Source of the DNA: a virus
Direction: 5' to 3' (one strand)
IMG/VR virus record: IMGVR_UViG_3300046804_003980
Span: 1 to 53,879 of that record
DNA: 53,879 nt
The notes under the pieces were generated by a model. It was not told the DNA's origin. It saw only the letters and a list, made by a program, of their open reading frames with translations, and did not search any database. Below, in pieces: positions 1 through 53,879 of the stretch. How positions within the stretch are numbered: position 1 is the stretch's first letter; each line of letters opens with the position of its first letter. The position numbers and the translations under genes are program-made.

Positions 1-11
1 AGTTTATAGGA

Positions 12-38
12 TATAATAGAACTAATCACACGGAGGTG
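12..38 (+). promoter_or_regulatory. Probable promoter -10 box and strong ribosome binding site
   Basis: A perfect TATAAT lies at 12-17 and a strong GGAGGTG Shine-Dalgarno sequence at 32-38, just ahead of the ATG at 43. The matching -35 element would lie outside the window, so the promoter call rests on the -10 alone. Confidence 0.5.
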
Positions 39-42
39 AAAT

Positions 43-261
43 ATGGACAATAATCAACAAACTCCATCTAAACAGACAGGTAAGCCAGATTTGTCGGCAC
101 AAACTTCTCCAGGTAACGGAGCATCAGCTACACTAACTAACGTTGACGCAGCAAGCAAAATGGGAGTTCCTAGTCCATTGACAGGAGCAGATGTTTCTAT
201 GACTACAGCTCAAAAAGCTGGGGGTAAAATTGTGACAACCGAAGCTGGATCAAAAAACTAA
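43..261 (+). CDS. Small hypothetical protein, Thr/Ser/Gly/Ala-rich
   Basis: A 72-residue protein of low complexity, rich in Thr, Ser, Gly, Ala and Gln, with no Cys or Trp and no hydrophobic segment, so probably soluble and largely unstructured. The start is well supported by GGAGGTG seven to eleven bases upstream. It is followed after 21 bases by the next rightward gene and probably shares its transcript. I do not recognise the family. It could be a minor virion component left over from a structural module to the left of the window, but nothing in the sequence proves that. Confidence 0.7.
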   Translation: MDNNQQTPSKQTGKPDLSAQTSPGNGASATLTNVDAASKMGVPSPLTGADVSMTTAQKAGGKIVTTEAGSKN

Positions 262-282
262 AAAGAAACAGGCGGTGAAAAA

Positions 283-687
283 ATGACAGAAACAACAAAT
301 AACGAGCAGGATTTAACAAAATCTTTTCCAGATGGCGTTAAGGGACCAATAATTAATCAAGAAATTTCTCCAACAGATGCAACTTCAGCAGTTGCTCCAA
401 CTTCTGAGGAGATGTCAGAAGCAAATGAAGAATCTATTGCTAAGGCTGACAAGTGCCCTACATGCGGTCAATCTATGCCAATTAAAAAAGCAGAAGATGC
501 AGAAGAAATGGAAAAATCAGAAACTTGTGCAGATTGCGGTAACAACCCTTGCACATGTGAAAAAAAATCTGCAGAAGTAGAATCTAAAGAAGAAGAAGCA
601 AAAGAAACTCCTGAAGATGAAAATAAAGAAATGAAGAAGTCTCTATGGGATGGATCATTTTCACCAAATATCAAAAGAGGACTATAA
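283..687 (+). CDS. Acidic protein with a six-Cys zinc-ribbon-like centre
   Basis: 134 residues. The middle carries CPTC (C58, C61) and then C82, C85, C90 and C92, spacing that suits a zinc ribbon. The flanks are very rich in Glu, Lys and Ser (residues 95-118 are almost only charged) and look disordered. The C-terminal tail is basic and aromatic (SLWDGSFSPNIKRGL). The ribosome site is GGCGGTG at about 271-277. A clear terminator follows at 711-737, so this gene ends a transcription unit. Family not recognised; a structural or DNA/protein-binding accessory is possible. Confidence 0.75.
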   Translation: MTETTNNEQDLTKSFPDGVKGPIINQEISPTDATSAVAPTSEEMSEANEESIAKADKCPTCGQSMPIKKAEDAEEMEKSETCADCGNNPCTCEKKSAEVESKEEEAKETPEDENKEMKKSLWDGSFSPNIKRGL

Positions 688-710
688 TTCTATTTTTTAA
701 AAAGATTTAC

Positions 711-740
711 AAAACAGCGGGCAACCCCCGCTGTTTTATT
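711..740 (+). terminator. Rho-independent terminator
   Basis: An 11-bp perfect stem (711-721 with 727-737) around a 5-base loop ends in TTTTATT. It sits 23 bases after the stop codon of the gene ending at 687, and the next gene starts 17 bases later. Confidence 0.9.
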
Positions 741-753
741 TGAAAGGAAAAAA

Positions 754-1128
754 ATGAGAGTAGGAATATTAGGTAGTAAAGACTGGGAAAATTATTCAGA
801 AGTTATTAGATCCTTGACTGTTTTTATACAAGAAGCTCATGAATTAGGCCATGACGAATTGATTTTAGTGCACACTGGAAGTAAAGGTGCAGAAAATATG
901 ATTACTGAATATGTTGGAAAAACAAAAAAATTTTTGCGTGAAAAAGGCTTTAAAATTAAAGAAGAAGTAGCAGCCAGAAATTCTCAAATTATAAAAGATA
1001 TGTCTGTCATTGATTCAGATTTACAGTACGCTCTCCTATTTAGCACGGGAGATAAAAGAACAATTTCTTTTAAAAAAATATTAAAAGAATATGGGATTCC
1101 ATTTAGGATTATAGAGCTTGACAAATGA
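754..1128 (+). CDS. SLOG/DUF2493-like nucleotide-binding protein
   Basis: 124 residues. The N-terminus MRVGILGSKDW and the later LVHTGSKGAENM resemble the two signature regions of the YspA/DUF2493 SLOG family (a beta strand followed by G-S-[RK]-x-[WF], then hGxxxGAD). Members have a Rossmann-like fold and are thought to bind nucleotide-derived ligands. The GAD Asp is replaced by Glu here. The gene starts with AAAGGAAAAAA ahead of the ATG and overlaps the next gene by four bases (ATGA), so they are translationally coupled. Substrate unknown. Confidence 0.65.
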   Translation: MRVGILGSKDWENYSEVIRSLTVFIQEAHELGHDELILVHTGSKGAENMITEYVGKTKKFLREKGFKIKEEVAARNSQIIKDMSVIDSDLQYALLFSTGDKRTISFKKILKEYGIPFRIIELDK

Positions 1129-1253
1129 AAATAAAAAATGATAAAATAGATGTAGAATTACTTACCAAAATGGTAAGTCTTTTAACAGAAATTAGGGATT
1201 TGTTAAAAGAAAACAAAACTGAAAAAGAAAGCAGATTACCTAGAAAAATATGA
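1125..1253 (+). CDS. 42-residue hypothetical, probably helical
   Basis: The ATG overlaps the TGA of the preceding gene and its own TGA overlaps the ATG at 1250, so this is a link in a chain of ATGA couplings. The product is Lys/Glu-rich with leucines spaced as in an amphipathic helix (VELLTKMVSLLTEIRDLLKE). No family is recognised. Confidence 0.55.
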   Translation: MKIKNDKIDVELLTKMVSLLTEIRDLLKENKTEKESRLPRKI

Positions 1254-1486
1254 CAAATAACGTAGTAGAATTAAATATAAAAGAAGCACATAAGTTTGTT
1301 GAACAAAATTTTAAAAAAGGTTTTTTTTGGGATGGATGGACAATAGTAAAGTGGTCGCCTGGACATAATGGATATTTAAAAACAAATGGTATGTACAGAA
1401 ATAATAAATGGGGATATGCTAACAAATATTTTTTAACTAATAAGGGGACATGGTTAATTCCAACAAAATATGTCACAAATACTTAA
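1250..1486 (+). CDS. Hypothetical phage protein, Trp/Asn/Tyr-rich
   Basis: 78 residues with motifs GFFWDGWTIVKWSPGHNGY and WGYANKYFLTNKGTWLIP. The aromatic content and even codon use suggest a small globular beta-rich protein rather than a chance frame. It overlaps the previous gene by four bases and the WhiB-like gene by 17 bases. Function unknown. Confidence 0.75.
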   Translation: MTNNVVELNIKEAHKFVEQNFKKGFFWDGWTIVKWSPGHNGYLKTNGMYRNNKWGYANKYFLTNKGTWLIPTKYVTNT

Positions 1487-1790
1487 AGAACTTGGAATAG
1501 ATGAAAAAGACATTAAATGGTATCACCTTTCAGCATGTAAAGGTATGTCAATTAATTGGTTTTATGATGATTACGAAAACGATAAAATTCTTGCATCTAC
1601 AACTGATCAAGTTTGTTTAAATTGCCCAGTAATTAAACAATGTTATAAAGAAGGTGTGGAAGCAAAAGAATTTGGAGTGCGTGGTGGAATTTACATGAAT
1701 CTTGGTAGAGTTGATAAACAAAATAACGCACACAAAACTAAAGAGACTTGGCTGCAGTTAAAAAAGATACATGGAAAAAATTTTTTATAA
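1470..1790 (+). CDS. whiB: WhiB-family iron-sulfur transcriptional regulator
   Basis: 106 residues with the four conserved cysteines of WhiB proteins: C23 (SACKGM), then C49-x2-C52-x5-C58 in VCLNCPVIKQC. These ligate a 4Fe-4S cluster. The following GVRGGIYM (69-76) corresponds to the G[VI]WGG turn, with Arg where Trp is usual. WhiB proteins are confined to actinobacteria and their phages and act through the housekeeping sigma factor; phage copies are known to antagonise or redirect host WhiB proteins. The gene is in the coupled early-looking cluster of tiny genes. This is one of the better clues to the host phylum. Confidence 0.93.
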   Translation: MSQILKELGIDEKDIKWYHLSACKGMSINWFYDDYENDKILASTTDQVCLNCPVIKQCYKEGVEAKEFGVRGGIYMNLGRVDKQNNAHKTKETWLQLKKIHGKNFL

Positions 1791-2040
1791 TATACAAATG
1801 GCAAAGGCCATAAGAAATGTTAAGATGCCAGTAAAGGATCTTAAAATGGATGTTAGGGCAAGACCTAACTACTTAGCTTTAACTGTTTATGAAGAAAATA
1901 TAATGCAGTATGAAATTGATAAAAGAGCTGACATTATGGAGTATTTACTTTTATGCAAACAGTTAATAGAATCTTACGGGGTTCGTTGTGAAATAGAAGG
2001 GGTAAAACATGCCAGAGCCAAGAAAAGTATGGTTAAATAG
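1771..2040 (+). CDS. Hypothetical protein
   Basis: 89 residues, mixed charged and hydrophobic, with a basic C-terminus (HARAKKSMVK). The ATG at 1771 overlaps the whiB-like gene by 20 bases; an in-frame ATG at 1798 gives 80 residues and is an alternative, neither having a clear ribosome site. No family recognised. Confidence 0.6.
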   Translation: MEKIFYNIQMAKAIRNVKMPVKDLKMDVRARPNYLALTVYEENIMQYEIDKRADIMEYLLLCKQLIESYGVRCEIEGVKHARAKKSMVK

Positions 2041-2194
2041 AGAAAAGGTATATGCAGATTTAATCTCTGAGGGGGCTTACGCCTCCAAAGTTAGATATGT
2101 TTATGGGGGAATACTTTACGACGTGTTAATTGAAAATGATGAGTTTGAATTTTTAGATGAAGAAAATGATTATGATCTTGGAGGAGAAGAATGA
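2009..2194 (+). CDS. Small acidic hypothetical protein
   Basis: 61 residues; a basic N-terminal third (MPEPRKVWLNREKVY) followed by an acidic tail (FEFLDEENDYDLGGEE). AAGGGG lies seven bases before the ATG and supports this start. It overlaps its upstream neighbour by 32 bases and the downstream one by four. Function unknown. Confidence 0.7.
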   Translation: MPEPRKVWLNREKVYADLISEGAYASKVRYVYGGILYDVLIENDEFEFLDEENDYDLGGEE

Positions 2195-2421
2195 AATGCT
2201 ATTCATGCGGTAAGCAAAAAAATGAATTGCATACTAAAAAATCTGAATTGCTTGATGGGGTAGTATGTTTTATGTGCCAATCCTGCATAGATGAAAAATT
2301 TGAACCTAGGTGGGTAATTGTACTTGCTGCTCGTTCAAAAGGACCAAATATTGTTAAAGAATTTATTGTTAAAAGAAGATATATTGGTTCTGAGATATTA
2401 GCAAATGAGCTACTTGCATGA
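2191..2421 (+). CDS. Small zinc-finger-like protein
   Basis: 76 residues. Two Cys pairs, C3-x2-C6 (CYSC) and C26-x2-C29-x2-C32 (CFMCQSC), form a plausible treble-clef or ribbon zinc site, followed by a short mixed C-terminal region. Ribosome site GGAGGAG directly upstream. It overlaps the thioredoxin gene by four bases. Family not named. Confidence 0.72.
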   Translation: MKCYSCGKQKNELHTKKSELLDGVVCFMCQSCIDEKFEPRWVIVLAARSKGPNIVKEFIVKRRYIGSEILANELLA

Positions 2422-2714
2422 TTGATGTAACTGGAGATTTAGAAAAAGCAATAGAACTTGACGAATGCGTAGTATATTTTACTGCATCTTGGTGTGCTCC
2501 TTGCAAACAACTTAAACCAGTATATGCAAAAATTGGGATGCAAGATAAAAATAAAAAATATTTTGTTATTGATGTTGACACTATTGACAAAAAATATTTA
2601 AATAAGTATAATATTATGAGTGTTCCAAAAATATTTAAATTTTCTCGTGGAGAAATATCAAAAGAAATTATTGGACGTACAGAGCAAGAAATAATTGAAC
2701 AGATTGATAACTGA
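2418..2714 (+). CDS. trxA: Thioredoxin
   Basis: 98 residues, the normal length of a minimal thioredoxin. The redox centre is WCAPC (25-29) and the cis-proline lies in SVPK (P70). The variant CAPC instead of CGPC may change the redox potential. Such proteins reduce disulfides; a class II ribonucleotide reductase with a C-terminal Cys pair (28972-30900) and the AhpC/AhpD genes in the same window are plausible clients. No thioredoxin reductase is seen here, so host reductase would be needed. Confidence 0.92.
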   Translation: MIDVTGDLEKAIELDECVVYFTASWCAPCKQLKPVYAKIGMQDKNKKYFVIDVDTIDKKYLNKYNIMSVPKIFKFSRGEISKEIIGRTEQEIIEQIDN

Positions 2715-2725
2715 GGGTTAAATTA

Positions 2726-3310
2726 ATGACAACTATTGCAGCAATTCAAGGTAAAAACTGGGTGGTAATGGGTGCGGAAACAAATTCTACACATGATGAT
2801 TATCGCAGAGTTAAAATGACGGATGATAAAGTTATAAATAACAACGGCATACTTATTGCTGGGTGTGGTACAGGTAGAGGTATGAATTTACTTCAACACA
2901 CCTTTAAAGCTCCTAAACCACTTCCAGAAAGAACTCCAGATCAATTAGATAAATGGGTTTCAAATATTTTTATTCCTGAAATGCGTCAATTATTCATGGA
3001 TCATGGATATGACATGAAAGATGAAGGAGATTATGCTCAGCATGATACTGTATTTATAATTGCGGTTCAAGGCATAGTTTATCTTATTGACGAAGATTAT
3101 TCTTGGGATAGAGATATAAGAGGTTATATAACATCTGGTTCAGGTGGAGATTTTGCACAAGGTTCATTATATAGAGCATCAAAAAATGGAAAATTATTTA
3201 CAAATATAGCAGAAGCTAAAAAAGAAATGAAATTAGCCATTGAAGCAGCAATTGAATTTGATGTATATTCAGGTGGGGATGTAAGGATATATGTTCAACA
3301 GCCAGAGTGA
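2726..3310 (+). CDS. Proteasome beta/HslV-like Ntn hydrolase
   Basis: 194 residues. Removal of Met1 would expose Thr at the N-terminus (MTTIAAIQGKNWVVMGAET), as in proteasome beta subunits and HslV. Counting from that Thr as 1, the acidic catalytic residue falls at position 17 (Glu), exactly as in archaeal beta subunits, and lysines at 29 and 34 flank the expected Lys33. TSGSGGDFAQGSL matches the GSGS-xx-[AG]-xG region around the catalytic Ser. There is no propeptide. Phage proteasome-like peptidases are rare; it could process virion proteins or interfere with the host Pup-proteasome. RBS is GAGGG. Confidence 0.82.
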   Translation: MTTIAAIQGKNWVVMGAETNSTHDDYRRVKMTDDKVINNNGILIAGCGTGRGMNLLQHTFKAPKPLPERTPDQLDKWVSNIFIPEMRQLFMDHGYDMKDEGDYAQHDTVFIIAVQGIVYLIDEDYSWDRDIRGYITSGSGGDFAQGSLYRASKNGKLFTNIAEAKKEMKLAIEAAIEFDVYSGGDVRIYVQQPE

Positions 3311-3482
3311 TAAAGATTTTTGGGAATGGTATGAAGTTGGAATAAATAATAATTGGATTACTAATTCTTTTTGTATGACTCATGACGGTGGTTACGGAGA
3401 AATGACTGATGAAGAACGTAATGAGTGGGAAGATGGTGGAGATCCATGCATGACAGTGGCGAGAATAACATACCTAGGTTAA
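3291..3482 (+). CDS. Small conserved-looking phage protein (DGG motif)
   Basis: 63 residues with two DGG turns (THDGGYGEM and WEDGGDPCM) and an acidic centre. Small proteins of this pattern are common in actinobacteriophages but have no assigned role. It overlaps the proteasome-like gene by 20 bases. Confidence 0.65.
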   Translation: MFNSQSDKDFWEWYEVGINNNWITNSFCMTHDGGYGEMTDEERNEWEDGGDPCMTVARITYLG

Positions 3483-3673
3483 GCAGTATAGATTACACTG
3501 GATTAACCTCCCCCTATTGTCCAGTTTGTGGAGATTTAAAATTCAAAACATGGATAGCAGTTGATTCAGAAACATTTGAAATACAAATTTATGGATCAGA
3601 TGGAGAATGTTGGGAATGTGGAACCAAATATACAATAGTTGTTCCACAAGAGAAAGAGGCAAAAAATGACTAA
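3446..3673 (+). CDS. Zinc-ribbon protein
   Basis: 75 residues from the ATG at 3446, which has GGTGGAG five bases upstream; a longer frame from 3425 has no such site. Two Cys pairs (CPVCG and CWECG, about 30 residues apart) make a classic zinc ribbon with an intervening beta-rich segment. Overlaps the previous gene by 37 bases and the groES-like gene by eight. Function unknown. Confidence 0.7.
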   Translation: MHDSGENNIPRLSSIDYTGLTSPYCPVCGDLKFKTWIAVDSETFEIQIYGSDGECWECGTKYTIVVPQEKEAKND

Positions 3674-3992
3674 TATAAATCCTTTAGGCAAGCTTTTACT
3701 TGTTAAAGAAATTGAAGTATCAGAATCTAAGTCTGCTGGCGGACTTATTATTGCAGCAACTGCTGCTGAAAGAGAATTAAAAAAGGGCCAAGTTGTAAAA
3801 GTTGGTCCAGGCGAAAGAAGTAATTTTAATGGAGAATTATACCCTGTTGATACAATTAAAGAAGGGATGATTGTATATTATTCCCCAAACCATGCTACAG
3901 AAGTATCCGACCCTCAAACTTCTGAAAGATTTTATTTTATAAATAGTGGTGTTTTATTTGGATACGAAGAAATAGAGGATATCAGTGCATAA
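3666..3992 (+). CDS. groES: GroES-like co-chaperonin
   Basis: 108 residues. The frame extends to an upstream ATG at 3639, but the start at 3666 has AGAGGC close by and matches GroES proteins, which begin with a short strand and a PLGxxLLVK-like segment. The mobile loop that contacts GroEL carries GGLII (25-29), and GQVVKVGPG is the following signature. Phage GroES homologs (T4 Gp31 type) help the host chaperonin fold capsid protein. No GroEL is encoded in the window. Confidence 0.9.
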   Translation: MTNINPLGKLLLVKEIEVSESKSAGGLIIAATAAERELKKGQVVKVGPGERSNFNGELYPVDTIKEGMIVYYSPNHATEVSDPQTSERFYFINSGVLFGYEEIEDISA

Positions 3993-4236
3993 AGGGATAG
4001 GAAGAGCCCAACAAATACGTGGTCATAAAAGACGTGCGAAAGTTTTAAATATGCGTAAGCGTAGACCATTTAGAAAAAATACATCAGAAGCTGGAAACAT
4101 TTATTGGAATCATTTAATTAATGATGAAGCAAAAAAGCTGAACAATAAAAAGATTGAATCTGAAAGTAAAATTAGTACAAGTCAGGTAGAATCAGTAAAG
4201 CCACAAGTTCATAGAAGAAAATCTGGATCTGCATAA
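3985..4236 (+). CDS. Very basic hypothetical protein (GTG start)
   Basis: 83 residues, about a third Lys/Arg, including RGHKRRAKVLNMRKRRPFRK. Likely to bind nucleic acid or polyanions. The GTG at 3985 overlaps the groES stop by eight bases; an internal ATG at 4051 is an alternative. Family not recognised. Confidence 0.55.
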   Translation: MHKGIGRAQQIRGHKRRAKVLNMRKRRPFRKNTSEAGNIYWNHLINDEAKKLNNKKIESESKISTSQVESVKPQVHRRKSGSA

Positions 4237-4583
4237 TGAAAAAAGAATCTATTTTAGAAGAGGCTAAAAGAATTGTGCATGGGGAGCGTGGTGAAAATTA
4301 TGGACATCCATTTGAAGATTTCTCTAGGACAGCAAAAATATGGTCTGCTATAATGGATGTTGAAGTAACTCCTGAGCAAGTTGCATTATGTATGATTGGT
4401 GTAAAAATTAGTCGTGAGGTTAATCGTCCAAAAAGAGATAATATTGTAGACGGAGCGGGATACTTTGAAACTCTTGATATGGTAAAAAGAGAACGAGAAC
4501 GTAGAGCAAAAATGATGATGCATCCATCAATGACTAAATTGTTTGGTGTAAACCATATTGAAGATTGGGGTATGATAGATTAA
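4236..4583 (+). CDS. DUF6378-like phage protein
   Basis: 115 residues. The pattern HGERGENYGHPFEDF ... ALCMIGVKISREVN ... DNIVDGAGYFETL is typical of a phage family annotated as DUF6378 (a helical protein with a conserved YG-P and D-x2-GY core). Role unknown; the conserved Asp/Glu and His positions would suit a metal site. It is coupled to both neighbours by one-base overlaps (TAATG). Confidence 0.68.
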   Translation: MKKESILEEAKRIVHGERGENYGHPFEDFSRTAKIWSAIMDVEVTPEQVALCMIGVKISREVNRPKRDNIVDGAGYFETLDMVKRERERRAKMMMHPSMTKLFGVNHIEDWGMID

Positions 4584-4735
4584 TGAAAGATGTAATAATG
4601 TCTTTATTTACAGGAGGAATATGTGGTGTTGTATTTGCAATTGCAAAATTACCAGTGCCAGCTCCGCCTGTTTTATCAGGATTAATGGGGATCGTTGGTT
4701 TATGGATAGGGTATAAACTTGTCCAAATATATTAA
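4583..4735 (+). CDS. XapX-domain membrane miniprotein
   Basis: 50 residues, two hydrophobic segments separated by PVPAPPVLSGLMGI. The small XapX (DUF1427) proteins have exactly this hairpin with a P-x-P-A-P-P centre. ATG overlaps the previous TAA. Membrane location is expected; function of the family is unknown. Confidence 0.75.
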   Translation: MKDVIMSLFTGGICGVVFAIAKLPVPAPPVLSGLMGIVGLWIGYKLVQIY

Positions 4736-4772
4736 TTATAGATATATGGTAAGAAAGAGAGAGCAATACGAA

Positions 4773-5345
4773 ATGAAAACTGTAGGTTATAAATTAAAGA
4801 AGTTTACTGTAGTGGGTGTTAAACCTGGATTTACAGCATCTTCAGATGATGCTTTTGAGGAAATTACGGATAAATCATTTCCTGGAAAGTGGAAAGTGAT
4901 TATGTATTATCCAAAGGATTTTACATTTGTTTGTCCAACAGAAATCGTTGCATATGATAAATTATCTAAAGATTTTGAAGATAGAGATGCAGTTTTAATG
5001 TGCGGTTCTGTAGATAATGAATTTTCAAAACTTGCTTGGAGACAACATCATGAAGATCTTGGAAAAACCAATTCTTGGATGTTTGCGGATCAACGCAAAG
5101 AAATTTATGATGATGAATACGAAGTTATTGACGGAGGCCTAGCTGAACAACTTGGAATTATTAATAATCAAGGCGTTACATGGAGAGCAACATTTATTGT
5201 AGATCCTGAAAATGTAATTCAGCATATCACTGTTAATAATTTAGATGTTGGTCGTAATGCTGATGAAGCATTGCGTGTACTTGATGCATTGCAAACTGGA
5301 GAACTTTGTGCTTGCAATCGTCCAATTGGTGGAGCAACATTGTGA
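4773..5345 (+). CDS. ahpC: AhpC-type peroxiredoxin
   Basis: 190 residues from the ATG at 4773; the longer frames from TTG 4719 or ATG 4746 add a charged tail not seen in AhpC. The peroxidatic Cys54 is in YPKDFTFVCPTE and a Cys-x-Cys (C179, C181 in ELCACNR) near the C-terminus supplies resolving cysteines, as in actinobacterial AhpC. WRATFIVDPENVIQH is the usual core strand. The enzyme reduces peroxides and is recycled by AhpD in actinobacteria; ahpD lies 170 bases downstream, with one tiny gene between. Confidence 0.93.
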   Translation: MKTVGYKLKKFTVVGVKPGFTASSDDAFEEITDKSFPGKWKVIMYYPKDFTFVCPTEIVAYDKLSKDFEDRDAVLMCGSVDNEFSKLAWRQHHEDLGKTNSWMFADQRKEIYDDEYEVIDGGLAEQLGIINNQGVTWRATFIVDPENVIQHITVNNLDVGRNADEALRVLDALQTGELCACNRPIGGATL

Positions 5346-5518
5346 CATGGATTATATTGAACGGGGAAAAAGGTCACTCATGTGGCCTTCCCTGGTCAGT
5401 AGATGAACCAGGAATGGGGGCTATCCATTTACAAAAAAGACATGCGGGATCTGTGTGGGAATGTAAATGTGGTAAGCAGTATGAATGGTCAGGCAAAAAA
5501 TGGAAAGATGCAATATGA
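5342..5518 (+). CDS. Small Cys/Trp-rich protein, probable zinc finger
   Basis: 58 residues from a GTG at 5342 that overlaps the ahpC stop (TTGTGA). It holds one Cys-His group (KGHSCG), a second His (KRH) and CKCGKQYEW, enough ligands for one zinc. Similar to finger-like proteins of about 55 residues in actinophages. The gene is wedged between ahpC and ahpD and overlaps ahpD by four bases. Confidence 0.6.
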   Translation: MTWIILNGEKGHSCGLPWSVDEPGMGAIHLQKRHAGSVWECKCGKQYEWSGKKWKDAI

Positions 5519-6027
5519 GTTGGGTAGATAGTTTAAAAGAATCTTTACCAGAATATGCTAAAGATATTAAATTAAATTTAGATGCTGTTATCAATAGAAG
5601 CACAGTAGATGCTGAATTAGCAACACATTTGGCTCTTGCTTCCGCTTTCGCTACTGGAAATGGCAAATTAATTGCTTTCATTGCAGCAGGATCAAACAAT
5701 GAAATTGAAAAAAATGCTGCATTAACTGCAGGGTCTATAATGGCTCAAAATAATATATGGTATCCGTATTTAGAAATGGCAAATGATCCAAATCTAAAAG
5801 GTTTGCCAGCACAGCTTAGAATGAATGCTATTGCTACTCATGGCGGGACTTCAAAAGCAAATTTTGAAGCTTATTGTCTGGCTTCCTCTATTGTAGGTAA
5901 ATGTCATTTTTGTGTAAAAGCACATTATGAAACATTAAAAGAAGAAGAGTATAGTGTAGAACAACTTCGAGATATTGGAAGAATAGCAGCGGTAATTAAT
6001 TCTATTTCAAAGATTTTATCTGCATGA
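5515..6027 (+). CDS. ahpD: AhpD-like alkylhydroperoxidase
   Basis: 170 residues from the ATG at 5515 (a longer frame from 5485 is not needed). The catalytic set lines up by number with mycobacterial AhpD: Glu118, Cys130, Cys133 and His137, in KCHFCVKAH; the His between the cysteines is one place earlier than in M. tuberculosis (H131 rather than H132). AhpD passes electrons from dihydrolipoamide systems to AhpC and has weak peroxidase activity itself. Start overlaps the previous TGA. Confidence 0.9.
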   Translation: MSWVDSLKESLPEYAKDIKLNLDAVINRSTVDAELATHLALASAFATGNGKLIAFIAAGSNNEIEKNAALTAGSIMAQNNIWYPYLEMANDPNLKGLPAQLRMNAIATHGGTSKANFEAYCLASSIVGKCHFCVKAHYETLKEEEYSVEQLRDIGRIAAVINSISKILSA

Positions 6028-6143
6028 GTGAATACAATCAAGCCTTGAGAGATATAAAAAAAATACTTGATTCTTCAGATATACCATATTCTTGGTGGGA
6101 AGCTCAAATGTTTATAATAGAAAGATTAAAAAATAATGAATAG
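6024..6143 (+). CDS. 39-residue hypothetical
   Basis: Translationally coupled to ahpD by ATGA. Sequence has an amphipathic N-terminal helix and a PYSWWEAQMF aromatic patch. Unknown function. Confidence 0.5.
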   Translation: MSEYNQALRDIKKILDSSDIPYSWWEAQMFIIERLKNNE

Positions 6144-6228
6144 CATTGTATATGTTCTTACACTTGGCTTTATCTGTGGTTACATTGTTGGTTATATTCA
6201 TGGAAATCCAAAATATAGGAGTAAATAA
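6136..6228 (+). CDS. 30-residue membrane miniprotein
   Basis: Overlaps its neighbours by eight and one bases. Almost the whole protein is one hydrophobic stretch with Gly-rich helix (VLTLGFICGYIVGYIHG) and a basic tail (PKYRSK), fitting a single-span inner-membrane peptide. Role unknown. Confidence 0.45.
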   Translation: MNSIVYVLTLGFICGYIVGYIHGNPKYRSK

Positions 6229-6407
6229 TGGAAAATGAATCAAGTAAAAATATAGATTATTTATCTAATATATATACAGATGGAGAAAAATACTATTGGG
6301 TTTTATATAACGGATATAGATATTATTTTGATGATTTAGGTTATGATTTTAAAGATCAAGCAGAAAGAAAATTGATGTCGAAAATTAAAGAAATAGAGGA
6401 AAGATAA
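6228..6407 (+). CDS. Tyr-rich hypothetical protein
   Basis: 59 residues; ten tyrosines, most within KYYWVLYNGYRYYFDDLGYD, then a charged helix. The ATG overlaps the preceding TAA by one base. Not recognised. Confidence 0.5.
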   Translation: MENESSKNIDYLSNIYTDGEKYYWVLYNGYRYYFDDLGYDFKDQAERKLMSKIKEIEER

Positions 6408-6587
6408 ATGTTTTTGTTTAGTACGTTACAAATTTTAGGGTGGGTTGGCGTAGGCTATAACATTAAAGCTGATAATAATTGGGGTATTTTTGCTTCAATT
6501 CTTTTTGCATTTTTAATGGGATTAGCTCAAGCGTTACTTTCAATAACAGAGGGGTTGACAAATGGAAATACCAGTAAGTCCAAGTGA
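6408..6587 (+). CDS. Two-span membrane miniprotein
   Basis: 59 residues with a first hydrophobic stretch at 1-17 and a second at 27-46 (GIFASILFAFLMGLAQALL), joined by a polar loop. It starts directly after the previous stop and overlaps the next gene by 26 bases. Possibly a membrane accessory of lysis or superinfection, but nothing shows which. Confidence 0.5.
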   Translation: MFLFSTLQILGWVGVGYNIKADNNWGIFASILFAFLMGLAQALLSITEGLTNGNTSKSK

Positions 6588-6804
6588 TTTAGATTCAATA
6601 ATCTATAATATAGCACGAGATTTGATTGAAGAACGTGCTATAAATGGATCAATTGATGGAGTTACAGAAGAAACAACACGTGAAGTAGTAAACGATGTAG
6701 TGTTTATAGTAGAACGTTATATGTATTACATTAATAGTTTGATGGATACGGCAAGATTAAACAAAGCTAAAGAGTTATTTGAAAACCAAAAGGATTTTGA
6801 ATAA
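6562..6804 (+). CDS. Helical hypothetical protein
   Basis: 80 residues, acidic and predicted mostly helical (DSIIYNIARDLIEERA; VVNDVVFIVERYMYYI). AGGGG upstream of ATG at 6562. The stop shares one base with the next ATG. No family recognised. Confidence 0.65.
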   Translation: MEIPVSPSDLDSIIYNIARDLIEERAINGSIDGVTEETTREVVNDVVFIVERYMYYINSLMDTARLNKAKELFENQKDFE

Positions 6805-6947
6805 TGTCAATATGTAAATGTGGTATTTCAAAAACTTACCCCGAATGTGATTCTACCCATAAAAAAATAATTCAAGTCGAAAAACTTAGAAAAGCAATTA
6901 TAGAAGCATTTGAAAAATATGAATCAGAGGAAAATATCAATAATTAG
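6804..6947 (+). CDS. Minimal CDGSH-type iron-sulfur protein
   Basis: 47 residues. CKCGISKTYPECDSTH (4-19) fits the CDGSH signature C-x-C-x2-[ST]-x3-P-x-C-D-x-[ST]-H: C4, C6, S9, P13, C15, D16 and H19, the three Cys and one His that bind a 2Fe-2S cluster; only the Gly of CDGSH is changed (CDSTH). The remainder is one charged helix. Such domains transfer clusters or electrons. The gene sits in the same coupled run as AhpC/AhpD, thioredoxin and WhiB, all redox-linked. Too short for routine gene callers. Confidence 0.75.
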   Translation: MSICKCGISKTYPECDSTHKKIIQVEKLRKAIIEAFEKYESEENINN

Positions 6948-6958
6948 TTAATTAATGA

Positions 6959-7003
6959 TATAATTATATTTGTAATGATATCTCTCATATCATTACGAAG
7001 GGT
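6959..7003 (+). promoter_or_regulatory. TATAAT box plus 10-bp leader hairpin before the DUF1003 gene
   Basis: TATAAT occurs at 6959-6964. A perfect 10-bp stem (972-981 with 987-996 of the 6 kb block, i.e. 6972-6981 and 6987-6996, loop CTCTC) ends two bases before the GAAGGG ribosome site. The hairpin abutting the ribosome site could control translation. No good -35 is visible. Confidence 0.4.
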
Positions 7004-7004
7004 G

Positions 7005-7364
7005 ATGAATATCAGAAAAATAGCTAAGATAATAGAAAAAAGAACAGAGGAAATCTCTGACAGGGCTGCAAAAGCATTTGGAACCCCTTGGTTCTTGGTG
7101 CTACACGCTTTGTGGTTTATACTATGGGTAGAGCTTCAAGTAGAGCCCTTTCCGTATGGACTTCTAACAATGATAGTTTCTTTAGAATCTATCTTGTTAT
7201 CTGGGTTAATTTTAAGTGCAACTGACAGGGAATCTGCTCGTGATCGTCAGGTTATGAACAGAGATTTGCGAATTTCGAAAGAAACTCAAAAATTATTAGA
7301 GCATATGCACGAGGAATTAATGGAGATAAAAGAATATTTGAATGGCGGGGTGGAGTCAGAATGA
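7005..7364 (+). CDS. DUF1003 membrane protein
   Basis: 119 residues from the ATG at 7005, which has GAAGGG just upstream; the ATG at 6975 lies inside the leader hairpin. Order of parts: short amphipathic helix, first membrane span (FLVLHALWFILWVEL), a P-F-P-Y-G loop, second span (LLTMIVSLESILLSGLIL), then SATDRESARDRQVMNRDL and a coiled coil. This is the pattern of DUF1003 (FDP-Y-P-F loop, RQ..RD..RD). Function of the family is unknown. Confidence 0.8.
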   Translation: MNIRKIAKIIEKRTEEISDRAAKAFGTPWFLVLHALWFILWVELQVEPFPYGLLTMIVSLESILLSGLILSATDRESARDRQVMNRDLRISKETQKLLEHMHEELMEIKEYLNGGVESE

Positions 7365-7528
7365 CCCTACTCTATCTGGGTATCATCGTTGTATTACTAC
7401 AATCCTACATAAGGCTTCAATACAGATACAAAAATCTTGTTAATCAGCACGTATTTATTATGGAAGATCTTTTAAAAGATATTTCAGAAATAAAAAACAA
7501 ATGCAAAAAAGATAAAAAATCTGAATAA
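7361..7528 (+). CDS. Single-span membrane miniprotein
   Basis: 55 residues: N-terminal hydrophobic segment (LLYLGIIVVLLQSYI) followed by a basic, coiled-coil-like cytoplasmic part. Coupled to the DUF1003 gene by ATGA, so probably a functional partner. The layout (short spanning helix and charged tail) resembles phage spanins or holin helpers but no diagnostic motif is present. Confidence 0.55.
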   Translation: MTLLYLGIIVVLLQSYIRLQYRYKNLVNQHVFIMEDLLKDISEIKNKCKKDKKSE

Positions 7529-7546
7529 GCTTTATAAATATGATAG

Positions 7547-7576
7547 CCAGTATAGTCAGTTTTCTGGCTATACTGG
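7547..7576 (+). terminator. Possible terminator hairpin
   Basis: CCAGTATAG (7547-7555) pairs with CTATACTGG (7568-7576) 18 bases after the previous stop; TCTTATAATAT follows. The T-run is poor, so termination may be weak. Confidence 0.45.
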
Positions 7577-7638
7577 TCTTATAATATACCAACAAATATC
7601 AGATAAAAGATTATTAAAATTAAAGGAGACTTTTACAA

Positions 7639-8382
7639 ATGATTACGGATATTGGCATGAGGCTAACTAAATATAGAAAAGTTTTTGTTTCAAAAAAACT
7701 AAAGCAATTAACCCCTGCTTCTTGGATATGGGAAGATTTTCTATCAAAAAAAGAATTAGAAGAAATTTTAAATGAAATAGTTTATAATGAAGAAAAAGAT
7801 CAAGGTTTTTCAAGTATATTAAAAAGATATAGGGAAAGACTTGAATCCGTTTTTGAAGGTGGAATTTTTGAAATAGATGGTCCTATGGAAAGAATTGTAA
7901 GATATGAAGGTTGGAAAAATGGTATGGCTCCACATATAGACGTTTTGGTACAACAAGATGAATTAATAGAAAACATTCTTCTAACTGATGAACAGGCATC
8001 TAAATGTGAGTATACAGAAACTAAATTTGCAGGCTACGGAATGGTTATATACTTAAATGATGACTTTGAGGGCGGTGAGCTATATTATCCAGAGTACGAT
8101 ATTCTTTATAAACCACAGGCAGGAGCGTTAGTAATACATGACGCTGAAGCAATTCACGGGGTTAGAGCAACATTAAGTGGAGAAAGAATAACTCATCAAA
8201 CAACAATTTCTGTAATTTTTAAAGTAGAAAAAAATAAATTTGAAAAATGGAAAACAAAATATCCTAATCACAAAGATCTATACGTAGATAGACTAAATAA
8301 CGATGCTTTAGGTTTAAAAATAGCTAACAAAAGATTATTAAAGCTGAAAGAGACTTTTATAAATGACCACGGATACTGGTAA
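7639..8382 (+). CDS. Fe(II)/2-oxoglutarate oxygenase, prolyl-4-hydroxylase-like
   Basis: 247 residues. The iron triad H99-x-D101 and H173, and the 2-oxoglutarate-binding R183 (LSGERIT), are all present. YLNDDFEGGELYYPEYDILYKPQAGALVIHDAE is the characteristic P4H-superfamily core strand set. The C-terminal 60 residues are Lys-rich and unlike the other copies. Members hydroxylate proline, lysine or other residues of proteins. This is the only copy in the left block; eleven more occur from 22740 onward. RBS is AAAGGAG. Confidence 0.9.
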   Translation: MITDIGMRLTKYRKVFVSKKLKQLTPASWIWEDFLSKKELEEILNEIVYNEEKDQGFSSILKRYRERLESVFEGGIFEIDGPMERIVRYEGWKNGMAPHIDVLVQQDELIENILLTDEQASKCEYTETKFAGYGMVIYLNDDFEGGELYYPEYDILYKPQAGALVIHDAEAIHGVRATLSGERITHQTTISVIFKVEKNKFEKWKTKYPNHKDLYVDRLNNDALGLKIANKRLLKLKETFINDHGYW

Positions 8383-8539
8383 TTGCATTCATATATATAA
8401 GGATATAAAAGAAAATCCTTGTCCCTATTGCGGGAAAGAAACTCATGTGATAGACTGGGAATATCAAAACAAATTATATAAAAAATGGTTAAAAGATAAC
8501 CCAGATGCATGGAAGCAAGTAGGATGGTGGAGTATATGA
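8363..8539 (+). CDS. 58-residue zinc-finger-like protein
   Basis: Overlaps the oxygenase by 20 bases in another frame and the following gene by four (ATGA). Contains CPYCG (C20, C23) with C8 and H10 or H28 as further ligand candidates, and a Trp-rich C-terminus (DAWKQVGWWSI). Probably translated by coupling. Unknown role. Confidence 0.55.
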   Translation: MTTDTGNCIHIYKDIKENPCPYCGKETHVIDWEYQNKLYKKWLKDNPDAWKQVGWWSI

Positions 8540-8748
8540 GTATGGAAATTTTATCAATGCCCCAGTGGAAATCTAGAGTTTTAAGGGCGGTAGCCTGGAT
8601 TTTGGGTATGCGTGGGGAGCATGTTTATTGTATTACTATGAATGTAGATCTTAATGATCCAAAACAAGCAAAAGAATTGTTACAAAATGTTACATTGGAC
8701 AATTTATCCAAAAATGAGGCGAAAAATGAGCAAAAAACTGAAGCGTAG
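8536..8748 (+). CDS. Hypothetical protein
   Basis: 70 residues from the ATG at 8536 that overlaps the upstream TGA. N-terminal half is hydrophobic/amphipathic (WKSRVLRAVAWILGMRG), C-terminal half polar. A longer in-frame start at 8509 lies inside the previous gene. Not recognised. Confidence 0.6.
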   Translation: MSMEILSMPQWKSRVLRAVAWILGMRGEHVYCITMNVDLNDPKQAKELLQNVTLDNLSKNEAKNEQKTEA

Positions 8749-8872
8749 GTATTTAGCAATACCTATATTGATATTATTGACAACCTATTCAATATATCGT
8801 ATAATTATAGACATAATGTCAGCATTTGAAGATGTTGACTTTTTAACAGAAGAGGAAGAATATGAGCAATAA
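8726..8872 (+). CDS. Single-span membrane protein
   Basis: 48 residues from ATG 8726 with GAGGCG upstream. Basic N-terminus (MSKKLKRRY), one membrane span (LAIPILILLTTYSIYRIIIDI), and an acidic tail (FLTEEEEYEQ): N-in orientation is expected. Unknown function. Confidence 0.6.
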   Translation: MSKKLKRRYLAIPILILLTTYSIYRIIIDIMSAFEDVDFLTEEEEYEQ

Positions 8873-9050
8873 AATTGAACTTGTTCAAAATTTAATTGTA
8901 GATGCCATGATGGATGGCTATAAAAAAATGGCTGAAGTACAGGGCTTAAACGAGCAAGAACTCATGGATCAAAATAGGGCGGGAGTTGAAGGATTTGCTA
9001 CAACACTCGCCAATAAGATCAATATGATCTATTCTAATATAGACAATTAA
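8862..9050 (+). CDS. Small helical hypothetical protein
   Basis: 62 residues, predicted all-helical, no Cys. GAGGAAG upstream of ATG. Overlaps the preceding gene by 11 bases. Family not recognised. Confidence 0.65.
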   Translation: MSNKIELVQNLIVDAMMDGYKKMAEVQGLNEQELMDQNRAGVEGFATTLANKINMIYSNIDN

Positions 9051-9067
9051 TTAAAGCGGGAAGTGTA

Positions 9068-9346
9068 ATGTCCCATAAATACCTAGAATACCTAAGAGAG
9101 CATAATAGAGCTAAGGCATCTATATGTTCTTATTGCAAAAATAGGAGCGTAGACATCATAGCTGAAAAACATCAGATAAAATATGTATGCTCAGATCATT
9201 ACATCTCCCCCACCGATTGTATATTGGATGTATCTGTCCCTGGAGTCTTACATTATACTTATCCACAGGGTAAGAAACCTGGACTTATGGATCCAAATAT
9301 AGGTGGATATATACCTAGAAATAAAGTGGAGCAAAGTGGAGTATAG
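9068..9346 (+). CDS. Zinc-finger-like protein, last gene of the rightward block
   Basis: 92 residues with CSYC (C20, C23), then C41-x2-H44 (CSDH), a good zinc site, and a Pro/Gly-rich C-terminal half. The ribosome site is AAGCGGGAAG. It is the last rightward gene before the origin-like region and its 3' end already contains the first of the 10-bp iteron-like repeats. Confidence 0.7.
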   Translation: MSHKYLEYLREHNRAKASICSYCKNRSVDIIAEKHQIKYVCSDHYISPTDCILDVSVPGVLHYTYPQGKKPGLMDPNIGGYIPRNKVEQSGV

Positions 9347-9510
9347 TGGAGAATATACAGTAGTTATCCACATATGTGCATAGGTTATCCACAGATTTTA
9401 TATACATAATATGGAACCATATATATGATGGCGTTCGTAATATACCACATATGCAAATTATGTGTCAAATCGTAATATATCTCAATATGTGGACAACTTG
9501 TGGATATATG
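9325..9510. other. Origin-like region: iteron-like repeats and DnaA-box-like sites
   Basis: AGTGGA occurs three times at exactly 10-bp steps (9325, 9335, 9345). Two perfect TTATCCACA boxes follow at 9364-9372 and 9385-9393, 21 bp apart. On the other strand TTGTCCACA (9488-9496, the actinobacterial DnaA consensus) and ATATCCACA (9499-9507) lie 11 bp apart. The surroundings are very AT-rich. Placed between converging gene blocks, this reads as a replication origin or replisome-recruiting region. Not proven; no replication gene lies adjacent. Confidence 0.6.
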
Positions 9511-9780
9511 ACCACATAGCATAAATTTTATATGTTGTCAAGCATTTATATGGTCAAATTGGTCATTATTTTGGTCATATAAAATTTATATGCATTTTTT
9601 ACACAAAATGTACGATTAATTCGTAATATGTGTTCATAAATGCTTATTTATTCTATGTTTCTTTTATTTTATATATATTTTTCTATGGTATTCTAGGGAG
9701 CTTTCGTAATGGTATTTTTGGGAGGATCCAGGGGAAAATCCCGCCCCATCGTAATCCCTATTTTGAAATCTGACCTGATC
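9511..9780. other. Non-coding AT-rich stretch with short repeats
   Basis: No plausible gene is seen on either strand. GGTCA occurs at three nearby positions around 9553-9585 (GGTCAAATT, GGTCATTATTTT, GGTCATATA). TCGTAAT recurs at about 9430, 9469, 9618, 9705 and 9749. The last part (about 9720-9760) is GC-richer. It probably belongs to the origin-like region. Confidence 0.45.
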
Positions 9781-9791
9781 AAGAAAAAAGA

Positions 9792-9825
9792 AAGACCCCC
9801 GTGGTCCCGAATCCACGAGGGTCTT
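9792..9825 (-). terminator. Terminator of the leftward block
   Basis: A stem of eleven positions with one mismatch (9794-9804 with 9813-9823, loop of eight) is followed, reading leftward, by TTTCTTTTTTCTT. It lies 46 bases after the stop of the last leftward gene (9871). The T-rich tail is only on the minus strand, which fixes the direction. Confidence 0.9.
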
Positions 9826-9870
9826 AATTGGACTTGGCGGAAGCCTGAACGCCCTATTGTTGCTATTTAA

Positions 9871-10236
9871 TTATACCACTGCATCTTTGTTTTTGTCAAG
9901 TCGCAATCCATGATAGTCTACAAATTCATCAAAGGAGTGTATCCCAGATTCATCTTCAATATAGTTCTTATCTAGCCAGATAGTAATTGCTGGGTGGTCT
10001 CCAGCCCCGTTGTCTGGACCAGCCCAGAGGCCGTATCCAGTCTCTTCGTTCCAATCAGGTCCGATTAGATTAGAGACAATAATGCGGGCACAATATGATT
10101 CATCATCCCATCTTGGGCGGGCTTTTTCAAGAGCGTATGCTAAAGCACCATATCTATCTCCACCACCCCAATGACTATATAAACTAATTTGATTACCATC
10201 AGTTTGAGCCAATGTATATACGATTCTGTCACCCAT
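9871..10236 (-). CDS. Hypothetical phage protein (SHWGG motif)
   Basis: 121 residues. It begins RIVYTLAQTDGNQISLYSHWGGGDRYGALAYAL, a pattern I associate with small actinophage proteins of unknown function; the SHWGG/GxGLWAGPDN repeats suggest a compact beta protein. It is the promoter-distal gene of the leftward block, one-base coupled to the gene upstream, and is followed by a strong terminator. Confidence 0.72.
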   Translation of the reverse strand: MGDRIVYTLAQTDGNQISLYSHWGGGDRYGALAYALEKARPRWDDESYCARIIVSNLIGPDWNEETGYGLWAGPDNGAGDHPAITIWLDKNYIEDESGIHSFDEFVDYHGLRLDKNKDAVV

Positions 10237-10430
10237 TACTTTGTTACCTCTATTTCTATAGCATCTGATACTTCATTATATTTGACCCAATTATACACGT
10301 CATCAACCATACAGTCAATAGCATATTGAGTTAATTCTTCTTCCAGATTATTTGGATCAAATTGAGCCAATAACTCTTCATCCATATCTGCTGTATCCAC
10401 ATATGTAGATATAATAGCTTTAACTATCAT
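10236..10430 (-). CDS. Small acidic hypothetical protein
   Basis: 64 residues, acidic (pI clearly low), starting MIVKAIISTYVDTADMDEELL. Overlaps its upstream neighbour by four bases and the downstream one by one base. Not recognised. Confidence 0.65.
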   Translation of the reverse strand: MIVKAIISTYVDTADMDEELLAQFDPNNLEEELTQYAIDCMVDDVYNWVKYNEVSDAIEIEVTK

Positions 10431-10756
10431 TCCATACCCTCTAATGTAAGTTGCATTTCATCTTGCTCTTCATAGTAATTATTTACAACTGCAATTAATC
10501 TTTCACATAGTTCCACCACTTCACGCATTGTGACTGGTGTGGAATTATAATTACCTAAGTTGGACGTGATGTCTACATAATTTAACAAAAGTCTAAAGAA
10601 CTTATGCTGCTCACGTACAGGTAAATGTGATATTTGCATAGCAACAAGTTCCAAGTTAATGTTGTTGTCAGACATAGCATCATAGGTTTGTTTTACATAT
10701 TTTTCGTTTGGAGTTTTACCTCCTAGTTTATGAGTGATGGCTACAAATTTTGTCAT
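10427..10756 (-). CDS. Helical hypothetical protein
   Basis: 109 residues, helical, ending with an acidic tail (YYEEQDEMQLTLEGME). First gene of the three-gene unit 10756-9871. A promoter with TAGAAT nine bases before the ATG leaves almost no leader; GGGAA could serve as a short ribosome site. Family not recognised. Confidence 0.68.
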   Translation of the reverse strand: MTKFVAITHKLGGKTPNEKYVKQTYDAMSDNNINLELVAMQISHLPVREQHKFFRLLLNYVDITSNLGNYNSTPVTMREVVELCERLIAVVNNYYEEQDEMQLTLEGME

Positions 10757-10765
10757 AAGTTCCCT

Positions 10766-10794
10766 ATTCTATCAGATACGAACGTTTTTGTCTA
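10766..10794 (-). promoter_or_regulatory. Leftward promoter for 10756-9871
   Basis: -10 TAGAAT (minus strand, 10771-10766) and -35 TAGACA (10794-10789) are 17 bp apart. Transcription would start two or three bases before the ATG. No CRP-like palindrome is found in phase upstream, unlike most other promoters of this block. Confidence 0.6.
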
Positions 10795-10876
10795 ACGGTT
10801 TCACTATTTGAGACGGAGCTTTTACTCCCCCGTCGCATGCGCAGAATGTCATATGTGATTTACAATCTGCACACAT
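10772..10876 (-). CDS. Possible Cys-rich miniprotein (start uncertain)
   Basis: 34 residues from ATG 10876 (GTAGGG six bases upstream): MCADCKSHMTFCACDGG has two Cys pairs suitable for zinc. The same frame is open for another 30 codons upstream to the end of the Lsr2-like gene but has no ATG/GTG start there. The frame overlaps the promoter of the next unit. Could be real or the tail of a longer product made by frameshift from the Lsr2-like gene. Confidence 0.35.
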   Translation of the reverse strand: MCADCKSHMTFCACDGGVKAPSQIVKPLDKNVRI

Positions 10877-10959
10877 AACAAACCCTACTCTAACCCCGCT
10901 GCGGTCCAAACCGTACAGTGTACGAGATGGCCGCAATGGGATCTGCGAGGAATAGGGGT

Positions 10960-11133
10960 TTACGCTAAAGGGACAGCTGTCACCTTAGTGCGCTGCTTAG
11001 GCTCCTTAATTGGACGGTCAAAAGTAAGACCGCTATCCTTAAGAACCTTAATCATCTCAGCCGAAAAACGGCCACGGGCTCCTGGTTGGAATCCTTTTGA
11101 AATGAGATATGCACGTGCACTTTGCTTTTCCAT
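10960..11133 (-). CDS. Lsr2-like DNA-binding domain protein
   Basis: 57 residues. ARAYLISKGFQPGARGRFSAEMIKVL matches the C-terminal domain of Lsr2 (helix, G-x5-RGR, [IF]-[PS]-A-x-[VM], second helix). RGR inserts in the minor groove of AT-rich DNA. The N-terminal dimerisation domain of Lsr2 is absent, so the protein could bind DNA as a monomer and compete with the host xenogeneic silencer. AAGGAAGG precedes the ATG. Too short for many gene callers. Confidence 0.75.
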   Translation of the reverse strand: MEKQSARAYLISKGFQPGARGRFSAEMIKVLKDSGLTFDRPIKEPKQRTKVTAVPLA

Positions 11134-11134
11134 G

Positions 11135-11482
11135 TTATTTCCTTCCTTCTAGGTTTTTGGTGTATTCCTCATCGTCAACATCTTCTACGTCAACAATGAA
11201 TCCTTTGTCTTGTAAGTAATCACGAATCTCTTCGTGCATTTGTTCAGGTCCGTATTCTAAATCAAAACGGATATCATTTTCTAAAATAGCAGACATAATG
11301 TTATCTGGGGTTTCCCTCCATATCCACGACATCGCTTCTATGTCTTCGTAGTCTGACTGGTGCATGTCAATCAAGGTGTCGTAAACCCACAGGTCCACAA
11401 GCCCTGGTCTCCATGGTTGGAGTTCTGAGTACTTAGTTACAAGTACTTGCCCCTCTAAAAGCATTGATAATCTATCAGTCAT
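11135..11482 (-). CDS. Acidic hypothetical protein
   Basis: 115 residues, strongly acidic (EDVDDEEYTKN near the C-terminus), mixed helices. Overlaps the next upstream gene by eight bases; ends two bases before the Lsr2-like start. Acidic small phage proteins sometimes mimic DNA, but there is no motif here to claim that. Confidence 0.68.
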   Translation of the reverse strand: MTDRLSMLLEGQVLVTKYSELQPWRPGLVDLWVYDTLIDMHQSDYEDIEAMSWIWRETPDNIMSAILENDIRFDLEYGPEQMHEEIRDYLQDKGFIVDVEDVDDEEYTKNLEGRK

Positions 11483-11702
11483 TATTCTCCCTATGCCATT
11501 GTGCTAAAGTTCGGACGGTAAAATCTTGACCCAAATTGTAGCAGAAACGGACTGCCTGTGTCAAATCCTCGGTTTCGTAAAGAGGCGGGGACAAGAGTTC
11601 TACATCAGAGGTATCGTAAACCTCAAATGAATCTACACCACCAGGGGAAACAGAATATTCAACTTCTAGAATTTCTAAAGGTGTTTTATTATACATATTC
11701 AT
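11475..11702 (-). CDS. Hypothetical protein
   Basis: 75 residues, beta-rich look, acidic, no Cys pair. Overlaps the flanking genes by 14 and 8 bases, so translation is coupled. Not recognised. Confidence 0.65.
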   Translation of the reverse strand: MNMYNKTPLEILEVEYSVSPGGVDSFEVYDTSDVELLSPPLYETEDLTQAVRFCYNLGQDFTVRTLAQWHRENND

Positions 11703-12030
11703 GCAACTCCTTCATATATCTCAAAAGGTGAGATACACCTATCATTTGCCCATTTAAAGATATATCCTCTATCTCTAAAGACTTATATTCATCTGAATCC
11801 ATATCTTCAATCTCATTCATCTGCTTTTCTATATGGGCAGAATCTTGTTCCAGACTGATTATATGTAACTTAGCATACTCTTCTAGTTGTTTAAACAATC
11901 TAAGGTGAATGTCCCACTCTGATTCATAGTCAGGGTCATTGCAACATGGGCATTCATTCTCACATGAAAACATATCTAACTCTTCATTGTAATATGTAGA
12001 GCACTTACATGTTTCACACATTGATGCCAT
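11689..12030 (-). CDS. Cys-rich N-terminal zinc finger with helical tail
   Basis: 113 residues. Seven cysteines in the first 31 (MCETCKC, SCENECPCC) form one or two zinc sites; the rest is a long charged helix (about 45-110). Possibly a dimeric DNA or protein adaptor. Overlaps 12014-12232 by 17 bases. Confidence 0.68.
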   Translation of the reverse strand: MASMCETCKCSTYYNEELDMFSCENECPCCNDPDYESEWDIHLRLFKQLEEYAKLHIISLEQDSAHIEKQMNEIEDMDSDEYKSLEIEDISLNGQMIGVSHLLRYMKELHEYV

Positions 12031-12232
12031 TAGTAACCTCCTTAATTAGTTCTTGGTGGAGAATTGTAACATATGGATGACGTTTTATCAAGCCCGTCAT
12101 TTTGTCATCATGAGCACAAGTAAGCTCCAGGTTATAGCCATCCAGTTTCTCAACCTCTATACCATGCTTCCATGCATCCATGATCACCGCTCCATAATTG
12201 GAGCGGGACATGGCATCAATGGTTAATATCAT
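12014..12232 (-). CDS. Hypothetical protein
   Basis: 72 residues, mixed alpha/beta, with a conserved-looking ELTCAHDDKMTGLIKRHPY segment. One-base overlap with its upstream gene. No family recognised. Confidence 0.65.
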   Translation of the reverse strand: MILTIDAMSRSNYGAVIMDAWKHGIEVEKLDGYNLELTCAHDDKMTGLIKRHPYVTILHQELIKEVTNGINV

Positions 12233-12876
12233 TAGTATGCGCCTTCTTCAACACGTTCAATCTCAAAATTAGTAACAGAGATTTCTCCGCCATATGAGTC
12301 AACATTTAAGTTATCAGAAACTAATGATTCAATGTCGTAGTCGCCATCAGCCATATCAACTTCAACTGTTAAGTCAACACGAACATAAGCAGTTACTTCA
12401 ATTTCCTTAGTTAGTGGAACATCGAAGATTTCTGCAATCTGAGATAAAGTATCTTGTTCCGATGAGTCAGCATAAACTTCTTCTAAAAGTGTACGTAGTT
12501 GAGATTCCTTGGAATACCAAGCATTTTGTTTTTCAACTAAGTTTTTATAATTGCGACGAGACTGGTCTAGAGCATATTCAATGTCTACAACTTTATCTGA
12601 TGGGTAACTTACTTCCCCATTTTCAATCTTTTTGTATGTAACAAGCAGATTAGGGTTGTAGGTCTCTGGTGTCATTGTTTCCATAGTTTCTTCTTTCTTT
12701 TCGGTTATAGGGAGTATTGTAGCATCTGCCACTGACAAAAGTGTGGCGGGGGACCCACAAAGACATGTGAGTTCTGTCACATTAGGAGTATATCCAGCTT
12801 TCATTGTATATTCAATTAAAGCATCACATTCACCCGTGCAGACATATGTATATTTAGACCAAGTTACTGTCTTCAT
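12232..12876 (-). CDS. Zinc-ribbon protein fused through an internal promoter to a second protein
   Basis: 214 residues. Residues 1-57 (YTYVCTGECDALIEYTM ... LTCLCG) are a paralog of the free zinc-ribbon gene at 13887-14069. Residues 58-64 (PITEKKEE) are translated from what looks like a promoter and leader: an extended -10 TGCTACAAT (12721-12716) and the block leader TAACCGAAAAGAAAG. An in-frame ATG at 12684 (METMTPETYNPN) then begins a second, acidic protein of 150 residues with a coiled-coil part. In the paralog the ribbon stops just here. Two products are therefore likely: the fusion from an upstream promoter and the short form from the internal one. Confidence 0.72.
   Translation of the reverse strand: MKTVTWSKYTYVCTGECDALIEYTMKAGYTPNVTELTCLCGSPATLLSVADATILPITEKKEETMETMTPETYNPNLLVTYKKIENGEVSYPSDKVVDIEYALDQSRRNYKNLVEKQNAWYSKESQLRTLLEEVYADSSEQDTLSQIAEIFDVPLTKEIEVTAYVRVDLTVEVDMADGDYDIESLVSDNLNVDSYGGEISVTNFEIERVEEGAY
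12716..12781 (-). promoter_or_regulatory. Promoter inside coding sequence, with CRP-like palindrome
   Basis: Extended -10 TGCTACAAT with the block motif TTGTCAG in the spacer. The palindrome TGTGA-GTTCTG-TCACA (12766-12781) is perfect and lies inside the zinc-ribbon codons; its centre is 57.5 bp from the outer edge of the -10, the same value as at 13900 and 16762. It would drive the short form starting at 12684. Confidence 0.65.
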
Positions 12877-13100
12877 TATAGGTAATATTCATCTCCTTCT
12901 ACATATCCATAATGCTCGTTGTATTGTTTTTTAATTTCAGGAGTAGCCCATTCAAAGAATCTCCATTCAGCATATAGATTTCCTTCATTTAAATTAGAAC
13001 TATTCCATTGATCAAACAGGTGTTCTTCAATATCAACCTGAATAGCACCTAATATATGTTCTCCTACTCTATCTGAGAATAGGTCATCTACATCAGCCAT
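12876..13100 (-). CDS. Hypothetical protein
   Basis: 74 residues, acidic, aromatic C-terminus (YNEHYGYVEGDEYYL). Overlaps both neighbours by one and eight bases. Not recognised. Confidence 0.65.
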   Translation of the reverse strand: MADVDDLFSDRVGEHILGAIQVDIEEHLFDQWNSSNLNEGNLYAEWRFFEWATPEIKKQYNEHYGYVEGDEYYL

Positions 13101-13872
13101 TTATTTGCTCCATTCTGTAATCAGGGACATGTTCGGAATCCAAATATATCTTATGGGTCTGACATTCTTTGACACAATCAAGGTCTGCCTCGCCCAAATA
13201 ATTACAAGATGAGCAAATCTCACCACAATCATTGTCGCAGTATTCTAGTGTATTTAATTCATCACAATCTCTACACTTATTATCATACTCTTCAATCTCT
13301 GTTACATTTCCACGGAGAATCTCATACTCCCCACCCCAACCTGTCTCCTCCTCAAAACTTAAAGTAAGTAAAGAATTAGGAACAAGATTAGATAGTTTAG
13401 TTAGAACTGTGACAGCAGGAGACCATGCTGTATTATATTTATATACAACCCAGTTATCTTCACCCTCAGATTTATATTCAATTAGTTCTGTTTCAGGATA
13501 TTCATCTCCGTCATGAACAGCAACATCCCATTTGGTTCCCCAGTTAGATGTATTCCAGTTATACCAATCGTGTTGAGTTTTAGCAAACTCTACTTCCTTA
13601 GCAAACCAGTCAGGAGAATTTATGTCAATTCCAAGACGTGCAGGTTGCTTGACATATTCATCCATTGTAATACCGTCCTCTATTGGAGAATGCACATTCC
13701 AAAATGCAAAAACAGGGGCGGAATAAGTAGTCCATGATTGTTCCATTTCACCAGTCTTAGAATTCCAACTATCATGTAATACCTTGAATGGCTTATTTAA
13801 TCTATCTTTAATCATATCTATTTCTTGCTTTGGACCTTGAATTGTCAAGGTGTTATATACCCAGTTTGGCAT
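13093..13872 (-). CDS. Api92-like (DUF1281-type) phage protein
   Basis: 259 residues. The N-terminus MPNWVYNTLTIQGPKQEID is the hallmark of the Api92-like ferredoxin-fold family, which also has the later FAFWNVHSP and WYNWNTSNWGTKWD blocks seen here. An extra C-terminal Cys-rich region (CRDCDE ... CDNDCGEICSSCNYL ... CVKEC) probably binds zinc. The family is widespread in phages and plasmids but its role is unknown. Leader has the CCGAAAGGA ribosome site. Confidence 0.85.
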   Translation of the reverse strand: MPNWVYNTLTIQGPKQEIDMIKDRLNKPFKVLHDSWNSKTGEMEQSWTTYSAPVFAFWNVHSPIEDGITMDEYVKQPARLGIDINSPDWFAKEVEFAKTQHDWYNWNTSNWGTKWDVAVHDGDEYPETELIEYKSEGEDNWVVYKYNTAWSPAVTVLTKLSNLVPNSLLTLSFEEETGWGGEYEILRGNVTEIEEYDNKCRDCDELNTLEYCDNDCGEICSSCNYLGEADLDCVKECQTHKIYLDSEHVPDYRMEQING

Positions 13873-13886
13873 TATATTCCTTTCGG

Positions 13887-14069
13887 TTAGAGAGCCCCAA
13901 TTATAGCATCATACTCTGACACTTTTACTGCTTTACCACCACATGGGCATGTGATATTTATCATATATATAGGTGATACCTCGGAAATATCCATAGTATA
14001 TTCCATAGATGCATCACAGTTTGGACATACATATTCATATACCCACCAGTTACCATTTAAAGTTTGCAT
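13887..14069 (-). CDS. Free-standing zinc-ribbon protein, leaderless
   Basis: 60 residues with CPNC (C15, C18) and CPCG (C41, C43): a compact zinc ribbon, paralogous to the first 57 residues at 12232-12876. The promoter -10 ends six bases before the ATG, so the mRNA is predicted leaderless; there is no ribosome site. The last codons (EYDAIIGAL) contain the -10 of the next promoter and an earlier stretch (YMINITC) contains its CRP-like palindrome, so the gene also acts as the regulatory region of the Api92-like gene. Confidence 0.75.
   Translation of the reverse strand: MQTLNGNWWVYEYVCPNCDASMEYTMDISEVSPIYMINITCPCGGKAVKVSEYDAIIGAL
13900..13965 (-). promoter_or_regulatory. Promoter for the Api92-like operon with CRP-like palindrome
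   Basis: TGCTATAAT at 13908-13900 with GTGTCAG in the spacer. TGTGA-TATTTA-TCATA (13950-13965, one mismatch) is centred 57.5 bp from the -10 edge. Both lie inside the zinc-ribbon gene 13887-14069. Confidence 0.65.
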
Positions 14070-14075
14070 TGCGGA

Positions 14076-14173
14076 ATTATAGCATTCGTAAAGGGATCAT
14101 GTCAACTCTTCTTAATCGTAAATATGGGACAAATTGGACATTTCTTAATGTTCTTAATGTGATTTTTATCACA
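14076..14173 (-). promoter_or_regulatory. Promoter of the leaderless zinc-ribbon gene with CRP-like palindrome
   Basis: -35 TTGACA (14105-14100), 18-bp spacer, TGC-TATAAT (14081-14076). The perfect palindrome TGTGA-TTTTTA-TCACA is at 14158-14173, centre 89.5 bp from the -10 edge, which is three helical turns further than the commonest offset. Confidence 0.75.
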
Positions 14174-14185
14174 GTATCGGCCACA

Positions 14186-14284
14186 CTATTTACATTTTTT
14201 TAAATGATTATTTAAAGTTTCAAATGCAAATCCACTTCGGACTTGTATCTCAGCTTTACACTTTGGACAAATAACTATTTTCAT
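14186..14284 (-). CDS. 32-residue Cys/His zinc-finger miniprotein
   Basis: CPKC (C6, C9) and HLKKC (H28, C32) make a CCHC finger filling nearly the whole protein. The ATG is five bases downstream of the tRNA-Asp 3' end, so both are probably on one leftward transcript and the mRNA is released by tRNA processing. No ribosome site is evident. Unknown role. Confidence 0.5.
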   Translation of the reverse strand: MKIVICPKCKAEIQVRSGFAFETLNNHLKKCK

Positions 14285-14288
14285 TTTG

Positions 14289-14362
14289 CGATTCGGACGG
14301 GACTTGAACCCGCAACCTCCACCGTGACAGGGTGGCGATCTAACCAATTGATCTACCGAACC
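14289..14362 (-). tRNA. tRNA-Asp (GTC)
   Basis: A full cloverleaf on the minus strand: 7-bp acceptor stem (GGTTCGG with CCGAATC, one G-U), D arm with GGTTAGA, anticodon stem CCACC/GGTGG around loop CTGTCAC (anticodon GTC), and T arm GCGGG-TTCAAGT-CCCGT. The discriminator is G and CCA is not encoded. It lies between the DUF932-like gene and the zinc-finger miniprotein. It may compensate for codon demand in the many Asp-rich phage proteins (GAT/GAC). Confidence 0.95.
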
Positions 14363-14367
14363 AAGTG

Positions 14368-14388
14368 GAGCAGTTTTACATCATGCTC
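14368..14388 (-). repeat. 3' stem-loop element, copy A
   Basis: GAGCA pairs with TGCTC around a loop containing GTAAAAC on the minus strand, 12 bases after the stop of the DUF932-like gene. Closely related copies are at 15774-15794 and 16011-16035. Confidence 0.6.
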
Positions 14389-14399
14389 AGGATTTTTCT

Positions 14400-15431
14400 T
14401 TACGCTGTTAGCGCAAGAACTTTTTTCACAATAGAATTTTTTTCTGCTGTGATAACAGGGTCAAAGCCACTAGCGGAATAAATAAGCGATTCGCCATTTG
14501 CTTTTCGTGCTGTGCGATAATAATCTAAACGCTCAGTTAGGGCATTTACTACACCCCACGCTGTGCCTTTGATATTAGCGTTAGTTTCTGAATTATGATA
14601 AAGGTCATCAAGCAGAACAACTTTGTTTTCCCACTTAGTAAGTGAACCTTTCTTATCATGCTCAGGCTTTGGATATAGCGTGTTGATAATCTCAGAGAAT
14701 TTCTTATCTGTGACTTCACGCTGGAATAACAATTCTGCTTGCTTGCTAAATTCATCAAAGTAAGCAACAGATAGATTCAAGGCTTCACGAGCCTGTGCAA
14801 TTTTGCCATCAACTGTCTGCGTATGGCGAATCTTGAAAGATTGCTTTGCAGATTTCATAGCAAAGTTAAGAGTATTTTGGCAACGAACACGAACAGGCGT
14901 GATTGCTGCTTGAACAGCAACAGAACCATCATGGCTAGTATAAACAACTAGATATAGATTGGTTTTGTCGTTAGCACCCTTTGGGTCAAGAACGAGAGTA
15001 GATGGAACATTCCATGTGCCAAATACAACACGACCATTTTTGAAAGACCCTGCTGAATCAACAGTGACATCAGGATTTGAATCGTGGAGATTTTCTGCGA
15101 AAGCAAATAAATCTTCATTTTGAACTTCTTTGTAGCGTGAACCTACAACAGAAAGAACATCTGTGTTGCCCGCTTCAAACGGATTGTCACGAACAACAAG
15201 GAAAGATTCGGTTAAGAAATTGTGATTTGGTGCTAACTCAGAAACAGGCTCTAAGCGAACATTCCAATTCGAGAGATGAGCAGAATCCATAATTTGTTTA
15301 ATTGTAGGTTGCTCCTCATCTGTATTCCAAACATGATTAGCAGCAGAGTGCCAAGCAGGATTTGAGCGGGAATCAACAAGGGTGAAAGTCACAGATTTAT
15401 CTGCGATTTCTTTTGCGTGTGCAAGTGTCAT
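14400..15431 (-). CDS. DUF932-like phage/plasmid protein
   Basis: 343 residues. SVVGSRYKEVQNEDLFAFAENL, GRVVFGTWNVP, YLVVYTSHDGSVAVQAAITPVRVRCQNTLNFAM follow the order of conserved blocks in DUF932 (TIGR03299, phage/plasmid-like protein). Length fits the family (300-370). Members are often in mobile elements near replication functions, but no activity is established. It has its own promoter and an AAAGAAAGG ribosome site. Confidence 0.9.
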   Translation of the reverse strand: MTLAHAKEIADKSVTFTLVDSRSNPAWHSAANHVWNTDEEQPTIKQIMDSAHLSNWNVRLEPVSELAPNHNFLTESFLVVRDNPFEAGNTDVLSVVGSRYKEVQNEDLFAFAENLHDSNPDVTVDSAGSFKNGRVVFGTWNVPSTLVLDPKGANDKTNLYLVVYTSHDGSVAVQAAITPVRVRCQNTLNFAMKSAKQSFKIRHTQTVDGKIAQAREALNLSVAYFDEFSKQAELLFQREVTDKKFSEIINTLYPKPEHDKKGSLTKWENKVVLLDDLYHNSETNANIKGTAWGVVNALTERLDYYRTARKANGESLIYSASGFDPVITAEKNSIVKKVLALTA

Positions 15432-15458
15432 TTTTTACCTTTCTTTAGACGAACCCCA

Positions 15459-15488
15459 AGTATAACAGATTGGTTTAGCATTTGTCAA
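15459..15488 (-). promoter_or_regulatory. Promoter of the DUF932-like gene
   Basis: -35 TTGACA (15488-15483) and -10 TATACT (15464-15459), 18-bp spacer. A perfect TGTGA-N6-TCACA also occurs at 15556-15571 inside the neighbouring small gene, but it is out of helical phase with this -10. Confidence 0.65.
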
Positions 15489-15498
15489 TAGTATCTCA

Positions 15499-15597
15499 CT
15501 ATTTGATACGAAGAGTTTTATAAAATACCCATAAACCCACGCCTAGAATTGCTGGTGTGAGCAAAATCACAAACGGTGCTAAAAGTACAGTTTCCAT
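15499..15597 (-). CDS. 32-residue membrane miniprotein, nearly leaderless
   Basis: METVLLAPFVILLTPAILGV and GLWVFYKTLRIK form one membrane span with a basic tail. The -10 TAAAAT ends eight bases before the ATG, so the mRNA is predicted to have a leader of one or two bases. Function unknown. Confidence 0.5.
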   Translation of the reverse strand: METVLLAPFVILLTPAILGVGLWVFYKTLRIK

Positions 15598-15605
15598 AAC
15601 CCCCT

Positions 15606-15661
15606 ATTTTATCGTAAGTCCATGGGTTTTGTCAAGCTTTCTTAATGTGATGTTAATCACA
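15606..15661 (-). promoter_or_regulatory. Promoter with CRP-like palindrome for the membrane miniprotein
   Basis: -35 TTGACA (15635-15630), 18-bp spacer, -10 TAAAAT (15611-15606). The perfect palindrome TGTGA-TGTTAA-TCACA is at 15646-15661, centre 47.5 bp from the -10 edge. Confidence 0.7.
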
Positions 15662-15773
15662 CGGGTCGGCCCGTCTCACAATATGGAATAGCGTCGTGGG
15701 CTACGAATTTAATTCCAGCTATTGCTGCACGATCTTATCGGTTATCACTCCTGGCTATTTATTTAATTGTGTG
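15662..15773. other. Non-coding interval
   Basis: No convincing gene is seen on either strand. It contains a short palindrome GGGTCGGCCC (15663-15672) next to the CRP-like site and is otherwise unremarkable. Confidence 0.4.
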
Positions 15774-15794
15774 AAGCAGTTTTATAACTTGCTT
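15774..15794 (-). repeat. 3' stem-loop element, copy C
   Basis: AAGCA/TGCTT stem with loop containing ATAAAAC on the minus strand, 12 bases after the stop of the gene at 15807-15974. The stem bases differ from copies A and B in a compensating way (A-T instead of G-C), which supports base pairing. Confidence 0.6.
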
Positions 15795-15806
15795 AGGTTA
15801 ATTTGT

Positions 15807-15974
15807 TTAGTAAGTTTTTACCATAGCAAAACGAGTTTGATTATTTGCTAGGCGCAACATAACACGAGTTACATTGTTACGAACAGGTGTAAATTTTTCA
15901 ATACGACCTGTTACTCCAGCATTTGATGTTGTGAATAAATCACCGATTTGGTAAGTGTATCCGCCAAGTGTCAT
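15807..15974 (-). CDS. Small beta-rich protein, paralog 1 (YQIGDLFTTS)
   Basis: 55 residues, starting MTLGGYTYQIGDLFTTSNAGVTGRIEKF. It is paralogous to the 53-residue protein at 16569-16730 (YQVGDLFTTSKSKVTGTIKEI), which confirms the frame and start. The pattern (short strands, V-T-G turn, alternating hydrophobics) suggests an SH3-like barrel or KOW-like fold; no known family is named. Leader carries AACCCGAA and AGAAAGG. Confidence 0.72.
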   Translation of the reverse strand: MTLGGYTYQIGDLFTTSNAGVTGRIEKFTPVRNNVTRVMLRLANNQTRFAMVKTY

Positions 15975-16010
15975 TTTTATTTTTGCCTTTCTATTCGGGT
16001 TTAGTTAGGG

Positions 16011-16035
16011 TGAGCAGTTTATTATGACTTGCTCA
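16011..16035 (-). repeat. 3' stem-loop element, copy B
   Basis: TGAGCA/TGCTCA stem with loop containing AATAAAC on the minus strand, between the gene ending at 16058 and the start at 15974. It lies 22 bases after the stop. Confidence 0.6.
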
Positions 16036-16057
16036 GGTCAGTTTCCCGATTTAGGAA

Positions 16058-16483
16058 TTATAGATAACGAGCAACAGCATTGTAAGTAGAAGTTGAAACT
16101 ACTTCCTCATCTGTCATTTTCAGAATACGAATTGCGTTAGACAATTCCTCTTTCATCTCGTTGTATGTGTGTTGATGAAGTTGCTCAAAATCTCTCTGTG
16201 GTTCAACAGGGAAATCTGCTTCATTACAGGTTAGGTCAAAATCTACATTGAGAGTTTTGTTCCATGAGCGATAGTTGGTGCGGAAGTTCTCTGCTTTTGC
16301 TATGTTAGCAACAGCAAACTTACCTACTTCTTTGCGCCACTTCTCAACAGATTTTTGATACTTTGCTTCATTTTCAGATTGGTTTTCCCAATCCTTTTCT
16401 AACTTAGCAAGGCGAGTTTCAAGTGCCTTGATGATTTTAGGGGTAGCGATTTTTACGCTAATTGCTTTTTGGTTTCTAGCCAT
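16058..16483 (-). CDS. Coiled-coil hypothetical protein
   Basis: 141 residues, Lys/Glu-rich with a long coiled coil (about 17-65) and a second helical part near the end. Leader has the block-typical AACCCGAAAGGA ribosome site. Located between the two paralogous 55-residue genes, with one of the 3' stem-loops behind it. Not recognised. Confidence 0.72.
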   Translation of the reverse strand: MARNQKAISVKIATPKIIKALETRLAKLEKDWENQSENEAKYQKSVEKWRKEVGKFAVANIAKAENFRTNYRSWNKTLNVDFDLTCNEADFPVEPQRDFEQLHQHTYNEMKEELSNAIRILKMTDEEVVSTSTYNAVARYL

Positions 16484-16521
16484 TTGTTTTGTTTCCTTTC
16501 GGGTTAGGGTTTGAGAGAGTT

Positions 16522-16553
16522 ATTATAGCAGGGGGGTCAGACATTGACCCCCC
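16522..16553 (-). promoter_or_regulatory. Promoter enclosed in a 9-bp inverted repeat
   Basis: GGGGGGTCA (16531-16539) pairs perfectly with TGACCCCCC (16545-16553). TGC-TATAAT (16530-16522) follows directly. The repeat includes the ATGTC spacer motif and could be both a terminator hairpin for the gene ending at 16569 and an operator for the promoter of the coiled-coil gene. Confidence 0.6.
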
Positions 16554-16568
16554 TGTATTATTATTTAG

Positions 16569-16730
16569 TTATGCCTTGAAAGTAGTCCAGCGAGTATCGC
16601 CATTTACTTCAAGTTTCACACGCACCGAGCCAGATGCGTTCGGAACAATCTCCTTGATAGTTCCTGTGACCTTTGACTTGCTAGTAGTGAATAAATCTCC
16701 TACTTGATAAGTTTTGCCATTTGCGGTCAT
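16569..16730 (-). CDS. Small beta-rich protein, paralog 2 (YQVGDLFTTS)
   Basis: 53 residues: MTANGKTYQVGDLFTTSKSKVTGTIKEIVP then a Ser/Val-rich second half. Paralog of 15807-15974. Shorter than routine ORF limits. It has its own promoter with CRP-like palindrome, and a hairpin after its stop. Function unknown. Confidence 0.72.
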   Translation of the reverse strand: MTANGKTYQVGDLFTTSKSKVTGTIKEIVPNASGSVRVKLEVNGDTRWTTFKA

Positions 16731-16761
16731 TTTGCTTCCTTTCTATTTGTTGTTAGGTGGT

Positions 16762-16827
16762 ATTCTAGCATACGAGCCATGTTACTCGCAAGTAGAAATC
16801 GTGTTATTTGGTGTGATTTACATCACA
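16762..16827 (-). promoter_or_regulatory. Promoter with CRP-like palindrome
   Basis: TTGCGA, 18-bp spacer, TGC-TAGAAT (16767-16762). The perfect palindrome TGTGA-TTTACA-TCACA is at 16812-16827, centre 57.5 bp from the -10 edge; it overlaps the stop codon of the gene upstream (16823-16825). Confidence 0.72.
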
Positions 16828-16951
16828 TAAATTCGAACGGGTCTCTATCCTCGAAAATAGACTCAAATAGTGCTAAATCTCCTGTCTCCAGGGCATAGTC
16901 TAAATCTAGTGCCATATTTTCTCTGATCCGCTCTGCTTGCTCATCTATCAT
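16823..16951 (-). CDS. 42-residue acidic hypothetical protein
   Basis: Coupled by ATGA to the gene at 16948-17259. Acidic and helical (LDLDYALETGDLALFESIFEDRD). Its last codons and stop lie in the CRP-like palindrome of the next promoter. Confidence 0.55.
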   Translation of the reverse strand: MIDEQAERIRENMALDLDYALETGDLALFESIFEDRDPFEFM

Positions 16952-17259
16952 TCTGCATCACCGATGCAATCTGAACAATCGCAATACCATGCATGATTAA
17001 CCCATGCATCAAGGTGGTGTCCCTCGACAATAGCATTAGCAGGTGCAGAGTCTTGCCCACGCCATGATACGCCTTCGGGTAGTTTAATTAACTTATCATA
17101 GTCCTCATCATTACATGCTTCAATAGCTTCTATGCAAGGGTCAATCATAGAAAGCGGGACGGGTGGATAGTGATTACTCCTTAATTGTATTGCAATACTA
17201 TCACGCAGAGATACATCTAAATCTCCACTTGCTAATTCGGTTGCTAAATTACTTCCCAC
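16948..17259 (-). CDS. Hypothetical protein with C-terminal Cys/His cluster
   Basis: 103 residues. C-terminal HHLDAWVNHAWYCDCSDC offers several metal ligands. Overlaps both neighbours by 11 and 4 bases. Not recognised. Confidence 0.68.
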   Translation of the reverse strand: MGSNLATELASGDLDVSLRDSIAIQLRSNHYPPVPLSMIDPCIEAIEACNDEDYDKLIKLPEGVSWRGQDSAPANAIVEGHHLDAWVNHAWYCDCSDCIGDAE

Positions 17260-17458
17260 TTACTTCTCCATTTCTATAAAAATTCATTGTGTGCATTTTG
17301 CCATTAGGTTCAAGTAGATTATAGGTTGCATAGTCTTTGGCATCTCCTACATCTACGCATTTTCTAAACGCATCTACGGCAGATAGCGCATCTGAAAATC
17401 TATAACTAGAGTGATAATTTCCGTCATAGTGTGTAGTTATTACATAGTTGTATTCCAT
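17249..17458 (-). CDS. Small hypothetical protein
   Basis: 69 residues, Tyr/Asn-rich (MEYNYVITTHYDGNYHSSYRF), with a central helix. Leader has CGAAAGGA. First gene of the unit 17458-16823. Function unknown. Confidence 0.66.
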   Translation of the reverse strand: MEYNYVITTHYDGNYHSSYRFSDALSAVDAFRKCVDVGDAKDYATYNLLEPNGKMHTMNFYRNGEVSGK

Positions 17459-17481
17459 GATTATCCTTTCGAGAGTAGTTG

Positions 17482-17520
17482 ATTATAGCAGAGGGGACTG
17501 ACATTGGTCAAATCCCCTCT
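17482..17520 (-). promoter_or_regulatory. Promoter enclosed in an 8-bp inverted repeat
   Basis: AGAGGGGA (17490-17497) pairs with TCCCCTCT (17513-17520). Between the arms lie TTGACC (-35) and AATGTCAG; TGC-TATAAT (17490-17482) follows. It is the second promoter of this block wrapped in a hairpin, six bases after the stop of the upstream gene. Confidence 0.6.
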
Positions 17521-17525
17521 GAGCC

Positions 17526-18023
17526 TTACCATGAGGACTGATAATAAAAGGACAAATCCTCAAAATCGGGCAATTCGGTCAATTTGGACAATTGCTTGAT
17601 AGTTGATTTAATTCCATCCCAATAATATTCATCAATATCATATGAACCAAAAAAGAAACCTGCTTGTGGCATTAATTCTTTAGGGTCTTTATGGAATAAG
17701 GCTTGACGGGCGGTAGTTAAAAGTTCCTTTAACTTATCATGAGATACATAGTATTCACCGCAGTCATCCTCGCCATCTTGTACATTTTGTACAAACCAAT
17801 TATGAACAGAATTAACTTTGCGCCAATAAGCAGCATTTACGCTAACACTTACGCCATAAATATCTTTTTCATCTGCTACATGATCTAAACCAGCAGCATT
17901 TACAATATTATTCCATTGTGGGAAAGTAGCAGCAGCATAGTCTATTTCATCTTGTTTATCAAGAATAGACCAATCTATTTTATTTACATATTTACGAGCA
18001 GAGAGATACATATCTAAACCCAT
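17526..18023 (-). CDS. Conserved phage protein of the MGLDMYL type
   Basis: 165 residues. MGLDMYLSARKYV, AYWRKVNSVHNWFVQNVQDGEDDCGEYYVS and GFFFGSYDIDEYYWD form the block pattern of a phage family that is common in tailed phages and has no known function. A buried Cys and many acidic residues are conserved in it. It shares a transcript with the gene starting at 18306. Confidence 0.78.
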   Translation of the reverse strand: MGLDMYLSARKYVNKIDWSILDKQDEIDYAAATFPQWNNIVNAAGLDHVADEKDIYGVSVSVNAAYWRKVNSVHNWFVQNVQDGEDDCGEYYVSHDKLKELLTTARQALFHKDPKELMPQAGFFFGSYDIDEYYWDGIKSTIKQLSKLTELPDFEDLSFYYQSSW

Positions 18024-18027
18024 TTAA

Positions 18028-18306
18028 TTATTCTCCTAACACATCTCTTGAAATTTGGTCAAACATTTCTACTTCCTCGACCATAGCATTAAATTGACTT
18101 TCGGTCATAAGAATAGAAGTAATGCGAGTTGCAACATTGGCAGTTAAAGTGCCTGAGTATTTGAACATAAGAGAAATTAATTCTTCCTCTGATAGATAAT
18201 TTGCAGTTTTAACAATTTCAGCAGCCATAGTCATAACTTCGAAATCTGTCATGGCTTCTTTGCTTGCTTCTGCAATTGCGTGTGCTTGTGCAATTCCACT
18301 TAACAT
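18028..18306 (-). CDS. Helical hypothetical protein
   Basis: 92 residues, all helical by eye, Ala/Glu/Met-rich, no Cys. Leader ends CACCCGAAAGAAAGGAAACCACA before ATG. First gene of the unit 18306-17526. Not recognised. Confidence 0.68.
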   Translation of the reverse strand: MLSGIAQAHAIAEASKEAMTDFEVMTMAAEIVKTANYLSEEELISLMFKYSGTLTANVATRITSILMTESQFNAMVEEVEMFDQISRDVLGE

Positions 18307-18336
18307 TGTGGTTTCCTTTCTTTCGGGTGAGGTGCA

Positions 18337-18421
18337 ATTATACTAAATCCCACCGACATTTTCAATTTGACACGCCGTAATTCTCATAATTTGAGACAAA
18401 AATGTGGTGATAAATATCACA
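18337..18421 (-). promoter_or_regulatory. Promoter with CRP-like palindrome
   Basis: TTGAAA, 17-bp spacer starting ATGTCGG, TATAAT (18342-18337). GGTGA-TAAATA-TCACA (18406-18421, one mismatch) is centred 76.5 bp from the -10 edge. Confidence 0.7.
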
Positions 18422-18452
18422 TTCGTAACGACACGCCCGACTGCGTCGGCCA
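18417..18452. repeat. 36-bp direct repeat with GC-rich hairpin, copy 1
   Basis: Identical over 36 bases to 19890-19925. It runs from the CRP-like half-site TCACA through TTCGTAACGACACG to a CCGAC-TGC-GTCGG stem (18437-18449). A third, diverged copy with the same stem is at 20862-20874. Confidence 0.75.
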
Positions 18453-18501
18453 ATGTCCGTTATGTCCAAATTATTTACGCATAAATTAAAGAATTATGAA
18501 A

Positions 18502-18525
18502 GGGCCTGGTGTCAGATCCAGGCCC
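18502..18525 (-). terminator. Terminator of the 19034-18548 unit
   Basis: GGGCCTGG (18502-18509) and CCAGGCCC (18518-18525) form a perfect 8-bp GC-rich stem with an 8-base loop. Reading leftward, TTTCATAATTCTTTAA follows; the gene upstream stops 22 bases earlier. Confidence 0.8.
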
Positions 18526-18547
18526 CTTCTCTCTCTCACCCGTTACA

Positions 18548-18745
18548 TTAAAAATCTACGGGCACATCTATATTTAAATCCTGGAATGCTAACATAGCAT
18601 AAACCTGAATCTCTTCTTCTGTTGCTTCGGACCAATCTACGTAGTTCATGAAATCCATTTGATTTTGTACACGCAGCGCAATTTCATCTGAAACACCAAG
18701 CTTGTCAGCAATCATGTATGTAAAAATATTTCCGCCTTTAATCAC
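18548..18745 (-). CDS. Small acidic hypothetical protein
   Basis: 65 residues, acidic, helical (DEIALRVQNQMDFMNYVDWSE). Starts one base after the upstream stop. Not recognised. Confidence 0.65.
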   Translation of the reverse strand: MIKGGNIFTYMIADKLGVSDEIALRVQNQMDFMNYVDWSEATEEEIQVYAMLAFQDLNIDVPVDF

Positions 18746-18746
18746 A

Positions 18747-19034
18747 TTACACCGCCAATTCTAAAATTGCACTAGTGCCACCGTGATTAATTTCTGCTAA
18801 TTTGCTAATGATATCTGCACGAGACATTGATTTAAGGTCAGAGAAATATTCACGAATGCATGCAACATTCATTTGAGCAAATGTTTCTGCAGGCACAAGC
18901 ATTAAACGCATATGGAATTCTGAGCCTTGGCGAATTTTTGAATTAAACTGTACACCGTCAACACTGAATGGATGACAATCCCATTCCGCTGTAGTAGTAT
19001 CGGGAGCGATATATTCTGTATTTTTATTTTTCAT
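18747..19034 (-). CDS. Hypothetical protein
   Basis: 95 residues, mixed alpha/beta. Leader with CTAACCCGAAAGAAG before ATG. First gene of the unit. Family not recognised. Confidence 0.68.
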   Translation of the reverse strand: MKNKNTEYIAPDTTTAEWDCHPFSVDGVQFNSKIRQGSEFHMRLMLVPAETFAQMNVACIREYFSDLKSMSRADIISKLAEINHGGTSAILELAV

Positions 19035-19063
19035 TTTTTCTTCTTTCGGGTTAGAGTTGGTTA

Positions 19064-19093
19064 ATTATATACTGGTGAGCAGGTCTTTGTCAA
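19064..19093 (-). promoter_or_regulatory. Leftward promoter of 19034-18548
   Basis: -35 TTGACA (19093-19088), 18-bp spacer, TATAAT (19069-19064). This promoter has neither the spacer motif nor a CRP-like palindrome, so it may be constitutive relative to the others. It overlaps the stop of the gene 19096-19269. Confidence 0.7.
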
Positions 19094-19095
19094 GT

Positions 19096-19269
19096 TTAGT
19101 TACAAGGACCAAACTCATCCCAAGCAAAATATTCATTTTCTTGACCAATGCAATCGCAAGCCAATCTTTCGACATTACCTTGCATGTCAAGAATTACGAA
19201 ACCTGCGCCCTCGCAATCATTACAAGGAACGCCAACGATTTCTGCAATTTCATCAAACGGAGTTTTCAT
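19096..19269 (-). CDS. DnaJ-type CxxCxGxG zinc miniprotein, paralog 1
   Basis: 57 residues with CNDCEGAGFV and CDC, the half-zinc-centre pattern also seen in DnaJ. Paralog of the 40-residue protein at 19567-19689 (CSDCKGSGIV ... CDC). AGGAGAATAAT precedes the ATG. Not on routine gene lists because of size. Confidence 0.62.
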   Translation of the reverse strand: MKTPFDEIAEIVGVPCNDCEGAGFVILDMQGNVERLACDCIGQENEYFAWDEFGPCN

Positions 19270-19273
19270 TTTA

Positions 19274-19480
19274 TTATTCTCCTGTGCTAACTGCTAAAGT
19301 TCGCCAAACTTTTTTGATACCATGAGTAGGGCGAATTTCTACGAGATAACTCTCGCAATTCTCACCATACCAAACGGCACGATTATCTTTTTCCGCATGA
19401 GTAATTTCACCCTCTACGGAACGGGAACGATAGAATTTTCCTACAAGTAGGCTTTCAATTGAGTAGATATTTGCTGACAT
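19274..19480 (-). CDS. Small protein, paralog 1 (SANIYSIESLLVGKFYRSRSVEGE)
   Basis: 68 residues from ATG 19480. A longer frame reaches 19540, but that would put the promoter (19505-19510) inside the gene; the 65-residue paralog at 21782-21979 begins MSANLYSIEGLLVGKLYRSRSVEGE, which fixes the start. AGAGGTAAAA is the ribosome site. Predicted beta-rich fold, function unknown. Confidence 0.78.
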   Translation of the reverse strand: MSANIYSIESLLVGKFYRSRSVEGEITHAEKDNRAVWYGENCESYLVEIRPTHGIKKVWRTLAVSTGE

Positions 19481-19504
19481 TTTTACCTCTTTCTTTGTGT
19501 CGCT

Positions 19505-19571
19505 ATTATAGCAAACGGGTCTGACATTTTCAAGCGACACGCCGTAGCGTGTCAGTGTGATTTATATCACA
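19505..19571 (-). promoter_or_regulatory. Promoter with perfect CRP-like palindrome
   Basis: TTGAAA, 17-bp spacer starting ATGTCAG, TGC-TATAAT (19510-19505). The palindrome TGTGA-TTTATA-TCACA (19556-19571) is a perfect CRP/GlxR-type site, centre 58.5 bp from the -10 edge. A further GACACGC-CGTA-GCGTGTC inverted repeat lies between them. Confidence 0.82.
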
Positions 19572-19689
19572 CTTCGGGGGTTTCGTGATTTGGATTACAA
19601 TCACACCATTCAAAATCATAGTCCCCGTCAGGTGAAACCCAACCATTGACTATTCCTGAACCTTTACAATCTGAACAATTTTTATTCAT
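19567..19689 (-). CDS. DnaJ-type CxxCxGxG zinc miniprotein, paralog 2
   Basis: 40 residues, CSDCKGSGIV and CDC, paralog of 19096-19269. Overlaps the upstream gene by eight bases. Its stop codon lies in the CRP-like palindrome of the next promoter. Confidence 0.5.
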   Translation of the reverse strand: MNKNCSDCKGSGIVNGWVSPDGDYDFEWCDCNPNHETPEV

Positions 19690-19774
19690 GGATACACTCA
19701 CTTTCTATTTCATGTCCAAACTCATCTACGAGTTCCTCATAAATTTCATCTATATAATCTAAAAAATCTGACAT
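19682..19774 (-). CDS. 30-residue acidic peptide
   Basis: MSDFLDYIDEIYEELVDEFGHEIE: an acidic amphipathic helix. AAAGGAAAACTAA lies before the ATG. First gene of the short unit driven by the promoter at 19808. Unknown role. Confidence 0.45.
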   Translation of the reverse strand: MSDFLDYIDEIYEELVDEFGHEIESECIHE

Positions 19775-19807
19775 TTAGTTTTCCTTTCTTATTTTCTAAC
19801 TATCGTT

Positions 19808-19894
19808 AGTTTAGCATAACCCACCGACATTTTTCAACTTACTAGCAAGTAATTTCATATTTTGAGACGCTCAAGTCCTGTGATAAATCTCACA
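19808..19894 (-). promoter_or_regulatory. Promoter with CRP-like palindrome
   Basis: TTGAAA, 18-bp spacer with ATGTCGG, TGC-TAAACT (19813-19808). The perfect palindrome TGTGA-TAAATC-TCACA (19879-19894) is centred 78.5 bp from the -10 edge. Confidence 0.68.
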
Positions 19895-19925
19895 TTCGTA
19901 ACGACACGCCCGACTGCGTCGGCCA
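19890..19925. repeat. 36-bp direct repeat with GC-rich hairpin, copy 2
   Basis: Identical to 18417-18452; stem CCGAC-TGC-GTCGG at 19910-19922. Confidence 0.75.
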
Positions 19926-19942
19926 GTTAGTTGAATATTAAA

Positions 19943-20098
19943 CTATTTAAAAAAAGGCGAAACAAGATCACTAAATATTTTTAGTGATTTGTTTTTTTTA
20001 TGTTTTGTTTTACGAGTATATTTCTTTTTATTTTTTTGTGGAGTTGCTGCATTACTGCGACGCAATTCCTGAACTCGTTTTACTTTTTCATTTGTCAT
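19943..20098 (-). CDS. 51-residue very basic protein
   Basis: MTNEKVKRVQELRRSN followed by a Lys-dense centre (NKKKYTRKTKHKKNKSLK). About 35 percent Lys/Arg, likely nucleic-acid binding. Its last codons include a hairpin that may terminate transcription. Coupled closely to 20101-20196. Confidence 0.5.
   Translation of the reverse strand: MTNEKVKRVQELRRSNAATPQKNKKKYTRKTKHKKNKSLKIFSDLVSPFFK
19967..19988 (-). terminator. Possible terminator at the 3' end of the basic gene
   Basis: ATCACTAAA (19967-19975) pairs with TTTAGTGAT (19980-19988), 9 bp, 4-base loop; leftward it is followed by CTTGTTTCGCCTTTTTTT. It overlaps the last codons of 19943-20098. Confidence 0.5.
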
Positions 20099-20100
20099 TG

Positions 20101-20196
20101 TTATACCTCACAATCATGTCCAAAATAAAATTCAGCTGCATCGTTTTCATCAAACATATCAAAACGACGATTACACTCTACGCATTTCTCAAACAT
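20101..20196 (-). CDS. 31-residue zinc-finger miniprotein
   Basis: CVEC (C5, C8) and HDC (H27, C29) provide four ligands. Starts three bases after the previous stop. Very small; supported by the ligand spacing and tight packing only. Confidence 0.45.
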   Translation of the reverse strand: MFEKCVECNRRFDMFDENDAAEFYFGHDCEV

Positions 20197-20198
20197 TT

Positions 20199-20483
20199 TT
20201 AGTTTTCCTTTCTAATTTCATGCAAACGAATTACTTTTGCAAACTTTCTAGCACCTACACGGACACGCTCACCCGTGAAACAATTTGTACAATACAAACC
20301 CTCATGAGCAAATTCGCAAATTTTGCAGGTGCGAATTGTAGGATTATCTAAACGCTTAACTACAATTTCTGAAATAGGTGTAGTCATTAAACCTAATTCT
20401 AAATCCATGACTAAATCTTTATCAGCGAATTCAATAGGCTGAAATTCTAAATCGTTAATTCTTTTAATTTCTAAATTTGACAT
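20199..20483 (-). CDS. Hypothetical protein with C-terminal zinc ribbon
   Basis: 94 residues from the ATG at 20483 with GGGAG ten bases upstream; the longer frame to 20498 needs a TTG. Ligands CKIC and CTNC, about 14 residues apart, form a zinc ribbon near residues 65-85, followed by a basic segment (RVRVGARKFAKVIRLH). Function unknown. Confidence 0.68.
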   Translation of the reverse strand: MSNLEIKRINDLEFQPIEFADKDLVMDLELGLMTTPISEIVVKRLDNPTIRTCKICEFAHEGLYCTNCFTGERVRVGARKFAKVIRLHEIRKEN

Positions 20484-20488
20484 TGAAA

Positions 20489-20677
20489 TTACTCCCAACT
20501 TCTAGTAGTAGCGAAAACCTTACGATTTGAAGGTTTATAATTTGGAAGGTAAGTTAGATTTACCTCATCTATAATTTGTTTTTGTGAAACTAAATCTAGG
20601 AAAGAGTTAGCGTATTCCTCAGAGGGAACTAGGAGAGTAGTAGAACTACCGCCTACTTTATAATTTAGTGAGAACAT
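20489..20677 (-). CDS. Small hypothetical protein
   Basis: 62 residues, polar, no motif. First gene of the unit read from the promoter at 20728. Ribosome site AAAGGAGAACCAA. Not recognised. Confidence 0.65.
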   Translation of the reverse strand: MFSLNYKVGGSSTTLLVPSEEYANSFLDLVSQKQIIDEVNLTYLPNYKPSNRKVFATTRSWE

Positions 20678-20727
20678 TTGGTTCTCCTTTCTTTTTTATT
20701 TATTCTTATTTAATTTTGTATAATGGA

Positions 20728-20846
20728 ATTATAGCATGGGGGTCTGACATTTTTGGGGCGACAAAACGGACATTTGCGACAATTGGGATTGTGAGTTAGG
20801 TCACATTTTATTTTTACGCTCAAAAGTTCAGGTGATTTAGGTCACA
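20728..20846 (-). promoter_or_regulatory. Promoter with two CRP-like palindromes
   Basis: ATGTCAG spacer motif and TGC-TATAAT (20733-20728). Palindromes TGTGA-GTTAGG-TCACA (20790-20805, perfect) and GGTGA-TTTAGG-TCACA (20831-20846, one mismatch) are centred 69.5 and 110.5 bp from the -10 edge, 41 bp apart, close to four helical turns. Confidence 0.72.
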
Positions 20847-20861
20847 ATCTTAAAGACACGC

Positions 20862-20874
20862 CCGACTGCGTCGG
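20862..20874. repeat. GC-rich hairpin, copy 3
   Basis: CCGAC-TGC-GTCGG, preceded by AAAGACACGC as in the other two copies but otherwise diverged. Confidence 0.6.
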
Positions 20875-20879
20875 TCCAT

Positions 20880-20895
20880 TCGAACATTTGTTCGA
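20880..20895. promoter_or_regulatory. LexA/SOS-box-like palindrome
   Basis: TCGAAC-ATTT-GTTCGA fits the actinobacterial SOS box TCGAAC-N4-GTTCGA exactly, and the symmetry extends loosely to TCCAT/ATGGA on either side. It lies 150 bp upstream of the nearest leftward -10 and 18 bp after a doubtful small ORF, so it may instead be a 3' hairpin. Confidence 0.45.
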
Positions 20896-20912
20896 GATGG
20901 ATAGATCAGCTT

Positions 20913-21044
20913 TTATTCTTCTTCTTTTGGAAAAAATCCATTTTGCTTTATATCTAAATAAAGTTGTTTTGCGCAATAATAACAAACAATAAATAAATTT
21001 AATTGAATTAGTGAAGTGATTAGTCTATTCAGCGTCAAGGTCAA
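20913..21044 (-). CDS. Doubtful 43-residue ORF
   Basis: From a TTG at 21044 (or 21038). The part CYYCAKQLYLDIKQNGFFPKEEE looks protein-like, but the start is non-ATG and no ribosome site is clear. The rest of 20678-21024 holds only the regulatory elements listed. Confidence 0.3.
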   Translation of the reverse strand: MTLTLNRLITSLIQLNLFIVCYYCAKQLYLDIKQNGFFPKEEE

Positions 21045-21213
21045 ACTCGCTTTCATCAAATTCAATCGCTAAATCTTTTTCATCTACTAAATCAAGCGGG
21101 ATTTCATCTGATTCAGTTTCAGTTTCGATTTCTTCATTTTCCCAATATTCAGGCTCTCTGTCCCATGGGTCATACTTTTTTTCCCAAGAGGGAACATAAC
21201 TAGTCATGGTCAT
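21025..21213 (-). CDS. Acidic hypothetical protein
   Basis: 62 residues, roughly 40 percent Asp/Glu (ETETESDEIPLDLVDEKDL). Probably disordered. One-base overlap with the upstream gene. Not recognised. Confidence 0.65.
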   Translation of the reverse strand: MTMTSYVPSWEKKYDPWDREPEYWENEEIETETESDEIPLDLVDEKDLAIEFDESEFDLDAE

Positions 21214-21407
21214 TACTTTACCACACTTTCATTTTTTCCATAAACTGCTTGAATAAATCTATCTTCGTTAAAATTAGGGTTATCATCTGCAAACATATCC
21301 GCAAAATCAAAAACTAATTCTTTGAAATCTGAAATTTCTACGGGGTAATTTGATAAGTAGCGATTTAGGATTTCCGCTACTGCTACATAGTCTTTTCGGG
21401 TCATCAT
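21213..21407 (-). CDS. Hypothetical helical protein
   Basis: 64 residues, two predicted helices and an acidic centre (FADMFADDNPNFNEDRF). Starts ATGATG two bases after the previous stop. Not recognised. Confidence 0.65.
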   Translation of the reverse strand: MMTRKDYVAVAEILNRYLSNYPVEISDFKELVFDFADMFADDNPNFNEDRFIQAVYGKNESVVK

Positions 21408-21408
21408 T

Positions 21409-21573
21409 TTACTGCACCTCTATTTTCATTATATTAGCAGAAAACTTTACTTTTTCTGCTTGCTTACTTTTATTTAAGTTAGCCACTAGGGTATCTATAT
21501 CGTTAATATTAGTAGCAACATTTCCAACAGATAGCAAACGGCTACCTTGCCATAGGGAGTATTCTATTTTCAT
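21409..21573 (-). CDS. 54-residue hypothetical protein
   Basis: Coupled by one-base overlap (TAATG) to 21573-21674. MKIEYSLWQGSRLLSVGNVATNIND begins a beta-rich N-terminus; the rest is Lys/Asn-rich. Not recognised. Confidence 0.55.
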   Translation of the reverse strand: MKIEYSLWQGSRLLSVGNVATNINDIDTLVANLNKSKQAEKVKFSANIMKIEVQ

Positions 21574-21674
21574 TATTTAGTCTCACTTTCTTTTTTAGTT
21601 AATACGGACATAGCCTCTAGGGTAGAAGCCTTACGCTGTGCCTCTACATAGGCACGGAACTCATCTAGGTTCAT
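21573..21674 (-). CDS. 33-residue helical peptide
   Basis: MNLDEFRAYVEAQRKASTLEAMSVLTKKE is one amphipathic helix. AGAAAGGATAACTAACAA precedes the ATG. First gene of the unit driven by the promoter at 21725. Confidence 0.5.
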   Translation of the reverse strand: MNLDEFRAYVEAQRKASTLEAMSVLTKKESETK

Positions 21675-21724
21675 TTGTTAGTTATCCTTTCTAAGATACT
21701 TACTTATTTATTTGTTATGGCGTT

Positions 21725-21791
21725 AGCCTACCATAAGCCACCGACAATTTCAAGCGACACGCCGATAGGCGTTAGTGTGATTTAGCCCACA
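21725..21791 (-). promoter_or_regulatory. Promoter with CRP-like palindrome
   Basis: TTGAAA, 17-bp spacer TTGTCGG, -10 TAGGCT (weak). TGTGA-TTTAGC-CCACA (21776-21791, one mismatch) is centred 58.5 bp from the -10 edge and overlaps the stop of 21782-21979. ACGCC-GAT-AGGCGT lies between them. Confidence 0.62.
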
Positions 21792-21979
21792 CTTACGGCT
21801 ACTGAGCGGTAGGTGTATCCTCCGCCACTTTTACGGATACGGACACGATACGCCTCAGCGTTATCATACCATACGGCGTGAGGGTGCTTTTCAGCCTCTA
21901 CGATTTCGCCCTCTACGGAGCGGGAGCGATAAAGCTTACCTACTAGTAAGCCCTCTATTGAATAAAGATTAGCAGACAT
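21782..21979 (-). CDS. Small protein, paralog 2 (SANLYSIEGLLVGKLYRSRSVEGE)
   Basis: 65 residues, close paralog of 19274-19480 (about 60 percent identical over the first 40 residues). The block duplicates gene plus promoter type, since the GACACGCC inverted repeat and CRP-like site follow both genes. Predicted beta-rich; function unknown. Confidence 0.78.
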   Translation of the reverse strand: MSANLYSIEGLLVGKLYRSRSVEGEIVEAEKHPHAVWYDNAEAYRVRIRKSGGGYTYRSVAVSVG

Positions 21980-22161
21980 TATTTAGACACTTTCCAATCT
22001 GTCCACATAGGTAGACGCTCAGGGTCAGTATCGTTATACCAACTTTCAATATTATTTTCACAAACCTCGCAGAAAGTGAAACGCTCATCTCCAACCATAG
22101 AGATAGCAGATTTATTAGGGGTGTGTGTCTTACACACTTCGTTAATTGTTAGTGTAGTCAT
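21979..22161 (-). CDS. Zinc-finger-like hypothetical protein
   Basis: 60 residues with C10, H12 and FCEVC (C31, C34) as candidate ligands, Trp-rich C-terminus. One-base overlap with 21782-21979. AAAGAAAGGTGG before the ATG. Not recognised. Confidence 0.66.
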   Translation of the reverse strand: MTTLTINEVCKTHTPNKSAISMVGDERFTFCEVCENNIESWYNDTDPERLPMWTDWKVSK

Positions 22162-22255
22162 TTGAGACCACCTTTCTTTAGTAGTTAATTTTGTTTTGCT
22201 GACCTGATTATTTGCTTACTTATTTAGTAAGGCTCACAGGATTTTTATTTAGTTT

Positions 22256-22489
22256 TTATTTCTTACAATACTTAGCGTATTTTACGAATAACTTTCGGTA
22301 TCCGCAGGTATCGCAGTATCTATTGAAGTAAGGTTGCTTAGTAGCAACACCTTGAACATCTGTCCAAGTAGTATGCTTACAAGTAGGGTCATTACCCGCT
22401 ACATTGTAGTCATTGTAGTAGTAAGGGACATGGCTCCAAAGTTGGTAGCCGTTAGCGATTACTTTATCTAATTTTTTTTCTAGTGACAT
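22256..22489 (-). CDS. Cys/His-rich hypothetical protein
   Basis: 77 residues, Tyr/Trp-rich, with C37-K-H39 and YCDTCGY further on as metal ligands. AAAGGACAATAAA before the ATG. Outermost leftward gene of the block. Similar small proteins of actinophages have no assigned role. Confidence 0.68.
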   Translation of the reverse strand: MSLEKKLDKVIANGYQLWSHVPYYYNDYNVAGNDPTCKHTTWTDVQGVATKQPYFNRYCDTCGYRKLFVKYAKYCKK

Positions 22490-22521
22490 TTTATTGTCCT
22501 TTCTTTTTATCTAATAAGTAA

Positions 22522-22597
22522 ATACTAGCACACCTCTCTGACATTTTCAAGTCGCAAAACGGACATTTCGGATATTTTTTATGTGATTTAGACCACA
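22522..22597 (-). promoter_or_regulatory. Promoter with CRP-like palindrome
   Basis: TTGAAA, 17-bp spacer starting ATGTCAG, TGC-TAGTAT (22527-22522). TGTGA-TTTAGA-CCACA (22582-22597, one mismatch) is centred 67.5 bp from the -10 edge. The region 22598-22700 up to the divergent promoter holds no further recognisable feature. Confidence 0.65.
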
Positions 22598-22702
22598 TTT
22601 TACGCTCAAAATGCTATCAAATCGGACATTATGGGCACACTATCTTTTTTATTTTTTGATTTTTAAACGTGGATCATACAATTTAAAAAAATATTAACAT
22701 TT

Positions 22703-22732
22703 TTGTCAATTTGAAAAGTAAAATGTTATAAT
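22703..22732 (+). promoter_or_regulatory. Rightward leaderless promoter
   Basis: -35 TTGTCA (22703-22708), 18-bp spacer, TATAAT (22727-22732). Only seven bases separate the -10 from the ATG at 22740, so the transcript would be leaderless. Confidence 0.7.
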
Positions 22733-22739
22733 AAATTTT

Positions 22740-23543
22740 ATGTATAAAGCTTTGCAAGAATTTCAAGAACCTATCTTGTCTAAACTTAAAAAATTAAGTG
22801 ACGAGGTATATTTGTATGAAAATTTTTTGTCAGAAGAAGAATGTAAAGAAATCGTCGAAGAAGTAAAAAATACGCCAGATTATGTTTATCAAAAAGAAAA
22901 AAATTTAGTTTTAAAAGACTCATTTAATGTATCTAAATTAGCTCAATATAGAGATAGAATTAAAGAAGTATTTAATTTTAATGAAAAAGTAAAAGAAAAG
23001 CATATATCAAACAATTGGACTTTTGTTAGGATGAGACCAACTGGAGTTGGGGATGGTCCACATGTTGATTGGCCAAACTTTTTAAATAAAATTAAAATTT
23101 CTATTAATGAATCAGAAGATGAAAAAATTAAAATAAAGTTTCAATGGGTAACAATTTTGATTTACTTTAATGATGATTTTGGTGGGGGAGAAATAGTATA
23201 CCCAGAATATGGAATAGAATATCACCCTAAAACAGGAGATTTACTTGTACATAATGCAGAAGTCGTACATACTGTCTATAGAGTTAAATCAGGAGAAAGA
23301 TTTTTTTGGCAAGGGGACGTGGCAGCTGATTTTTTTACTGATGAAGATGGAATAAAAATTTATTCAGAAGCAAATGAAAAAATAGGTAATAAAGATACCG
23401 AAGGAGAAGATTTTCTTTTTTCAATAAACCATAGACCGATATTGTCAAAAAGATTGACAAAATGGGCAGAAGATGCAAAATGGAATCCTGATGATGAAAG
23501 CTTTATAATTAATGGTATAATAAAGAAAACAAGGGAATTATAA
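22740..23543 (+). CDS. Fe(II)/2-oxoglutarate oxygenase, P4H-like
   Basis: 267 residues. Iron ligands H108-x-D110 (GPHVDW) and H177, 2OG-binding R187 (KSGERFF). Core IYFNDDFGGGEIVYPEYGIEYHPKTGDLLVHNAE. A C-terminal extension of about 75 residues (SEANEKIGNKDTEGEDFLFSINHRP) is particular to this copy. The gene has no ribosome site and is probably leaderless. One-base overlap with the next oxygenase. Confidence 0.9.
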   Translation: MYKALQEFQEPILSKLKKLSDEVYLYENFLSEEECKEIVEEVKNTPDYVYQKEKNLVLKDSFNVSKLAQYRDRIKEVFNFNEKVKEKHISNNWTFVRMRPTGVGDGPHVDWPNFLNKIKISINESEDEKIKIKFQWVTILIYFNDDFGGGEIVYPEYGIEYHPKTGDLLVHNAEVVHTVYRVKSGERFFWQGDVAADFFTDEDGIKIYSEANEKIGNKDTEGEDFLFSINHRPILSKRLTKWAEDAKWNPDDESFIINGIIKKTREL

Positions 23544-24127
23544 TGGGACCTTTTATAAACAGTCAAGAAGTACTAGAGCTTGGCGAAGATATATATATAA
23601 TAGAAAATTTTTTAACTCAAGAAGAATGTCAATATTTTAAAGATTTATTTGATAAAGGTATTGAGGCAAATGGGCATAATCTAGAACTTGGTTTTGGTGT
23701 TGTTTCTAATAATTTTGAAGAAATTGAAAAAATTAGAGATAGAATTAAATCAATTATTGATCCAGTTTATGAACTTGGACACAATACAGCTGTGAATTTA
23801 ATGAAAGTTGGAAATTCATGGGGACTACACTACGATGCTCAACAATTTGAAAAAATAAGAGGCAAGGCAAATCAAAAAGATCCTCTTGATGAATATGATT
23901 TAGTTAAAGATAGTAAATACGGGACTGTGCTTTATTTTAACGAATTTGGTGGTGGGGCTTTAAATTATCCTTTGCAAAATATACAGTATAAGCCAATGCC
24001 TGGAACCTTAGTGGTTCATAGTTCAGAAAAAATATGTAGCCATGAAGTATTAGAGGTTACAGAAGGATACAGATATTCTTACTCTAATCATTTATCAATA
24101 CCAATTTTAATACCTAGGAACTTATGA
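23543..24127 (+). CDS. Fe(II)/2-oxoglutarate oxygenase, short form
   Basis: 194 residues. H96-x-D98 (GLHYDA), H167 (CSHEVL) and R177 (EGYRYSY) complete the active site. The core has YFNEFGGGALNYPLQNIQYKPMPGTLVVHSSE, with NE instead of NDD. It is coupled to the gene before it, suggesting the two act on the same or linked substrates. Confidence 0.88.
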   Translation: MGPFINSQEVLELGEDIYIIENFLTQEECQYFKDLFDKGIEANGHNLELGFGVVSNNFEEIEKIRDRIKSIIDPVYELGHNTAVNLMKVGNSWGLHYDAQQFEKIRGKANQKDPLDEYDLVKDSKYGTVLYFNEFGGGALNYPLQNIQYKPMPGTLVVHSSEKICSHEVLEVTEGYRYSYSNHLSIPILIPRNL

Positions 24128-24867
24128 TGAAAGTTGCTATTTTTGGAGATTGTCATACTGCAAGAGTTTGGGAGCACCATAATTTTGATGATAGTAAGTA
24201 TACTCTCAGAATGTGGGGAAGAGCAGGAACTTGGTCATATGGCCTAGATTTAAAAGAAAAATCTTTAGAGAATATGGATAATTGCTCTCATGAGCAGGGA
24301 GATCCAAAATGTTCGCTATCTTCTGGAGTTGAAGTAGCAGGGCAAAAGATAATGTTATCTAAAATGAACGAGGGCTGGAACCCTAAAGTTTCTTTTAAAG
24401 AAGTGGAAGAATCTGATCTAATAATGCCTTGGATTGGCTACATAGATATAAGACAATACCTTCCAGTACATCAAAATGCAGATGAAGTAGCTAAAATAGT
24501 AGTTGATAAGTTTATTAAGTTTTTCCCAGATAAAAAAATTAGATTTATAGAGCCTTTACCTCAATTTACAGAAATGCTTTTAAAATATGAAGGAATACAC
24601 CCTTCATATACCTATGAAGAAAGACTTGAGCAGAATAAACTATATATTGAGGGTTTAAGGAAATATTCAAAAGAGGCGGGATTTATGGAACCTGTTTCCC
24701 AACAGGATATATATCGTGTCACTGGTAGAAATGAGTTTACTACCGATATGACACATAATAGAGCTCCTCATCCTGTAGATGGACTAAAAGATGAATATCA
24801 TGCAAAAATATATGAATTATTTAGAGATGAAATAGAAAAGACTATTTCGTACTATCATCTTTCTTAG
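24124..24867 (+). CDS. SGNH-like protein with GDCHT motif, paralog 1
   Basis: 247 residues. FGDCHTARVW at residues 7-16 occupies the place of the GDS(L) block I of SGNH hydrolases, with Cys instead of Ser. MPWIGYIDIRQYLPVHQNADEV and DKKIRFIEPLPQF are shared with the 221-residue paralog at 25068-25733. A late D-x-x-H (HNRAPHPVDG) may supply the rest of the catalytic set. The Ser-to-Cys change leaves activity uncertain. Coupled by overlap to the oxygenase before it. Confidence 0.6.
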   Translation: MMKVAIFGDCHTARVWEHHNFDDSKYTLRMWGRAGTWSYGLDLKEKSLENMDNCSHEQGDPKCSLSSGVEVAGQKIMLSKMNEGWNPKVSFKEVEESDLIMPWIGYIDIRQYLPVHQNADEVAKIVVDKFIKFFPDKKIRFIEPLPQFTEMLLKYEGIHPSYTYEERLEQNKLYIEGLRKYSKEAGFMEPVSQQDIYRVTGRNEFTTDMTHNRAPHPVDGLKDEYHAKIYELFRDEIEKTISYYHLS

Positions 24868-25015
24868 TAACTAGTCTTCCTATTAAGGCATTTATGTAAT
24901 TGGCAATTCTTGTACCCCGCCCTATATTTAAATTACAATCACATGATTCAGGATGCCTTACTTCCCTATTAAATGCTGGCGTAGTTAATGTTTTATGAAA
25001 ATGCCTTGGCGACAT
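24842..25015 (-). CDS. 57-residue hypothetical, minus strand
   Basis: MSPRHFHKTLTTPAFNREVRHPESCDCNLNIG; His/Arg-rich with a CDC. GGGAGATATT lies before the ATG. It overlaps the 3' end of the SGNH-like gene by 26 bases. Low size, but good ribosome site. Confidence 0.5.
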   Translation of the reverse strand: MSPRHFHKTLTTPAFNREVRHPESCDCNLNIGRGTRIANYINALIGRLVTKKDDSTK

Positions 25016-25054
25016 AATATCTCCCTTTTTTTATAATTTTACCACAAAATGAGA

Positions 25055-25060
25055 TATAAT
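25055..25060 (+). promoter_or_regulatory. Leaderless -10 box for the second SGNH-like gene
   Basis: TATAAT with seven bases to the ATG at 25068, the same spacing as at 22727. The -35 is unclear. Confidence 0.5.
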
Positions 25061-25067
25061 AATAGCT

Positions 25068-25733
25068 ATGAGCGCAATTATAATTGGCGATTGCCATACT
25101 TTAAGATTAGCAGAAAACTCAGACTTTAATGTTTGGGCAAGACATGGTTTTAAAATGATTGATTTTGTAAATTCTGAAGATATATTGAATTTAAAATCAC
25201 ATGTTTCTTTCATTCCAGAGGAATACCTAAATAATAAAAAAGATATCCCAGATCGTATTCCTTTTTCGGCCTCATTAAATTATGACACTATTATTTTTTG
25301 GCTTGGTTATGTTGAGGTTAAAGAGTATCTTCCAGGACACAGCGATGAAAGAATAAATTTAGTAGTTGGAGCTTATTTGGAAAAAATAAAAAATTTATTT
25401 CCAGATAAAAAAATAATTATAATTGAACCATTGCCTCAGTTTGAAGAATTAGTTTATGTATACCCAGTACGTCCAGATACTGAAGAAAAAGTACTATATA
25501 CGTATGCTGAAAGAGATAAAGCTTCAGATAGATTAATTAATTCTATTAAAACAATAAATACAATGAATGAAAATTTTCAAATTATTCCAAGATGCGAGAT
25601 ATACAAATCTTTAAATGTATCTTCACTAAATTCAGACATGATGTACTTTGAAGAATCAGTTAATAAAAAAATAGATGCACTAAGTCCAGAAAACTACGCA
25701 GTGATTGCATCTATGCTAAAAGAGAAGATATAG
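25068..25733 (+). CDS. SGNH-like protein with GDCHT motif, paralog 2
   Basis: 221 residues, IIIGDCHTLRL at the N-terminus and FWLGYVEVKEYLPGHSDERINLVV, DKKIIIIEPLPQF as in the paralog at 24124. It has its own promoter box. Both proteins may be esterases or acyl/sugar-modifying enzymes working on the same structures as the neighbouring oxygenases, which is inference from position only. Confidence 0.6.
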   Translation: MSAIIIGDCHTLRLAENSDFNVWARHGFKMIDFVNSEDILNLKSHVSFIPEEYLNNKKDIPDRIPFSASLNYDTIIFWLGYVEVKEYLPGHSDERINLVVGAYLEKIKNLFPDKKIIIIEPLPQFEELVYVYPVRPDTEEKVLYTYAERDKASDRLINSIKTINTMNENFQIIPRCEIYKSLNVSSLNSDMMYFEESVNKKIDALSPENYAVIASMLKEKI

Positions 25734-25734
25734 T

Positions 25735-26019
25735 CTATTTGCCACGCTTTTGTACTTCTGCGTTGCGCAGCATTGTAACTGCGTCTATATATGAAAGTTT
25801 ATATGTTGGTTCCAGTTTCGGCTCATTTTTCGGCTCACTAATTGTTTCACGTGGAACACCATAATATAACATTAAACCAAGTGTAATAATCATTGGGACA
25901 TATATTGGAGAAATTGAAGCAATAAACCAAAGAACTGTCAAGATACTAAATTGTTTAATTCCAAATCTTGCCTTGGATGGTTTGCTTCCATATGACAATT
26001 CATGCATAGGATGCGACAT
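25735..26019 (-). CDS. Membrane protein with HNH neighbour
   Basis: 94 residues from ATG 26019 (AGAAGAG upstream; a longer frame goes to 26049). Two membrane spans (QFSILTVLWFIASISPIYVPMIITLGLMLYYG) and a charged C-terminus. It overlaps the HNH gene by 82 bases in another frame. Not recognised. Confidence 0.55.
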   Translation of the reverse strand: MSHPMHELSYGSKPSKARFGIKQFSILTVLWFIASISPIYVPMIITLGLMLYYGVPRETISEPKNEPKLEPTYKLSYIDAVTMLRNAEVQKRGK

Positions 26020-26234
26020 TTTTGTATCTCTTCTATTATAGTTTTCCATTGATATTTTCCGCCCTTTACCATATCTGATATTTGTATTTTTTTACCTGAT
26101 TTTGTTTTATACTTTGTTTCTGGATCCAGATGATCAAAAGAAAGAGCTGCTGGATGCTTGTTGTACCCGCAGATCTCACATCCTGCTTTAAGTTTTATCT
26201 TGTCAATCCTTTTACGGATTTCTTGCGGTGTCAT
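25938..26234 (-). CDS. HNH endonuclease
   Basis: 98 residues. CEICG (C19, C22) and CMNCH (C77, C80) hold the structural zinc; SFDH (D34, H35) and N79/H81/H86 form the HNH active site. Length is that of phage HNH homing-type enzymes, which cut DNA near insertion sites or help packaging. No intron or intein is seen next to it; it stands free. Starts at ATG 26234. Confidence 0.85.
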   Translation of the reverse strand: MTPQEIRKRIDKIKLKAGCEICGYNKHPAALSFDHLDPETKYKTKSGKKIQISDMVKGGKYQWKTIIEEIQKCRILCMNCHMEANHPRQDLELNNLVS

Positions 26235-26248
26235 ATACCGCTATTATA

Positions 26249-26437
26249 TCAATCTTCTACTTTTAAAGCAGGGTCTGGACCTAAAATTTTACCTTCTGTA
26301 TGAAATTTTTCTAACTCGTTTGCCTTATCAGGGTTTTGTAAAGCTAATAAAGTCATAAGTACATCATACACTCTTAAATTTTGTATGTAAATTCCTGCTA
26401 ATAATTCTTCTATTGCTTGTCTCTGTTCGTCGCTCAT
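26249..26437 (-). CDS. Small helical hypothetical protein
   Basis: 62 residues, helical, acidic. Overlaps the Cys-cluster gene by four bases. Not recognised. Confidence 0.62.
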   Translation of the reverse strand: MSDEQRQAIEELLAGIYIQNLRVYDVLMTLLALQNPDKANELEKFHTEGKILGPDPALKVED

Positions 26438-26892
26438 TTAAAATTATCCTTACTGTGTTTATTCATAACTTGTACAAATTCTTTATTTCCAAACCAATGT
26501 ATTTTGCCATCTACTTCCCAATATAAATTAAATCTATTTAACAATGTTATTTTAATTGCATGACTTAAAACTTCTGCATCCAATCTTCCACCCGCTTCCG
26601 TAACTCTAAGATAGGGTACGCCATCTACTTCCTGCAGGCTAAAAATTGCTAGGATTTTATCTGGGCGCATTTCATCGGGGTATACATCTGGTTGCCTCAA
26701 CCACTCGCATTCAAAGCCTCTACAGGGATTCTGTGGGCGATTCTCGTATTCTCCACAACCTGCACCAATTTGTAATATTGGACATGCAGATCCGCCAAGT
26801 TTAAATGTTTTGCCGTCTTGCATAACAAGATCAGTTTCTCCATGAAGATATCCTTCGCAACATTTAGTGCATTCTCCACAAGATCTAGAAAT
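26434..26892 (-). CDS. YkgJ-like Cys-cluster protein with a non-standard start
   Basis: The frame from the first ATG (26823) gives 129 residues, but in the same frame 25 codons further upstream code SRSCGECTKCCEGYLHGETD, which holds the CxxCxxCC of the YkgJ (zinc/iron-chelating) family. Together with CPILQIGAGCGEYENRP and CRGFECEWL this is the whole family signature. No ATG, GTG or TTG exists upstream in that frame before the stop at 26914-26916; ATT (26892) or ATA (26901, AGCAGG six bases before) are the options. A +1 frameshift from 26885-27115, or a sequence error, could also explain it. Confidence 0.6.
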   Translation of the reverse strand: MSRSCGECTKCCEGYLHGETDLVMQDGKTFKLGGSACPILQIGAGCGEYENRPQNPCRGFECEWLRQPDVYPDEMRPDKILAIFSLQEVDGVPYLRVTEAGGRLDAEVLSHAIKITLLNRFNLYWEVDGKIHWFGNKEFVQVMNKHSKDNFK

Positions 26893-27115
26893 TTTCTTTA
26901 TAGTAAACCTGCTTCATCATTTTTTCATACATGTCGGAACCTGGAATTATTTTATAGTCACACATTCCATAAAAACATCGCCATTCAGTTCTTTCTTCCA
27001 GGGGATTGAAAAAAGGAACCATATATGTTAGATGATCTTTATTTATACAGAGTATTGGATCTACTCTTCCATCAAGTGACATTTGATAATAAGTTGAAAA
27101 TATTCTATGTTCCAT
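26885..27115 (-). CDS. Hypothetical protein
   Basis: 76 residues with CFYGMCDYK in the middle. Overlaps the Cys-cluster frame. The ATG at 27115 follows the terminator of the next gene directly, without a ribosome site; ATG 27082 is an alternative. Not recognised. Confidence 0.55.
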   Translation of the reverse strand: MEHRIFSTYYQMSLDGRVDPILCINKDHLTYMVPFFNPLEERTEWRCFYGMCDYKIIPGSDMYEKMMKQVYYKENF

Positions 27116-27123
27116 ATTTTAAA

Positions 27124-27153
27124 AAGGGAGGGAACCCTTTGATCCCCTCCCTT
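27124..27153 (-). terminator. Terminator of the transglycosylase gene
   Basis: AAGGGAGGG (27124-27132) pairs with CCCTCCCTT (27145-27153); leftward it is followed by TTTTTAAAAT. It ends just before the ATG of the next leftward gene at 27115. Confidence 0.78.
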
Positions 27154-27161
27154 CCTTAAAC

Positions 27162-27806
27162 TTAGCTAGTCGCCAAGCCTATCACTATTGAGTTCATTCG
27201 AGTATTAACTCTTTGAACATATTCTCTGACGCTAAGACCTCCAGCACTGTGATACCAGAGTTTCTTATTACCAGCGTAGGCTGGCATATAGTGCGCAGCG
27301 ATTACTTTTTCCCAATCGCCGTATTTTTTCCAGAGATAACGGACTTCGCCTCTCATACGAGCATCTTGTACCCATTCAGGTGCAAGACAAGCCGTTTTGA
27401 AACCTTTGTAGTTATTCCATGTTATAGGCATATACTGATATGCGCCACAAGCAGATGACCATTTTGATTTAGCCGAATACCTGCCATTTGATTCTACCTG
27501 CTTTATAGAATACATAACGATTTCAATTTTTTCTTTGAAGCTAAGTGCTTTACTCAGTTTCTTTTTGTTATTAATATTATTATTAATATTAATATTATAT
27601 AATCTAATAGATATATATTTTATATTTAAGTTATTATATATATTAGATATATTTTTATTATATATAGCTTGATTTTTATTGTCAAGTTTTATATTTTCTA
27701 ACTCCGTTTTAGCCTGCAATGCCATAGCATGTGGAGAGCCTAATAAAGAATTAGCCATAGTTATCAATATAACTAATGTTAGATGGAATTTAGTTTTAAA
27801 GTTCAT
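27162..27806 (-). CDS. Secreted SLT-type lytic transglycosylase
   Basis: 214 residues. N-terminal signal peptide (FHLTLVILITMANSLLGSPHAMA). Residues 40-85 are Asn/Ile/Tyr/Lys-rich low-complexity sequence. From about 90 on comes the lysozyme-like domain: YSIKQVESNGRYSAKSKW (catalytic Glu105), CGAYQYMPITWNNYKGF, then PEWVQDARMRGEVRYLWKKYGDWEKVIAAHYMPAYAG. This order is that of the SLT family. It would cut peptidoglycan outside the membrane. GGAGGTAAGGGA before ATG. Own extended -10 (TGCTAGAAT). Confidence 0.85.
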   Translation of the reverse strand: MNFKTKFHLTLVILITMANSLLGSPHAMALQAKTELENIKLDNKNQAIYNKNISNIYNNLNIKYISIRLYNININNNINNKKKLSKALSFKEKIEIVMYSIKQVESNGRYSAKSKWSSACGAYQYMPITWNNYKGFKTACLAPEWVQDARMRGEVRYLWKKYGDWEKVIAAHYMPAYAGNKKLWYHSAGGLSVREYVQRVNTRMNSIVIGLATS

Positions 27807-27841
27807 TCCCTTACCTCCTAGTTTTACTGACAGGTAATATC

Positions 27842-27875
27842 AATTCTAGCATGATATAATATTTTATACAAGGAG
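27842..27875 (+). promoter_or_regulatory. Divergent promoter region of glycosyltransferase and transglycosylase
   Basis: TATAAT (27855-27860) reads right, and TGC-TAGAAT (minus strand, 27851-27844 area) reads left, so the two -10 boxes overlap. AAGGAG at 27871-27876 is the ribosome site for the TTG at 27882. Confidence 0.5.
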
Positions 27876-27881
27876 CATTTA

Positions 27882-28925
27882 TTGAAAATATCATTTACTG
27901 GGCCAGCTATGCGTTTTATGGATAGAAATGTTGGGTATGGCGAAGCATCACATCATATTATAAAATCATTTAAAAAACTGGGATTAGACGTAGAATTAGA
28001 AGCGAAAAAAGCAGACATAGAAATATCCTTTGCAGATCCTGGGAATTATACTTTTTATGATCCTTCTTCATATAAAATAGGATATTCTGCCTGGGAATCT
28101 TCTGAGATGTCTCAAAAATTTAAACAAAATATTGATAAGTGCGATGAATTATGGGGGACATCTTTTTGGATTTCAGATATTTATAAAAAACTATTTCCTA
28201 CAAAAAATATTTTTACTTATCAACATGGAATTAGTGAATCTTGGAAACCAAAATTAAGAAAAAATAATAGAGAACCATTTACCTTTTTACATATTGGAGA
28301 ACCGTTTAGTAGAAAAGATGCTCAAATAGTTGTTGATTCTTTTGTTGAACTTTTTGGTCACGATCCTAGGTATAGATTAGTTTTAAAATGTCATAAAATA
28401 AATACAACAAGAGTTAAACATCCAAGAGGGTATGATCTTTCTCCCGCAGCTTTATATGATAATATTGTTGAAATATCTGGAACATTAAGTGAAGAACAAA
28501 TGATTGGCTTATATGATCAATCTGATGTTTTTGTTTATCCAAGTTGGGGAGAAGGATTTGGATTCCAACCATTGCAAGCTTTAGCAATGGGAATGCCAGT
28601 AATTTGTGTTGATGAATGGGCAGATTATGATAAATTTATTACTTGGCCAGTTAAATCAAAATGGAAACTTAGTCCTTGGCAATCAAAACATCCAGGATAT
28701 ATGCTAGAGCCAGATAAAGAAAGTTTAAAAAATCAAATGTTAAAGTCAGTAGAAGAATACAATAAAGTTCTACCTGAGACTTTTAGAAATTCTTTTGATA
28801 TACATAGGGAATATGATTGGATTGAAGTTACAAAACCTGCAGTAGCAAGATTAAAACAAATTTATGCAAATATATTAATAGAAAAAGAATATTTTGATCT
28901 TGAGCGTTTAAAAAACAAAATGTGA
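27882..28925 (+). CDS. GT4-type glycosyltransferase (TTG start)
   Basis: 347 residues. C-terminal GT-B motif GEGFGFQPLQALAMGMPVICVDE (223-245, E-x7-E type), FTFLHIGEPFSRKDAQ and RLVLKCHKIN in the Rossmann part, all typical of group 1 transferases using nucleotide sugars. TTG start with AAGGAG six bases before. No acceptor known; phage glycosyltransferases modify DNA, virion proteins or host surface polymers. It heads the rightward unit with the ribonucleotide reductase. Confidence 0.88.
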   Translation: MKISFTGPAMRFMDRNVGYGEASHHIIKSFKKLGLDVELEAKKADIEISFADPGNYTFYDPSSYKIGYSAWESSEMSQKFKQNIDKCDELWGTSFWISDIYKKLFPTKNIFTYQHGISESWKPKLRKNNREPFTFLHIGEPFSRKDAQIVVDSFVELFGHDPRYRLVLKCHKINTTRVKHPRGYDLSPAALYDNIVEISGTLSEEQMIGLYDQSDVFVYPSWGEGFGFQPLQALAMGMPVICVDEWADYDKFITWPVKSKWKLSPWQSKHPGYMLEPDKESLKNQMLKSVEEYNKVLPETFRNSFDIHREYDWIEVTKPAVARLKQIYANILIEKEYFDLERLKNKM

Positions 28926-28971
28926 TAGAATATAAATCTTAATCAAAAAAGAAATAGAGGTCTACAAACAA

Positions 28972-30900
28972 ATGTCTGGAACTATACAAAACCCATATGA
29001 AAATTTTATTGCACTGTCTCGTTATGCAAGATGGATTGAAAAAGAAAATCGAAGAGAAACTTGGCAAGAAACGGTAGATCGTTATTTTGATTTCATGGTT
29101 AATCATCTTAATGGGATGGGTTATTTTCCAGACAAAAAACTTGTATCTGATTTAAAAACGCAAGTATTTAATAGAAATGTGATGCCATCTATGCGATCAG
29201 TGATGACTGCTGGACCAGCGTTAGAAAGAGATCATGTTGCAGGTTATAATTGTTCTTTTGTTCCAGTTGACAATGTAAGATCTTTTGACGAAACAATGTA
29301 TATACTTATGTGTGGTACTGGTGTAGGATTCTCTGTTGAGTATAAGTACGTTAATAAACTTCCTTCAGTCCCAGACACCTTAGAAAAAACAACAACAGTA
29401 ATTATTGTGGATGATTCTAAACAAGGTTGGGCAAAAGCGTATAGAGAATTGCTTGCCTTGTTATGGGCAGGACAAATCCCCTCAATAGATGTAAGTAAAG
29501 TTCGCCCAGCAGGAGCAAGATTAAAAACTATGGGCGGAAGATCGTCTGGCCCACAACCATTGATAAATCTTTTTGACTTTACTATAAAGATTTTTAAAAA
29601 TGCTGCAGGTCGTCAACTTAAACCAATTGAAGCACATGACATAATGTGTAAGATTGGAGAAGTTGTTGTAGTCGGAGGAGTTCGTCGTTCTGCTATGATA
29701 TCTCTTTCAAATATTAATGATATCGAAATGGCTCAAGCAAAAGTTGGAAATTGGTGGGAAAATAATTCACAAAGATCTCTTTCAAATAATTCCGTAGCTT
29801 ACTCACGTCGTCCAGAAATGGCTCAATTTATTACAGAATGGAAAAACCTGTATGATTCAAAGTCAGGCGAACGTGGAATATACAACGTCGCAGCAGCACA
29901 AAAACAAGCATCAAGATGGGGACGTAGAGATCCAGAGATTCATTATGGAACAAACCCTTGTTCAGAAATTATACTTCGCCCATATCAATTTTGTAATCTT
30001 TCTGAAGTTGTAATTAGGCAAAATGACACAAAAGAAGATATAGCAGAAAAAGTAAAACTTGCGACAATTCTTGGAACTTGGCAATCAACACTTACAGACT
30101 TTAAATATCTTCGTAAGATTTGGAAAGACAATACAGAAGAAGAAAGACTACTTGGAGTTTCTCTTACTGGCCAATTTGGTCACAAGTTCATGTCTGGGAA
30201 AGAAAATTTAAAAGAATTAGAATCTTACTTAGAAAATCTTAGGGATTACGCCAGAGATGTAAATAAAGAAGAATCTCAAAAATTGAATATTAATGAATCT
30301 GCAGCCATTACTTGTGTAAAACCTTCTGGTACAGTATCTCAATTAGTTGGCGTATCATCTGGAATGCATCCTTGGCATAATGATTATTATATTCGTACTG
30401 TCCGTGGGGATAAGAAAGACCCACTATCTAAATTTTTAATGGATGCTGGGATACCTTTTGAGGATGATGTTATGAAACCAGATGCTACCACAGTATTCTC
30501 ATTCCCAATGAAAGCCCCAGAAGGAGCTATATTAAGAAATGATCTTACGGCTATTGAACACTTAAATATTTGGCTTACATATCAAAGGGCTTGGTGTGAA
30601 CATAAACCATCTATTACTGTTTCAGTCAAAGAAGATGAATGGATGGAAGTAGGAGCTTGGGTATGGAAGCATTTCGATGAAGTATCGGGAATATCTTTCT
30701 TACCTTATTCAGATCATACATATAAGCAAGCCCCATACCAAGATTGCTCTGAAGAAGAGTACCTAGAATCTTTAGCAAAAATGCCATCTGAAATTAATTG
30801 GGACGCAATTTCACTCTATGAAACTGAAGACACAACCTCTGGGACCCAAGCTTTGGCTTGTGTGGCTGGGGAATGCGAAATTGTTGATATAAACTCGTAG
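28972..30900 (+). CDS. nrdJ: Class II (B12-dependent) ribonucleotide reductase
   Basis: 642 residues, monomeric RTPR type. C94 (YNCSFVPVDN), C330 with NPCSEIILRPYQFCNLSE (thiyl-radical Cys region), FSVEY, CVKPSGTVSQL and the C-terminal Cys pair C630/C635 (CVAGEC), which is re-reduced by thioredoxin. Converts ribonucleotides to deoxyribonucleotides with adenosylcobalamin, so it works with or without oxygen and does not need the small subunit. No intein is present. RBS AGAGG. Provides DNA precursors for phage replication. Confidence 0.95.
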   Translation: MSGTIQNPYENFIALSRYARWIEKENRRETWQETVDRYFDFMVNHLNGMGYFPDKKLVSDLKTQVFNRNVMPSMRSVMTAGPALERDHVAGYNCSFVPVDNVRSFDETMYILMCGTGVGFSVEYKYVNKLPSVPDTLEKTTTVIIVDDSKQGWAKAYRELLALLWAGQIPSIDVSKVRPAGARLKTMGGRSSGPQPLINLFDFTIKIFKNAAGRQLKPIEAHDIMCKIGEVVVVGGVRRSAMISLSNINDIEMAQAKVGNWWENNSQRSLSNNSVAYSRRPEMAQFITEWKNLYDSKSGERGIYNVAAAQKQASRWGRRDPEIHYGTNPCSEIILRPYQFCNLSEVVIRQNDTKEDIAEKVKLATILGTWQSTLTDFKYLRKIWKDNTEEERLLGVSLTGQFGHKFMSGKENLKELESYLENLRDYARDVNKEESQKLNINESAAITCVKPSGTVSQLVGVSSGMHPWHNDYYIRTVRGDKKDPLSKFLMDAGIPFEDDVMKPDATTVFSFPMKAPEGAILRNDLTAIEHLNIWLTYQRAWCEHKPSITVSVKEDEWMEVGAWVWKHFDEVSGISFLPYSDHTYKQAPYQDCSEEEYLESLAKMPSEINWDAISLYETEDTTSGTQALACVAGECEIVDINS

Positions 30901-30934
30901 TTGTATGTTTCTGTGGATTAATGCCACTAAATGA

Positions 30935-30973
30935 TATAATTAAAAAATAAAATATATTTTAATTTGAGGTAGG
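30935..30973 (+). promoter_or_regulatory. Promoter of the tail/fibre module
   Basis: TATAAT at 30935-30940 in an AT-rich gap of 74 bases after nrdJ, then GAGGTAGG just before the ATG at 30975. No clear -35. Confidence 0.5.
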
Positions 30974-30974
30974 C

Positions 30975-31319
30975 ATGCAAAGTACAAATTTTGATGTGAT
31001 TCAAGGAGACACCTGGTCTATAGATATAGAATATGAAGATGCTGAGGGCAACCCAATCAACATATCTAATTATAATATCTTAGCTGAAGTAAAAGATAAG
31101 CCAGGAGGTAATCTTTTATGTGCTTCATCTCAAAGTGAAAATGGAATTGAACTTATTAATTTCCCCGAAAAAAATAATGCAATAAGAGTGACTTTTACTC
31201 CAGAAAAAACATCTAAGTTTAATATTCCAAAATGTGCATATCAAATAAAAGTTATTGAAACAGGAGACACACTGTTGTCGGGTTGGATAAAAGTAGACCC
31301 AGGAGTTATAGATGGCTAA
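30975..31319 (+). CDS. Virion protein, BppU N-terminal-like
   Basis: 114 residues. It begins FDVIQGDTWSIDIEYEDAEGNPINISNYNILAEVKD, the pattern of N-terminal Ig-like domains that start many phage baseplate/tail proteins (QGDT-xx-x, [DE]-x-G-x-P-x-[DN]-[IL]-[ST]-x-[YF]). First gene of the fibre module. Overlaps the next gene by eight bases. Confidence 0.68.
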   Translation: MQSTNFDVIQGDTWSIDIEYEDAEGNPINISNYNILAEVKDKPGGNLLCASSQSENGIELINFPEKNNAIRVTFTPEKTSKFNIPKCAYQIKVIETGDTLLSGWIKVDPGVIDG

Positions 31320-31761
31320 ATCTTATTATCAAACAACAAAAGTTGTAAAAGTTACTGATGAAAAAAAGGTAGTTGTAAGATCACCAGGACTTGCTGGTCC
31401 TAAAGGTGATGCTGGTACAACAGTATTAACAGGACCAGGTATTCCATCTTCATTGGTGGGAAAAGTTGGAGATCTGTATATAGACACTAATTCTAAAATT
31501 ACTTATGGCCCAAAAACTATTAACGGCTGGCCAACACAACCATTGTTTGAAATGTTTAATAGAGATTTACTTGGACAAGTATTTAATATTGGTGTCGCAT
31601 CTGATACTTGGGAAATAGAACATGGACTTGGATATAATCCTAATGCAACAACCATCTCATCTGATGGAACTGTTATAGAAGGAGATATATCCTACCCTGA
31701 TGAAAATACAATCGTAATACGATTCATCGGGGTTACAACTGGAAAGGCTTATCTTTCCTAG
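31312..31761 (+). CDS. Tail-associated protein with short collagen-like stretch
   Basis: 149 residues. GLAGPKGDAG (26-35) is a short Gly-x-y run, followed by PGIPSSLVGKVGDLYIDTNSK, a common fibre phrase. Rest beta-rich. Likely a minor fibre or fibre connector. Confidence 0.65.
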   Translation: MAKSYYQTTKVVKVTDEKKVVVRSPGLAGPKGDAGTTVLTGPGIPSSLVGKVGDLYIDTNSKITYGPKTINGWPTQPLFEMFNRDLLGQVFNIGVASDTWEIEHGLGYNPNATTISSDGTVIEGDISYPDENTIVIRFIGVTTGKAYLS

Positions 31762-31782
31762 TTACGAAAGGGTGGTTAATAA

Positions 31783-33123
31783 ATGTCAAGAAAATTTCTG
31801 ACCAATATTGATCTGAACACAAACGAACTGCAAAATGCAGTTGTTCAAAACCTTTCTTCTGCCCCGAATAGTGGCAATAAGGAAGGTCGTATTTACTACG
31901 ACTCTGTTACACACAAGTTAAGATACTTTGGTGCAGCAGGTGCGTGGTATGATTTAGCTGCAGGTGGTACGGCTGCCTCTACTGTCACTTTGACAGGAGA
32001 CGTAACTGGCACTGCTTATGTAAATCCCGCTACTGGGATTATAACTTTATCAACTACAATCGAGCATGATTATGTTGATTCAATTAGTGGCACAGCTAAT
32101 CAAATTGTCGTATCTGGTTCTGGTGGAGCAGGCTCTACACCAACAATCAGTTTATCTGATGATGTAAATATCACTAGTTCATTAAATGTAGCAAATGGTA
32201 AATTTACAGTAGATTCAAACGGCAATGCTTATGCTAATGGAACATTAGAGGTTGATGGTTCAACAACTTTACAGTCTGACTTAACAGTTAATGGAAATTC
32301 CACATTAAATGGAACATTACAAGTTAATAACTCTGCAAACATCACTGGCGATGTTGAAATTGGTGGAACATTAACAATTGATGGAAATATCCAACTTTCA
32401 GGTATTGAATTTGTAAGTAATCTTGGTAATTCTATACAGGAAACTGGATCTAATCTTGTAATTACAGCAGGAAATGGAAACATTGTCCTAAATCCAGACG
32501 GATCGCTTGTTGTCAATTCTGACATGTCTGCAAATGCAGTACATACACAAACAGTAGTTAACAATGACGGATCTCTGGCAGTACAATCTGATACATCTGT
32601 AGATATTTCTGCTCCAGCAGTAAGTATTACAGGTCCATTAAATGTAAACGATAATACTACATTTCAAAATAATGTAACAATCGAAGGTAATCTAGAAGTA
32701 TTAGGAACACTTAATGCTATTAATAGAGAAACCCTTGATGTTGCAGACAATGAGATTACATTAAATTCAAATTGGACTGGTGCTCCAACTCAAGATGCTG
32801 CAATTAAAGTTACTCGTGGTACTGCAAACGATGTTGCTCTTTTATGGAGTGAATCTAATGATCAGTGGCAATTAACAAATGATGGAACAAACTATCATTC
32901 AATTGCACGTAAATACGTTGAGGTAATTGGAGATGATTCAAATCGTCAATTCCAAATTACACATAATTTAAATACTTATGATGTAACAATTCAGGTTTAT
33001 GAAAATAATCCTAATCGTGAGCTAGTAGAAACAGATATAAATATTGTTGATGCAAACAATATTATTGTTGGATTTACAGTAGCTCCTTCAACAAACGCAT
33101 ATAGAGTAGTCGTAGTAGGCTAA
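31783..33123 (+). CDS. Tail fibre protein 1
   Basis: 446 residues, Thr/Asn/Val/Gly-rich, with KEGRIYYDSVTHKLRYF at the N-terminus (a bacteriophage fibre head motif) and many NxT/GNL repeats building a beta-helix: DLTVNGNSTLNGTLQVNNSANITGDVEIGG. Central repeated LxVxGNxTLNG units are typical of fibre shafts. Receptor unknown. GGGTGG before ATG. Confidence 0.78.
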   Translation: MSRKFLTNIDLNTNELQNAVVQNLSSAPNSGNKEGRIYYDSVTHKLRYFGAAGAWYDLAAGGTAASTVTLTGDVTGTAYVNPATGIITLSTTIEHDYVDSISGTANQIVVSGSGGAGSTPTISLSDDVNITSSLNVANGKFTVDSNGNAYANGTLEVDGSTTLQSDLTVNGNSTLNGTLQVNNSANITGDVEIGGTLTIDGNIQLSGIEFVSNLGNSIQETGSNLVITAGNGNIVLNPDGSLVVNSDMSANAVHTQTVVNNDGSLAVQSDTSVDISAPAVSITGPLNVNDNTTFQNNVTIEGNLEVLGTLNAINRETLDVADNEITLNSNWTGAPTQDAAIKVTRGTANDVALLWSESNDQWQLTNDGTNYHSIARKYVEVIGDDSNRQFQITHNLNTYDVTIQVYENNPNRELVETDINIVDANNIIVGFTVAPSTNAYRVVVVG

Positions 33124-33140
33124 AAGGTAAAGGGGTCGGA

Positions 33141-33503
33141 ATGTCTAAAAAAATATTAGTTCCATTTAAGTTACTAACACTAGCTTCCGACCCTTTATCT
33201 GGTAACGAAGGCGAAGTTTATTTTAATACAACTGATAAAAGTATTAGAATCCATAACGGTGAATTTTGGATAACAATAGTTAAGAGTGATGATCCAACTC
33301 CATTTTATCAACATACACATACTTATGATGGTGATGTACATACAATTGATTTACAAAATAAAATTGATTTTAAAACTTTATCAGGTGGTTCTGTAATTCA
33401 AGATTTACCTGTTATAATAGGTGTTGATGGTGGAAATCCAAATTCAGCAATAGATCCATCTTCATTTTCGGTGCTGGACGACGGAGAAATAAATGGCAAC
33501 TGA
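33141..33503 (+). CDS. Small fibre-associated protein
   Basis: 120 residues, LSGNEGEVYFNTTDKSIRIHNGEFW near the start again matches the fibre-head motif (G-E-x-Y-[FY]-[ND]-[TS]-x-[TD]). Overlaps the next gene by 11 bases. Probably a short structural component. Confidence 0.65.
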   Translation: MSKKILVPFKLLTLASDPLSGNEGEVYFNTTDKSIRIHNGEFWITIVKSDDPTPFYQHTHTYDGDVHTIDLQNKIDFKTLSGGSVIQDLPVIIGVDGGNPNSAIDPSSFSVLDDGEINGN

Positions 33504-34665
33504 TTTCCCAGAAAATTTAGACAATTTTACAAACCCAGATTCAAATAATCCTTTATCAAATCCATCTCACTCAGAACAACATGCAAATGCTAACGATGCC
33601 ATTGAAGCATTACAAGCAAAAGTTGGTATTGATGGTTCAACGGATCCAAATTCGTTAGATTATAGAATTTCACAATTAGAAATATCCCCACTTGATACAG
33701 AACAAATTCAAGATGCAATTGCTGCAGCATTTGCAGCGGGAGATCAAACAGATATAACTGTAAGTTATAACGATGCATTAGATTCATTAACACTTTTAGT
33801 TAATAATGCACAAACAGCGGGTTATACAAGTGTTGTTCAACACTATGTAAAAAATTCTACAGGTTCAACAATTAATGCAGGAACTCCTGTATATATATCT
33901 GGCGCAACTGGCGCAAATATGCTTATATCAAAAGCATCAAATTCAGGAGAATCAACATCAAGCAAAACTTTTGGTTTGCTTGCTCAGGACCTAGCACAGA
34001 ACGCAATTGGTTTTGTTGTAACAGAAGGTCTTCTATCTGGACTTGATACTCATATAGCAAATGCTGGAGATCCAGTATGGCTTGGCGCAAATGGTCAATT
34101 AGTATACGGATTAGCCAATAAGCCAATAGCTCCTGCACACTTAGTATTTATAGGTATTGTAACTAGAGCACATGCTCAAGTTGGTCAAATATTTGTTAAA
34201 ATTCAAAATGGTTTTGAACTTAATGAATTACATGACGTAGACCTTGATTATTCAAATCCTCCAGCAGATGGAGATGTTTTATCTTTTAATTCAATAACTG
34301 GAATGTGGACAAACTCTACTGCAGTTAAAGACATAGAAAATAAACTAGGTTTAGAAGGAAATAATGATTTAGAAGTGACGGGAATTGAAAATCCTACAGT
34401 CATAGATAGTTTTGATTCTACAGCTTACACAACAGCAAGTTATAGAATACAAATAAAGAAGGATAACTTACAAACATCCTCAAATGTAACAGCAATTTAT
34501 ATAGATGGAAGCATCTATATGTCTGAGTATGACGTGGTATCAAACACAGACACTGTTTTAGCAAATTTGGAATTTACTAAAACAGGAAGTATAATTAATT
34601 TATTAGTGACTCCGTTGGTAAGTCCGATTATTGTCAGATATTACCGTACAGCACTTAAAAACTAA
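33493..34665 (+). CDS. Tail fibre-like protein 2
   Basis: 390 residues. HYVKNSTGSTINAGTPVYISGATGAN is an often seen fibre domain, and LLAQDLAQNAIGFVVTEGLLSGLDTHIANAGDPVWLGANG follows. Beta-rich overall. Function as receptor-binding or spacer protein is inferred from position and composition. Confidence 0.75.
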   Translation: MATDFPENLDNFTNPDSNNPLSNPSHSEQHANANDAIEALQAKVGIDGSTDPNSLDYRISQLEISPLDTEQIQDAIAAAFAAGDQTDITVSYNDALDSLTLLVNNAQTAGYTSVVQHYVKNSTGSTINAGTPVYISGATGANMLISKASNSGESTSSKTFGLLAQDLAQNAIGFVVTEGLLSGLDTHIANAGDPVWLGANGQLVYGLANKPIAPAHLVFIGIVTRAHAQVGQIFVKIQNGFELNELHDVDLDYSNPPADGDVLSFNSITGMWTNSTAVKDIENKLGLEGNNDLEVTGIENPTVIDSFDSTAYTTASYRIQIKKDNLQTSSNVTAIYIDGSIYMSEYDVVSNTDTVLANLEFTKTGSIINLLVTPLVSPIIVRYYRTALKN

Positions 34666-34673
34666 GGAAAATA

Positions 34674-36266
34674 ATGGCAACAGTAAATAAAAACTTTGTA
34701 GTAAAAAATGGTCTGGTAGTTCAAGGATCTACCGCCACCGTAAATGGTAATAATATTCTTACTGAGAATAATGGCGATACATATATTCTCAATTTGGTAG
34801 GCGGAGCTACACTAGTTAAATCTGTAGATAACACAGTATTTACAGTAGATAACACTGGCTACCTTACAATTAATTCAGAAGTTTTTGATTCATATGGATC
34901 AGCAGCTGCAGCATATGATGATGCAGTAGCAGATTCAAATTCATACACAAATAATGCAATTTCAGCAGAAGTTACAAATAGAAACAATGCAATTGCTACA
35001 GCTTCAAGCAACTTAGAAGATTATGCAGATAACGCAGCTGGTAATGCTGAATCTGCTGCAAACTCTTATACAGATGGCAAAATTTCAACAGAAGTTACAA
35101 ACCGTAATAATGCAATTGCAACTGCTAAATCAGAAGCAATTTCATCTTCAAATGGTTATACAGATTCTGCAATTTCAACAGAAGTTACTAATCGTAATTC
35201 AGCAATTGCTACCGCAAAAGGAGAAGCAATTTCAGATGCATCAGCAGATGCTACTACAAAGGCTAACGCAGCCCAAGCAGCAGCAGAGCTTACAGCGTCA
35301 AATGCTCTTTCTTCTGCAGTAACAGATCTTGAAGGTCAAATTTCAGATGCAGAAACTAATGCAAATACTTATACAAATAACGCAATTACAGCACTTAATC
35401 TTGCTGGCACATACGACGCTCTTGGAGCAGCGTCTGCAGCAGAAGCAGCAGCAAATTCATATACAGATGAAAAGGTAGCAGATCTTGTAGATTCTGCACC
35501 AGCACTTCTTGATACACTTAATGAATTAGCAGCAGCAATTGCTGATAATCCAAACTATGCATCAGATGTTGCCAACCTAGTTGCAACAAAGGCTGATACT
35601 TCATATGTAAATTCAGAAATATCAGATCTTGATTCAGCAGCACAGGGTTATGCTAACGCTGCACAATCAGCAGCAGTAGCAACCGCATCAGCAGATGCTA
35701 CTACAAAGGCTAACGCTGCACAATCAGCAGCAGAAGCAACCGCATCAGCAGATGCTACTACAAAGGCTAACGCAGCCCAAGCAGCAGCACAGTCTTATGC
35801 AGATGGTATTGTAAATACACTTTCATCAAATACTTCTTCAGACATAACAGATGCTATCTCTACAGCTAATTCTTATACAGATTCAGCAATTGCATCTGGA
35901 GATTCAAATGCAACTCCAACATATGCTGGAATTAATCTTGATTGGGTAAGCAAATTAATTGCTGGATATGCAAGCGGATCAGGAACTTTAGTTCCAGTAC
36001 AATGGTCTTCAAGTTACGGAACTGCTAAATTTACAGTTCACGTAAGAGACGGAATTCATTCACAAGCATCAGAAGTTTTGGTTGCCCGTGATAGCTCAAA
36101 TAATGTTCATGTAACAGAATATGCAATAGTTACAACAAATGGAATTCTTGCAGATGTTTCAGCAACTTATGATTCTGGCAATATGAAGATAACTGTAACT
36201 CCAACTAATGGTCATACATCAGTTGAATGTGCAGCTTCAGGTTCAGCAATAATTTGGGCTGACTAG
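34674..36266 (+). CDS. Ala/Ser/Thr-rich tail fibre with repeats
   Basis: 530 residues. Residues 75-410 are coiled-coil-like, Ala/Asn/Thr-rich repeats of the type SYTDSAISTEVTNRNNAIATA; at 35652-35822 a 19-residue unit (57 bp) is tandemly repeated three times almost unchanged. The C-terminus from about 420 is a beta domain (NLDWVSKLIAGYASGSG). A long alpha-helical shaft ending in a knob is likely. Confidence 0.78.
   Translation: MATVNKNFVVKNGLVVQGSTATVNGNNILTENNGDTYILNLVGGATLVKSVDNTVFTVDNTGYLTINSEVFDSYGSAAAAYDDAVADSNSYTNNAISAEVTNRNNAIATASSNLEDYADNAAGNAESAANSYTDGKISTEVTNRNNAIATAKSEAISSSNGYTDSAISTEVTNRNSAIATAKGEAISDASADATTKANAAQAAAELTASNALSSAVTDLEGQISDAETNANTYTNNAITALNLAGTYDALGAASAAEAAANSYTDEKVADLVDSAPALLDTLNELAAAIADNPNYASDVANLVATKADTSYVNSEISDLDSAAQGYANAAQSAAVATASADATTKANAAQSAAEATASADATTKANAAQAAAQSYADGIVNTLSSNTSSDITDAISTANSYTDSAIASGDSNATPTYAGINLDWVSKLIAGYASGSGTLVPVQWSSSYGTAKFTVHVRDGIHSQASEVLVARDSSNNVHVTEYAIVTTNGILADVSATYDSGNMKITVTPTNGHTSVECAASGSAIIWAD
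35652..35822 (+). repeat. 57-bp tandem repeat in the fibre gene
   Basis: Three consecutive copies starting at 35652, 35709 and 35766; the first two are nearly identical, the third diverges at its end. In frame, 19 residues each. Likely to expand and contract by slippage, changing fibre length. Confidence 0.7.
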
Positions 36267-36275
36267 TTTTAAAGG

Positions 36276-36304
36276 TTTGGGGGAACCTTTCAAAATCCCC
36301 CAAA
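36276..36304. other. Hairpin after the fibre gene
   Basis: TTTGGGGGA pairs with TCCCCCAAA, 9 bp, loop of about 11 bases; 10 bases after the stop. No T-run on the plus side, so terminator function is uncertain. Confidence 0.4.
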
Positions 36305-36335
36305 AAAAACAAATTTTAGGGGATAGTGAACTTAA

Positions 36336-36698
36336 ATGACAGTTACAAATAAAGATTTTAAAGTAAAGAACGGATTATCCGTTGCGGGGAATGCTACATT
36401 TGATTCCCAGGTTATATTAGGCTCTACACCCCTAGCCTTTGATACAAATACAAATAGATTACAATTATTTATTAACGATGCTTGGAAAAGCATCGCTACT
36501 CTTGATGATGTTGCTAACACATCAAATCAAATTAATTTTATGGATATTGGATTGGCAATTGATTATAATGGTCTTCCAGTTTACATAGTGCAAGGCAACG
36601 GTGTCACCCCGTCTGGTGACTCTAAATTCCTAGATGGGGGTAATCCATCAACAGCAAGTACAGATTTTATATTTGATTCTGGTGTAATAACCGTTTGA
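36336..36698 (+). CDS. Small fibre head protein
   Basis: 120 residues, MTVTNKDFKVKNGLSVAGNATFDSQVILGSTPLAFDTNTNRLQLF, the same start as the large fibres (KxFxVKNGLxVxG). Ends in a beta domain. AGGGGATAG upstream. Possibly the remnant of a longer fibre. Confidence 0.65.
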   Translation: MTVTNKDFKVKNGLSVAGNATFDSQVILGSTPLAFDTNTNRLQLFINDAWKSIATLDDVANTSNQINFMDIGLAIDYNGLPVYIVQGNGVTPSGDSKFLDGGNPSTASTDFIFDSGVITV

Positions 36699-36722
36699 GT
36701 TAAGCGTAATTTCTGGTATAAT
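36695..36722 (+). promoter_or_regulatory. Promoter of the largest fibre gene
   Basis: TTGAGT, 16-bp spacer, TATAAT (36717-36722), then AAGGGG before the ATG at 36746. Confidence 0.6.
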
Positions 36723-36745
36723 TTCAAAAATAAGGGGTAATAAAA

Positions 36746-39700
36746 ATGTCAACAGTAAGAATTCAAGTACGCAGAGGAACAGCAGCAGATTGGTCTTCCG
36801 TAAATCCAATATTAGCAGGCGGAGAGATTGGTTTTGAAACCAATACAGGCAAGCTTAAGGTGGGAGATGGCACAACAGCATGGTCTAGTTTAGATTATGT
36901 TGCTTCAGATGTTCCTGCGGTAAGCGAAATTGCAATGGATGCAATTTATGCTGCATTGACTCCAGGTTCAGGTTTATCAAAATCATATAATGATGCAGAT
37001 GATGAGATCAATATTGAAAATACTGGTGTACTATCATTTAATACACGAACTGGCTCAGTTACCCTTACAGACACAGACGTTAATAATGCCCTAGGTTACA
37101 CAGCAGCAGATGCAGCAGATGTAGTATCTTTAGGAAATCAAACATCAAGCGATATTACAGCAGCAGTAGCAACTGCCAATGCTTACACTGATGGTGCAAT
37201 TGCTCAAGAAGTTTCAGATAGAGATACAGCAATACAGGTTGCTGTTGATGCAATTGACACAGATGCTATTGAAGAAGGTTCTTCAAATAAATATTACACT
37301 CTTGAAAGAGTACAAGACGCAGTAGGAGCAATGGCTGTAGAGGGATCTGGTGTATCTTTAAACTATGATGATGCAGCAGGAACTTTAACAATTTCAGAAA
37401 ATTTAGTTGCGGGACAAAATTTAGAAAAAACACAAAATAATGATGGTACAGTTACATTTCAAGTTAAAGATAGCCCATCTTTTGGTGGCAACACTGGAGT
37501 TGTAAACTTATTAGTAGGTAATGATATTTCAGTAGACGGAGAAATTACAGCAAATGATTTAACAGTCACTGGAAATCTAACGGTTAGTGGAACAACTACC
37601 ACAGTTAATTCAACAAATTTATCAGTTACAGACCCAATGATTTATATGGGAGAAAATAATAATTCAAATGCAGTAGATTTAGGTTTTGTTGCTTCGTTTA
37701 ACGATGGAACATACCAACATTCAGGTCTAGTTAGAGATGCATCTGACGGATATTGGAAACTATTTTCTGGTGTTCAATCAGAACCAACATCAACAGTTAA
37801 TTTTTCATCTTATACAAAAGATAATTTAGAAATTGGAAGATTAGTTGCGGATGAAGCAAAAATTGGTGATGTTTTAGCTACAGAATTGCAACACGTTCAT
37901 GGTGTTACATCTCCTATCCAAACACAAATTAATAACATTAACACAGATATTTCTTCGCTAGAAGATACAAAAGCAAATAAAGATTCAGAAACTTTTATTG
38001 GAGACGTTGTATTTAATGTTGACACAGTTTCTTTCCCACAAAACTCAATAGACGGATCTGCGTTAGCAACTGGCAGTGTTGCAACTTCTAAGTTTGAAAA
38101 TAATTCAGTTACTGAAGATAAGATAGCAGCATCAGCTGTAACTACTTCAAGAATAAACAATCAAGCAGTTACAACTGCTAAAATTGCAGATGATGCGGTT
38201 ACAAATAACGAATTAGCAGATGATGCAGTCTCAACATCAAAAATTGTAGGTTCTGCAGTAACAACAGATAAAATTAATGACGCAGCAGTAACAACTGCTA
38301 AGATTAATAATGCAGCAATTACAACAGACAAGATTAATGACGCAGCGATAACAACTGGCAAAATTAACGATGCAGCAGTTACAACTGCTAAGATTGATGA
38401 TTCAGCAGTTACATCATCAAAAATTAACGACGGCTCTATCTTAACATCTAAGTTAGATACAGCAGCAGTTACAACTTCAAAGATTGATGCAGCAGCTGTT
38501 ACAACTCCAAAAATTGTTGATTCAGCAATCACAACTGCAAAAATAAATGATTTAGCAGTAACAACAGGTAAACTTTCAGATGGTTCTATTACAGAAGCAA
38601 AACTTGCAAACAATTCTGTAACTAACGATAAGGTAAATGATCTTGCAATATCAAAGGTAACAGGATTGCAAGACGCACTAGACGATAAAGCTCCTTTAAA
38701 TGCTCCAACAATTACTGGAACAGCAACATTTACTGGAACCGTTAGTCTTCCATCTTCAACATCTATAGGTACAGTTTCTTCTACAGAAATTGGATACCTT
38801 GATGGAGTAACGTCAGCAGTTCAAACACAAATTGATGCTAAAGCTTCTTCATCAAGTGTAAATTCACATACATCTGCTACTACAAATGTGCATGGAATTT
38901 CTGATACTTCCGCACTTGCTACAAAAACATATGCAGATTCTGCAGTAAGTACACATGAAGCAGACACTACAAATGTCCATGGCATTGCAGATACATCTGC
39001 ACTTGCAACAAAAACCTATGCAGATGGTAAGGCATCAGATGCACAATCTGCTGCTGCTTCAGCACTTTCTTCACACGAGGCTGATACAACATCAATTCAC
39101 GGAATTTCTGATACTTCAAAGCTTGTAACAACAGACGATTCTGGAACAGTTACATCTACAATGATTGCTAATGGCACAATTGTAAATGCTGATATTAATG
39201 CTTCAGCAGCAATTGATTGGACAAAATTAGCAGTATCTTCAACAGTATCTGCTACAGAATTAGGATATGTAGATGGAGTTACATCTGCTATTCAAACACA
39301 GTTAGATTCTAAAGCACCTACTGCTTCACCAACATTTACTGGTACAGTATCGGGTGTTACAAAATCAATGGTAGGCTTGGGCAATGTAGATAATACTTCA
39401 GATGCAAATAAGCCAGTATCTACTGCAACACAGACTGCTCTTGATGCTAAATTAGCACTTGCAGGCGGAACAATGACTGGTGCACTTACACTATCAGGTG
39501 CTCCTACAGCAGATTCTCATGCAGCAACAAAAGCATATGTAGATAACGTATCTGCAGGATTAAACTTCCATCAGCCAGTACGTGTTGCTACAACAGGAAA
39601 TATTACACTAAGCGGAACTCAAACAATTGATGGAGTTTCTTTATCAGTTGGAGATCGTGTACTTGTAAAAGATCAAACTACACAAACTCAAAATGGTATT

Positions 39701-40765
39701 TACGTAGTTGCTTCAGGATCATGGACAAGAGCAACAGATGCAGATAATACTCCTTCAGGAGAACTTGCAGGTGGAGACTTCTGCTTAGTTCTTGAAGGTA
39801 CTGTAAACTCTGGTTATGGATATGTTTGTTCTAACACATCAACAATTACAATTGGAACAACAAACATTACTTATTCAGCATTTAATGCTGCGAAGGCAGT
39901 ATCTGCTGGAACTGGTTTGACAGAATCAACTCCAGGAACACTAGGAATTGATACTGCTACAACAGTAGATGTTTCAACATCACAAACACTATCAAACAAG
40001 ACATTTGTAGCCCCAGTTTTGGGAGCAGCAACAGCTACATCAATTAATAGCACAACAATTCCTACATCTAAAACATTAGTAGTAACAACAGATAAATTAT
40101 CTGTCCACGCTGCTACAACATCTGCAGAACTCGCAGGTGTAATTTCAGATGAAACTGGTACAGGAGCTCTTGTATTTGCTAACTCTCCAACACTGGTAAC
40201 TCCAGTGCTTGGAACACCAGCATCTGGCACAATGACAAATGTAACAGGACTTCCATTAACAACAGGTGTAACTGGAACTCTTCCAGTAGCAAATGGTGGT
40301 ACAGGAGTTACAACTTCAACAGGTAGCGGAAATGTTGTTCTTTCAACATCACCAACACTTGTAACACCAACATTAGGTGCAGCATCTGCAACAAGCATTG
40401 CGTTCTCAGACGGAACTCAAACTCTTGCAGGAACACCTTCATTAACACCAATTAATACACAAACTGCTTCAATAACTCTTAGCTCATCATTTGCTAAAGA
40501 TTCATTCGTTCAAATGAACGTTGCATCAGCAAATACTGTAACAATCCCACCAGATTCAACATATAGCTATGGAATTGGTGCATCAATTGACTTCCAGCAA
40601 CTTGGAGCGGGACAAACAAGCTTCGTAGCTGGCGCAGGAGTTACACTCCAAGCAGCATCAATTAATGGTACTGCAGCATTAAAATTCAGAGGACAATACT
40701 CAGTAGCAACTGCCCTTAAGGTAGCAGCTAATACATGGGCACTCTTCGGAGACTTATCAATCTAA
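36746..40765 (+). CDS. Large modular tail fibre
   Basis: 1339 residues. Order: MTD-like N-terminal domain (VRIQVRRGTAADWSSVNPILAGGEIGFETNTGKLKVGDG); beta-helical NG-rich part with NLTVSGTTTTVNSTNL; 17 tandem 10-residue units of type AVTTAKINDA (about residues 458-630); SH-E-ADTTNVHGI spacers; a second fibre module (GNITLSGTQTIDGVSLSVGDRVLVKDQT); then GTxAS-VTNVTGLPLTTGVTGTLPVANGGTG repeats and a knob domain. Host adsorption fibre, probably trimeric. This is one of the longest genes in the window. Confidence 0.85.
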   Translation: MSTVRIQVRRGTAADWSSVNPILAGGEIGFETNTGKLKVGDGTTAWSSLDYVASDVPAVSEIAMDAIYAALTPGSGLSKSYNDADDEINIENTGVLSFNTRTGSVTLTDTDVNNALGYTAADAADVVSLGNQTSSDITAAVATANAYTDGAIAQEVSDRDTAIQVAVDAIDTDAIEEGSSNKYYTLERVQDAVGAMAVEGSGVSLNYDDAAGTLTISENLVAGQNLEKTQNNDGTVTFQVKDSPSFGGNTGVVNLLVGNDISVDGEITANDLTVTGNLTVSGTTTTVNSTNLSVTDPMIYMGENNNSNAVDLGFVASFNDGTYQHSGLVRDASDGYWKLFSGVQSEPTSTVNFSSYTKDNLEIGRLVADEAKIGDVLATELQHVHGVTSPIQTQINNINTDISSLEDTKANKDSETFIGDVVFNVDTVSFPQNSIDGSALATGSVATSKFENNSVTEDKIAASAVTTSRINNQAVTTAKIADDAVTNNELADDAVSTSKIVGSAVTTDKINDAAVTTAKINNAAITTDKINDAAITTGKINDAAVTTAKIDDSAVTSSKINDGSILTSKLDTAAVTTSKIDAAAVTTPKIVDSAITTAKINDLAVTTGKLSDGSITEAKLANNSVTNDKVNDLAISKVTGLQDALDDKAPLNAPTITGTATFTGTVSLPSSTSIGTVSSTEIGYLDGVTSAVQTQIDAKASSSSVNSHTSATTNVHGISDTSALATKTYADSAVSTHEADTTNVHGIADTSALATKTYADGKASDAQSAAASALSSHEADTTSIHGISDTSKLVTTDDSGTVTSTMIANGTIVNADINASAAIDWTKLAVSSTVSATELGYVDGVTSAIQTQLDSKAPTASPTFTGTVSGVTKSMVGLGNVDNTSDANKPVSTATQTALDAKLALAGGTMTGALTLSGAPTADSHAATKAYVDNVSAGLNFHQPVRVATTGNITLSGTQTIDGVSLSVGDRVLVKDQTTQTQNGIYVVASGSWTRATDADNTPSGELAGGDFCLVLEGTVNSGYGYVCSNTSTITIGTTNITYSAFNAAKAVSAGTGLTESTPGTLGIDTATTVDVSTSQTLSNKTFVAPVLGAATATSINSTTIPTSKTLVVTTDKLSVHAATTSAELAGVISDETGTGALVFANSPTLVTPVLGTPASGTMTNVTGLPLTTGVTGTLPVANGGTGVTTSTGSGNVVLSTSPTLVTPTLGAASATSIAFSDGTQTLAGTPSLTPINTQTASITLSSSFAKDSFVQMNVASANTVTIPPDSTYSYGIGASIDFQQLGAGQTSFVAGAGVTLQAASINGTAALKFRGQYSVATALKVAANTWALFGDLSI
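38120..38640 (+). repeat. 30-bp (10-residue) tandem repeats in the large fibre
   Basis: About 17 consecutive units such as AVTTAKINDA, AITTDKINDA, AVTSSKINDG, with drifting codons. The unit is 30 bp; the spacing of Val/Ile and Lys/Ile suggests a coiled shaft. Confidence 0.75.
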
Positions 40766-40785
40766 TAAAAAAGGGGTAAAAATAA

Positions 40786-42204
40786 ATGGCAAAACTACAA
40801 GGTAGATTCGCTGAGGGAGCAGATTCAAGAATCCCACCATTAGCAGTAACAGGATTAACAGTTACAGATGTAGGAACAAGCAGACCATTTTTGGCAACTG
40901 CAAATACTACTTCTGCTGCATCAGCAGCAAATACGGGGGGAGCTTTTACTGTATCGTGGACAGTTCCTTCTAATTCTACCGCAGCCACACAATACTCAAT
41001 TACAACTAGCCCCAGTACATATACTGCTGTAGTTTCAGCTCCTGCAACCTCATATACTTTTCAAGGACTTGCATCTAACGTTTCATATTCTGTTACAGTA
41101 ACTCCACAAAACAATTTTGGAAACAGTTTATCAACAACCTCAAGTTCTGTTTTATCTACAACAGTGCCAGATGTACCAACAGGTGCATCAGCAACAGCTC
41201 AAGTTAACCAAGATACAATTACATTTACTGCTCCATCAAATAATGGTGGTAAAGCATTAACTAATTTTTATGTTTTAGGTAGTGATGGAACTTCAGGAAA
41301 TACAAATAGTGGTTCTACTTATACTGTAACAATTGGAGATACAGCAAATACTTCTCAATATTATAATGTTTATGCAGACAATGCAAACGGAAGATCTCTA
41401 GCCTCTGTTGCTACCGCTACGGTTACAACACTTGCTCCAAGCTTCTTTAGCCCACCGTTTTTCCCACCGTTCTTCCCACCAACATTCTTTGCCCCACCAT
41501 TCTTCCCACCGTTCTTCCCACCATTCTTCCCACCATTCTTCCCACCAGGGTTCTTCTCCCCACCGTTCTTCCCACCAACATTCTTTGCCCCACCGTTCTT
41601 CCCACCAACATTCTTTGCCCCACCATTCTTCCCACCAGGGTTCTTCTCCCCACCATTCTTCCCGCCAGGGTTCTTTGCCCCACCATTCTTCCCACCAAGA
41701 TTTTGCATTGATCAAGATACAGTTATTGCAATAGTTTCAGAATCTGGAGGATTAGATTGGATTGCTGCAAAAGATATTGAAATAGGAGCAAAAATTTGGT
41801 CAGTCACATGGGACGGGCTTGAATCTGAATATACCTTTGATCCTTATTCATGGAATTCTGAAAAAATAGATAATTTACATATGGTAACATCTGAAATTTC
41901 AAACATACTCAAGCATACAAAAGATGTTACAATGTTAATAAATAATGATCCAGACATGAGATTCTCCCTAGAACAAACTGTTTTAATAAAAAGAGAACAA
42001 ACATATTTATTTGGAGCAACTGGACAAATAGAAATAGGAGATATCGTTATTGAACAACAAGTAGATGGATCTTTCAAAGAGATTCAGGTTACAGAAATAA
42101 ATATAATAGATGAGCAGAGAGAAGTCTTTGAATTCGATGCTGCCCCTCACGACATATTAATTGCTGGAAATTTGATTGTTCACAACAAGAAAATCTTTGC
42201 TTAG
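40786..42204 (+). CDS. FN3 - (FFPP)n - Hint domain fibre protein
   Basis: 472 residues in three parts. Residues 12-218 carry two fibronectin type III-like domains. Residues 220-306 are 18 consecutive FFPP, FFSPP, FFAPP units with single T/G/R linkers: 37 Phe and 36 Pro in 87 residues. Residues 307-467 look like a Hint (hedgehog/intein) domain: it starts with Cys307 (CIDQDTVIAI), has AAKDIEIGAKIWS (block A/N-type), EIGDIVIE, a late HDILIAGNLIVHN ending with the penultimate His466-Asn467, and then only KKIFA. The usual block B Thr-x-x-His is replaced (SLEQTVLI, Gln). N-terminal cleavage or lipid-like release from the fibre is plausible. Confidence 0.8.
   Translation: MAKLQGRFAEGADSRIPPLAVTGLTVTDVGTSRPFLATANTTSAASAANTGGAFTVSWTVPSNSTAATQYSITTSPSTYTAVVSAPATSYTFQGLASNVSYSVTVTPQNNFGNSLSTTSSSVLSTTVPDVPTGASATAQVNQDTITFTAPSNNGGKALTNFYVLGSDGTSGNTNSGSTYTVTIGDTANTSQYYNVYADNANGRSLASVATATVTTLAPSFFSPPFFPPFFPPTFFAPPFFPPFFPPFFPPFFPPGFFSPPFFPPTFFAPPFFPPTFFAPPFFPPGFFSPPFFPPGFFAPPFFPPRFCIDQDTVIAIVSESGGLDWIAAKDIEIGAKIWSVTWDGLESEYTFDPYSWNSEKIDNLHMVTSEISNILKHTKDVTMLINNDPDMRFSLEQTVLIKREQTYLFGATGQIEIGDIVIEQQVDGSFKEIQVTEINIIDEQREVFEFDAAPHDILIAGNLIVHNKKIFA
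41443..41703 (+). repeat. (FFPP)n coding repeat
   Basis: A dense array of TTCTTCCCACCA-type units giving 18 FF-x-PP bl ocks. The reverse strand is open over the same stretch by chance because of the repeat. Confidence 0.8.
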
Positions 42205-42911
42205 TGTCTATTTATCATTTACATATCCCTAGAACTTCTGGGATATATGTTAAGAATAATGTGTTACCCCATCTAATAACAGGTGGGGTTCCACATTTTG
42301 TATCTAACAGGACACATATAGATATTGATAAAATTTCTAATAGTAAATTTGTGGGCGGTCATTTTGGATTGATGCCGTTGGATTACATGGATAACCCAGA
42401 AATTTTTACTGTATTAAGAAACCCTGTTGATAGGTTTATTAGTTATTTTAAATATACCACTGGACGGATAAGAATGGGTCAAGAAGCAGAAGAAAAAAAA
42501 TATCAATGGTTGTATGGAGAAGAATCTAAAATACAATCTAATTCACAATCAAAATTTTTAACTGGTAGAATTAACATAGATAAATTTAACAATGGAATAC
42601 ACTATTTACAAGAAAATGTAAAAAACCATTGGTTTTTGGAAGATTATTCATTAAATTTAAATGATGTTTTGACGAACGTAGATAAATTTTACTCCTATAG
42701 TCTTGATAATCAAAACATATTTTTGGAAGATTTAAATAAAGCTTTATATAAAAATTTTGGATTCAATACTTTTAAATATAAAGATAAAGCTAATTGTTCT
42801 CCAGAAATAGGGGTTGTATTTTCTAAAAAAGATATAGATAGAATAATAGAATTAAACGAGCTAGATATGCAGGTATACGAATATGTACAAAAGAGTAAAA
42901 AAAGATACTAA
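42204..42911 (+). CDS. Sulfotransferase-like protein (GTG start)
   Basis: 235 residues. HIPRTSG (7-13) is the 5'-PSB site of sulfotransferase family 2 (usual HIPKTGG) and LRNPVDRFISYF (71-82) is the 3'-PB region with conserved R-N-P and Ser. Such enzymes transfer sulfate from PAPS. The GTG overlaps the preceding TAG. The two changed residues in the phosphate loop (R for K, S for G) leave catalytic activity open. The rest shows variable acceptor-binding sequence. Confidence 0.72.
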   Translation: MSIYHLHIPRTSGIYVKNNVLPHLITGGVPHFVSNRTHIDIDKISNSKFVGGHFGLMPLDYMDNPEIFTVLRNPVDRFISYFKYTTGRIRMGQEAEEKKYQWLYGEESKIQSNSQSKFLTGRINIDKFNNGIHYLQENVKNHWFLEDYSLNLNDVLTNVDKFYSYSLDNQNIFLEDLNKALYKNFGFNTFKYKDKANCSPEIGVVFSKKDIDRIIELNELDMQVYEYVQKSKKRY

Positions 42912-43473
42912 GTGGACCATACAACACCTAGGTAATTTTAACATTCTTAATTTAAAAAAAGAGTTGCAGTCTTATAATGAGGAATGGTTTATTGATACTT
43001 CAAGGCAGGAAAAGGGTTATACACATAGACAGACGCAGATGTATAGAATATGTGCTACTGATTATGAATGGATTCCAGGGACTCCAATTATAACTGAAAA
43101 TTTTAATACAATTAAAAATGAATCTGCAAGAAAAGAATTATTTGACATTTATAAAGAATTAGAATATTATTATTCTGGAAAAGTAATAAGATGTGAATTT
43201 ATAAAAATGTTTGGAAACTCTGAGATTCTAAAACATACTGATGGTGGAGCATTGCTTCATTATTCTAGAAGAGTTCATATCCCATTAGTAACTAATAATT
43301 TAGTTACGTTTACAGTTTATAATAATACTATAAACATGGAAGAGTCTGGTTGGTATGAAATCAATAACCAATTACCCCACTCTGTTAGCAATAAAAGCGA
43401 TCAAGACAGAATACATTTAATTATTGATATATTGCCAGATGATATGCTTACTTATAAAATAGGAGAAAATTAA
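42883..43473 (+). CDS. Aspartyl/asparaginyl beta-hydroxylase-like 2OG oxygenase
   Basis: 196 residues. H118-x-D120 (LKHTDGG), H166 (QLPHSV) and R176 (DRIHLI) complete the site; RRVHIPLVTN and the WYEINN block are typical of the Asp/Asn beta-hydroxylase cupin family. Paralog of the last oxygenase at 53030. Overlaps the previous gene by 29 bases. Confidence 0.85.
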   Translation: MYKRVKKDTKWTIQHLGNFNILNLKKELQSYNEEWFIDTSRQEKGYTHRQTQMYRICATDYEWIPGTPIITENFNTIKNESARKELFDIYKELEYYYSGKVIRCEFIKMFGNSEILKHTDGGALLHYSRRVHIPLVTNNLVTFTVYNNTINMEESGWYEINNQLPHSVSNKSDQDRIHLIIDILPDDMLTYKIGEN

Positions 43474-44132
43474 TGAAAAACTGGGATTCAGAAAGTATGC
43501 TTTTCCCAGGCGTATGGGTATACAAAAATGTTTTTAAAAAAGAATTGGATATCGTAAATAGAGTTGAAAATTTGATTGCTAACAATAAATCAAATTTCTC
43601 TTGGGTTGAAGCAACAGTAGGGTATCATGAAAAAAAACCAGAGTACAGAGATTGTGTAGATTTTAAAATTGGAGAAATAAAAAATCCAGTTACAGAAGAT
43701 CAAATAAAATTTAATGAAATTTGGAAAGATTCATATGAAGCACAAAGATATGCAGTCCAGGATTATTGCAATAGATATAACATAATTATGGATTATTGGG
43801 AAGTAATGAATTTTATTAAATATGGTCCAGGGCAACATTTCCAAGAGCACGGAGATGATGGGTTTTCATATAGTGCCACTGTCTCGTTAGTAGCATACCC
43901 AAATTCTGATTATGTTGGTGGTGGTTTATATTTTCCAAAATTAAATTTAAAAATACAGCCAGAAGCGGGAGATCTATATATATTCCCTTCTACATATTTA
44001 TTTTCGCACCAAGCTTTGCCTGTAGAAAATGGTACTAAATATTCAATTGTTACAATGTTAGACTATAACGATCATTCACATTGTGAAGAGTTTTATAAAA
44101 TGAGACAATCAAAAATTAATAAAAATGTATAA
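43473..44132 (+). CDS. 2OG oxygenase, P4H-like (Arg to Lys)
   Basis: 219 residues. H126-x-D128 (FQEHGDDG) and H179 (FSHQAL) are present, and the 2OG-binding position is K189 (NGTKYSI) instead of Arg. Core GGGLYFPKLNLKIQPEAGDLYIFPS. The Lys may still bind the C5 carboxylate. One-base coupled start. Confidence 0.85.
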   Translation: MKNWDSESMLFPGVWVYKNVFKKELDIVNRVENLIANNKSNFSWVEATVGYHEKKPEYRDCVDFKIGEIKNPVTEDQIKFNEIWKDSYEAQRYAVQDYCNRYNIIMDYWEVMNFIKYGPGQHFQEHGDDGFSYSATVSLVAYPNSDYVGGGLYFPKLNLKIQPEAGDLYIFPSTYLFSHQALPVENGTKYSIVTMLDYNDHSHCEEFYKMRQSKINKNV

Positions 44133-44826
44133 TATAAAAGCTTTTAAAACTCAACCAGAATTAGCTAATTTAGAACCATTGATTGCAAATAGAGATTGGA
44201 TGGATAACACCTGGGAAGCACATGCTTACCATTGTTTTCCAGTAAGTCTTGCCAATAAACTTGGTTGGTCAATATCTTATCCAGAAGATATTGTTTTTAT
44301 TTGGGACGGAATAAATGATTCAGAACCAAGTCATGTAAAAATTTTACATGGTGAGAAATATGCATATTCTGGAAGAGCAAATGGGACAATAAGTTTTAAA
44401 ACTGGAATAAAGTTTGAAACAGAAGATAATCTAACAATGATCCATATGCCAGTTCCTAATTATTTTAGGGACGGTTGGACCCCATTTACAACTTTAATAA
44501 GTACATCTTGGTATAGTGGAGAATTGCCATCTGCAGCAATGATTACAAGACCAAATCAGGAAATTACAATTAAAGCAGGCACTCCAGTTGCAGCAATTTT
44601 ACCTATAAATCTATCAGATTTACAAAATTCAGAAATTAATTTTTTAAAATTATCTGAAATGAAAAAATCTAATGTTGACATGAATGAGTATTCAAATGCT
44701 ATATATGAAGAAAATAGACTCGGAAAATGGACAGATTATTATAGAAATGCAACAGACCATAATGGTAATAAAATCGGGGAACATCAGGTAAAGACTATTA
44801 AACTTAAGGTTAACGAAAATGTATAA
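44125..44826 (+). CDS. DUF6065-like protein, paralog 1
   Basis: 233 residues. Starts MYNIKAFKTQPELANLEPLIANRDWMDNTWEAHAYHCFPVSLANKLGWSIS, matching a family I associate with DUF6065 (RxWM, CxPL, N-x-GW). Also IKAGTPVAAILPI. Adjacent to the oxygenase genes, as in related phages. Function unknown. Overlaps by eight bases. Confidence 0.7.
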   Translation: MYNIKAFKTQPELANLEPLIANRDWMDNTWEAHAYHCFPVSLANKLGWSISYPEDIVFIWDGINDSEPSHVKILHGEKYAYSGRANGTISFKTGIKFETEDNLTMIHMPVPNYFRDGWTPFTTLISTSWYSGELPSAAMITRPNQEITIKAGTPVAAILPINLSDLQNSEINFLKLSEMKKSNVDMNEYSNAIYEENRLGKWTDYYRNATDHNGNKIGEHQVKTIKLKVNENV

Positions 44827-45526
44827 TTTGAACGCTTATCAAATTAATAAAGAGGCAAAAACAAAGATAGAACCGCTAGAAACAAATAGAGATTGGATGA
44901 AAGATAATTTTTATGCATATAATTGTTTTCCAATAACAATGGTTAACAAATTAGGTTTTGCAGTATCTCTTACTCGTGATGTTTCATTTATGTGGCACGG
45001 ATACTCTGGAGAAGGTTTGCGACACGATATAGAAGTGTTTGAAGGTGAAGATTTATGCTATTTTGAGAGAGGTGGAGGTGTAATTGGATTCCCAACAGAT
45101 TTTATCATTACATCTGATGAAAACGTCTCTTTGTTAACAATGCCTGTACCAAATCAATTTACAGACGGGATACAAGCATTTTCTTCTATAATTAGTAGTT
45201 CTTTTTATACAGGTGCGTTACATGTAGTTTGCAAGATTACATCTCCAAATAAAATAATTACAATAAAAGCGGGGACTCCAATTGCTGCGATACTTCCTAT
45301 AAGTTTAGGGGATATACAGGATTCTACTTTAAAAATAAATAATTGGGACAATTCTTTAAATGTTTTGCATGCTGAAAAATATGTGGATAGATTGAAAAAA
45401 TATGGAGAAGAGAATAATAGACCTGCTATGTGGTATCAAAAAGCAGTAAACCAAAATGGGGAAAAAATTGGTTCACATGAGGTACAGAGTATAAAATTGC
45501 ATGTAGAGAATGAAAATGTGGTATGA
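44819..45526 (+). CDS. DUF6065-like protein, paralog 2
   Basis: 235 residues, same order of blocks as paralog 1: NRDWMKDNFYAYNCFPITMVNKLGFAVSLTRDVSFMWHG, then IKAGTPIAAILPI. A tandem duplication with roughly 35-40 percent identity by eye. Overlaps the first by eight bases. Confidence 0.7.
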   Translation: MYNLNAYQINKEAKTKIEPLETNRDWMKDNFYAYNCFPITMVNKLGFAVSLTRDVSFMWHGYSGEGLRHDIEVFEGEDLCYFERGGGVIGFPTDFIITSDENVSLLTMPVPNQFTDGIQAFSSIISSSFYTGALHVVCKITSPNKIITIKAGTPIAAILPISLGDIQDSTLKINNWDNSLNVLHAEKYVDRLKKYGEENNRPAMWYQKAVNQNGEKIGSHEVQSIKLHVENENVV

Positions 45527-45546
45527 TATGGTGATAGGAATATAAA

Positions 45547-46299
45547 ATGGAAATAGTAAATGGAAATGAATGGATTAAAAATGCTCCAAAATCTATAACC
45601 CCATCAGGGTTTTTTGGTAGCGGTCCTGAAAACATCGTAGAGCTTGAAAACTTCTTAACAGAAGAAGAGCAAGCACGATTAATAAATTTTGCATTAAACA
45701 ATAAAGTTTGGGACAAAACAGAAAGCCATGTTGATCAAGATGGTCTTGTGCTTTATGACCACAGCATTTGGGAAGATAGAGTTTGTACGGGTAACTCTTT
45801 AAAAGAATCTGACCCAACAATATTAGACTTGTTATGGGACATGATAGATAGATTAAAAATAGAAGTAGATAAATTTTTTAACGTTGATGTACAAGCAACT
45901 GGGCCAGCCATAGTAAGATGGCCTGTTGGAGCAAGACAGGAGCCACATGCAGATAAAGAATTTTGGGTCGGAGAAGAAACAGGAAGACCAAACGATTTCC
46001 CTTGGTACGATATTGCGGGTTTATTTTATTTTAATGATGATTACGAAGGGGGAGAGTTATATTTTCCTCAACATGGAATAGAATTTAAACCAAAGCCAAG
46101 AGCAGCATATTTTTTCCCAGGAGATAAATATTATGCACACGGAGTAAGACCAGTAAAATCTGGAAATAGATTTACCTCCCCATTTTTTTGGACAATTATG
46201 AAACATACGGGAGAAAAACAACCGCCAGCAGATTATATTGGTGGTTTTGATAATGCAGAATACAAGAAAATATTTGAAAAAGGAGAAAATAATGCATAG
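45547..46299 (+). CDS. 2OG oxygenase, P4H-like
   Basis: 250 residues. H134-x-D136 (EPHADKE), H198 (YAHGVR), R208 (SGNRFTS). Core FNDDYEGGELYFPQHGIEFKPKPRAAYFFPGD. N-terminal part has a helical lid. Overlaps the next gene by eight bases (ATG at 46292). Confidence 0.9.
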   Translation: MEIVNGNEWIKNAPKSITPSGFFGSGPENIVELENFLTEEEQARLINFALNNKVWDKTESHVDQDGLVLYDHSIWEDRVCTGNSLKESDPTILDLLWDMIDRLKIEVDKFFNVDVQATGPAIVRWPVGARQEPHADKEFWVGEETGRPNDFPWYDIAGLFYFNDDYEGGELYFPQHGIEFKPKPRAAYFFPGDKYYAHGVRPVKSGNRFTSPFFWTIMKHTGEKQPPADYIGGFDNAEYKKIFEKGENNA

Positions 46300-47146
46300 C
46301 CTAAATATAAGAGAAGATTTAGACAATTTAAGCTGGGAAGAGTTATATCCAGGAATAATTCTATATAAAAATATGTTAAAAGATCCTTTAAAGGCATATG
46401 AAGTTATGATGAGATCGGAAGAGAGTAGTGAAGGCAAATACTTCTTTAAAAAATGGGATCCATGGGCTCATTTTGGAACATATACTCAGGCAAAATCTAT
46501 TGAAGAGCAAGAAGTTGCAGAAAAAGGAATAGTCTTTGAAGAAGAAAAAGCATTATTTGAAGAAATTGCAGTAGCATATGACAGAGCTATTTCTCATTAT
46601 TTTAAACATACAGAAATTTCAATTCCAGAAAATGCAAGATATAGCGGACAGTCTTGGTGTAAATATTTTAATAAAATTGATAATTTAAATAACAATATGA
46701 CAATGCAATATCATACAGATTATATTATTTCTCAATCTGAAATGCCAGGAGAAAAATTTCATACTACATGTACATTTTATATAAATGATAATTATAATGG
46801 CGGTGATGTTGAATTTTATGTCAATGGAGATATAATGAATTATAAGCCAAGCGCAGGAGATTTAATGATATTCCCGTCACGAGTACCTTATTACCATGGT
46901 GTTAAAACTATTCCAGATGGTAATAAATTTTTTATCAGAAATTTTATAATGGAAGATTTTAATGGTTCAGAGGAATGGTTAGAAAATCAAAGAAAATTTG
47001 GAGCTTATAAATGGGCTCAAAAAGAACTAGAGAGAATCAAGCATGATGATCCAAGAAATATGCTTTATTTAAAAGATAACAATATAATTTCTTATGATGA
47101 TTTAATGCAATTAAATTCTGAAGGAGACAATGATGGAACTAACTAA
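46292..47146 (+). CDS. 2OG oxygenase, P4H-like (Arg to Lys)
   Basis: 284 residues from ATG 46292, with AAGGAG upstream; the longer frame from 46238 is inside the preceding gene. H141-x-D143 (QYHTDY), H202 (YYHGVK) and K212 (DGNKFFI) in place of the 2OG Arg. Core YINDNYNGGDVEFYVNGDIMNYKPSAGDLMIFPS. The C-terminal extension is acidic. Confidence 0.85.
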   Translation: MHSLNIREDLDNLSWEELYPGIILYKNMLKDPLKAYEVMMRSEESSEGKYFFKKWDPWAHFGTYTQAKSIEEQEVAEKGIVFEEEKALFEEIAVAYDRAISHYFKHTEISIPENARYSGQSWCKYFNKIDNLNNNMTMQYHTDYIISQSEMPGEKFHTTCTFYINDNYNGGDVEFYVNGDIMNYKPSAGDLMIFPSRVPYYHGVKTIPDGNKFFIRNFIMEDFNGSEEWLENQRKFGAYKWAQKELERIKHDDPRNMLYLKDNNIISYDDLMQLNSEGDNDGTN

Positions 47147-47879
47147 ACTAGATGATGATATTTTTATTTATAGAAAATTTTTAACCGATGAAGAATCTGA
47201 TGCAATAAAAGCTGTAATCGAAGAGTATGCTGAAAAAGACCCAGATTACTGGAAAGTAATTTCTTTTTACGAATCTTATTCTGCTGGGTATCCAGATGCA
47301 GGAGATCCACTTTTTGAAAAACACGGACTACCCTCAGATTTCCTGGATAAATTATATTGGAGATATGTTGATGCTTGTGCAGATTTAGCTGGTATTGATA
47401 GATCAAAAGTTTCAAAAATTAGTTTCCATATTCAAAGATGGTTGCCAGGAGCTTTTGCACAATTACATTCAGATAATTCAGATGAAAATGGCAAACTTGG
47501 CGCATTTACAAGAAGCAGATATGCAGGCTTTTTATATTTAAATGATGATTTTACTGGGGGGCTTTTAAAGTTTCAAGCTCAATATGGACAAAAAGAATTA
47601 ACAGTTGTTCCAGAAAAGGGTATGTTTGCAATATTTCACGGAGGTCATAAAAATATGCATCAGGTCACTCCAATAGAAAGTGGAATAAGATACACCATTG
47701 GTTCATTTTTTGATGATCGTGAAGAATCAGAATATACTCAAGAGGAAAGAGATGCTTGGGCCACTGAGTTAGCCGAAGTTAGAGCATTACAAAAAGAAGA
47801 ACAAAAAGTTTGGGCAGAAGTTAAAGAAGATGGGTATAGATTAACTCCTCAAGGCCAAAAATACAGATTGGATGGATGA
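47133..47879 (+). CDS. 2OG oxygenase, P4H-like
   Basis: 248 residues, from the second ATG, since AAGGAG has better spacing to it. H112-x-D114 (LHSDNS), H176 (NMHQVT), R186 (SGIRYTI). YLNDDFTGGLLKFQAQYGQKELTVVPEKGMFAIFHGG is the core. Ends in a charged coiled coil. Confidence 0.88.
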   Translation: MELTKLDDDIFIYRKFLTDEESDAIKAVIEEYAEKDPDYWKVISFYESYSAGYPDAGDPLFEKHGLPSDFLDKLYWRYVDACADLAGIDRSKVSKISFHIQRWLPGAFAQLHSDNSDENGKLGAFTRSRYAGFLYLNDDFTGGLLKFQAQYGQKELTVVPEKGMFAIFHGGHKNMHQVTPIESGIRYTIGSFFDDREESEYTQEERDAWATELAEVRALQKEEQKVWAEVKEDGYRLTPQGQKYRLDG

Positions 47880-48549
47880 AATGCAAGAAGCATCATCAAT
47901 TATGCATAATGGTAAAAAACAATATGTAATGTTTGATTTATTTGAACAAAATCAAGATATTTGGTATTTAGAAAATGTTTTAAGTAGTCCAGAAAAGCTT
48001 GTTGAGTTTATTGAGGATTCAGATAAAGACGAATTGATCCTAGATATTATTCCAAAATGGGAACTCTGGACAGCAAGTGACGATAACACTGTTGTATATG
48101 GAGCTACAAAAACTATATTCAAGGATAATAAAAATAAAAAAACAAATTCAGAAAAAACAAATAGAAGAGCTTTGTATATAATAAATAGCTTGCTGATGTC
48201 CATAGAAATGTCTTGGGATAAATATGCAGATGGTCATGGACTAAATAAAGATAATTATATCCTAGATCATAGTATTTTGCCAGTTAAAAAATGGAACGCT
48301 GGCATGAATATGGGTCCACATTTTGATGGACAAGATGGTCACACAGAATTAGCTTTTTCTATGGTTACATATTTAAATGATGAGTACGAGGGCGGGGAAA
48401 TAAATTTTCCAAATCATAATGTTATTATAAAGCCAAAGCCTGGAAGTTGTATAATATTTCCTTCACAAAATCCATATGTTCATGAAGTAAAAACAATACA
48501 TAGTGGAACAAGATATATGGTTACAACTTCTATTCTTACAAAGAAGTAA
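47872..48549 (+). CDS. 2OG oxygenase, P4H-like
   Basis: 225 residues; an internal ATG at 47881 is an alternative start. H150-x-D152 (GPHFDGQ), H204 (VHEVKT), R214 (SGTRYMV). Core YLNDEYEGGEINFPNHNVIIKPKPGSCIIFPS. Meets the minus-strand sulfotransferase-like gene tail to tail with 14 bases of overlap. Confidence 0.88.
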   Translation: MDEMQEASSIMHNGKKQYVMFDLFEQNQDIWYLENVLSSPEKLVEFIEDSDKDELILDIIPKWELWTASDDNTVVYGATKTIFKDNKNKKTNSEKTNRRALYIINSLLMSIEMSWDKYADGHGLNKDNYILDHSILPVKKWNAGMNMGPHFDGQDGHTELAFSMVTYLNDEYEGGEINFPNHNVIIKPKPGSCIIFPSQNPYVHEVKTIHSGTRYMVTTSILTKK

Positions 48550-49318
48550 AAGCTGTAGAAAAATAAATTTCAGAGTCAAGCATAGAATGTTGATATAATT
48601 TTTCTATTTCTTTTTTTGAAAACTTAGAAAATAGTTCATCTGAAATAGGGTTTTCGTGTCCGTAAATTTTTGTATTTAAATCTACAGTATTCAATATATT
48701 TAAATCGTTGCAAATTTTTTGTATAACTTTTTCTTGATATGATTCCTGAATCAAATTTTCAGATTTAACTAATAAGTTAATTCTTTTAACATTATTTACT
48801 AGTTCTACATGATTTACTTTAAATGTAAATTCATCTGAAAACAAAAAAGAATCTACAGTAGGTACACCATTTTCTGGCCAACCTAAAAATTTTGCTTCTT
48901 GATAAATAGAATGATCTTTATTATAGTATGTTAAATTTTTTGATTGAAAGTTTTTATAAGGTTCTTCATAAACATCCAACCATTTATAAAAATTTTTTTT
49001 ATTTATATCATCTTTTGTATAAACAGTCATTTTTTTTTCAACAGATCTATATGCTTGCCAGGCATAGTGACTCACTATTCTTCTGGCAGGATTCCTTAAC
49101 GCACTAAAAAGATAAGATTCTTGAGTAATAAAAGGTTTAAACCAACACCAATGGAAAGTCGTTGTTTCAGACACGATTTTATCACCACCGTTGCTAGGCG
49201 GGTTAGTAGATATTTTATTTTTTGTCATCTCGGTTTCAAGTTGTAAAAGAATATTTTCCCTAAAATAAGTTCCACCTGTTTTTGGTATATGTATATTGAA
49301 AAATCTATTATATTTCAT
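48536..49318 (-). CDS. Sulfotransferase, minus strand
   Basis: 260 residues. HIPKTGGT (10-17) is an intact PAPS 5'-phosphosulfate loop and LRNPARRIVSHY (74-85) an intact 3'-phosphate motif, so this one has the catalytic elements of the sulfotransferase 2 family. C-terminus SKKEIEKLYQHSMLDSEIYFS is also found in the partial gene at 53693. It lies opposite to its neighbours. Divergent promoter with the gene at 49373. Confidence 0.88.
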   Translation of the reverse strand: MKYNRFFNIHIPKTGGTYFRENILLQLETEMTKNKISTNPPSNGGDKIVSETTTFHWCWFKPFITQESYLFSALRNPARRIVSHYAWQAYRSVEKKMTVYTKDDINKKNFYKWLDVYEEPYKNFQSKNLTYYNKDHSIYQEAKFLGWPENGVPTVDSFLFSDEFTFKVNHVELVNNVKRINLLVKSENLIQESYQEKVIQKICNDLNILNTVDLNTKIYGHENPISDELFSKFSKKEIEKLYQHSMLDSEIYFSTAFTSL

Positions 49319-49326
49319 ACCTCTAT

Positions 49327-49372
49327 TTTATACTATTTCGTATTAATGGTATAATTACCTTAAAGGAGAATC
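49327..49372. promoter_or_regulatory. Divergent promoters between sulfotransferase and oxygenase
   Basis: TATAAT (49350-49355, plus) with AAAGGAG before the ATG at 49373; on the minus strand TATAAA lies about 6-10 bases before ATG 49318, another short leader. Confidence 0.45.
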
Positions 49373-50212
49373 ATGAATTTTTACGACAGAGAAGATTGTT
49401 TAAATATTTCACCATACGTTGATGCCTATGGCACAAAAAGCGGTATTTTTATTTTTAAAAATTTTTTTGAACAGGATTTAGTAGAAGACATTGAAAATCA
49501 ACTTGAAAATACTGATCCAACACATTATGACAAAAATTTAATTGACTGGTATGCTGGTAAAATAAGTATACGTCCAGATAGATTACATGAAGCGTGGGAA
49601 GCTATAAGTGAATTATTATATCCAACATGGGTCATACATCCACAAAATAATCTTTTAACAGTTAAGCCAGGCGATGGAGGAATGTTTATGCACTCTGATA
49701 GCCCAGGTAAAAATATGTGTCACCTATTGTCTCAAACAGATACATTTAATACATGTTGTACTCTAGATTACGGAGTAGTTGGATATTTTGGCAAATGGGA
49801 AGGCGGAGCTATATATTATCCAAACATTAATCCTGACGGGTCAGTAAAAGACCCAAATAATAAAAACATGGACGAGCCTTGCTTGGAATATACTCCAAGT
49901 AGAGGAGATTTAGTAATACATTCTGCATTTGATCCATACGGGCATGGAGTTAGAGAGGTAACATCTGGAGTAAGATATGCTTTTTCTAATTTTTGTTTGA
50001 AAGCCGTAGATAATCCAGGAACTTTTTATAATTATAAAACTCCTGAATATTATGCTCAAATTGGCTCAAAGAGTAAAAAAGAATTAAATGATTGGTCTGA
50101 ACCTTTAGTGGAAAACCCGCAGTTTAGTGATGAAAAAATAAAAGTATATCAAGAATCAGGATTAAAAGGACCAGAATTAGCAGCAGCATTTTTTAGCGAT
50201 ATGGTAGAGTGA
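49373..50212 (+). CDS. 2OG oxygenase, P4H-like
   Basis: 279 residues. H107-x-D109 (FMHSDSPG), H191 (YGHGVR), R201 (SGVRYAF). Core GGAIYYPNINPDG followed by an insert, CLEYTPSRGDLVIHSAFD. AAAGGAG start. Confidence 0.9.
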   Translation: MNFYDREDCLNISPYVDAYGTKSGIFIFKNFFEQDLVEDIENQLENTDPTHYDKNLIDWYAGKISIRPDRLHEAWEAISELLYPTWVIHPQNNLLTVKPGDGGMFMHSDSPGKNMCHLLSQTDTFNTCCTLDYGVVGYFGKWEGGAIYYPNINPDGSVKDPNNKNMDEPCLEYTPSRGDLVIHSAFDPYGHGVREVTSGVRYAFSNFCLKAVDNPGTFYNYKTPEYYAQIGSKSKKELNDWSEPLVENPQFSDEKIKVYQESGLKGPELAAAFFSDMVE

Positions 50213-50865
50213 TGCTTGACAGAGATCGGCAAAGAATGAAAAAGATAAATAGAGAAGACTGTTTAACTTTTGCATCTTTTGACAAAGAATATAATGTTAT
50301 TACAAGTTCACCTATTGAACTTGCTGAAGATGGAACTGGACAATTAAGGCCAGTATCTGAAAATGGAAATACTTATCTTCCATACAGCCAAGGCTACCAA
50401 CCAACTGCCTTGTACTGGCTGGATCTCGTAAATGAATATTTTAATGATATCCCTGGCATTGAAAATTATACATTTGTTGATATCGGAGCTGGGAAAGGCA
50501 AAGTTATACTGTATAATTTATTAAAAAAAAGTAAATATAAAAAATATATAGGAGTTGAAAAAGATAAAAAATTTTATGACATCTTTAATTACAATTTAAA
50601 AAACACAAACATAGAAATTGATAAAGAAATAGATACATTGTTAATTGATGCGAATGATTTTGATTATAGCTCACAAAACAACATTTATTTCTTTTTTTAT
50701 CCGTTTACACTAGACTTCTTTACTGAATATTTTAAAAAAAATATTGAATTTATTAAGAATAATAATAATTATTTAGTTTTTATTTATGAACAAGACTACG
50801 GCGTTAGTAGTTATGTAGGTTCCCCAGTATATTTCAATGACGCTGTAACAATATACAAAGTATAA
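50212..50865 (+). CDS. Class I SAM methyltransferase
   Basis: 217 residues. FVDIGAGKGKV (88-98) is motif I, YIGVEKD (112-118) gives the acidic motif II residue, then LLIDANDFD and a Pro-Phe-Asp-like FFFYPFTLDFF. The fold is that of DOT1-like and small-molecule methyltransferases. GTG at 50209 and ATG at 50212 overlap the previous TGA. Confidence 0.78.
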   Translation: MLDRDRQRMKKINREDCLTFASFDKEYNVITSSPIELAEDGTGQLRPVSENGNTYLPYSQGYQPTALYWLDLVNEYFNDIPGIENYTFVDIGAGKGKVILYNLLKKSKYKKYIGVEKDKKFYDIFNYNLKNTNIEIDKEIDTLLIDANDFDYSSQNNIYFFFYPFTLDFFTEYFKKNIEFIKNNNNYLVFIYEQDYGVSSYVGSPVYFNDAVTIYKV

Positions 50866-51668
50866 TGAAATATCATTGGATGAATCGAGGGTCGGCAAAT
50901 ACTCCTAAAAAAATTGCTGATCTTGCAACAGAATTAGATAAATACGGTTATTATTCTGTATTATTAACATATCATTCTTTGCAGAGTGATGTTTTATTAA
51001 AATCTTTTTTGGCTTCGGATACATCAATAAATTTAAAATTTATGGTTGCAATAAGAACTTATGCAATCAGTCCAGAATACATGTCAATGGTTTGTGCTGC
51101 ATATAATGAAAGTTTCCCGAACAAATTAATTTTAAATGTAGTTTCTGGAGATTTACATGAAGAAGAAAATAGCGTAGAAGATATTCCAATGTTTTCTGAA
51201 TATTTAAATACTCCAGAAAAACGATTAAAATATACAAATGAGTGGATGTTAAAATTTTTAAAAATTTCTAAAAAATGGTATACCCCAGAAATTATAATGG
51301 GTGGACATTCAGAAACAACAAGAAATATGTGTAATAATTTCAATGCAACACATTTGTCTGCTTTAAATATGTACACCAGCTATTTAGAAAAAGAAAATAG
51401 AATTGTTAATGATAAACAAATGGTTGCTATATCAATATTAATAAGAGATTCAAAAGAAGAAGCAGAAAATTTTATTGAAAATAACGGTGGGGAAAGAGCT
51501 AAACAGTGGACAATATATGGAGATTATCAAACTGTAAGAAATACTATTTGTTATTTAAAAACCATTGGAGTGACAGACATAATAATATCAAAGTCTGAAG
51601 GGGATAAAGAAGAGTACAGGGTTCATCATTTAATAAAAGAAATGATTGATGAGGAAAATGATAATTAA
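50865..51668 (+). CDS. Luciferase-like (LLM) flavin monooxygenase
   Basis: 267 residues. It starts MKYHWMNRGSANTPKKIADLATELDKYGYYSVLLTYHSLQSD, the typical first barrel strand and helix of the bacterial luciferase family; KFMVAIRTYAISPEYMSMVCAAYNESFPNKLILNVVSG and IIMGGHSETTRNM follow in the usual order. FMN or F420 use is unclear; actinobacteria have F420. One-base coupled to the methyltransferase. Confidence 0.8.
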   Translation: MKYHWMNRGSANTPKKIADLATELDKYGYYSVLLTYHSLQSDVLLKSFLASDTSINLKFMVAIRTYAISPEYMSMVCAAYNESFPNKLILNVVSGDLHEEENSVEDIPMFSEYLNTPEKRLKYTNEWMLKFLKISKKWYTPEIIMGGHSETTRNMCNNFNATHLSALNMYTSYLEKENRIVNDKQMVAISILIRDSKEEAENFIENNGGERAKQWTIYGDYQTVRNTICYLKTIGVTDIIISKSEGDKEEYRVHHLIKEMIDEENDN

Positions 51669-52281
51669 AGAAATTAAAGAAAAGATATATATAGTAGAAA
51701 AGTTTATTGATAAGCATACTTGTAATTTTTTGATAGAAAATTTAGAGCAATATTGTTTTGAATCGGATCAAAAAAATACAAAAGGGTATCTAAATTCACA
51801 ATATCATTCTTATTTGGAAGAAATAGGAATGATGAATTCTGATAAAATGCATAATGTTGCTGTTGATTTATCAAGATCTTTATTTTTTAAAGTGCAGGAT
51901 GTTATCTCTAATCTATATAAAGAAAAACATATACTCAAGCAGACTTTTTTTAATTTTATGAGTCAAGGAGCAGAAAACCCAGAGCATATTGACAATTATA
52001 AATTAAATGATAGGGGTGAATGGGTGGAAAGAAGGAGTTACGGTAAAGATAAAACTGGTATAATATACTTGAATGATGATTATTTGGGCGGGGAAATTGT
52101 TTTCAGTAAACAAGATTTATTTTTAAAGCCGACCCCTGGGGACTTATTAATTTTTGAAGGAGATTATACAAAACCTCATTTAATCAAACCAGTTTTATCA
52201 GGAAAAAGATTTAATATTCTAACTTGGCATGAACCAAAAACAGAATACTTTGATTTTAAAAAAATAAAGGAGAATGCATGA
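51658..52281 (+). CDS. 2OG oxygenase, P4H-like
   Basis: 207 residues from ATG 51658 with GAGGAAA right upstream; the frame goes on to 51646 without a good start. H110-x-D112 (PEHIDNY), H174 (KPHLIK), R184 (SGKRFNI). Core YLNDDYLGGEIVFSKQDLFLKPTPGDLLIFEGD. Confidence 0.88.
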   Translation: MIIKEIKEKIYIVEKFIDKHTCNFLIENLEQYCFESDQKNTKGYLNSQYHSYLEEIGMMNSDKMHNVAVDLSRSLFFKVQDVISNLYKEKHILKQTFFNFMSQGAENPEHIDNYKLNDRGEWVERRSYGKDKTGIIYLNDDYLGGEIVFSKQDLFLKPTPGDLLIFEGDYTKPHLIKPVLSGKRFNILTWHEPKTEYFDFKKIKENA

Positions 52282-53033
52282 TAATACAAGTAATTGGCTT
52301 ACCAGGATCTGGCAAAACAACATTTGCCAAAAATTTAGCAGAAAGAATTAATGCCATTCATTTGAATGCAGATGAAGTTCGTTCAGACTTAAATAAAGAT
52401 TTAGGTTTTAAACCAGAAGATAGAATTGAACAAGCACGTAGAATGGGAGCTTTATCAAGATTACTTGCTAAACAAGGCCACCACATCGTAGTTGATTTTG
52501 TTAATCCAACAAAAGAAACTAGGGCTGCTTTTGGGAATCCAGATAAAGTCGTCTGGATGAGACGAAAACCAGTAAGAGATTTTCCAGATACAACAGCGTT
52601 GTGGGAATGGCCAGAAAATGTTGATTTATCTTTTGATGACATGATAGAGTCTGAAGATGCTGCACGAATTGCATGTGTTGATTTTGAACTACATGATTGG
52701 AAAAAACCTACAACTTTAATGTTGGGCCGTTATCAACCATGGCATGAAGGGCATCATGCTTTATATGAAGAGGCTGGAAAAAGAACAAATCAAGTTTTGC
52801 TCGGTGTTAGAAATACCCACGGGACTAGCGAAAAAGACCCATTAACTTTTGAAGAAGTTAAAGAATATATTTCTAAAGATCCAGTTATGGATAAAGCACT
52901 AATTCTTAAATTGCCAAATATTACAAATATAGTTTATGGTCGTGATGTTGGATATAAAATTGAACAGGTAAGGCTAGGGGATGAAATTGAAACTATTAGT
53001 GCTACTCAAAAAAGAAAAGAACTTGGCATATGA
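52278..53033 (+). CDS. APS kinase-like and nucleotidyltransferase fusion
   Basis: 251 residues. N-terminal half: P-loop GLPGSGKT (7-14), HLNADEVRSDLNKDLGF (28-44) and GALSRLLAKQGHHIVVDFVNP as in adenylylsulfate kinases. C-terminal half: LGRYQPWHEGHHALYEEA (149-166) with HEGH and ISATQKRKELG (240-250), the two motifs of NMN/phosphopantetheine/sulfurylase-type nucleotidyltransferases. The pair may make activated sulfate (APS then PAPS) for the sulfotransferases of this cassette, or be an unrelated bifunctional enzyme. RBS AAAGGAG. Confidence 0.78.
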   Translation: MIIQVIGLPGSGKTTFAKNLAERINAIHLNADEVRSDLNKDLGFKPEDRIEQARRMGALSRLLAKQGHHIVVDFVNPTKETRAAFGNPDKVVWMRRKPVRDFPDTTALWEWPENVDLSFDDMIESEDAARIACVDFELHDWKKPTTLMLGRYQPWHEGHHALYEEAGKRTNQVLLGVRNTHGTSEKDPLTFEEVKEYISKDPVMDKALILKLPNITNIVYGRDVGYKIEQVRLGDEIETISATQKRKELGI

Positions 53034-53617
53034 AAAAAATTGACAAAGATTTTAATTTTGAATTAAAAGAAAGTTATGATGTTTCAAATATCATTAATTG
53101 TATTTCTGGGTTTGAAAATGAATGGTTTGAAGACACAGGGAGGCAAGATGGATCTATCCACAATTGGAGAACAATATCAATTATTCTGCAATGGTATCCA
53201 GTAGATTGGCTACCAGGTCAAAAATATGTACCGACTCAGATTTATGATGGTGAAGATGATTTAAAAAAATATATAGATATAATTGTAAAAGATTTAGAAA
53301 ATAAATATAACGGTAAATCTGGAAGAGTTATGCTTGTAAACCTTCCGTCATTAAAATTAGTAACCCCACATAGAGATCGTGCAGAGTACACCCATATAAT
53401 AAATAGGTTCCATATACCTATAGTCACAAATGACGATGTCTTATTTAGTGTTGATTCAGATCATGTCAATATGAAGGTTGGAGAGTGTTGGGAGGTTAAT
53501 AATGCAAAATTGCACGGGTGCTATAATTTTGGGCAGACTCCTAGAATTCATTTAATGGTTGATATTATCCCAGGTAATTTAATTGGCGACGCTGAGTATC
53601 ATGGGCCAGGTTATTGA
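53030..53617 (+). CDS. Asp/Asn beta-hydroxylase-like 2OG oxygenase
   Basis: 195 residues. H114-x-D116 (TPHRDRA), H162 (KLHGCY) and R172 (PRIHLM); NRFHIPIVTND and WEVNNAKLHG are the family blocks. Paralog of 42883-43473. ATGA-type overlap with the fusion gene. Confidence 0.85.
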   Translation: MKKIDKDFNFELKESYDVSNIINCISGFENEWFEDTGRQDGSIHNWRTISIILQWYPVDWLPGQKYVPTQIYDGEDDLKKYIDIIVKDLENKYNGKSGRVMLVNLPSLKLVTPHRDRAEYTHIINRFHIPIVTNDDVLFSVDSDHVNMKVGECWEVNNAKLHGCYNFGQTPRIHLMVDIIPGNLIGDAEYHGPGY

Positions 53618-53618
53618 T

Positions 53619-53744
53619 ATGTTTAAAAAAATATTTAAATATTTGTATCAATGCGGAGAGGCAATAGCAAATGCTGAAGAAAAATTTTATTTTTATCTAA
53701 TAAAAAATGAATCAGAAAAAAAAAGTTCTGAATCTAAGTCTTGA
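53619..53744 (+). CDS. Possible 41-residue peptide
   Basis: MFKKIFKYLYQCGEAIANAEEKFYFYLIKNESEKK: short basic amphipathic helix. It overlaps the minus-strand partial gene by 52 bases. Uncertain. Confidence 0.3.
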   Translation: MFKKIFKYLYQCGEAIANAEEKFYFYLIKNESEKKSSESKS

Positions 53745-53879
53745 TATAGGTATAATTTTTTCTTTTCTTTGTTTGACAAAGATTCAAAAATTTTATCGGT
53801 TATTCCTGTAAAAAAATTTTCTTGCGGTTCATTTATTTGTATAAGTGATTTAATTTTAAAATCATTTAAAATCTTATTT
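53693..53879 (-). CDS. C-terminal end of a third sulfotransferase-like protein (partial)
   Basis: The minus strand is open from the window edge for 61 codons before the stop at 53693-53695. LSNKEKKKLYLYQDLDSELFFSDSFF matches the C-terminus of the sulfotransferase at 48536 (FSKKEIEKLYQHSMLDSEIYFSTAF). The start and active site are outside the window. Confidence 0.7.
   Translation of the reverse strand, partial: NKILNDFKIKSLIQINEPQENFFTGITDKIFESLSNKEKKKLYLYQDLDSELFFSDSFFIR

Follow-up and report, generated by a model that had tools for sequence, protein, structure and literature searches.

The locus considered here raises the question of what reads a series of TGTGA-N6-TCACA palindromes, resembling CRP/GlxR operators, that stand in front of leftward promoters in a viral gene block, and why they stand where they do. 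The window, by which we mean the whole 53,879-nucleotide (53.9-kb) stretch of IMG/VR record IMGVR_UViG_3300046804_003980, was analysed together with related phage loci and candidate host genomes. Overall, the evidence favours, with a probability of about 0.7, a scheme in which a CRP-family protein, most likely the host's GlxR/CRP orthologue, activates early promoters of the phage in the class I manner.

The phage and its gene block

Of the 85 ORFs predicted in the window, 57 were covered by a Pfam comparison that matched 21 families, among which WhiB is the sole transcription factor. The RNR and DUF932 proteins match Stanwilliamsviridae homologues at 67% and 48-50%, respectively; with the WhiB-like gene and the conserved order of the block, this identifies the window as that of a Stanwilliamsviridae-related actinophage. 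Homologous RNR and DUF932 genes, and a leftward block beside rightward genes, are shared with the Streptomyces phages Angela and Jay2Jay; Angela also has WhiB, and its homologous end block is annotated at both genome ends (duplicated). Those genomes differ from the window in G+C content (52-53% versus 34%) and in their homologous end regions, which hold no palindrome at one mismatch or fewer, so that inheritance of the palindromes from Streptomyces phages is unsupported; at two mismatches each has 10. No sites were found in the distant relatives L032-L034 and L036.

Table 1. Palindromes, predicted promoters and genes of the window. Here and in the text d is the distance from the palindrome centre to the first base of the -10 hexamer.
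Position	Strand	Feature	d (bp)
1518..1691	+	gene of WhiB-like protein, a marker of actinophages	
9871..22489	-	leftward block of small genes	
12716..12745	-	promoter, poor -35, TGTCAG in spacer, TACAAT	
12766..12781	.	CRP-like palindrome, perfect	52.5
13900..13928	-	promoter, TGTCAG in spacer, TATAAT	
13950..13965	.	CRP-like palindrome, 1 mismatch	52.5
14076..14105	-	promoter TTGACA-N18-TATAAT, no TGTCRG element	
14158..14173	.	CRP-like palindrome, perfect	84.5
14288..14362	-	tRNA-Asp(gtc), within leftward block	
14400..15431	-	DUF932 gene, 343 aa; query for finding relatives	
15459..15488	-	promoter TTGACA-N18-TATACT of DUF932 gene	
15556..15571	.	13th CRP-like palindrome, perfect, inside micro-ORF, out of phase	99.5
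15606..15635	-	promoter TTGACA-N18-TAAAAT of putative 32-codon micro-ORF, no TGTCRG element	
15646..15661	.	CRP-like palindrome, perfect	42.5
16762..16791	-	promoter TTGCGA-N18-TAGAAT, no TGTCRG element	
16812..16827	.	CRP-like palindrome, perfect	52.5
18337..18365	-	promoter TTGAAA-N17-TATAAT, ATGTCGG in spacer	
18406..18421	.	CRP-like palindrome, 1 mismatch	71.5
19505..19533	-	promoter TTGAAA-N17-TATAAT, ATGTCAG in spacer	
19556..19571	.	CRP-like palindrome, perfect	53.5
19808..19837	-	promoter TTGAAA-N18-TAAACT, ATGTCGG in spacer	
19879..19894	.	CRP-like palindrome, perfect	73.5
20728..20756	-	promoter, poor -35, ATGTCAG in spacer, TATAAT	
20790..20805	.	CRP-like palindrome, perfect (to promoter 20728..20756)	64.5
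20831..20846	.	CRP-like palindrome, 1 mismatch; shares promoter with 20790..20805	105.5
21725..21753	-	promoter TTGAAA-N17-TAGGCT, TGTCGG in spacer	
21776..21791	.	CRP-like palindrome, 1 mismatch	53.5
22522..22550	-	promoter TTGAAA-N17-TAGTAT, ATGTCAG in spacer	
22582..22597	.	CRP-like palindrome, 1 mismatch	62.5

Strong palindromes are confined to the block and conserved in relatives

Thirteen palindromes with at most one half-site mismatch, eight of them perfect, lie within one 9.8-kb leftward block (Table 1), and the rest of the window has none at this stringency; an equal abundance elsewhere, which the initial annotation had named as grounds for abandoning its reading, was thus not encountered. 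All twelve palindromes of that annotation are present where it had placed their centres, and its distances are correct, being 5 bp longer than ours because they run to the last -10 base. Seven of its twelve are perfect and five have one mismatch (eight had been called perfect), they serve 11 promoters rather than ten, and a thirteenth, itself perfect (15556-15571), had been overlooked.

Short inverted repeats are common, and chance repeats, or RNA hairpins acting as terminators between genes, might be invoked. In 60 first-order Markov simulations the eight perfect sites compare with a mean of 0.07 (maximum 1), and the 13 sites at one mismatch or fewer with a mean of 2.4 (maximum 7). At two mismatches or fewer the window total (27) is no higher than the chance mean (31.5), and the signal is therefore confined to strong sites. 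When the spacer was varied across the window and 20 relatives, 99 exact palindromes were found at k = 6 versus 0-1 at every other k from 0 to 16, and an Rfam scan of positions 9000-24000 gave no family above threshold except tRNA. With the phasing described below, these results led us to reject an origin by chance or as hairpins, whose probability we regard as very small.

The arrangement of palindrome and promoter is real and common to related phage loci beyond the window, and the motif is conserved, with turnover among relatives. In three relatives scanned end to end, 7 of 8, 10 of 12 and 9 of 9 sites fall within the oppositely transcribed block, and two further sites in these genomes lie less than 400 bp from the block end. 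A is rare at position 6 of the sites (0.05), and T and A dominate the two central positions. One locus (L001) was left out of all counts, its DUF932 being 100% identical and its 13 sites the same, and was taken as the same phage. Loci L086-L205 had been selected, among the matches listed, for an ATGTCAG preceded at 20-50 bp by an exact palindrome; since they are not a random sample, loci not picked for palindromes were counted separately.

Helical phasing relative to predicted promoters

Placement of the sites on one face of the helix, as first proposed for the window, is borne out there and in relatives. In the window alone R = 0.72 at 10.5 bp (12 promoters, one site each, the out-of-phase one included), with a Monte Carlo p = 0.002 when the period was left free within 10-11 bp. 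Across 80 families of downstream genes, given one vote each, d peaks near 42.5, 52.5, 62.5, 72.5, 84.5, 95 and 105.5 bp (R = 0.76); this count dropped 76 of 772 pairs lacking a clear downstream ORF and retained near-identical loci, the unique pairs numbering 694. Loci not picked for palindromes gave R = 0.71 (45 ortholog families). An earlier count had required a best promoter score of at least 10.5, which removed 75 of 205 sites; with the threshold at 9, 187 of 205 were kept and R was 0.58. The circular test suggested by the initial annotation thus found a phase shared by relatives, relative to predicted -10 boxes, with palindrome 15563.5 out of phase. Pairs half a turn off, at 57.5/58.5, make up 41 of 772. 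Phasing is absent from MPNWV (R = 0.08, 22 pairs), one of the 12 largest families, and weak in others of that set (R = 0.31, 0.38 and 0.55).

Sites before the same gene in different phages lie whole helical turns apart, and those at the DUF932 promoter occupy seven helical registers across phages. Consensus palindromes upstream of the -35 element and not overlapping it, and a 10.5-bp dependence, here in positional statistics instead of activity, are the marks of class I promoters, and both are present. The palindromes would be operators for a CRP-family dimer activating the leftward promoters in a class I manner; bound some 40-105 bp upstream of the -10 element on one helix face, it would contact RNA polymerase, presumably through the flexibly tethered alpha C-terminal domain. 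Contact from one face would allow sites to shift by whole turns and not by half turns.

CRP-family proteins are also able to repress, and the sites could be operators for repression or silencing, for example in a late shut-off of early genes. This established capacity is what speaks for such a role, but spacing of 40-105 bp with strict phasing suits polymerase contact better, and every site included is upstream of its promoter, overlaps with -35 or -10 falling outside the count; we consider it highly improbable.

The TGTCRG element

Many promoters of the block carry a TGTCRG box in the spacer, at a constant distance from -10 and largely restricted to the palindrome-bearing block. In the window and 20 relatives a site lies upstream of 75 of 192 TGTCRG promoters, versus 349 of 6300 random anchors (5.5%), and 117 of the 192 have none at one mismatch or fewer; in the window block, eight of nine strict TGTCRG promoters have a palindrome. 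The palindrome binder might cooperate with a second DNA-bound factor at this box, with no polymerase contact, phase then referring to the box. The out-of-phase class at 57.5/58.5, mostly bearing extra TGTC-type boxes beside the palindrome, is in keeping with such a partner. However, phase is kept at promoters outside the strict pattern (118 unique pairs, R = 0.66; 32 families, R = 0.72), a count still including variants of the box, and window palindromes 16819.5, 15653.5 and 14165.5 serve promoters devoid of it, still at d = 52.5, 42.5 and 84.5. We reject the box as the determinant of phase on the behaviour of promoters without the strict pattern, and judge the cooperative arrangement quite improbable.

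Candidate regulators and hosts

The initial annotation had proposed either wiring to the host's CRP-like regulator or a factor of the phage's own. Wiring to a CRP-type activator has strong support from motif, location, conservation and phasing; a phage-encoded CRP protein was rejected, as HTH_Crp_2 is absent from all 15 phage records searched (13 bear palindromes; some are fragments).

Nanopelagicales (acI) were taken as a candidate host order, with genomes found by a 16S probe (17 stretches). A CRP/GlxR orthologue was matched at E <= 1e-30 in 223 of 296 of these genomes, and six acI CRPs have GASRETVNKALADFA in common with PDB 3d0s, which we take to be the CRP of M. tuberculosis. A DUF932 homologue occurs in two of the 296; one, of 53% identity, lies on a 4.7-kb contig (G651:C161) of phage-like appearance, where the hand-counted distance between a palindrome and a -10 box is 51.5 bp; this hints weakly at Nanopelagicales as the host order. 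Perfect sites occur in 218 of 396 Actinomycetota genomes surveyed. In Nanopelagicales they are not enriched: among 151 genomes, 19 have perfect sites, 21 in total, versus 48 of a reversed control, and at one mismatch or fewer six genomes have 97 sites versus 94. In P. versatilis no intergenic site reached 10 bits on a crude gene map, the four found being coding (scrambled-matrix means, 2.3 and 63). The class III cyclase family PF00211 is absent from seven of seven acI-type genomes, and a role of cAMP in such hosts is consequently doubtful.

This lack of enrichment, and the absence of known function for most block proteins, would also suit a DNA-binding protein from a different family, encoded by the phage, that reads the palindrome and activates or times the promoters, host CRP being uninvolved. 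We think this unlikely: the motif is that of CRP/GlxR, N6 spacer included, no CRP-type HTH is found in the 15 records, and a phage-made activator would be unable to turn on the first genes unless it came in with the virion. In one relative, G006, the scan covered 103 of 125 ORFs and listed 25 of the 64 Pfam families, so that a regulator could be hidden there. We infer that the host GlxR/CRP orthologue is the regulator and acts as an activator, and that the genes are expressed early after entry.

Comparison with known systems

The lac promoter is a class I CRP-dependent promoter, with a corresponding distance of 49.5. The E. coli class I promoters of a synthetic series (PMC6301791) share with the phage loci a 16-bp palindrome upstream of a sigma70-type promoter and a periodicity of about 10.5 bp, of activity in E. 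coli and of site position in the phages. They differ in the phage setting, in the seven registers of one orthologous phage promoter, and in register: the E. coli positions (-61.5, -71.5, -82.5) are not matched, the common phage positions (52.5, 62.5 and 72.5 to the first -10 base) being about 3 bp further upstream, or -64.5, -74.5 and -84.5 if the -10 element of these predicted promoters starts at -12. For E. coli, cooperativity factors of 763 at -61.5 and 5.8 at -64.5 are given (PMC6301791, Table 1).

With the actinobacterial GlxR/Crp regulon, in which GlxR has the consensus TGTGA-N6-TCACA and activates ldhA of C. glutamicum (PMC7999487), the present case shares that consensus and a recognition helix common to acI CRPs and actinobacterial CRP; it differs in the phage location of the sites, the one fully scanned acI genome having none between genes. 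Cyanophage S-PM2d, under host PhoB (PMC10976474), offers a likeness in that phage promoters follow host physiology through a host regulator. There, however, the regulator is the two-component PhoBR, few promoters are bound and binding was shown by gel shift; the present case, with a palindrome on nearly every strict TGTCRG promoter of the window's block and strict phasing, is predicted from sequence. Motif prediction of cyanophage Pho boxes has proved unreliable without binding assays (PMC10976474). Among the papers listed for phage with CRP or GlxR, none showed anything of this kind, which is no proof of its being unpublished.

Taken together, these observations suggest that the viruses use a CRP-type activator, probably the host's, to switch the block genes on. 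Tentatively, and with low expectation, one might go further and suppose that in this uncultivated actinophage lineage the terminal early region forms a CRP regulon with its own register, some 3 bp off that of E. coli, served by the GlxR-type protein of a streamlined host with hardly any sites of its own and perhaps no cAMP; the phage would then be the regulator's main user, reading host physiology. In T4, polymerase can no longer interact with CRP after modification by ModA (PMC2988021). If our reading is right, a large actinophage group does the reverse, linking its first genes with a global regulator of the CRP type, and its 80 gene families would serve as a natural experiment in class I activation and provide a testable register for actinobacterial CRP.

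Palindromes and promoter architecture of the leftward block

The pattern of CRP/GlxR-like palindromes (TGTGA-N6-TCACA) in the window is real and strongly non-random. All twelve sites reported by the initial annotation are present in the sequence, at the distances from palindrome centre to predicted -10 that it gave; seven rather than eight are perfect, and they serve eleven promoters rather than ten. A thirteenth site, also perfect, had been overlooked (see table). Perfect sites thereby number 8, where simulations give 0.07 on average, and sites with at most one mismatch 13, where they give 2.4; two-mismatch palindromes occur at chance level, and no strong palindrome lies in the window outside the block.

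In leftward order, the palindrome is followed after 10 to 74 bp by a -35 element (frequently TTGAAA), a spacer of 17-18 bp, often a TGn, and the -10. The spacer usually starts with ATGTC(A/G)G, immediately after the -35 and 10 bp ahead of the -10 (12716-22550), a conserved element for which we know of no factor. Related TGTC boxes (AAATGTCCG, GGCGTGTCGC) are found further upstream. The strict TGTCRG promoter pattern occurs nine times leftward in the window, all at 12.7-22.6 kb, and never rightward; with a looser -10 allowed, it occurs 11 times leftward (once at 451, outside the block) and twice rightward. A palindrome accompanies eight of the nine strict promoters, that at 17503 having none. 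At two promoters an ATG follows the -10 so closely that the micro-ORFs would be transcribed with little or no leader, and each of these micro-ORFs holds a further palindrome.

The window, of 53,879 bases and 34% G+C, encodes a ribonucleotide reductase 67% identical to Streptomyces phage versions (e.g. Navo, Jay2Jay, Evy) and a DUF932 protein with 48-50% identity to those of Angela and its relatives. A WhiB-like protein is encoded in 12 of 15 phage records, the window included; such proteins are described as exclusive to Actinobacteriota in PMC10202952. In Angela, the homologous block is annotated at both genome ends with equal gene lengths, which makes it a terminal repeat of roughly 11 kb. 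Rightward genes flank the window's block, WhiB to one side and ribonucleotide reductase to the other, a position that would be expected for a terminal repeat collapsed in assembly. This position, together with the many small genes that have promoters of their own, suggests "early" expression.

Coordinates and loci of features in the window and in related viral records
Feature	Record	Position or loci	Remark
Perfect palindrome	Window	15556-15571	Overlooked previously
Promoter of micro-ORF	Window	14076-14105	ATG 6 bases after -10; palindrome 13957.5
Promoter of micro-ORF	Window	15606-15635	ATG 8 bases after -10; palindrome 15563.5
Two proteins directly right of block	Window	22740-24127	Weak oxygenase/endonuclease PHROG matches
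1339-aa protein	Window	36746-40765	N-terminal domain of a major tropism determinant (Mtd_N); matches to tail fibres
Series of ORFs, mostly rightward	Window	42204-53617	195-302 aa
Palindromes near downstream block end	G006 (phage relative)	79154, 79182	
Palindromes near downstream block end	L007 (related locus)	15895, 15921	
Palindromes near downstream block end	L018 (related locus)	15626-15725	
Palindromes near downstream block end	L022 (related locus)	16003, 16090	
Half-turn class, examples	Viral loci	L097, L104, L110, L118, L130 and other loci	
Variants of one promoter	Viral loci	L213, L214, L215, L225, L226, L234, L236, L238, L242, L244	

Conservation and helical phasing

A DUF932 protein scan recovered 36 related loci, one of which (L001) was left out as the same phage as the window. 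Three to 14 palindromes are present in each of 31 of the remaining 35; L032-L034 and L036, with DUF932 identities of 30-52% and G+C of 40-50%, contain none, nor, at up to one mismatch, do the homologous regions at the ends of two Streptomyces phage genomes. When the half-sites were fixed and spacer lengths of 0 to 16 were tried, a spacer of 6 gave 99 occurrences and every other length 0-1. Across the full length of three relatives, the block contains 26 of the 29 sites, and a further two are at most 400 bp from its end. Palindromes accompany 75 of 192 TGTCRG promoters (from 7/8 in the window down to 1/10 in locus L016), versus 5.5% of random anchors with an upstream site. Two or three palindromes lie near the downstream block end in several relatives, preceding in L007, L018 and L022 a promoter of the form TTGACA-ttacga...-TATGCT.

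The placement on one helical face claimed by the initial annotation is borne out in the window (R = 0.72, p = 0.002; one site per promoter, the out-of-phase one included). For relatives fetched regardless of palindromes, R is 0.63-0.64 at 10.5-10.75 bp over those dereplicated sites that have a clear promoter (130 of 205), and one vote per ortholog family yields R = 0.71 (45 families). An enlarged set, with 120 loci added from among the listed matches to a palindrome-plus-ATGTCAG pattern, gives R = 0.76 over 772 pairs and 80 families, with a best period of 10.5 bp. Sites upstream of one gene differ by whole turns between phages; at the DUF932 promoter they occupy registers 0 to 6 (57 pairs, R = 0.71). 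Promoters without a strict TGTCRG box show unchanged phase, which argues that the phase more likely refers to polymerase.

Exceptions are also found. Forty-one of the 772 pairs are half a turn off, at 57.5/58.5 bp from the -10; most of those listed carry either ATGTCCG, which abuts the palindrome or follows it closely, or a GCGACACGCC box, and they may represent another type of promoter. Of the 12 largest families, MPNWV shows no phasing (R = 0.08), and three others reach 0.31, 0.38 and 0.55. Relative to the predicted -10, the usual phage positions lie about 3 bp from the E. coli optima measured in PMC6301791. This offset may be an actinobacterial register or a sign of differing geometry; the literature searched gave no placement of GlxR with respect to the -10 of actinobacterial promoters.

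Candidate activator and wider occurrence

None of the 15 phage records encodes a CRP-type HTH. Of 296 genomes of the candidate host order Nanopelagicales, 223 encode a GlxR/CRP orthologue, and all six of the CRPs read there have a recognition helix identical to that of PDB 3d0s (M. tuberculosis CRP). The palindromes are not enriched in Nanopelagicales genomes, P. versatilis has no such sites in its intergenic DNA, and no PF00211 adenylate cyclase was found in seven genomes of the order (G015-G019, G021, G651). The phage may infect some other actinobacterium, perfect sites being present in 218 of the 396 Actinomycetota genomes surveyed; alternatively, it would exploit a host protein that controls its host genes through a regulon of a different kind. 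For this reason "host CRP" carries lower confidence than "CRP-type class I activation".

An exact palindrome with a consensus promoter pattern was found in 39 viral loci. Ten of these contain a single conserved promoter in variant forms, its palindrome 58.5 bp from the -10 in five and 68.5 bp in the other five; the two positions differ by one turn and are close to the E. coli register. In one of these loci, the DNA polymerase has pelagiphage best matches (48%). L236 encodes a DNA polymerase, a primase/helicase and a large terminase. The ten loci seemingly belong to a different phage group, and CRP-type control of phage promoters may therefore have arisen more than once.

Overall, the palindromes of the block are best read as sites from which a CRP-family protein, probably the host's own, would activate early phage promoters by the class I route. 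The principle is already known; as far as our literature searches show, the novelty lies in its scale and its phage setting.
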